Shown here piece by piece: positions 1 to 43,493 of a stretch of 43,493 nucleotides of DNA; position 1 is the first letter of the stretch; each line of letters starts with the position of its first letter. The stretch spans positions 1 to 43,493 of the forward strand of contig NZ_MSIE01000080.1 of assembly GCF_001921205.1 (NCBI RefSeq), written 5' to 3'. This stretch comes from Actinophytocola xanthii (lineage in GTDB: Bacteria > Actinomycetota > Actinomycetes > Mycobacteriales > Pseudonocardiaceae). The notes beneath the pieces were generated by a model. That model searched no databases. It was not told the DNA's origin and saw only the letters and a program-made list of their open reading frames with translations. The position numbers and the translations under genes were made by a program.

Positions 1-1
1 G

Positions 2-43
2 GGCGCGAAGACCGCGATCGAGGGCTTTGAGGACGTGCCCTAG
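2..43 (+). other. Possible 3' end of a truncated or window-cut gene
   Basis: Frame 2 is open from the window edge and reads GAKTAIEGFEDVP before a TAG whose bases lie in the CTAG at the insertion-sequence boundary. The segment loosely resembles the late C-terminal part of medium-chain NADP-dependent oxidoreductases, where a 'veGlenaPeA' stretch is followed by about 20 more residues. If so, the insertion sequence removed the last residues. It could equally be the natural end of another gene converging on the GH43 gene. Thirteen codons are too few to decide. Confidence 0.25.
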
Positions 44-56
44 CTTGAGTTTTAAC
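40..56. repeat. Left IS end: CTAG duplication plus 13-bp terminal inverted repeat
   Basis: CTAG at 40-43 is the target copy and cttgagttttaac at 44-56 is the terminal repeat. The transposase stop codon (TAA on the minus strand, 52-54) lies inside this repeat, so the gene runs to the very end of the element. Confidence 0.85.
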
Positions 57-1554
57 CCGTTCGGCGTGGTCGCGGGGTGGTGGACTTGGTTGTTTTGCGT
101 TTGCGGGGTTGATGGGTGTCTGGGCTGGTGACGGTGTGGACGTCGTGGCGTGGGGCTGGTCGTTGGTTGGGGCGGCCGGCCGGGCGTCCGGGGCCTGGCC
201 GGGTGGGTTTCGGTGCAGTGGTTGGGGAGCCGATTGTTGTGCGGATGTGCCGAAAGCCGCGACGGACCCGAGCGGGTGTCAGCCGGTCGGGGCGGGTGGT
301 CTTCTCCCACGGACGACGTAGATCAGCGGCCAGACCGCGAGCGAGGCGGAGTTGGGTGTAGGCGGCCAGGATCAGCCAGGTCCAGCGGTCGCCCTGTTCG
401 GGAGTGCGCAGCTTGGGGCTTGTCCAGCCGAGGGTTTGTTTGAGCATGCGGAAGGTGTGCTCGATGTCGAACCGACGCAGGAACGCCTGCCAGAGTAGGT
501 CGACCATGACGGGGTTGAGGTCGATGCCGGAGTGCCAGAGCCAGACTGGTTTCGGGACCGCTCCGGAGGGCAGCCGACCTACCTCGAGGCGGATGACGGT
601 TCCTTCGATGATCGGCAGTTTCTCGATGTGAGTTGCCCAGGTGGTGCGGCGAGTCAGACGGGGGTGTAGCCGGTTCCAGGCCCGAGCCAGGGCTGGGCCG
701 TAGAGACGGGTGTCGGTGCGGGTGGTGACATCGGGTTGTCCCCAGGTGGCGGGGTCACCGAAGACGAACTCGTCGCCGTGGCGGCGGGGTCGTCCTCTGG
801 TGCCGGGTAGGTGTGCTGGTGCGGGACGGCGGAGCACTCGGTCTGACCGCATCCGAACCAGCACGATCACCGGCAGATCGTGGAGGAGAAACGCCAGTCT
901 GGGACCGTCGTAGCCCGCGTCGGCCACGAGCAGGATCTCGGGGTCGCCGGGCCGCCAGTGGTTGGCCTCGAGCAGGCGGGACACGACCTGGCGCACCTGC
1001 TGGGCGGTCACGGTCGCGGCGTCGTCGCCCGGCGCGAGCCGCACCGCGTCCAAGGGGGCGGTCCACGAACTACGTCCGGTCTCCAACGCCACCACGACCG
1101 AGTATGGCCAGCCGGGCACCATGATGTGGGTGTCCTTGCCGCGTCCGTAGGTGTGGCACAGGATCCGCTGCGGCGAGGTGTGCGCTTCCGGACGCAGCCA
1201 ACAGGTGATGTCCACCGCCAGCACCAGACGGCCATCCGCCGCCCGAGGCAACGGCCCCGCAACCAGAGCACCTCGCAGCCGGTCAGCGTCCAACCGACCA
1301 CGTGCCAGACCGGCATACAGGCCGCCATGGCCACGGCGATGCTCACCCACCAGGGATAACTCCGGCAGCGACCGCACCGGCCCATCCGCGCATAACACCG
1401 CGTCGACCAGCTCGAACAACGCGTCTGGTCGCTTCGACAAGGACCGGTGGAACTCCTGGCGGAAGTGGGTGAGGTCCCCGGACACACCGGCAGCGCCGGC
1501 GTCGTGCACACTGATCAACTGAAGCCCTTGGTCGTGGTCATCTTTCTGTCGCAA
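52..1554 (-). CDS. IS transposase, IS4/IS701-like DDE superfamily
   Basis: This 500-residue protein catalyses transposition of the surrounding element through an RNase H-fold DDE site. Visible acidic residues are Asp115 (LAVDITCW), Asp212 (LLVADAGYDG) and Glu365 (FDIEHTFRMLKQ). The last shows the Y/F-x2-E-x3-R-x-x-K arrangement of the IS4 superfamily. The C-terminal 60 residues are very basic and low in complexity, plausibly a DNA-binding tail. The longest frame begins with TTG (1552-1554) and has no clear ribosome-binding site, so a downstream GTG or TTG could be the true start. A 12-bp inverted repeat brackets the TTG and may limit translation. There are no internal stops, so the gene looks intact. 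Confidence 0.93.
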   Translation of the reverse strand: MRQKDDHDQGLQLISVHDAGAAGVSGDLTHFRQEFHRSLSKRPDALFELVDAVLCADGPVRSLPELSLVGEHRRGHGGLYAGLARGRLDADRLRGALVAGPLPRAADGRLVLAVDITCWLRPEAHTSPQRILCHTYGRGKDTHIMVPGWPYSVVVALETGRSSWTAPLDAVRLAPGDDAATVTAQQVRQVVSRLLEANHWRPGDPEILLVADAGYDGPRLAFLLHDLPVIVLVRMRSDRVLRRPAPAHLPGTRGRPRRHGDEFVFGDPATWGQPDVTTRTDTRLYGPALARAWNRLHPRLTRRTTWATHIEKLPIIEGTVIRLEVGRLPSGAVPKPVWLWHSGIDLNPVMVDLLWQAFLRRFDIEHTFRMLKQTLGWTSPKLRTPEQGDRWTWLILAAYTQLRLARGLAADLRRPWEKTTRPDRLTPARVRRGFRHIRTTIGSPTTAPKPTRPGPGRPAGRPNQRPAPRHDVHTVTSPDTHQPRKRKTTKSTTPRPRRTG

Positions 1555-1578
1555 GAAGAATGATCAACCAAGGGCTTC
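1521..1578 (-). repeat. 12-bp inverted repeat spanning the transposase start
   Basis: gaagcccttggt (1521-1532) and accaagggcttc (1567-1578) are exact reverse complements separated by 34 bases that contain the transposase start codon. In the transcript they would pair the 5' leader with codons 8-11. Three copies of tgatcaac (1512, 1561, 1584) lie in and beside this stem and could be transposase-binding sites. Function is inferred; the pairing is visible. Confidence 0.5.
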
Positions 1579-1616
1579 GTTCATGATCAACGGGGGCTGG
1601 CCACCAACCCCAAGAC

Positions 1617-1633
1617 GTTAAAACTCAAGCTAG
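1617..1633. repeat. Right IS end: 13-bp terminal inverted repeat plus CTAG duplication
   Basis: gttaaaactcaag at 1617-1629 is the exact reverse complement of 44-56, followed by CTAG at 1630-1633. The last three bases of the GH43 gene, read TAG on the minus strand, are part of this CTAG. Confidence 0.85.
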
Positions 1634-3126
1634 CGCTGCGGCGGCCGCACGGAGTGGTTGTCGAAGGCCGCGGCGGTGTTGAAGACGCGGAGGCCGTTGG
1701 CGCCGGTGGGGAAGGTGGCGTCGGTGACGCTGATCTTCGGGGTAGTCAGGTCGTCGACGAACACCCTGATCGACGGGCCGACCGCGGTGACCCGCAGGTG
1801 GTAGGACCGCCCCTGGACGACCGGCAGCGCGGCGGAGCGCAGCGGGGTCCACCCGTTGTCCGCCCGCCCGAGGATCACCTGGCCGCGCGGGGTGATGCCG
1901 GCGTAGTAGCCGCGGTAGCCGTCGGTGCCCACCGTCGGTGCGGTCACCCGGAACACCAGACCGGCGTCGCCGCCACCCGCGGTGACCGTGACGTCGACGT
2001 CCTGGGTGAGGTCACCGAAGTTGGTGTCCAGCAGCGCCTTTCCACCGGGCGAGCTGGCCGCGCGATACTGTCCTGATTGGACTGTCCAGCTCCCGCCGTA
2101 GGTCCTCCAGCCCAACGCGTTGCCGTCGGCGAAGTTGTCCCGCACCCGCATCGTGACCGGGGCGATCGTGCCGTCGGCGTTGAACACCATCCGGTCGTAG
2201 GCGAGCTGGCGGTGGTTGCCGTCGGTCTCGCTCAGCGGGCGGCGGTGGTAGAGGATGTACCAGATGTCGGTACCCGGAACGTTGATCACCGAGTTGTGCC
2301 CCGAGCCCCGCGCGACGGCGGGGTCCTGGGCGAGCACCTTGGCCAGCCTGGTGAACGGCCCGGTCGGCGAGTCGGCCATTCCGTAGGACACCGAGTAGTT
2401 CGGCCCGGTCCACCCGCCCTCGGACCACATCAGGTAGTACTTGCCGTTGCGCTTGAACATCTGCGAGCCCTCGACATACTCCGGCGACGGCGTGATCTCC
2501 CGGAACGTGCTGCCGTCGGGGAAGGTGCCCAGGCTGGTCATGTCCGGATTGAGCTTGACGACGTTGGCATGGCCCCAGCCGCCGTAGTACATGTACGCCT
2601 GACCGTCGTCGTCGATGAAGACGTCCTGGTCGATCGGCTGGGCGCCGTTGTGGAACCGGTCGATCAGCGGGTGGCCGAGCGCGTCGACGTAGGGGCCCTC
2701 CGGACGGTCGGCCACCGCGACGCCGATGCCACCGAGCTGCGAGTCGCTCTGGATGTCGTTGGCGGCGAAGTAGAGGTAGTACTTGCCGTTGCGGGCGATC
2801 GGGGCCGGCGCCCAGACCGCGTAGTCCGCCCACGACACGCTCGCGGTGGTGAGCACCTTCTCGTGTTTGGTCCAGTTCACCAGGTCCTTGGAGGAGAAGG
2901 CGTCGAGGTGGGTTTGCTGGGCGTAGGCCGCGGAGGTCGTCGGGTAGACCCAGTAGGTGTCGCCGTAGATCGCGACGTCGGGGTCGGCGTACCAGCCGTC
3001 GACGATCGGGTTGCCCGCCTCCGCCGTGCTGTAGTCGGGAACCGCGGGTGCGGCGGCGACCGGCGTCGCGCACAGGACCAGCGCGGTGCCGACGATCGCG
3101 GCGAGCCGGGTGAGGACAGGAGACAT
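1630..3126 (-). CDS. Secreted GH43-family glycoside hydrolase with C-terminal beta-sandwich domain
   Basis: This 498-residue exported enzyme probably hydrolyses arabinose- or xylose-containing plant polysaccharides. The ATG at 3124-3126 is chosen because GGGAG precedes it and it begins a classic signal peptide (MSPVLTRLAAIVGTALVLCA, cleavage near AAA-AP, residue 26); longer upstream readings add only Cys-rich non-signal sequence. The five-bladed propeller domain covers about 40-325. Family catalytic residues are visible: Asp48 (WYADPD, base), Asp168 (PIDQDVF, pKa modulator), Glu219 (YVEGS, acid), plus His277 in GSGHNS, a metal-site position. Residues 330-498 resemble the concanavalin-like C-terminal domain of many GH43 proteins. 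The stop codon is supplied by the CTAG target of the IS. Substrate cannot be decided from sequence. Confidence 0.93.
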   Translation of the reverse strand: MSPVLTRLAAIVGTALVLCATPVAAAPAVPDYSTAEAGNPIVDGWYADPDVAIYGDTYWVYPTTSAAYAQQTHLDAFSSKDLVNWTKHEKVLTTASVSWADYAVWAPAPIARNGKYYLYFAANDIQSDSQLGGIGVAVADRPEGPYVDALGHPLIDRFHNGAQPIDQDVFIDDDGQAYMYYGGWGHANVVKLNPDMTSLGTFPDGSTFREITPSPEYVEGSQMFKRNGKYYLMWSEGGWTGPNYSVSYGMADSPTGPFTRLAKVLAQDPAVARGSGHNSVINVPGTDIWYILYHRRPLSETDGNHRQLAYDRMVFNADGTIAPVTMRVRDNFADGNALGWRTYGGSWTVQSGQYRAASSPGGKALLDTNFGDLTQDVDVTVTAGGGDAGLVFRVTAPTVGTDGYRGYYAGITPRGQVILGRADNGWTPLRSAALPVVQGRSYHLRVTAVGPSIRVFVDDLTTPKISVTDATFPTGANGLRVFNTAAAFDNHSVRPPQR

Positions 3127-3239
3127 GCAGGGCTCCCTCACACAGTCGAACAACTGCGAACACCTGCCGACACCGTCGCACGGCATCTGACATTCCGTCA
3201 AGGCCGGGTCACAGTGGGTCAACAGCGTAGGGTCACCGC

Positions 3240-3842
3240 GTGGATCCGAGGGTGCTGCGCGTGATCGAGGACCTCACCGAGGCCGCCGCCCGGCACGACG
3301 CGACCAGGCAGGACCGCCTCGAGCGGTGGCGGGTGCTCGAGCCCGACGCCGGTCGGTTCGTCTGGTTCCTCGCCCAGGCCGTCGCGGCCCGCCGGGTCGT
3401 GGAGATTGGCACCTCGCGCGGCGTCTCCACCCTCTGGCTCGCAGACGCGGTCCGCGCCGTCGGCGGACGACTGCTGAGCGTCGACACCGACGCCGACGCG
3501 CAGGAGCACGCCGCACGCACGGTCGCCGAGGCCGGGTTGACCGAGCAGGTGTCGTTCCGGACCCAGGACGGCGGAGCGGCCCTCGCGGCGATGGCCGACG
3601 GCGAGGTGGACCTGCTGTTCCTCGACGCGGAGCGGACGGAGTACCTGTCCTGGTGGCCGCACCCGCTGCGCGTGCTGCGCCGGGGCGGGGTCCTGGTGGC
3701 CGACAACGCACTGTCCCATCCGGACGAGATCGCACCGCTGCGCGACCTGCTCGACGTCGAGGAGGGCCTGGCGGTCACCACCGTGCCGGTGGGCAAGGGG
3801 GAACTGGTGGCCGTGCGCCTGGGGGAAATTCCGGGCTCCTGA
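3240..3842 (+). CDS. Class I SAM-dependent methyltransferase, O-methyltransferase-3-like
   Basis: A 200-residue cytoplasmic methyltransferase. The SAM-binding motif I is VVEIGTSRGVSTLWLA (53-68), followed by the acidic LLSVDTDADA segment expected after strand beta-2. LLFLDAERTEYLSWW fits the metal-binding region of catechol/caffeoyl-CoA-type O-methyltransferases, and VLVADNAL matches the DNxL segment of that family. The start is a GTG at 3240, the earliest in frame after the divergent GH43 promoter region; a weak AGGG lies upstream. The 113 bp between it and the GH43 start must hold both promoters. It is separated by about 130 bp of AT-richer DNA from the biosynthetic operon, so whether it belongs to that pathway is open. 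The substrate is unknown. Confidence 0.82.
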   Translation: MDPRVLRVIEDLTEAAARHDATRQDRLERWRVLEPDAGRFVWFLAQAVAARRVVEIGTSRGVSTLWLADAVRAVGGRLLSVDTDADAQEHAARTVAEAGLTEQVSFRTQDGGAALAAMADGEVDLLFLDAERTEYLSWWPHPLRVLRRGGVLVADNALSHPDEIAPLRDLLDVEEGLAVTTVPVGKGELVAVRLGEIPGS

Positions 3843-3972
3843 CCGTCCGGAGTTTCTAGATCAATATCGGCCGTCGCGGAATAACGTGTAGTCGGCTTTT
3901 AATCACTCTCGAGCGTCCCACCATACGCTCGTGCTCACAAACATCCGATGCGCGAGGGGACGGGAATTTATC
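3843..3972 (+). promoter_or_regulatory. Probable promoter/leader region of the 3973-11670 operon
   Basis: These 130 bp are clearly AT-richer than the neighbouring genes (for example atcaatatcgg and ggcttttaatcac), as expected for an actinobacterial promoter. A short inverted repeat, cgagcg (3910-3915) and cgctcg (3926-3931) with a 10-bp spacer, could be an operator. The ribosome-binding site gaggggacggga precedes the ATG at 3973. No confident -35/-10 pair and no butyrolactone-receptor box could be identified by eye. Confidence 0.4.
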
Positions 3973-4878
3973 ATGGCCGAGGAAAAAGCGATCTGGCTCG
4001 ACGGGGAGCTTGTTCCCTGGGCCGAGGCGAACATTCACGTCACCAGCTACGGCCTCTACTTCGGAATCGGCTTCTTCGAGGCCATCCGGACGTTCGACAC
4101 TCCGGACGGGCCCGCCTTCTTCCGGCTGGACGACCACCTCCGGCGGCTGGCCGACTCGGCGCACACCTACCTCGCGAAGCTCCCGTACTCCCGGAGCGAC
4201 ATCACCGCCGCGTGCAAGAAGACCGTCAAGGCCAACGGCCTCACCGAATGTCTGGTGCGTCCCATCGTCTTTCTCGGGGACGGCGACCACCCGCTCGCCG
4301 CGAAATGGCGGACGACGGTCATCGCGATGTCCCGGGGGCCGTATGTGTCGCTGCCGGACGAGGGCGGCGTGCACACCAAGATCAGCAGTTTCCACCGCAT
4401 GTCGGCCAACTCGTTCCCGCCGGCGGCCAAGGCGACCGGGCAGTACCTCAACGCCTACCTGGCCCAGTCCGACGCGCTCGGCTCCGGGTACGACGACGCC
4501 CTGCTGCTCAACGAGCACGGCCACGTCGTGGACGGCTGGGTGCACAACGTCTTCGTCGTCCGGGACGGGGTCGTGCGGACCCCACCGGTCAGCTCCGGAG
4601 CCCTGCCCGGGATCACCCGCGACACGGTTCTCACCCTCGCCCGCGAGCAGGGGCTCACCTGCGCCGAGGAGAACCTCGTGCGGACCGACCTCTACAACGC
4701 CGACGAGGTCTTCCTCACCGGCACCTCCGCCGGGCTGGTGCCGGTGATCTCCGTCGACCGCCGAACGATCGGCGACGGCAAGCCGGGCGAGGTCACCCGC
4801 ACGCTCGCGGACATGTTCGGCGACATCGTCCACGGTCGGGTCGACCTGCACCCCGAGTGGCGGGAGCCGGTCGGATGA
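3973..4878 (+). CDS. PLP-dependent class IV aminotransferase (branched-chain aminotransferase-like)
   Basis: First gene of the plus-strand operon, 301 residues. Class IV hallmarks are visible: GIGFFEAIRTF (31-41), the HLRRL phosphate-site region (56-60), and the PLP-binding Lys153 in AAKATGQYLN. The usual EGSGENIF segment of branched-chain enzymes reads VDGWVHNVF (186-194), which removes the canonical Glu and suggests a substrate other than leucine, isoleucine or valine. ATG 3973 is chosen over an upstream start because gaggggacggga precedes it. Its stop overlaps the next ATG (ATGA). In context it may move an amino group onto or off a pathway intermediate. 4-Amino-4-deoxychorismate lyase or D-amino-acid transaminase are alternatives in the same fold. 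Confidence 0.88.
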   Translation: MAEEKAIWLDGELVPWAEANIHVTSYGLYFGIGFFEAIRTFDTPDGPAFFRLDDHLRRLADSAHTYLAKLPYSRSDITAACKKTVKANGLTECLVRPIVFLGDGDHPLAAKWRTTVIAMSRGPYVSLPDEGGVHTKISSFHRMSANSFPPAAKATGQYLNAYLAQSDALGSGYDDALLLNEHGHVVDGWVHNVFVVRDGVVRTPPVSSGALPGITRDTVLTLAREQGLTCAEENLVRTDLYNADEVFLTGTSAGLVPVISVDRRTIGDGKPGEVTRTLADMFGDIVHGRVDLHPEWREPVG

Positions 4879-6476
4879 GACCCGAACCCGCCACCTCGGG
4901 GCAGGCCGCTCCCTGGTGGACGTTGACCGCGGTCTCGGCCGCGGTGTTCATGGTGATGCTCGACCTGACAGTGGTGAACGTCGCGCTCCCCGAGATCCGC
5001 AACTCGCTCGGCACCGACTTCTCCGCGATGCAGTGGGTGATCGACGCCTACGCGCTGACGCTGGCCGCGTTCCTCCTGACGGCCGGCTCACTCGCCGACA
5101 GCTGGGGTCGGCGTCGGGTGTTCGCCGCCGGCTTCGCCGTGTTCACGCTCGCGTCCTTGGCCTGCGGGATGGCCGACGACATCCTCACGCTCAACCTCGC
5201 CCGGGCCGCGCAGGGCGCCGGCGCCGCCGTGCTGTACGCGGTGGGTCCCGCGTTGATCGGCCACGAGTTCCGCGGCCGCGCCCGGGGCATGGCCTTCGGC
5301 GTCTTCGGCGGTGTGTCCGGGGTCGCGATCGCGCTCGGGCCGGTGATCGGCGGTGCGCTCACCTCCGGTCCCGGCTGGCGGTGGATCTTCCTGGTCAACA
5401 TCCCGGTCGGCCTCGCCGGGATCCTGGTGGCGGCGCTGCGGATGCGCGAGTCACGCGCCGTGCGGGCGCACGGCGCGGACTGGCCGGGCCTGGTCTCGTT
5501 CTCCGGCGCGCTGGGGCTGCTCGTGCTGGCGCTGCTGCGGGGCAACGAGGAGGGCTGGACCAGCGCCACGATCCTCCTCCTGCTCACCGCGTCGGTGGCG
5601 CTGCTCGCGGTGTTCGTGGCCGTGGAGCGGGCACGCGGGCCGCGGGCGATGCTCGACCTGCGCCTGTTCGCCAACCGGACCTTCCTCGGCATCGGCCTGG
5701 TCGCCCTGGTCGCCAACGTGGCGGCCATCCCGGCGGTGTTCTTCGAGATCTCGGCCGTGCAGAACCTGCTGCACTTCTCGCCGTGGGAGACCGGGGTCCG
5801 GTTCCTGCCGCTGACGCTCACCCTGTTCGTCTTCTCCGCCCTGGCCGGAGCACTCACCGGACGGCTCCCGATGCGGGTGCTGGTGTTCGTCGCGGCGGCG
5901 TTCATCAGCGGCGGCCTCGCCCTGGTCGTCCTGGCCGACGAGCACACGGCGTGGACGGTGCTCATCCCGAGCATGGTCGTCGGCGGTATCGGGCTGGGGA
6001 TGTTCCAGCCGCTGCGGGCCGCCACGTCGATCGGTGTGGTCGCCCCCGAGCGGTCCGGCATGGCCTCAGGGGTCAACGAGACCTTCCAGCAGGTCGGCGT
6101 CGTCATCGGGATCGCGGCTCTGGGCGCGCTCTTCGAGAGCCGGATCACCTCCGCGCTCGCCACCGACCCCCGTGCCGCCGGCCTGGACCCGGCGACGGGC
6201 GGCGACCTCGTGGCGGCCGGCCGGATCGACACGGTCGGCTCGGCCGGGCCGGAGGCTCTCGCCGCGGCGCGGGCGGCGTTCGTGTCCGGGTTCCACCAGA
6301 CGATGCTGGTGTGCGCGGCGCTCGCCGCGGTGGCCGCCGTGCTGGGGCTGCTGCTCATCCGGACCCGCGACTTCCACTCCAGCGCACTGTCGATGATCCC
6401 GCCCGAGGTCGGCACCGCGACCGACGAGGACCCGGCCGCGCGGCCGGGCGAGCTGGTGAGGAGGGGCTCCCGATGA
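4875..6476 (+). CDS. MFS drug/metabolite exporter, DHA2 (EmrB/QacA-like) family
   Basis: A 533-residue inner-membrane proton antiporter with about 14 hydrophobic spans, the length and count typical of the DHA2 family. MLDLTVVNVALPEI (residues about 25-38) is the family motif in TM1. GSLADSWGRRRVF is motif A in the loop between TM2 and TM3, and IALGPVIGGAL is the antiporter motif C region. It overlaps the aminotransferase stop and the next gene's start by four bases on each side, so it is translationally coupled inside the biosynthetic operon. The natural inference is export of, and self-resistance to, the operon's product. The short polar C-terminus (PPEVGTATDEDPAARPGE) is cytoplasmic tail. 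Confidence 0.93.
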   Translation: MRPEPATSGQAAPWWTLTAVSAAVFMVMLDLTVVNVALPEIRNSLGTDFSAMQWVIDAYALTLAAFLLTAGSLADSWGRRRVFAAGFAVFTLASLACGMADDILTLNLARAAQGAGAAVLYAVGPALIGHEFRGRARGMAFGVFGGVSGVAIALGPVIGGALTSGPGWRWIFLVNIPVGLAGILVAALRMRESRAVRAHGADWPGLVSFSGALGLLVLALLRGNEEGWTSATILLLLTASVALLAVFVAVERARGPRAMLDLRLFANRTFLGIGLVALVANVAAIPAVFFEISAVQNLLHFSPWETGVRFLPLTLTLFVFSALAGALTGRLPMRVLVFVAAAFISGGLALVVLADEHTAWTVLIPSMVVGGIGLGMFQPLRAATSIGVVAPERSGMASGVNETFQQVGVVIGIAALGALFESRITSALATDPRAAGLDPATGGDLVAAGRIDTVGSAGPEALAAARAAFVSGFHQTMLVCAALAAVAAVLGLLLIRTRDFHSSALSMIPPEVGTATDEDPAARPGELVRRGSR

Positions 6477-7390
6477 CCGTTCCGGTCGTGGTGGCGGCCG
6501 ACCTGTCCTTCGAGAGCACGGTGCCGCGGGCGATGGTGCACCGGCACGCGGTCAGCGAGGTGTTCCTGACCGACTCGGCGCGGCTGTCGGAGAGCGAGTA
6601 CCTGGTCGCCGCGCACCTGCCGACCACGCACGCCTTCTTCGGCGACCTCGTCCACAACGGACACGCCGACCCGCAGTTCTTCGTCGAGGTGTCCCGGCAG
6701 GCGTGCGTGCTGCTCGCCCACCGCTACTACGGGGTGCCGCGCGGGTACGGCTTTGTGTTCCGCCGGTCGACGACCGAGGTGGTCGACCGGGCGGCGCTGC
6801 GCCTGTCCCCGTCACCGGCCCGGGTCGTGCTGCGGGTCGAGGTGCGCGACGTCGAGTACCGGCAGGGCACCGCGCACCTGATGGACCTGGCGCTGGTGGC
6901 CGAGGTGGACGACCGCCCGGCCATCCGGTTCACCGGGACCCAGCTGATGCTGCCGCGGGAGACCTTCGCCGTCCTGCGCGCCGCCCACACCGCCCGGCTG
7001 GTCCCCGGCCGCCAGGACGGCCCGCCGCTGCACCCCGGGCGGGTGGGCCGGACCGACCCGCGCAACGTGGTGCTCTCCCCCGGTCCGGCCGAGGGCGTGT
7101 TCGAGCTGGTCGTGGACCAGACCCATCCGGTGTTCTTCGACCACCCCCAGGACCACGTGCCGGGGCTGCTGCTGGTCGAGGCGTTCCAGCAGGCGGCGTT
7201 CGCGGCCCTGGGACCGGAGCCCGCGCCCGAGCTGGTGTCGCTGGACCTGGCGTTCGACCGGTTCGTCGAGCTGGGCGTGACCGTGCGAGTCCATACCGAG
7301 GTCGCGCCGGGAGCAGGTCCACGGGCCGTCGCGGTCCGGCTGGTCCAGGCCGGCGACACCGCGGCCACGGCGACGGTGCGGGTCCGCTGA
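6473..7390 (+). CDS. AfsA-family gamma-butyrolactone/butenolide synthase (A-factor biosynthesis hotdog repeat)
   Basis: A 305-residue protein with two hotdog-fold repeats, as in AfsA, ScbA, BarX and MmfL. The first repeat (about 15-165) starts with VHRHAVSEVFLTD, and the second (about 185-300) contains FDHPQDHVPGLLLVEAFQQ (222-240), the most conserved family segment with Glu236. Known family chemistry condenses a beta-ketoacyl thioester with dihydroxyacetone phosphate, giving an ester that cyclises to a butenolide phosphate. Here the gene lies inside a metabolic operon directly before a HAD phosphatase, and no TetR-type butyrolactone receptor is in the window. A biosynthetic rather than purely signalling role is therefore likely. 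The beta-ketoacyl donor could be the one-module PKS on the opposite strand. Confidence 0.9.
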   Translation: MTVPVVVAADLSFESTVPRAMVHRHAVSEVFLTDSARLSESEYLVAAHLPTTHAFFGDLVHNGHADPQFFVEVSRQACVLLAHRYYGVPRGYGFVFRRSTTEVVDRAALRLSPSPARVVLRVEVRDVEYRQGTAHLMDLALVAEVDDRPAIRFTGTQLMLPRETFAVLRAAHTARLVPGRQDGPPLHPGRVGRTDPRNVVLSPGPAEGVFELVVDQTHPVFFDHPQDHVPGLLLVEAFQQAAFAALGPEPAPELVSLDLAFDRFVELGVTVRVHTEVAPGAGPRAVAVRLVQAGDTAATATVRVR

Positions 7391-8040
7391 TGCGCACCGC
7401 GACCCGGGTCGCCGCCGTGCTCGTCGACTACGGCGGCGTGCTCACCAACCCCATCGCGGAGTCGCTGGCGACCTTCGCCGCCCGCAACGGCCTGACCGCC
7501 CGGCAGATCACCCAGGCAGTCGCCGCGGTGTCGTGGCGGGAGGGCTACCCGCTGATGGGGGCGCTGGAGACCGGGCTGGTGACCGAGGTCGAGGTGGCCC
7601 GCAAGGTCAGTGTGGAGCTGACCAGGGCCACCGGCCGCCCGGTCGAGATCGTCGAGTACCGGGAGCAGTGGTTCGGCTGCCGGGTGCCCAACCGGGCCCT
7701 GCTCGACTACCTCCCGTCGCTGCGGGCGCGGGGCTACGTCCTGGGCCTGCTCACCAACAACGTGCGCGAGTGGCGCACCTCCTGGCGGGCCGGCGTGCCG
7801 GTGTCGCTGTTCGACTGCGTGGTCGACTCCTCGGCCGAGGGGACCCGCAAGCCCGACGCGGGGTTCTACCGCGTCGCGCTCGAGCGGCTGGCCGGGCTCG
7901 GCCTGCCCCCGCAGGCCTGCCTCATGGTCGACGACGTCGCCGACAACTGCGCCGCCGCGACCGAGGCGGGCATGCGGGCCGTCCGGTTCACCACCACCGA
8001 AGAAGCCATCACCGCCATCGAACGAGAGCTGCGCTCATGA
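7390..8040 (+). CDS. HAD-superfamily (subfamily IA) phosphatase
   Basis: A 216-residue hydrolase with all four HAD motifs: I, LVDYGGVLT with nucleophile Asp13; II, LLTNN with Thr122; III, RKPDAGFY with Lys154; IV, MVDDVADNC with Asp181/Asp182. The second acidic residue of the DxD motif is Gly15, as in the DxGGV branch that includes epoxide-hydrolase N-terminal phosphatases and YihX-like enzymes, so activity may be weak or selective. Its ATG shares one base with the AfsA-family stop (TGATG). Butenolide pathways started by AfsA or MmfL need a phosphatase to remove the phosphate derived from dihydroxyacetone phosphate. This gene is the obvious candidate, by position rather than by sequence specificity. 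Confidence 0.9.
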   Translation: MRTATRVAAVLVDYGGVLTNPIAESLATFAARNGLTARQITQAVAAVSWREGYPLMGALETGLVTEVEVARKVSVELTRATGRPVEIVEYREQWFGCRVPNRALLDYLPSLRARGYVLGLLTNNVREWRTSWRAGVPVSLFDCVVDSSAEGTRKPDAGFYRVALERLAGLGLPPQACLMVDDVADNCAAATEAGMRAVRFTTTEEAITAIERELRS

Positions 8041-9608
8041 CACACCAGATCACCCCCTTACCCGTGCTCGTGGTCGGCGCCGGACCGACCGGCCTGGCCA
8101 CCGCCGGCCTGCTGCGGCGCTTCGGTGTCGAGGTCCGGATCATCGACCGGGCGGCCGGCACCAGCGACCAGTCCAAGGCCAACCTGCTCTGGTGCCGGAC
8201 GTTGGAGGTCCTCGACGAGCTCGGGCTCGCCACGGCCGTCCAGGAGAAGGGCGACGCGCTGCGGGAGGGCCGGTACTCGGCCGGCGCGACCCGCCTGGCG
8301 ACGGTCACCACCAACGCGATCCCGGGGACCAGGTTCCAGCCGACGATCATCCAGCAGAACGTCACCGAGCGGATGCTGGCCGACGGGATCGACGTGCCGG
8401 TGGAGTGGCGGACCGAGGCGGTGGAGTACCACCTGGACGGTGACCGCCCGGAGGTCGTGCTGCGGCGCCCGGACGGCGAGCTCGAACGGGTGCGCGCGGA
8501 GTACCTGGTGGCCTGTGACGGCATGCGCAGCCCGCTGCGGGCCGCGGCCGGCGTCGAGTTCGAGGGCGAGGCGATCGACGAGGACTTCGTGCTCGGTGAC
8601 GCCGAGGTGACCACCTCGCTCGAGCGTGGGGTGGCCTACCAGTTCTTCGGCAGCGACGGGTTCCTCATCGCCGCGCAGCTGCCCGGCGGGCTCTGGCGGC
8701 TGGCCGGTCCGGTCGGCAAGCCGGTCGAGTCGCCCGGAGCGGCCGACCTGCAGGCGCTGGTCGACCGGTACGCCCCGTCGGGCACGATCAGGGTCACCGG
8801 CACCGACTGGGTGGACAGCTTCCGCATCTCCCAGCGGGTGACCCCGCGCTTCCGCGCCGGTCGCGTGCTGCTCGCCGGGGACGCCGCCCACGTGCACAGC
8901 CCGGCGGCGGGGCAGGGCCTGAACTCCAGCATCCAGGACGCGCACAACCTCGCCTGGAAGCTCGCCTACGTCGTGCGCGGCCTGAGCGGGGAGGACCTGC
9001 TCGACTCCTACGACCACGAGCGGCGCGAGGTCGCCGAGGCGATCCGTCGCGTCACCCGCATGCAGGCGCGGATGTGGTTCATGGCGCGCACACCGCTGGC
9101 GCGGCTGCGCCGCAGGCTGATGCTGCGGCTGCTGGACCGCACCGGCGCGTTCGAACGCAAGCTGCTGCCCCGCCTCGCCCAGCTGACCATCGACTACGCC
9201 AGCTCCCCGCTGACCGCCGCGGCCGGGGCGAAGAAGGGCGACCCGCTCCGGCCGGGGCTGCGCCTGCCGGACGTCCGGGTGCGGCCGGCCGGGGCCGGCG
9301 AGGACGCGTGGACGCTGCGCCTGTGCGCGGACACCCGGCTCACGGTGCTGACCGCGGCCCCGGCGGCGGTCGACGGGCTGGCCGCGCTCGCCGCCCGCCA
9401 CCCCGCCGCGCTCGCCGTGCACCAGCTCGAGGCGGCCGCCGGACCGCTCGAGGCGCTGACGACCGACCTGGTCGTGGTGCGTCCGGACGGGCACGTCGGC
9501 TACCGGGGCCCGGCCACCGACCTCGACGCGCTCGAGCGCTGGCTCGTCGGGCCGCTCGCCCTGACCACCACGACCCCGGTTGGAGCCCACGATGCGACTG
9601 CCCACTGA
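8037..9608 (+). CDS. FAD-binding aromatic/polyketide-type monooxygenase (group A flavoprotein hydroxylase)
   Basis: A 523-residue NAD(P)H-dependent monooxygenase of the PHBH/PheA/TfdB family. FAD motifs are in order: GAGPTG (14-19) in the N-terminal Rossmann fold, ACDGMRS (159-165), and GDAAHVHSPAAGQGLN (281-296). The C-terminal 130 residues fit the thioredoxin-like domain common in this family (DVRVRPAG, then RLTVLTAAP). Family members hydroxylate or epoxidise electron-rich rings or carry out Baeyer-Villiger-type insertions. A butenolide, furan or enol made upstream would be a reasonable substrate. The start overlaps the HAD stop (ATGA). Codon 8 is TTA (8058-8060), a rare codon in such DNA and a possible bldA control point. 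Confidence 0.9.
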   Translation: MTHQITPLPVLVVGAGPTGLATAGLLRRFGVEVRIIDRAAGTSDQSKANLLWCRTLEVLDELGLATAVQEKGDALREGRYSAGATRLATVTTNAIPGTRFQPTIIQQNVTERMLADGIDVPVEWRTEAVEYHLDGDRPEVVLRRPDGELERVRAEYLVACDGMRSPLRAAAGVEFEGEAIDEDFVLGDAEVTTSLERGVAYQFFGSDGFLIAAQLPGGLWRLAGPVGKPVESPGAADLQALVDRYAPSGTIRVTGTDWVDSFRISQRVTPRFRAGRVLLAGDAAHVHSPAAGQGLNSSIQDAHNLAWKLAYVVRGLSGEDLLDSYDHERREVAEAIRRVTRMQARMWFMARTPLARLRRRLMLRLLDRTGAFERKLLPRLAQLTIDYASSPLTAAAGAKKGDPLRPGLRLPDVRVRPAGAGEDAWTLRLCADTRLTVLTAAPAAVDGLAALAARHPAALAVHQLEAAAGPLEALTTDLVVVRPDGHVGYRGPATDLDALERWLVGPLALTTTTPVGAHDATAH

Positions 9609-10650
9609 CCTCTACCTCGCCGGTGCCGCGGCCTGGCTGCCGCCGGCGGTCTCGGCCAAGCAGGTCGCCGCGAACGGCGGCTACAGCGAGGAGGAGCTGA
9701 CCGCCAACGGGATCGTGTGCGCCCCCGAGGGCACCGACAGCCCGCCGGAGATGGCCGCCCGCGCCGCCGCGACCGCGCTGTCCCGCTCCCCCGGGGTGAC
9801 CAGTGAGGACATCGCGCTGGTGCTGCACGCCCACTCCCACCACCAGGGGCAGGCGTTCTGGTCCCCCGCGTCCTATGTGGCGCGTGAAATCGGGGTAACC
9901 GGCGCCGTCGCCGTCAACATCGGGCAGATGTCCAACAGCGGCATGGCCGCGCTGGAGCTGGCACTGCCCTACCTCGCCGCGCGGCCGGGGGCGGCGGCGC
10001 TGGTCACCGCCGCCGACCGGTTCCGCGCGCCGAGCTTCGACCGGTGGAGCGCGGACCTCGGAATCGTCTACGGCGACGGCGCGGCCGCGCTGGTGGTGTC
10101 GGGCGGCGGCGGTTTCGCGAAGGTGCTGTCGATGCGGACCCGGACCGACCCGTCGCTGGAGCGGCTGCACCGGGGGAACGTGCCGTTCACCGACCACGCG
10201 GGTGCCGAGCCGGTGAACGTGCGGCGCACCAAGGTGGAGTACGTGACCGAGGTCGGCCTGCCGTCGATCATCGAGCGGTCCACGGCCGGCGTCATGTCGG
10301 TGGTGTCCGGCGCGCTGGCCGACGCCGGGCTCGGGATGGACCAGATGGCCGTGGTCGTGCTGCCGAACCTCGGCCGGCACGTGCTCGCCGCGCAGTACCT
10401 GCAGCACCTCGAGCTCACCCCGGAGCGGACGCTGATGGACTGGACCGCCCACACCGGACACCTGGGCGGCGGGGACCAGCTGGCGGCGGTGGCGCGGCTG
10501 GTCGAGACGAAGCGGGTCTCGGCCGGGCAGCACGTGCTGCTGGTCGGCGCCGGCGGCGGGTTCTCCTGGTCCGCGGCCGTCGTCGAGGTGCTCGAGGTGC
10601 CGGACTGGCCGGAGCAGACCGCCATGCCCGAGCTGCCCGCGGACGTCTGA
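9592..10650 (+). CDS. KASIII-like acyltransferase without the catalytic cysteine
   Basis: A 352-residue thiolase-fold protein. GIVYGDGAAALVV (157-169) and LVGAGGGFSWSAAVVE (317-332) fix the family. At the active site, where FabH has a Cys followed by x-Gly, this protein has GQMSNSGMAALELA (111-124), which places Asn115 at the nucleophile. The HQAN-type histidine segment reads LPNLGR, and the later Asn-containing segment reads HTGHLGGGD (287-295). It is therefore not a standard ketoacyl-ACP synthase; acyl transfer or another thioester reaction is more likely, as in the CerJ/DpsC-like side branches. ATG 9592 is preferred over the upstream TTG (9580) because GGAG precedes it; it overlaps the previous gene by 17 bp. 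Confidence 0.85.
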   Translation: MRLPTDLYLAGAAAWLPPAVSAKQVAANGGYSEEELTANGIVCAPEGTDSPPEMAARAAATALSRSPGVTSEDIALVLHAHSHHQGQAFWSPASYVAREIGVTGAVAVNIGQMSNSGMAALELALPYLAARPGAAALVTAADRFRAPSFDRWSADLGIVYGDGAAALVVSGGGGFAKVLSMRTRTDPSLERLHRGNVPFTDHAGAEPVNVRRTKVEYVTEVGLPSIIERSTAGVMSVVSGALADAGLGMDQMAVVVLPNLGRHVLAAQYLQHLELTPERTLMDWTAHTGHLGGGDQLAAVARLVETKRVSAGQHVLLVGAGGGFSWSAAVVEVLEVPDWPEQTAMPELPADV

Positions 10651-10659
10651 GGAGCCGGC

Positions 10660-11670
10660 ATGAACCCCGTCAGCCTCGTCGGTCTCGGCTCGTACCTGCC
10701 CGCCGCCGAGATCGGCCTGGACTTCTTCTTCGGCGATGCCGTGCCCGACGACCCGATGTCGAACAGCCCGCTGTTCCGGCAGCCGACGACACGTCGACAC
10801 GTCGCGCCCGGGGAACGGGCCGCCGAGATGATCCGGGCGGCGGCGGCGCCGGTGTTCGAGCGCCGCGGCATCTCCCCGGCCGGGAACGTCGAGGTGTTGA
10901 TCACCAACGTGCTGCTGCCGGACGCGCTGTTCACCGGCTGCGGGGCGGAGGCGGCCGACCTGCTCGGCTGCACCCCGGAGTGGGTCATCGACCTGCACAA
11001 CGGCGGCTGCGCGTCGTTCCCGTACATGCTCAAGCTGGCCAGGACGCTGATCGGCTCGGGCGAGGCCCGCACGGCGCTGGTGTGCAACGTGCAGAACACC
11101 GCCGGGCAGGTGTTCGCCCAGCCGGGAGTGCGCCGGCAGCCGCACGCGGCGGTACCCGGCGACGGCTGCGGGGTGGCCTACCTGACCGCGGGTGGCCACT
11201 CCCCCGTGCTCGGCGTGGAGACCCGCAACCTTCCGGAGTTCGCGATGGACCTCGGCCCGGCGACGACCGACGGCCGCAGGTTCTGGGAGCCGGGCGCCGG
11301 CGAGCTCGACGTCCGGTTCGCCGAGGACCGGACGGCGGAGATCATCGCCCGGGGCAACGCGCTCGTGCCGGAGGTCGTCGGGGACCTGTGCAAGCGGATC
11401 AACGTGAGCCCTGCCGACATCGACGTGCTGATCACCAACCAGCCCAACCGGATCTTCCTGCGGACCTGGCGGGCGGCGCTGGGGCTCGAGCCCCACCGCC
11501 ACCTCGACACGTTCGACCGGTACGGCAACCTCTACGGCGCCGGAGCACCGGTGACGTTTGCCGACGCGGTGGAGACCGGGGCGGTCAAGGACGGGGACCT
11601 GGTCGTGCTGGCCGGCTTCGCCCACGCCGGGGACTTCGCGGCGGCCGCCGCGGTGCGGTGGCACTCCTGA
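10660..11670 (+). CDS. KASIII-like synthase/acyltransferase with catalytic Cys retained
   Basis: A 336-residue thiolase-fold protein and the last gene of the operon. Unlike its neighbour it keeps a nucleophile, Cys117 in HNGGCASFPYMLKLA (113-127). The His of the usual HQAN motif is replaced by Asn260 (ITNQPNRIF), while a downstream Asn (Asn290, DRYGNLYGAG) remains. A Cys-Asn-Asn site is unusual for FabH and may favour acyl transfer over decarboxylative condensation. A start at 10660 is supported by GAGGAG overlapping the preceding stop. The paired KASIII-like genes (one Cys-less) could act as a heterodimer, but this is inference. The gene ends only 10 bp from the convergent peptidase gene, with no visible terminator between. 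Confidence 0.88.
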   Translation: MNPVSLVGLGSYLPAAEIGLDFFFGDAVPDDPMSNSPLFRQPTTRRHVAPGERAAEMIRAAAAPVFERRGISPAGNVEVLITNVLLPDALFTGCGAEAADLLGCTPEWVIDLHNGGCASFPYMLKLARTLIGSGEARTALVCNVQNTAGQVFAQPGVRRQPHAAVPGDGCGVAYLTAGGHSPVLGVETRNLPEFAMDLGPATTDGRRFWEPGAGELDVRFAEDRTAEIIARGNALVPEVVGDLCKRINVSPADIDVLITNQPNRIFLRTWRAALGLEPHRHLDTFDRYGNLYGAGAPVTFADAVETGAVKDGDLVVLAGFAHAGDFAAAAAVRWHS

Positions 11671-11680
11671 CGGATCGCGC

Positions 11681-13120
11681 CTATCCGGTCGGCACCAGCT
11701 CGTTGGGACCGGTCGGAGGCCTGGCGGCGGCATAGACCCAGGTGTCGAACACGGCGTCCAGGGAGCGGCCGGCGACGTGTTCGGCGTAGGCGTGGAAGTC
11801 CTCGGTGCTGGCGTTGGCGTTCTTCATCGTGGCGGGCCAGCCGCGCAGGATCGCGAAGAAGACCTCGTCGCCAACCGTGACGCGCAGGTTCTGCAGGGCC
11901 ATGGCGCCGCGGTGGTAGACGACGGACCCGGCCGGCGGCACGCCAAGCGGCGGCGGCTGGGCGACCGGGAAGGCCCAGGTGGGGTGGTTGGCCGGGTACA
12001 GGTCGTAGGACGCCTGGGCCAGCTCGGCCGCGGTGGGCTCGCCGTTGTCCTCCGACCACAGGTACTCCGCGTAGGCGGCGAAGCCCTCGTTCAGCCAGAC
12101 GTCGCGCCACTGTCGCACTGAGACGGAGTTGCCGAACCACTGGTGGGCCAGCTCGTGCACGACGACGGAGGTGTTGGCGCCGTTGGCGAAGTGCCCGCTG
12201 GGCAGGAACGGTCGGGCCGGGACCTCGAGGCCGCCGACGCGGCCGGGATAGGCGAGACCGCCCTGGGCCTCGCCCGGGTAGGGGCCGAGCCGCGTGCTCA
12301 GGTAGTCGACCAGCTCGGGGGTCCGTTCGAAGCTCGCCTCGGCGGCGGGTCGGTTGGGCAGATCCCGGTGGTAGGCGGTGACGAGCTGCTGTCCGTTCGG
12401 GGCCGGGCGGTGGTTCACGTCGTAGTCACCGATCGCGCCCGCGGCGGCGTAGGTCGGGTGGGGAACCGTGCTGCGCCAGTTCCACCTGTTCCAGCCGTTG
12501 GCGAGCGGCTGGGTCGAGAGGTACTGGCCGCCGGAGATGAACTCCAGGTCGGGCGGGAGCGCCAGGGAGATGTCGAAGGTGGCCTTGTCGGAGGGGTGGT
12601 CGTTGCTGGGGAACCACCAGGTGGCCATGTGGGGTTCGCCGATGATGACCAGCCCGGTGGGGTTGGGCCGCCACATGTCCTTGCCGTGGCGGGTGTAGTT
12701 GTCGGGCCGGTCGCGGTAGGTCACGACGATCAACAGCCGGGTCTCGGCGTCGAGTGGTGAGCGCGGGCGGACGACGAGCTCCCCGTCGGGTTCCGCGGTG
12801 AAGTCAGCGGCGGTGTTGTTGACCAGTACCGACGACGGGTGCAGCAGGAAGTCCAGGTTGAACTGGCTGAGGGGCTGGGTGGTGCGGGCGAGGATCGTGG
12901 TGGTGCCGCGCAGCTCGTCCGTCGCCGGGGTGTAGGTCAGCCGGAGGTCGTAGTGGTCGACCTGGTAGCCACCGTTGCCGTCCAGGGGGTAGGCCGGGTC
13001 GTACAGCCCTGGCGCCCCGATCGTCGTTTCCGCTGTTGTGTCCGCTGTTGTCTCCGCTGGTGCGGTGAGCAGCCCCGCCACCGCCGCGACCACCACACCG
13101 ACTCCGCGCCCCCACGCCAT
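11681..13120 (-). CDS. Secreted M1-family zinc metallopeptidase
   Basis: A 479-residue exported protein. Residues 1-25 form a signal peptide (MAWGRGVGVVVAAVAGLL). The N-terminal beta-sandwich of M1 enzymes follows (about 45-235), then the thermolysin-like domain with VVHELAHQWFG (320-330: zinc ligands His322 and His326, base Glu323), the third ligand Glu345 in WLNEGFAAY, and the likely transition-state Tyr402 (VVYHRGAMAL). VGGLEVPARPF (296-306) stands where aminopeptidases have GAMEN. It is shorter than full aminopeptidase N because the C-terminal helical domain is missing, as in several secreted actinobacterial M1 proteins. A small TTADTTAETT repeat follows the signal peptide. It lies between two biosynthetic operons with its own orientation logic and is probably not a pathway enzyme. 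Confidence 0.9.
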   Translation of the reverse strand: MAWGRGVGVVVAAVAGLLTAPAETTADTTAETTIGAPGLYDPAYPLDGNGGYQVDHYDLRLTYTPATDELRGTTTILARTTQPLSQFNLDFLLHPSSVLVNNTAADFTAEPDGELVVRPRSPLDAETRLLIVVTYRDRPDNYTRHGKDMWRPNPTGLVIIGEPHMATWWFPSNDHPSDKATFDISLALPPDLEFISGGQYLSTQPLANGWNRWNWRSTVPHPTYAAAGAIGDYDVNHRPAPNGQQLVTAYHRDLPNRPAAEASFERTPELVDYLSTRLGPYPGEAQGGLAYPGRVGGLEVPARPFLPSGHFANGANTSVVVHELAHQWFGNSVSVRQWRDVWLNEGFAAYAEYLWSEDNGEPTAAELAQASYDLYPANHPTWAFPVAQPPPLGVPPAGSVVYHRGAMALQNLRVTVGDEVFFAILRGWPATMKNANASTEDFHAYAEHVAGRSLDAVFDTWVYAAARPPTGPNELVPTG

Positions 13121-13168
13121 CGGTTCAGGCTAGTTCGCCCGTGTCGCTTTTCTCCATGCTCACTTGTG

Positions 13169-16100
13169 TCAGATCTGGTTGTCGATCCAGGTGTCCAGGG
13201 CGGCGGCGGTGGTGGCGGCGTCCTGCTCGAGGATGGAGAAGTGGTCGCCGGGAACGTCGGTGGCGTGGTCGGGTGCCTGCCAGGTCGGCCATGGGGTCGG
13301 GTCGGCGGGGGTGGCGCGCAGGAGAAGGGTGGGGGCGGCGGCGGGCACCGGGGTCCACTCCTCGAACGCGCGGAGGTAGGCGCCCATGGCGAGCAGGTTG
13401 GCGTCGTTGAGCACGACGTAGTCGTGGTCGCGGTCGATGATGGCGCCCATGGCCCAGCCGAAGGTGGCGGCACGCGTCTCGGCGGCGGGCTGGAAGGTGT
13501 CGATCATGGCTGTGCCTGCCGGTGGGTGGCCGGCCCTCACCAGGTCGTGGGCGACGGCATGGGCCAGCACTCCGCCGATGGAGTAGCCGACCAGCACGAG
13601 GGGGTTGCCGTCGGCCGCCGCCCGGGCCGCGGCGCTCAGCGCGGAGACCGCGGCCGGCCAGCTCGCTGGCAGGGGCTCGTTCGGGCCGAAGCCGGGGAGG
13701 GTGAGCGCGCACACCTGGCGGCGACCGGGCATGGCCGCGGCGAGCCGGGCGAACTGGTGCGGACCGGAGCCGGCGAGGAAGGAGGGTAGGCAGACGAGCG
13801 TGGGCTCCTGTCGGCCGGTGGAGACGAGGACGCTGGTCGCCACGGCCGCGCCGGGGGTGAACACGGGGCGGAAGCGGGACATCTCGGCCAGCAGCGGGAC
13901 GACCTCGGACACGGCGCCCCGTTCGTGGGCGGCTCGGACCAGCTGGGTGACGGTGCCGGGGGTCGGCTCGGAAGGCGCGGGGTCGGGTGTGAGCCGGGCG
14001 AGTGCCTCGGCCACCGCGGCGGGCGTCGGCTCGTCCAGCAGCAGCGTCGGCGGGAGGTCCAGCCCGGTGACGTCGGCCAGGCGCCGGTGCAGCTCGGCAC
14101 CACCGATCGAGTCCACCCCGAGGTCGAACAGGGAACGGTCGGGGTCGACGGCGGTGGCGTCGGTGTGCCCGAGTACGACCGCGACCTGGGCGCGGACGGT
14201 GTCCAGTAGGGAGGGGGACGACCCGGCTGCCTGGTGGGACCTGGCCGGCACGACGCTGTCGGCCGCGGCGGACGAGGACGCCACGGCACCACGCTCGGAA
14301 GCCGCCGACGCCACCAGCTCCGACGACGAGGCGTCGCTACCGGAACCGGCCGGGGTCACGCGTGTGCGAGCGGCAGGCGAGACAGCCCAGTAGCGGTCGC
14401 GCTGGAACGGGTAGGTGGGCAGCGACACGGTCGCCCGCCCCGCCGGTACGTCCAGTGCCGCCGCCCAGTCCACGTCGAACCCCCGGGTGTGCAGCACGCC
14501 CACCGCCGCCAGCAGGGTCTCCGTCTCGGGCCGCGGGGTGCGCAGCGCCGGTACGACGGCGGCCGAGGAGGGCAGGCCGGCGCGGGCCACCGGGGTCAGC
14601 GCGGCCGTCGGTCCCAGCTCCAGGCACGCGCCCACGCCGGCCCGTTCCAGGGAGCGCACGCCCTCGGCGAAGCGGACGGCGCCGCGCACGTGTCGGACCC
14701 AGTAGTCCGGCGAGCACAGCTCAGCGCCGGCGGGCTGGCCGGTCACGTTCGACACCACGGGGATCGTCGGTCGTCCATACGTGAGCCCGGCCGCCACCTC
14801 GGCGAACTCCGCCAGCATGGGCTCGACGAGCGGCGAGTGGAACGCATGCGACACCGTGAGCCGCTTGGTTCGGCGGCCGGCCTCGCGCCACCGCCGCTCC
14901 TCGGCCAGCACCGCGGCCTCCACACCGGACAGGACCAGCGCCCGCGGACCGTTGACGGCCGCCACCGACACCGCCGAGTCGTCCAGCACCAGCTCGGACT
15001 CCTCGGCCTCGACAGCGACCATCGCGCCGCCGGGCGGCAGCGCGCCCATCAGCCGCCCGCGCGCCGCCACCAGCGTGCACGCGTCGGCCAGCGAGAACAC
15101 ACCGGACACGTGCGCGGCGGCCAGCTCGCCGACCGAGTGGCCGAGCAGCAGGTCCGGCACCAGCCCCCACGACTCCACCAGCCGGAACAGCGCCACCTCC
15201 AGCGCGAACAGCCCGGCCTGGGTGAAGCGGGTCTGGTGCAGCAGCTCGGGGTCGTCGAACAGCACCTCGCGCAGTGGTCGCGGCAGCCGCGGGTCGAGCA
15301 GGTCGGCGACCTCGGCCAGCGCCTCGGCGAACACCGGGTACCGCGCGGCCAGCTCCCGCCCGGCACCGACGCGCTGGCTGCCCTGTCCGGTGAACAGCAG
15401 CGCCAGCCGGCCAGGGCGCCCCGCCTCGCCTAGGGCACCAGCCGGCGGCACCTCGCCCCCGGCCAGCGCGGCGGCGCCGGAGCGCAGCGCCTCGCCGGAG
15501 GACCCGACCACGACCGCCCGGTGCGGCAGGCGCAGCGCACGTCCGGCCGCCAGCGCCCGGGCCACCGCCCCCGGCGGGTCCGCGACCTCGGCCAGGGCCG
15601 CCGCCTGTGCTCGCAGCGCGGCGGCCGAGCGGGCCGAGAACACCCAGGCGGTCGCCTGCTCGGCCGGGTCCGGTGGACTCTGCTCGGTGGCCGGCGGGGA
15701 CTCCACGATCACGTGCGCGTTGGTGCCGCCGATGCCGAACGCCGAGACCGCGGCCCGCCGCGGCCGCTCCCCCGCCGGCCAGGGCACCGACGCGGTCACC
15801 AGCTCGACGGCACCGGCCGACCAGTCGACCTTGGGCGTGGGCTCGTCGACGTGCAGGGTCGCCGGCACAAGGCCGTGCCGCATCGCCTGCACCACCTTGA
15901 TCACGCCGCCGACCCCGGCCGCGGCCTGGGCGTGCCCGATGTTCGACTTCAGCGACCCCAACCACACCGGCGTTGACCGGTCCTGTCCGTAGGTGGCCAG
16001 TACGGCCTGCGCCTCGATCGGGTCGCCGAGCACCGTCCCCGTGCCGTGGGCCTCCACGACGTCCACATCGGACGCCTCCAGGCCGGCGTCGGCCAGCGCG

Positions 16101-17305
16101 GCCCGGATCACCCGCTGCTGGGCCGGCCCGTTCGGCGCGGTCAGACCGTTGGACGCCCCGTCGGAGGCCACCGCGGAGCCGCGCACGAGTGCCAGTACCG
16201 GGTAGCCGCGGTCACGCGCCTCGGCCAGCGTGGTGACGGCGAGCATGCCGACCCCCTCCGCCCAGCCCGTCCCGTCCGCGCCGGCAGCGAAGGACTTGCA
16301 GCGCCCGTCGGTGGCCAGCCCGCCCTGCCGGGAGAACTCGACGAACATCGTCGGCGTGGCCAGCACCGCGGCCCCGCCGACCAGGGCCAACGAGCACTCC
16401 CCGCGCCGCAGTGCCTGGCCGGCGAGGTGCAGCGCCACCAGTGAGGACGAGCACGCCGTGTCCACGGTCAGCGTCGGGCCCTCCAGTCCGAGCTTGTAGG
16501 CGATCCGTCCGGACGCGACACTGCCCGCGGTGCCCAGGCCCCAGTAGCCCTCCAGCTCGGGCACGCGCCGGGCGACCCATGCGTAGTCCTGGGTGGACAC
16601 GCCGACGAAGACGCCGGTCGGCGTGCCGTGCAGCGAGGTGGGGTCGATCCCGGCGTGCTCGAGCGCCTCCCAGGCGGTCTCCAGCAGCAGTCGCTGCTGG
16701 GGGTCGGTGGCCACCGCCTCGCGCGGCGAGACACCGAAGAACTCGGCGTCGAAGCCGGCCACGTCGGCCAGGAACCCGGCCGCACGGGCGTGGCTGGTAC
16801 CCGGCGCGTCCGGGTCCTCGGCGAACAGGCCGCCGAGGTCCCAGCCGCGGTCGGCCGGAAAGGCGGTCACCGCGTCCCGCCCGGCGGCGACCAGCTCCCA
16901 CAGCTCGTCCGGTGTGGACACCCCGCCCGGGTAGCGGCAGGCCATGCCGACGATGGCGAGCGGCTCGTCCGGCGCCCGGGGCGCCGGCGACGCCGTCGCG
17001 GCGGCCGGTGCCGCCACCGCCGGGAGGTCCAGTAGGGACAGGAGGTGGTCGGCTACCGCGGCCGGGGTGGGGTGGTCGAACAGCAGCGTCAGCGGCAGCT
17101 CCAGCCCACTCTCGACCGACAGCAGCCGGGTGAGCTCGACGGCGGCCATCGAGTTGTAGCCGTACTCCTGGTACGGCCGGTCGGGGTCCACCGCCGCCGG
17201 TTCCCAGCCGAGCAGCTCGGCGGTGGTGGCGCGGACCAGCTCGCGCACCGTCCGGCGCCGGTCACGGTCGGACTGCGCGGCCAGGGTCTCGGTCAGGCGG
17301 TTCAT
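13169..17305 (-). CDS. One-module type I PKS: ACP-KS-AT-ACP-TE
   Basis: 1378 residues, last gene of the minus-strand operon. Domains in order: ACP1 20-92 (Ser52 in YGYNSM, Asn replacing the usual Asp); KS 115-535 (Cys285 in DTACSSS, His420 in EAHGTGT, His458 in NIGHAQ); AT 635-970 (Ser724 in GHSVGE; HAFH 820-823 predicts malonyl-CoA); ACP2 1035-1105 (Ser1066 in GVDSI); TE 1165-1378 (Ser1242 in GYSIGG, Asp1269, His1355 in GDHFS). There is no KR, DH or ER, so one round gives a beta-ketoacyl chain. No N-terminal docking coiled coil precedes ACP1, suggesting a chain arrives on or is loaded onto ACP1 in trans. The start lies one base after the preceding stop. A Ser/Ala-rich linker spans 985-1030. 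Confidence 0.95.
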
Positions 17306-17306
17306 C

Positions 17307-18683
17307 TCAGACCAGCTGCCTCTTGATCAGGTTCGGGTGGCGGTCCTGGAAGGCCAGCAGTGCGGTCAGGCCCTTCGCGCCGACCCAGGACAGCGGCTCG
17401 ACCGGGAACCGGCGCTCCTTGCGGTTGACGAACAGCAGGTTGCTGTAGGTCGAGTCGCGCTCGAGGATCAGGTCGCGCAGGATCTTGCCGGCGGTGTGGG
17501 TGAGGGCGATGCCGTTGCCGCAGTAGCCGTAGGCGTAGTGCACACCGTCCTCGGTGGACCCCACGTGCGGGACGAAGTCCCGGGTCATGCCGACACAGCC
17601 GCCGTAGGAGTAGGCGATGCGCAGGTCGCGCCAGGCGGGGAAGTACCGGGCGAGCGCGCCGCGCAGGAACTCGGTCGCCTCGTCGCGGCGCATGTGCCGG
17701 CTCTCGGCCATGTCCCGGCCGTAGAAGTAGGGCGCCGGTCCGCCGCCGAACAGCAGCCGGTTGTCCGCCGTGAAGCGGCCGAAGATGATGAAGTTGCGGG
17801 CCTCGACGAAGCCCTCCCGGTCCGGCCAGTGCACCTGCGCGAGCTGCTCGTCGGTCAGCGGCTCGGTCACCACCGCGTAGCTCCACACCGGCTTCACCCG
17901 GTGCCGGAAGGGGCGGAAGCCGTGCTGGTAGGCATCGGTGCCCAGGACCAGCCGGTCGGCGACGACCCGCCCCCCGGACGTGGTGATCACGTGCTTGCCG
18001 TTCTCCTTGGTCACGCTCGTGGCCAGGGTCTGCTCGTGGAGGTGCACGCCCATCCCCCGCACCACCCTGGCCAGACCGCGGGCGAGCCGGTGCGGGTTGA
18101 GCAGCGCGCCGCCGACCTTGAACGCCCCGTGGATGGCCGGCGAGCCGATCCGCTCCCTGGCCTGCTCCCGGTCGAGCAGCTGTAGCGAGTTACGGGCGCC
18201 GATCCGCTCGGCGAGGTCCACGTCCCGGCGCAGCAACCGCAGCTGCGCCTCGCTGGTGGCGACGGAGAAGTAGCCGTTGGGCTCGAGCTCGGCGTCGACG
18301 TCGTGCTTGCGGCAGAACCGGTCCAGCTCCAGCATCGAGCGCCCGACCACCGCGTAGGCGGTCTTGGCGCGCTCGGTGCCGAACCCGTGCACCAGCCCGG
18401 CGAGGCTGTGCCCGATCGTCGGGGTGACGAACCCGTCCGCGTGGCCGGACGCGCCGGCGCCCGCGTAGTCCATCTCGACGATGTGGATCGACAGCGACGG
18501 GTCGGCCTGCTTGAGGAAGTACGCCGTCCACATGCCGGTGTACCCGCCGCCGACGATGCCGACGTCACAGTGGACGTCCTCGGACAGCGGCGGTCCGGGC
18601 TCGACGGCCTCGGTGTCCCGCCAGTAGATCGAGTGCTTGATCCCCGCCTGGACGCTCGGTCCGGTCTGGCTGAGGTTGGCCAT
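17307..18683 (-). CDS. DAO-superfamily FAD-dependent oxidoreductase
   Basis: A 458-residue flavoprotein with an N-terminal dinucleotide fold ([25 protein letters not shown] at 45-50), an [15 protein letters not shown] region and a C-terminal [18 protein letters not shown]-closing segment. This matches D-amino-acid/sarcosine/gamma-glutamylputrescine oxidase-like enzymes (DadA, PuuB type), which oxidise C-N bonds of amines or amino acids. Start ATG 18683 has AAAGGGA upstream. The previous gene ends 11 bp before it and the PKS begins one base after its stop, so it is embedded in the operon. An amine oxidase fits a pathway that also holds an aminotransferase, but no amine-containing intermediate can be proven from sequence. 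Carbon-carbon or C-O oxidation is an alternative. Confidence 0.87.
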
Positions 18684-18694
18684 GTCAGTCCCTT

Positions 18695-19582
18695 TCACAC
18701 ACGCTCGAAGACGATCCGGACCAGGCCGAGGTGGCGGTTGCGGAAACCGGCCACCGACGCCCGCAGGTAGCGCTCGTAGTCGGCGACCCGCTCCTCGCCG
18801 ACCATCTCCACGGCCGCCGCCCGGTTGGCGACGAGCCGGTCGAGCCACTCCTGGCAGGTGCGCGCGTAGTGGTCGGCGTCGTTGCGCGCGGAGACCAGGT
18901 CGAACCGCCGCTCGCTCGCCTCGAGGATCTCCGAGGTCCACGGCAGCTCCGACTCGGGGAAGATGTGGTCCACGATGAACAGCAGGTCCTTGACCGTCGT
19001 GCGGTCGAGCCGGGTGTTGTTGCCCTTGACGTTGGTCTGCAGCGCGAGCCGCCCGCCCGGCGGCAGCCACTCGTGGCAGCTGTCGAAGAACCGCCGGTAC
19101 GCGGCGATCCGCGCCGCCCTGGTCATGCCGAAGTCGGCGAAGTGCTCGAACGCGCCGATCGACACGATCGCGTCGTAGGGCGCCGCGCCGGGACGGGGAG
19201 TGGGTACGTGGTCGACCCAGTTCTGCACCCGGACGTCGTAGCGGTCGTCGGCGAACGTCTCCACGTGGGCGGCCTGCTCGGTGGCCAGCGTCAGCCCCAC
19301 GACCTCGGTCACCCGGTGGTGGTCGACCAGCCGGCGCAGCATGCCGCCCCAGCCGCAGCCGACGTCGAGGACCCGTTCGGCACCGCCGGCCCTGGCCCCC
19401 TCGGCCAGGTAGTCGAGCTTGCGCTCCTGGGCGGCGCGCAGCGTGTCGTCCGGCCCCGCCCACATCGCGCAGGAGTAGCTGCGGGTCTCGTCGAGCCACA
19501 GCGCGTAGAAGTCGTTGCCGCGGTCGTAGTGGCTCCGGATCGCCTCCGCCGAGGCACCCTGGTACTCCAGCTGGCCCGTCAT
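18695..19582 (-). CDS. Cyclopropane-fatty-acid-synthase-like SAM methyltransferase
   Basis: A 295-residue methyltransferase of the CFA/mycolic-acid-cyclopropanase family. HYDRGNDFYALWLD (18-31) and SYSCAMW with Cys38 match the family's substrate-side signature. VLDVGCGWGG (71-80) binds SAM and SIGAFEHFADFG carries the Glu near the bicarbonate site. At 295 residues it matches the compact CmaA/PcaA group rather than the longer E. coli Cfa. Family members add methylene or methyl across a cis double bond of a lipid chain. The same operon encodes a desaturase that could make that double bond, so methylation or cyclopropanation of the acyl intermediate is a reasonable inference. N- or C-methylation of another substrate is possible. 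It overlaps the upstream SDR stop (ATGA). Confidence 0.88.
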   Translation of the reverse strand: MTGQLEYQGASAEAIRSHYDRGNDFYALWLDETRSYSCAMWAGPDDTLRAAQERKLDYLAEGARAGGAERVLDVGCGWGGMLRRLVDHHRVTEVVGLTLATEQAAHVETFADDRYDVRVQNWVDHVPTPRPGAAPYDAIVSIGAFEHFADFGMTRAARIAAYRRFFDSCHEWLPPGGRLALQTNVKGNNTRLDRTTVKDLLFIVDHIFPESELPWTSEILEASERRFDLVSARNDADHYARTCQEWLDRLVANRAAAVEMVGEERVADYERYLRASVAGFRNRHLGLVRIVFERV

Positions 19583-20502
19583 CGCCCTGCCTCCGCCTTC
19601 GCCACGACTCGGTTGAGCCGTTCCATCCGGCTGGCCAGCGTGATCCGGCCCTCGAGCCGGAACGCGGGTGGCTGCCGACCGTCCACATCGGTGAAGCCGT
19701 ACCTGGCGGCGAGGTCGCCCACCGCCAGCCGCTGCCCGGACACCGCCATCACCTCGGGGTCCGCCGCCAGCGACGTGATCGCCCGGCCGACGTACTCCGG
19801 GGAGTGCACGACCTGCGCCGGGCCGGCCCCGAGCAGGTCCCACGCGGCCTCGACCCGCTCGGTGCGGACGAAACCCGGATGCAGCGCGACCGCGGCCACG
19901 CCGTGCTTGCGCAGCTCGTGGCCCATGCCGAGGGCCAGCCGGTCCGAGGCGGTCTTGCACATGTCGTAGGCGGCCTGGCCGAGGTAGACCTCGCCGTCGG
20001 TGAACGAGATGTTGACGATCAGCCCGGCGGAGCGCGGCAGCATCAGCGGCACGGCGAGCCGGCTGGCCACGAACTGGCCGCGCAGCGAGGCGGCGAACAG
20101 GTCGTAGCGCCACTGCGGCTGCTGCCAGAACGGCGCGTCGAACCGGTGCTCGTCGCTGCGCTCGTAACCCGCCCAGGCGTTGTTCACCAGCAGGTCGAGC
20201 CGTCCGCTCTCGGCAGCGATGCGGTCGAACACCGCCTCGACGTCCCCGTCGACCGTGTGGTCGCACCGCACCGCGACCCCGGTCCCGCCCCGCGCGGTGA
20301 CCTCCTCGGCGGTGTCCTGGACGGTGCCCGGCAGGTCCTCGGTGGTGGCCCCGCCCCGGACGCTGCGGCCGGTCACGTACACCGTCGCGCCCGCCTCGCC
20401 CAGCGCCAGGGCGATGCCCTTGCCCACCCCCCGGCTCGCGCCGGTGACCAGGGCGACCGCACCCGACAGGTCGGGCGTCGTCCACTCCAGGTTGTGAGTC
20501 AT
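19579..20502 (-). CDS. SDR-family NAD(P)-dependent oxidoreductase
   Basis: A 307-residue classical-type short-chain dehydrogenase. The cofactor motif is TGASRGVGKG (20-29), the structural motif NNAWAG (107-112, Trp variant of NNAG), and the catalytic set Ser166 (NISF), Tyr179 and Lys183 (YDMCK). A C-terminal extension of about 50 residues beyond the core (TDVDGRQPPAFRLEG) resembles DHRS1-like members. It probably reduces a ketone or oxidises an alcohol in the pathway; a butenolide or beta-keto reduction step would suit it. It overlaps both neighbours by four bases, indicating coupled translation. Direction and substrate cannot be read from sequence. Confidence 0.9.
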   Translation of the reverse strand: MTHNLEWTTPDLSGAVALVTGASRGVGKGIALALGEAGATVYVTGRSVRGGATTEDLPGTVQDTAEEVTARGGTGVAVRCDHTVDGDVEAVFDRIAAESGRLDLLVNNAWAGYERSDEHRFDAPFWQQPQWRYDLFAASLRGQFVASRLAVPLMLPRSAGLIVNISFTDGEVYLGQAAYDMCKTASDRLALGMGHELRKHGVAAVALHPGFVRTERVEAAWDLLGAGPAQVVHSPEYVGRAITSLAADPEVMAVSGQRLAVGDLAARYGFTDVDGRQPPAFRLEGRITLASRMERLNRVVAKAEAGR

Positions 20503-21536
20503 GCGATCTCCTTCACCGCGCGCGCGGTCTCCCGCACGGACGTCCAGTAGTTGAGGCTGTGCCGGTAGGCGTCCCGGTCGCAGGGCATCGGCACGCCGAA
20601 CCGCTCGCCGAGGTCGCGCAGGGAGCTGGGCAGTACACCGCCGGAGGCGTGGGTCACCTCGCTGACGTCGATCAGCACCTTCAGGAAGGTGCGCGAGGTG
20701 GCCGGGACCCGGTCGAGCGGCACCGGCAGCGGCAGCCGGGGGTCCACGACCCGGACCTCGGGGATCTCCCGTCCGGTCCGGGCCGCGTGCTCGCGCAGGA
20801 TCGTCTGCGCCTCGGCGACGCTCATCGCGTCAGCCCCGTAGGTGAGCCAGTGGGTGTGGCCGAGGTCGTCGGCCAGCACCCCACGCGCGATCGCGACGGC
20901 GGTGACGTCCAGGGGTATGACGTCGACCAGGTTTCCTTCGTGTGCGGGGAAGAACGGTGCCTTCCCCCGGCAGAACCAGTCCGACATGGCCTGCACGATC
21001 TGGGGCTGGCTGCTCGCGCCCGTGAGCGAGTCGCCGACCAGGTTGGTCGGCCGGTAGACGGTGTGCGGAACGTCGCTGGCGCCAAGCAGGTGCTCGGCGG
21101 CCAGCTTCGACCTGATGTAGGGGCGGACCACGTTGTCCCGTCCCAGCTCGTCGAGCCGACCGAGCTCGATGGCCCGCACGAAGCACGTGCTCACCAGGTG
21201 CACCGGGGCACCCGACCGGGTGGCCAGCTCGATGACGTGGCGCGTCCCGTCGATGTTGACCGACTCGTAGCGCGGCCACGGCTGGCCCCAGGTAGTGAGC
21301 GCTCCGGAGTGGACGATCACGTCCACCTCACCGGACAGCCGGTCCCACGTGGACCGGTCCAGGCCGAACCGCGGCAGGGCCAGGTCACCGCGGAGCACCT
21401 CGTCCACATCGGGCAGGTCGGAGTCGCTGTGCACCAGACCGATGACCCGGTGTCCCGGCAGGTACCGGGGCAGCGCCCGGCCGATCACCCCGGACGCCCC
21501 GGTGAGCAGGATCGTGCGTGCTGTCGTGCTGGCCAT
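20499..21536 (-). CDS. Extended SDR, thioester-reductase/epimerase-like
   Basis: A 345-residue extended short-chain dehydrogenase. The nucleotide motif is LLTGASGVIGR (10-20), and PYIRSK gives the YxxxK catalytic pair. STCFVRA and VYRPTNLVGDSLTGA match the substrate-domain segments of NAD-dependent epimerases and stand-alone thioester reductases (carboxylic acid reductase R-domain type). Thioester reductases release ACP-bound acyl chains as aldehydes or alcohols with NADPH. In this operon, directly after the acyl-AMP ligase and near the free ACP, that role is attractive but not proven, since sugar epimerases and sterol dehydrogenases share the fold. ATG 21536 has GGGAG upstream; longer readings into the ligase frame have no basis. 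Confidence 0.82.
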   Translation of the reverse strand: MASTTARTILLTGASGVIGRALPRYLPGHRVIGLVHSDSDLPDVDEVLRGDLALPRFGLDRSTWDRLSGEVDVIVHSGALTTWGQPWPRYESVNIDGTRHVIELATRSGAPVHLVSTCFVRAIELGRLDELGRDNVVRPYIRSKLAAEHLLGASDVPHTVYRPTNLVGDSLTGASSQPQIVQAMSDWFCRGKAPFFPAHEGNLVDVIPLDVTAVAIARGVLADDLGHTHWLTYGADAMSVAEAQTILREHAARTGREIPEVRVVDPRLPLPVPLDRVPATSRTFLKVLIDVSEVTHASGGVLPSSLRDLGERFGVPMPCDRDAYRHSLNYWTSVRETARAVKEIA

Positions 21537-21547
21537 CTCGTGTCTCC

Positions 21548-23188
21548 CTAGCCGAGCCGTACCGTGGCCAGCGGCTCGAACCTGCCGGCGTCGAGCATCT
21601 GCCGGCAGCGGTGCCGCTGGATCTTGCCGCTGGGCGTCTTGGGCAGGCTGTTGCGCGTGAGGAACACGCACTCGGACAGCGCCACCGCCGCCTTGGCCAT
21701 GGCGACCGAGGCCACCGCCTCGGCGAGCGGCCGGTAGTCCTCGAGCCGCCGTCTCACCTCGACGAACAGGGTCAGCTCGCGACCGGAGCCGTCGGTCGCG
21801 ATCAGCGTTGTGCACCCGCGCCGGACCCCGGCCAACGCGTCGACCGCCTGCTCGACCTCCCGGGCGTAGACCTTGCGCCCGGCCACCGAGATCACGTCGT
21901 CGACCCGGCCGACCGGGTACAGGTAGCCGTCCCGGACGAACCCGAGGTCGGACGTGCGCACGGTGTCGCCGACGAACCGATCCGCCGTGCGGGCCGGGTC
22001 GCCGAAGTACCCGGAGGCCAGCGCCGGCGACCGGACGCTGATCTCGCCGAGCCGGTCACCCGGAGCACCGAGCACCTCGACCCCCGCACACGGCACGCCT
22101 GCCGCCACGACCGCCGTCGCCGACTCCGCGCCCGCGTCCACCTCGACGAGCTCGCCGTCGGCCAGCGCTATCGAGTCGACCACCAGGTGGCGCGGCGCCT
22201 CGTCGACCGGTGTCGCGGTCACCGCGAGCGTCGCCTCGGCCAGGCCGTAGGCCGGCATCAGCGACTCCGGCCGGAACCCGTACGGGCCGAGCGACTCCAC
22301 GACCTGGGCGAGCGTGCGGGCCTCGGTCCGCTCGGCGCCCACGATGCACGCCCGCACGTCCAGCCCGCCGGCCAGCCGCGTGGAGCGGCCGATCCGCGAA
22401 CCGAGGTGCAGCGCGGTGTTCGTGCCGGCCGTCATCGTCGCGCCGAACTCGGCCATGTCGCCGAACCAGGTCCGCGGGGCGAAGGTGAACCGCTCCGGTG
22501 TGGACAGGTGCAGCGTCCAGTCGTTCACCCAGGGGGTGAGCAGCGTGCCGAAGATGCCCATGTCGTGCGAGAGCGGGAGCCAGGACACGGTGGTCTCCGC
22601 GCCGGGCCGCCCGTCGAGCATCGCGGTCACCATGCCCAGCTGGGCCTGGATGGCCGCCGTGGTGAGCACGCATCCCTTGGGGGCGCTGGTGGAGCCCGAC
22701 GAGTACTGGATGAACGCCGGCTCGTCAGGACCGGGCGGGGTGGCGTCGACCACCCCGGTGCCGGCCATCGACTCCCAGGTGCGGACCCGCAGCGCGCTGC
22801 GCAGGTCCTCGTCGAGCAACCCGGCCATGCGTTCCTCGAGCAGGAACAGCTCCGGCTGGAGCTGGGCGCAGATCGAGCTCAGCTGCCGGGTGTACTCCGC
22901 GCCGTCCATCCCGCGGGCGGGGACCGGGAGGGAGGCGACGGTGCCACCGGCGAGCCACACCCCGAGCAGCCCGCGCACGGTGTGCGGGCCGTTGGTGAGC
23001 ACCGTCGCGACCCGGGTGCCGGGTCGCACCCCGCACCGCCGCAGCCCCGCCGTCATGCGCTCGGCGTCGGCGACCACGTCGGTCCACGTGGTCCCCTCCC
23101 ACCGGTCGCCGACCCAGCAGTGCAGCGAGGAGCGGAACGGGGTGCGACCGGCGCCGGTCAACGCATCCCAGAGGGTGTCACTCGACAT
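21548..23188 (-). CDS. Fatty-acyl-AMP ligase-like (FAAL) acyl-ACP synthetase
   Basis: A 546-residue ANL-superfamily adenylating enzyme. The phosphate-binding motif is YSSGSTSAPKGCV (162-174). SWLPLSHDMG (202-211) is characteristic of FAAL proteins, YGLAEATL and SDLGFVRDGYLYPVGR follow in order, and the C-terminal lysine motif is KTPSGKIQR. FAALs form acyl-adenylates and pass the acyl group to an ACP instead of CoA. The partner here is most likely the free ACP two genes upstream. The ATG at 23188 overlaps the desaturase end by 11 bp and has GGGA upstream. ACP, desaturase and ligase together match the three-gene logic of JamABC-type terminal alkene/alkyne cassettes. Chain length and saturation of the substrate are unknown. 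Confidence 0.9.
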   Translation of the reverse strand: MSSDTLWDALTGAGRTPFRSSLHCWVGDRWEGTTWTDVVADAERMTAGLRRCGVRPGTRVATVLTNGPHTVRGLLGVWLAGGTVASLPVPARGMDGAEYTRQLSSICAQLQPELFLLEERMAGLLDEDLRSALRVRTWESMAGTGVVDATPPGPDEPAFIQYSSGSTSAPKGCVLTTAAIQAQLGMVTAMLDGRPGAETTVSWLPLSHDMGIFGTLLTPWVNDWTLHLSTPERFTFAPRTWFGDMAEFGATMTAGTNTALHLGSRIGRSTRLAGGLDVRACIVGAERTEARTLAQVVESLGPYGFRPESLMPAYGLAEATLAVTATPVDEAPRHLVVDSIALADGELVEVDAGAESATAVVAAGVPCAGVEVLGAPGDRLGEISVRSPALASGYFGDPARTADRFVGDTVRTSDLGFVRDGYLYPVGRVDDVISVAGRKVYAREVEQAVDALAGVRRGCTTLIATDGSGRELTLFVEVRRRLEDYRPLAEAVASVAMAKAAVALSECVFLTRNSLPKTPSGKIQRHRCRQMLDAGRFEPLATVRLG

Positions 23189-24164
23189 CGACGATCCCGA
23201 CCGCGGCGGCGCGGGGACGGTGGGCGAGCGGCTTGTCCGGGGTGGCCCGTGCGTGCCGGCCACCGCCGAGCTTCTCCCACGCCACGGCCTTCTGCTCCTG
23301 GCGCTCCCGGTCGATGCGGATCACGTTGGTCGCCAGGCCCAGCTTCTCCAACCCACCGATGACCATCGCGCTGATGTCGATCTCGTACCAGCGCATGCCG
23401 TGGCTGGCCGACCGGGGGAAGGCGTGGTGGTTGTTGTGCCACGCCTCCCCGAAGGAGAACAGCGCGAGCCACCCCACGTTGCGGGACTCGTCCGGGGTGG
23501 CGAACCGCCGCCGGCCGAAGTAGTGGCCGATGGAGTTCACCGCGTAGGTGATGTGGTTGGCGAAGAAGAACCGCACCAGCCCACCCCAGAGCGCTCCGGT
23601 GAACGCGCCGAACAGAGTTCCGGTGAACGCGAACCCGAGCACTCCCGGCAGCACGACACCGGCGGTCACGAACCAGACGAAGTGCTTCGAGATGAAGCGC
23701 ATGTCTTTGTCCCGCAGGATGTCCGGGCAGTACCGCATCGGGTCCGAGGACAGTCCGCGGTCGAACAGCCAACCCATGTGGGCGTGCCAGAGGCCTTTCA
23801 GCGCACCCTTCAGGCCCGGCTCCTCGTCGTGGTACGGGCTGTGCGGGTCGCCCGGCTTGTCCGCCACCCGGTGGTGGCGGCGGTGGTGGGCGACCCAGAT
23901 CACCGGGGGACCCTGACCGGCCATCGCGCCCGCGGCGGTGAAGAAGATCCGCAGCGGACGGGTCGTCCGGAACGAACGGTGCGCCAGCAGCCGGTGGTAA
24001 CCGGTGGACACCCCGAGGCCCGCGATGACGTACATGATCGCGAAAATGACCAGGTCCGCCGGTCCGACAAGCTGGTTCCACAACAGAACGACGGCGGCGG
24101 CCACACCGAACAGCGGCAGCAGCGCCGAGAGAAGGATGAAGGTGTAGTGCTCGCGCCCATCCAT
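23178..24164 (-). CDS. Membrane-bound acyl desaturase (three-histidine-box, di-iron)
   Basis: A 328-residue integral membrane enzyme. Histidine boxes are HRLLAH (57-62), HHRRHH (93-98) and HNNHH (243-247), with hydrophobic spans at about 8-28, 36-56, 160-182 and 188-208. This is the Delta-9 acyl-CoA desaturase family, to which the JamB/TtuB-type desaturase-acetylenases also belong. The enzyme should introduce a double bond (or triple bond) into an acyl chain held on CoA or ACP. The neighbouring free ACP and FAAL favour an ACP-bound substrate. AAGGAG lies just before the ATG at 24164. The polar C-terminal tail of about 35 residues is longer than the catalytic core requires. Regioselectivity cannot be predicted. 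Confidence 0.93.
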   Translation of the reverse strand: MDGREHYTFILLSALLPLFGVAAAVVLLWNQLVGPADLVIFAIMYVIAGLGVSTGYHRLLAHRSFRTTRPLRIFFTAAGAMAGQGPPVIWVAHHRRHHRVADKPGDPHSPYHDEEPGLKGALKGLWHAHMGWLFDRGLSSDPMRYCPDILRDKDMRFISKHFVWFVTAGVVLPGVLGFAFTGTLFGAFTGALWGGLVRFFFANHITYAVNSIGHYFGRRRFATPDESRNVGWLALFSFGEAWHNNHHAFPRSASHGMRWYEIDISAMVIGGLEKLGLATNVIRIDRERQEQKAVAWEKLGGGRHARATPDKPLAHRPRAAAVGIVDVE

Positions 24165-24200
24165 GGCTGACTCCTTGCTCTGTCTGATCGACCGACCGGG

Positions 24201-24446
24201 TCAGCCGACTTCCAGGACCTCGTTGGTCAGCGCCAACAGGTCCCCCAGGGTCTGCGCGTCGGCCGCCTTCGCCGGGTCGAACTCGACGCCGTGCTCGTCC
24301 TCGAGGGTGAACACGATCTCGGACACCTGGAGGCTCGACAGGCCCAGCTCGTCCAGGCGGGTGGTCTCGTCGATCTGAACGTCGGCGGGCAGCTTGCCCC
24401 GCATCTCGCGCCGGATCAGGTCGGACAGCGTCTCAATAGTGATCAT
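24201..24446 (-). CDS. Stand-alone acyl carrier protein
   Basis: An 81-residue ACP and first gene of the minus-strand operon. The phosphopantetheine attachment site is LDELGLSSLQVSEI (31-44) with Ser38; the usual Asp before the serine is Ser37. Helix-rich acidic sequence (FTLEDEHGVEFD) matches the family. The ATG at 24446 is chosen because the ACP fold begins there; the longer reading adds an unrelated 27-residue N-terminus. Its position in front of a desaturase and an acyl-AMP ligase implies that it carries the fatty acyl group while it is modified and delivers it to the one-module PKS. The 36-bp gap to the desaturase contains that gene's AAGGAG. Confidence 0.92.
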   Translation of the reverse strand: MITIETLSDLIRREMRGKLPADVQIDETTRLDELGLSSLQVSEIVFTLEDEHGVEFDPAKAADAQTLGDLLALTNEVLEVG

Positions 24447-24811
24447 TTCCGATACCTCACGAATTCCTGTCGGGAATGTCGATCGAGCATCAGGAACGTA
24501 GCCGCAAAAATCCCGTCCAGGAAGCACCGAGAAGCCCGAAACGGCTGGTCAGCGCGGATAATTGAGTTGCTTTCAAGCGACTACCGATACCGCCCGAGAA
24601 ATCCCACTGAGATCACTCGAGGAATGCTGGAGAACTCAGACGAATCTTTCCGATAACCATCGAGCAATTGATCTATCACTAACCCGCCGGGGCAGCCAGT
24701 CCACATCGTCTGGACACTGAGGACGAAAGGTCCCTCACGTCGCAGGTTCGGAAGCGATGTCAGGGCCACCCACGCCGGCGCCGGCCGGCCGAACCGAAGG
24801 ATGCGTCCGCC
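24447..24811. promoter_or_regulatory. Divergent intergenic region with probable promoter of the ACP-led operon
   Basis: This 365-bp gap has no convincing gene. Its GC content is visibly lower than the flanks, especially at 24540-24690. It must contain the promoter for the minus-strand operon and that of the plus-strand membrane protein. Two short dyads were seen: ttcctg (24464-24469) with caggaa (24491-24496), and gtcca (24699-24703) with tggac (24711-24715). Either could be an operator; neither matches a known regulator box that I can name. No clear -35/-10 pair was found. Confidence 0.45.
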
Positions 24812-25192
24812 ATGAACCCCTGGCTCCTCGCCGCCGGCGTGATCGCCGCGGTCACCGCGGTGGTCCACGTCGTCGCCGGGCACCGCGACCCGGTCGTGCC
24901 ACTGCTGTCGGACGGCGGCCTCGGCGAGACGACGAAGTGGACGTTGTACGCCGTGTGGCACATGGTCAGCATCGACCTCGTGCTGGCCGCCGCGGCGCTG
25001 TGCTACTGGGCACTGGCCCAGCCCGACGGCTACCGGTTGGGTGCCGTGTTCGTCGCGGCGCACTTCGGGTGCTACGCCGCCGTCTTCGTGCTGATCGCGG
25101 CGGCACGGGGGTGGTCGCACTGGTTGCTGCGCCTGCCGCAGTGGACCCTGCTGCTGCCGGTCGCGGTCCTCGCGTTCGTCGGCGCGCGGTGA
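24812..25192 (+). CDS. Small four-helix membrane protein of unknown function
   Basis: A 126-residue protein with four hydrophobic segments at about 4-22, 45-67, 76-98 and 107-124, so probably a polytopic inner-membrane protein. Conserved-looking features are VVHVVAGHRD after the first helix and YAVWHMVSID at the second, reminiscent of small uncharacterised proteins found across actinobacteria and proteobacteria. GAAGGA lies 12 bp before the ATG, somewhat distant. It is divergent from the ACP operon and followed by a protease gene, with no functional link to polyketide synthesis visible. I do not recognise a function. Confidence 0.75.
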   Translation: MNPWLLAAGVIAAVTAVVHVVAGHRDPVVPLLSDGGLGETTKWTLYAVWHMVSIDLVLAAAALCYWALAQPDGYRLGAVFVAAHFGCYAAVFVLIAAARGWSHWLLRLPQWTLLLPVAVLAFVGAR

Positions 25193-25355
25193 CCGGCTGG
25201 AACCGCGGAATACCGGAACGGGTGGAGCGCTTGCCCGGACGAGGGCTGTCTGTGGATGTGAACCACCGAATGGAGGTATCACCGATGGTGAGTGGATCCC
25301 TACGTTGGGTTCACTCGGGTCGAGGGCCCCGAGCCAAAGTTAGGGAGATGGATTG

Positions 25356-26114
25356 ATGAGAGCACGATCCCTGCTCGTGAGCGTCGTCGTCGCAGCCGCT
25401 ACCGCGGTCTCCGGCTTCGCGCTGCCCGCTACCGCGGGAGCAACCACATCGGACGACGTCACCCCGTTCATCGTCGGAGGCTCGAACGCGACCGAGACCT
25501 ACTCGTTCATGGCGTCGCTGCAGAGCAGCTCCGGCGGACACTCCTGCGGCGGCTCGCTGATCAAGGCGAACTGGGTGGTCACGGCGAAGCACTGCGGTAC
25601 CCCGTACCAGGTCCGCGTCGGAACGACCAACCGGACCAGCGGTGGCTCCGTCGCCCGGGTGTCCCGGCGGGTCGCTCATCCCTCGGCCGACCTGGCCCTG
25701 CTCCAGCTCTCGACGTCGGTCAGCCAGCAGCCGGTCGCGCTCGCGTCGAGCTCCGGCTCGGTGGGCACCCAGACGCGGATCATCGGCTGGGGCCAGACCT
25801 GTCCCACGCCCAGCTGCGGTTCGGCTCCGATCACCCTGCAGCAGTTGGACACCTCGATCGTGAGCGACAGCGAGTGCTCCGGCGGCGGCATCAGCGCGGC
25901 CAGCGAGATCTGCACGGACAATCCGGGCAACTCCCGCGGCGCCTGCTACGGCGACTCGGGTGGCCCGGAGATCAAGCGGGTCAACAACGCCTGGCAGCTG
26001 ATCGGCGCGACCAGCCGGTCCGGCGGCAGCTCGACCTGTGCCCGTGAGCCGTCGATCTACGTCGACGTGCCGTACTTCCGCAGCTGGATCACGCAGTACA
26101 CCGGGGCGCTGTAG
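25356..26114 (+). CDS. Secreted S1-family serine protease (chymotrypsin fold)
   Basis: A 252-residue exported protease. Residues 1-29 are a signal peptide (MRARSLLVSVVVAAATAVSG) and a short propeptide precedes the mature-type N-terminus IVGG (39-42). The catalytic triad is His79 (VVTAKHC), Asp112 (ADLALLQL) and Ser201 (GACYGDSGGP). The TAAHC consensus has Lys in place of the second Ala. The residue equivalent to chymotrypsin 189, six before the catalytic Ser, is Gly195, so an arginine/lysine preference is unlikely. Six cysteines could form three disulfides. ATG 25356 is preferred to the adjacent TTG because GGGAG stands eight bases upstream. A strong palindrome follows its stop. Confidence 0.93.
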   Translation: MRARSLLVSVVVAAATAVSGFALPATAGATTSDDVTPFIVGGSNATETYSFMASLQSSSGGHSCGGSLIKANWVVTAKHCGTPYQVRVGTTNRTSGGSVARVSRRVAHPSADLALLQLSTSVSQQPVALASSSGSVGTQTRIIGWGQTCPTPSCGSAPITLQQLDTSIVSDSECSGGGISAASEICTDNPGNSRGACYGDSGGPEIKRVNNAWQLIGATSRSGGSSTCAREPSIYVDVPYFRSWITQYTGAL

Positions 26115-26122
26115 TCGTTCCG

Positions 26123-26156
26123 CGCGGCGCGGGCCCCGGCCGGGGCCCGCGCCGCG
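26123..26156. terminator. 34-bp perfect palindrome, probable bidirectional terminator
   Basis: The arm gcggcgcgggccccgg (26124-26139) is followed directly by its exact reverse complement (26140-26155), and one further C-G pair extends it. It lies between the stop codons of two convergent genes (26114 and 26169) and could form a very stable all-GC hairpin in either transcript. There is no U-tract, which is common for actinobacterial terminators. Confidence 0.75.
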
Positions 26157-26168
26157 GCCGTGTCCTGG

Positions 26169-43493
<17,325 letters not shown>

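Follow-up and report, generated by a model that had tools for sequence, protein, structure and literature searches.

A fatty-acid starter cassette, a one-module polyketide synthase and an AfsA-family gene in Actinophytocola xanthii: a candidate route to an acyl butenolide

Two convergent operons of the rare soil actinomycete Actinophytocola xanthii may encode a route to an acyl butenolide in which a one-module polyketide synthase (PKS), primed by a fatty acyl-AMP ligase (FAAL), feeds a discrete AfsA-family enzyme. We put this reading at slightly under an even chance, and consider a joint pathway of the two operons plausible rather than proven. Judging from the genes, a fatty acid is probably loaded, modified, extended by one step and, as we infer, then closed to a small lactone ring. 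The operons occupy positions 3973-24446 of the window, the stretch of 43,493 nucleotides analyzed here, which is one whole contig with 22 called genes; evidence on gene context is limited by the contig ends.

Gene content of the two operons

The plus-strand operon opens with an IlvE-type branched-chain aminotransferase (Aminotran_4; 3973..4878), followed by a DHA2/EmrB-type MFS exporter (about 4944..6476; start uncertain, possibly near 4875) that scored 230.3 bits against the NCBIfam EmrB cut-off of 230.2. Next come an AfsA/ScbA-family hotdog protein (6473..7390), a putative phosphorylated-butenolide synthase; a HAD-IA phosphatase (7390..8040), the candidate for removing the phosphate from the AfsA product; and a FAD_binding_3 flavin monooxygenase (FMO; 8037..9608), the last two assigned by profile match. 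Two KSIII-like proteins complete the operon: KS3a (9592..10650) is DpsC/CerJ-like with Ser replacing the nucleophilic Cys, and in KS3b (10660..11670) the alignment gave Cys-Asn-Asn instead of Cys-His-Asn. The operons meet at 11670/11681.

On the minus strand, a free acyl carrier protein (ACP; 24201..24446) opens the operon and is followed by a membrane fatty-acid desaturase (23178..24164), the FAAL (21548..23188), a stand-alone thioester-reductase-like protein (TR; NAD_binding_4; 20499..21536), an SDR oxidoreductase (19579..20502), a CFA/mycolic-acid-type SAM methyltransferase (CMT; 18695..19582), a DAO-family FAD oxidase resembling glycine/pipecolate oxidases (17307..18683) and the PKS (13169..17305). 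Profile searches placed the FAAL, ACP, desaturase, methyltransferase, PKS, AfsA, HAD, monooxygenase and exporter where the original prediction had them; the gene set is wider, with the aminotransferase, the two KSIII-like proteins, TR, SDR and the DAO-family oxidase in addition.

Some neighbours were rejected as pathway members. The secreted M1-peptidase-like gene (11681-13120) and an O-methyltransferase (3240-3842) are missing from the MAG loci, and the sole match resembling the latter (35%, Saccharothrix L036) has neighbours that assign it to another gene set. The polyene-type PKS (26169-43493), 1.7 kb from the cassette in the window, was dismissed as a conserved part, as none of the four readable flanks before the ACP gene (MAG, 7 kb; G031, 16 kb; Nocardia tenerifensis, 5 kb; Saccharothrix, 6 kb) carries such a PKS. 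The N-terminus of the PKS at 13169-17305 is an ACP instead of a docking helix.

Conservation of the starter cassette

The cassette, in the order ACP-desaturase-FAAL-TR-SDR-CMT-(DAO), was found at seven loci, in four Actinophytocola-group genomes (window included), N. tenerifensis, Saccharothrix and one more distant genome. N. tenerifensis, Saccharothrix and the Actinophytocola relatives keep this gene order, whereas G832 has the genes rearranged. TR, SDR and CMT were present at all seven loci; KS3b occurred in six of the seven cassette genomes (the Saccharothrix contig is too short to tell) and on the cassette contig at five of seven. Annotation of the wider set of KS3b loci covered all but L126 and L131. 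At three of the seven loci (G031, 29.7 kb; Saccharothrix; G832) the stretch read contained no AfsA, and Saccharothrix had no AfsA match at E<=0.001. By these comparisons TR, SDR and KS3b are more conserved cassette partners than AfsA.

The CMT scored 164.6 bits against a cut-off of 390 for the curated cyclopropane/mycolic model, its best PDB match was CmaA2, and at 7/7 loci it carries Gln in the position of a His of the aligned cyclopropane synthase. FAAL, ACP and the loading ACP of the PKS are co-encoded and co-conserved, with FAAL and PKS on two contigs in A. xinjiangensis. JamABC-type trios of FAAL, desaturase and ACP make alkyne starters. The window likewise holds a FAAL, a membrane desaturase and a free ACP together, next to a PKS, but adds TR, SDR, a CFA-type methyltransferase and DAO.

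KS3a matched DpsC (4xs7) with 264.6 bits in phmmer, and its Ser-for-Cys exchange is shared by the MAG copy. It resembles the DpsC and CerJ KSIII acyltransferases, although the daunorubicin-type chain-building partners are missing from the window. As a cassette marker it was ruled out: matches occur in 175 of 297 family genomes, and G031, G832 and Saccharothrix had none at E<=1e-30. A ThDP enzyme was also discarded as a universal partner of KS3b. At E<=1e-30 none was found in the A. xanthii, MAG, A. xinjiangensis and Saccharothrix genomes, and in G031 and N. tenerifensis the enzyme is present but distant from the cassette. The G832 cassette is accompanied by KS3b, a ThDP enzyme and a small protein that matches no Pfam family, and neither PKS nor AfsA was found within 60 kb.

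The polyketide synthase and the AfsA-family protein

Domain matches resolved the PKS into loading ACP-KS-AT-ACP-TE with no KR, DH or ER. Its AT motif is VSHAFH, which we take to be of malonyl type, and by domain content the last module would yield an unreduced beta-keto thioester. The MAG orthologue is 67% identical. The loading-ACP motif GY[NT]S[ML]AAV opens the PKS in all five readable cases, as recognized by Pfam PP-binding in the window, the MAG and A. xinjiangensis and by alignment alone in N. tenerifensis and Saccharothrix. This supports the original proposal of a fatty-acid loading cassette with a PKS: the FAAL, ACP and desaturase genes precede a PKS whose loading ACP is conserved. The further proposal, a supply of unreduced beta-ketoacyl substrate for AfsA, also found support: four of the five PKS ends seen (window, MAG, A. 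xinjiangensis and N. tenerifensis) are non-reducing with VSHAFH, whereas the G031 PKS ends in KR-ACP, followed by a separate TE gene. A TE was found in 4/4 readable non-reducing terminal modules. In two relatives the line consists of two modules with docking ends.

AfsA matched the Pfam AfsA family with 123 bits over two stretches and the curated ScbA_BarX model NF041195 with 237.7 bits (cut-off 200), so that both hotdog repeats are present. In an alignment of 19 homologues, E72, R75 and E236 were retained in 19/19, and residue 239, in the second repeat, was Arg in 17/19 and Gln in the window and MAG copies only; we presume that the near-invariant Glu and Arg of the repeats are catalytically important. 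A PDB search with AfsA gave no match at E<=0.1. In the MAG plus operon the aminotransferase is 88% and the exporter 79% identical to those of the window. The AfsA of A. xinjiangensis is 38% and that of N. tenerifensis 29% identical to the window copy, and N. tenerifensis has further AfsA copies nearer to the window AfsA than the cluster copy on C7.

The arrangement of the two gene sets varied among relatives. In N. tenerifensis C7 a single strand carries cassette-abH-AfsA-FMO-luciferase-like-HAD-MMPL-like-PKS-PKS-KS3b. The AfsA contig of A. xinjiangensis (C26) differs from its full-cassette contig and reads desaturase fragment-PKS-PKS-FMO-P450-like-...-abH-AfsA on one strand except for one opposite gene; the fragment is a second desaturase copy, and HAD is missing from the stretch read. 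In the MAG the plus and minus operons are on separate contigs. Of the four loci with a non-reducing last module, three (window, A. xinjiangensis and N. tenerifensis) have AfsA and PKS on a common contig, on the same strand in two of the three, and only the window and N. tenerifensis have AfsA on one contig with the complete cassette. This sharing favours the original prediction that both operons form one pathway, but the operons are not co-inherited as a unit. Of the six genomes of the genus that were searched, four have the cassette and two an orthologous AfsA. Plus-type genes also occurred away from the cassette: no cassette was found in the 19-20 kb read at the 10 HAD loci of other genomes, at seven of which HAD adjoins AfsA.

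Proposed pathway, alternatives and known systems

In the acyl butenolide scheme the minus operon would be a starter-unit cassette. The FAAL would activate a fatty acid and pass it to the free ACP or straight onto the PKS loading ACP, and the acyl chain would be altered by the desaturase and the CFA-type methyltransferase. From the loading ACP the chain would enter the single KS-AT-ACP module and gain one malonyl unit with no reduction, giving a beta-ketoacyl thioester that the discrete AfsA would join to dihydroxyacetone phosphate (DHAP). HAD would take the phosphate off the resulting phosphorylated acyl butenolide, the flavin monooxygenase would modify the product and the MFS pump would export it. 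We infer all of these reactions, their order and the capture of the chain by AfsA rather than by the TE. Since TR, SDR, DAO, KS3a, KS3b and the aminotransferase have no role in the scheme, the product is probably more elaborate than a plain butenolide and perhaps contains nitrogen. The scheme is favoured by the conserved cassette and loading ACP, the non-reducing VSHAFH last modules, the gene lines of A. xinjiangensis C26 and N. tenerifensis C7, and the G031 locus, where a KR-ACP end goes with no AfsA in 29.7 kb. The lack of an ScbR-type receptor in the window, next to a second AfsA with two such receptors elsewhere in the genome, points the same way.

AfsA-mediated release of a PKS chain is already published for gladiofungin and gladiostatin of Burkholderia gladioli, where, as here, an AfsA-family enzyme goes with a modular PKS. 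According to the two reports (PMC7756420, PMC7756379), an AfsA-like domain was found by experiment to free the gladiostatin chain with DHAP, deletion of the AfsA domain abolished gladiofungin, a 3-keto thioester and DHAP are required, and a phosphatase gene was proposed for dephosphorylation. Their PKS is a trans-AT line whose last module bears a fused AfsA domain instead of a TE, whereas the window line is cis-AT and FAAL-primed, with AfsA as a separate gene and a PKS that ends in a TE. Retention of a TE in the same module runs counter to the scheme, as AfsA replaces the TE in the published AfsA-release lines. Also against it are the Gln at residue 239 of AfsA, the separate contigs of the two operons in the MAG, the three cassette loci with no AfsA in the stretch read, the AfsA-HAD modules that lack a nearby cassette, the low identity of the A. 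xinjiangensis and N. tenerifensis AfsA to the window copy and the missing HAD in the A. xinjiangensis stretch.

The TE may instead set the chain free from the PKS, yielding an acid, ester or pyrone, with the cassette and KS3b making a fatty, probably nitrogen-containing main product: TR would give an aldehyde, the oxidase act on an amine and KS3b serve as an acyltransferase, and AfsA-HAD-FMO-MFS would make another compound. The greater constancy of TR, SDR, CMT and KS3b than of AfsA agrees with this, as do the G832 locus, which has the cassette and KS3b but neither PKS nor AfsA in 60 kb, the TE of every readable non-reducing end and the separate TE gene of G031. So does the finding that distant TR relatives adjoin genes resembling class III aminotransferases, so named by sequence appearance only, at 9/9 loci (L080-L088). 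PKS and AfsA nevertheless share a contig in three genomes and a strand in two, and we consider TE release unlikely, if the most serious competitor.

AfsA genes frequently neighbour PKS clusters, and the plus operon might be an autoregulator system, for a butyrolactone or butenolide signal, that merely adjoins one. AfsA passed the ScbA/BarX model, and AfsA-HAD(-FMO-MFS) modules exist alone, as in N. tenerifensis C426 (AfsA 34%, HAD 44%, MFS 45%, FMO 38%; no cassette in 19 kb). Like the A-factor and methylenomycin furan systems (AfsA, MmfL), the window pairs an AfsA-family enzyme with a HAD phosphatase. Those systems, A-factor and methylenomycin furan (MmfH-P), use fatty-acid-type beta-keto substrates and have adjacent receptor genes. 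The window instead has a non-reducing PKS module alongside and no ScbR/ArpA-type receptor among its 22 called genes, one of which (126 aa) matches no family. The same genome carries an ordinary butyrolactone AfsA at a separate locus (C46) with two ScbR receptors, both above cut-off, nearby; this locus is apparently syntenic in three congeners. An FMO, a KSIII pair and an exporter in one operon are, to our knowledge, not usual in autoregulator systems. We judge the autoregulator reading rather improbable.

FadD32 is the FAAL partner of Pks13 in mycolic acid condensation, and the two belong with CmaA and CmrA in the mycolate pathway. A Pks13 study gives that enzyme the domain order of the window PKS (PMC5944431). 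The window also combines FAAL and PKS with a desaturase, a CFA-type methyltransferase and an SDR close by, and mycolic_Pks13 was the second-best NCBIfam model of the PKS. A mycolate-like lipid pathway, with the TE moving the beta-ketoacyl chain onto a sugar or glycerol, is nonetheless very unlikely, given 680 bits against the mycolic_Pks13 cut-off of 2100 (the general PKS model gave 1446, below its own 1740), the malonyl-type AT motif, the two-module lines with docking ends in two relatives, the Gln of an otherwise CmaA2-like CMT and an AfsA module that lacks a counterpart there.

Our literature searches, the sole basis for agreeing with the earlier claim of novelty, found no described cluster of such composition, and a FAAL review mentions neither AfsA nor butenolide. 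The relatives share the core with differing additions, so the product of the locus is likely new, as far as gene content can tell. The loci might represent an undescribed family of FAAL-primed cis-AT lines in rare actinomycetes, in which a cassette of 7-8 genes (ACP, desaturase, FAAL, TR, SDR, atypical CMT, DAO and a His-less KSIII) builds a novel fatty starter and a trans-acting AfsA captures the chain with DHAP despite the TE, the capture being confined to the branch with a non-reducing last module; this whole we regard as possible, with the balance against it.

The one-module version in the window is small enough for rebuilding in vitro. If the acyl butenolide scheme is true, actinomycetes would have dedicated cis-AT polyketide lines on which AfsA enzymes act in trans, and signal-type butenolide chemistry would be linked to assembly-line products. 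The conserved cassette, in which two types of enzyme do without a customary catalytic or ligand residue, would then suggest starter chemistry not yet described.

Gene content of the two operons

Coding frames were analysed, genes were called with a small program, and Pfam and NCBIfam scans were run; every gene that the original prediction had named at 3973-24446 was recovered. The window is one entire contig (G000:C184) of a source genome of 8.34 Mb in 204 contigs. The plus-strand operon starts with an aminotransferase (3973-4878) and continues with an MFS exporter, AfsA, HAD, a flavin monooxygenase (FMO), and two KSIII-like proteins (KS3a and KS3b), ending at 11670. The minus-strand operon starts at 24446 with an ACP, followed by a desaturase, a fatty acyl-AMP ligase (FAAL), a thioester-reductase-like protein (TR), an SDR, a CFA-type methyltransferase (CMT), a DAO-family FAD oxidase (DAO), and a PKS, and ends at 13169; the genes from ACP to DAO are called the cassette here. 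The aminotransferase, KS3a, KS3b, TR, SDR, and DAO were additions to the predicted list.

Two peptidase-like genes, with probably secreted products, adjoin the operons: a short M1-like gene (11681-13120, minus strand) and a trypsin-like gene (25353-26114, plus strand). Neither was found in the loci read from an Actinophytocola metagenome-assembled genome (MAG). A DDE-type transposase gene (52-1554, minus strand) lies at the left contig end, with a GH43 gene next to it. A large PKS gene (26169-43493, minus strand), truncated by the contig end, encodes a fourth module of which the DH-KR-ACP end is present, and three full KS-AT-DH-KR-ACP modules; its tail is docking-like, and the partner has no gene in the window. 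It is probably part of an adjoining polyene-type cluster.

Some residues were unusual. Among 19 aligned AfsA proteins, residue 239 is Gln in the window and the MAG and Arg in all 17 others. At a position occupied by His in the aligned cyclopropane synthase CmaA2, all seven CMT sequences have Gln. In KS3a, Ser replaces Cys, a feature shared with its best PDB match, DpsC, and with the MAG copy. In 14 of 14 sequences checked, KS3b retained Cys and had TNQPNR in place of the FabH HQAN, so that Asn stands at the catalytic His position.

Distribution of the cassette and KS3b

The cassette is rare. TR matches at E<=1e-30 occurred in 24 of 397 genomes of an order-wide draw; only two exceeded 600 bits, and the next reached 207 bits. 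The genome samples were draws, not every genome, and several loci were partly hidden by contig ends. The closest named relatives of TR were those of Actinophytocola xinjiangensis (80%), the MAG (73%), Saccharothrix sp. NRRL B-16314 (59%), and Nocardia tenerifensis (58%), which suggests that the window comes from Actinophytocola or a near relative. A. xinjiangensis and the MAG were equated with genomes G066 and G132, respectively, on the basis of coinciding match coordinates. The order ACP-desaturase-FAAL-TR-SDR-CMT-DAO was retained in the MAG (L034), Saccharothrix (L036), and N. tenerifensis (L035), and also in A. xinjiangensis (L033), but there the locus begins at a contig end inside the desaturase. 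Genome G031 kept the order without an adjoining DAO (L078/L079), and the more distant G832 had all seven genes in a different order. Across the seven loci, TR, SDR, CMT, and FAAL were always present, as was the desaturase (one partial); DAO and ACP were each found in six (one ACP cut off).

In G832 (L121, on contig C19), the seven genes, in altered order, surround those for a ThDP enzyme, a small protein, and KS3b, together with PPTase-, FabH-, and acyl-CoA-dehydrogenase-like genes; no PKS was found within 60 kb. Pfam supported the ThDP enzyme and an aminotransferase, and the small protein belonged to no Pfam family. This set may represent an unexplained fatty-acid pathway. Distant TR relatives (about 32-36%; L080-L088) lie beside genes that by appearance are class-III-aminotransferase-like, SRPBCC-like, and often acyl-CoA-dehydrogenase-like, and these sets are possible fatty-amine pathways. 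The G031 cassette region held another FAD_binding_3 flavoprotein (L079:5239-6483), a polyketide-cyclase-like protein, and an MFS pump, and no AfsA in the part read (L079).

In the window, KS3b shares a contig with the cassette, and so do its orthologues in A. xinjiangensis (85%), G031 and N. tenerifensis (62% each), and G832 (54%). The MAG orthologue (87%) lies on a different contig, and for Saccharothrix the contig was too short to judge. In a class-wide draw, KS3b relatives at E<=1e-70 occurred in 27 of 394 genomes, 23 of them in a single family, which from the gene neighbours appears to be Mycobacteriaceae. Eight loci of this family were fetched and six annotated (L124, L125, L127-L130). 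In these six, KS3b is flanked by adjacent genes for a ThDP-type enzyme, a small protein called SRPBCC-like by appearance only, and an aminotransferase-like protein; secY/adk/map-like genes adjoin in some.

The PKS and its linkage to AfsA

The window PKS has the architecture loading ACP-KS-AT-ACP-TE with the AT motif VSHAFH, and the MAG PKS is identical in architecture (67% identity). A. xinjiangensis has a second desaturase copy and then, on one strand, a PKS of 1796 aa (loading ACP-KS-AT-DH-KR-ACP) followed by one of 1299 aa (docking-like start-KS-AT-ACP-ACP-TE). N. tenerifensis encodes a 1938-aa PKS (loading ACP-KS-AT-DH-KR-ACP, the first ACP from alignment, not Pfam) followed by a 1332-aa PKS (docking-KS-AT-ACP-TE). 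The first modules of both species carry the AT motif VDYASH. The Saccharothrix PKS downstream of DAO begins with the same loading ACP by alignment, and all five loading ACPs share the motif GY[NT]S[ML]AAV. Of five visible PKS ends, four were non-reducing with VSHAFH and one, that of G031, was KR-ACP; there a separate 264-aa TE follows and the PKS start lies beyond the contig end. These numbers are very small.

AfsA and PKS were on one contig in the window, A. xinjiangensis (C26), and N. tenerifensis (C7), and AfsA with the complete cassette in just two cases, the window and N. tenerifensis. The order was PKS-FMO-P450-like-...-abH-AfsA on C26, with one intervening gene on the opposite strand, and cassette-abH-AfsA-FMO-luciferase-like-HAD-MMPL-like-PKS-PKS-KS3b on C7 (P450, abH, and MMPL labels by appearance). 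Two near-identical yet distinct desaturase 3' ends, at the end of L167 and the start of L168 (contigs C26 and C56, both at a contig end), suggest a desaturase duplication that broke the assembly. In A. xinjiangensis, the cassette contig and the PKS-AfsA contig each stop within a copy of the desaturase gene, so that their adjacency is inferred.

The MAG carries its AfsA operon (aminotransferase-MFS-AfsA-HAD-FMO-KS3a-...-KS3b) on contig C261, apart from the cassette contig. Its proteins are 78-88% identical to those of the window (72-73% for the matching pieces of AfsA), and its AfsA (L038:3316-4410) has an insertion of about 50 residues between the two repeats. G031 and G832 each had one AfsA, on another contig (31% and 37%, respectively), and the Saccharothrix genome had none at E<=0.001.

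The original prediction joined the two operons in one pathway and named, as a pattern that would count against this, a plus-strand operon lacking its minus-strand counterpart in most genomes. For the AfsA-HAD module in general, this adverse pattern was observed: HAD relatives at E<=1e-25 occurred in 11 of 397 order genomes, and with 19-20 kb read around each of 10 non-self HAD loci, AfsA adjoined HAD at seven and the cassette was at none. N. tenerifensis has a further, stand-alone AfsA-HAD-MFS-FMO set (C426, L150) with neither PKS nor cassette within 19 kb. For close orthologues it was not: the cassette is present in both genomes that carry an orthologous AfsA. Of six genomes searched in the genus, two had the orthologous AfsA and four the cassette.

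Product and relation to the signal locus

The best reading, which we put at slightly under even chances, is a FAAL-primed chain that would undergo one non-reducing extension step, be converted by AfsA and DHAP (dihydroxyacetone phosphate) into a butenolide, and then lose its phosphate. Among Burkholderia gladioli products, the gladiostatin AfsA-like domain is reported to condense 3-keto thioesters with DHAP in vitro, and the AfsA domain is required for gladiofungin production (PMC7756420, PMC7756379). A rival reading, in which the main product is something other than an AfsA/DHAP butenolide, is less likely than this one; the strongest argument for it is that TR, SDR, and KS3b are constant while AfsA is patchy.

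The cassette-linked AfsA proteins are strongly diverged: the window and A. xinjiangensis copies share 38%, the window and N. tenerifensis copies 29%, and the latter two species 37%, with 56% for abH and 44% for FMO. Two further N. tenerifensis AfsA proteins outscored its cassette-linked copy against the window AfsA. In a tree of 19 AfsA proteins, four of them cassette-linked, linkage took two changes, a value as low in 9 of 500 shuffles, and one change in 8% of bootstrap trees; the tree is compatible with a single origin of the four without demonstrating it. Like enzymes thus recur with the cassette despite strong divergence or separate recruitment, which we read as favouring a functional link over simple inheritance.

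Another contig of the genome (C46, L152) encodes a further AfsA (271 bits) with two ScbR-family receptors within 5 kb (166.7 and 169.4 bits; cut-off 150). Similar neighbourhoods, compared by the order of genes and the starts of their proteins, were seen in G031, A. xinjiangensis, and the MAG. No ScbR-type receptor was among the called genes of the window. The C46 locus is likely the true butyrolactone signal locus, and the AfsA locus of the window is probably not the signal system of this genome.
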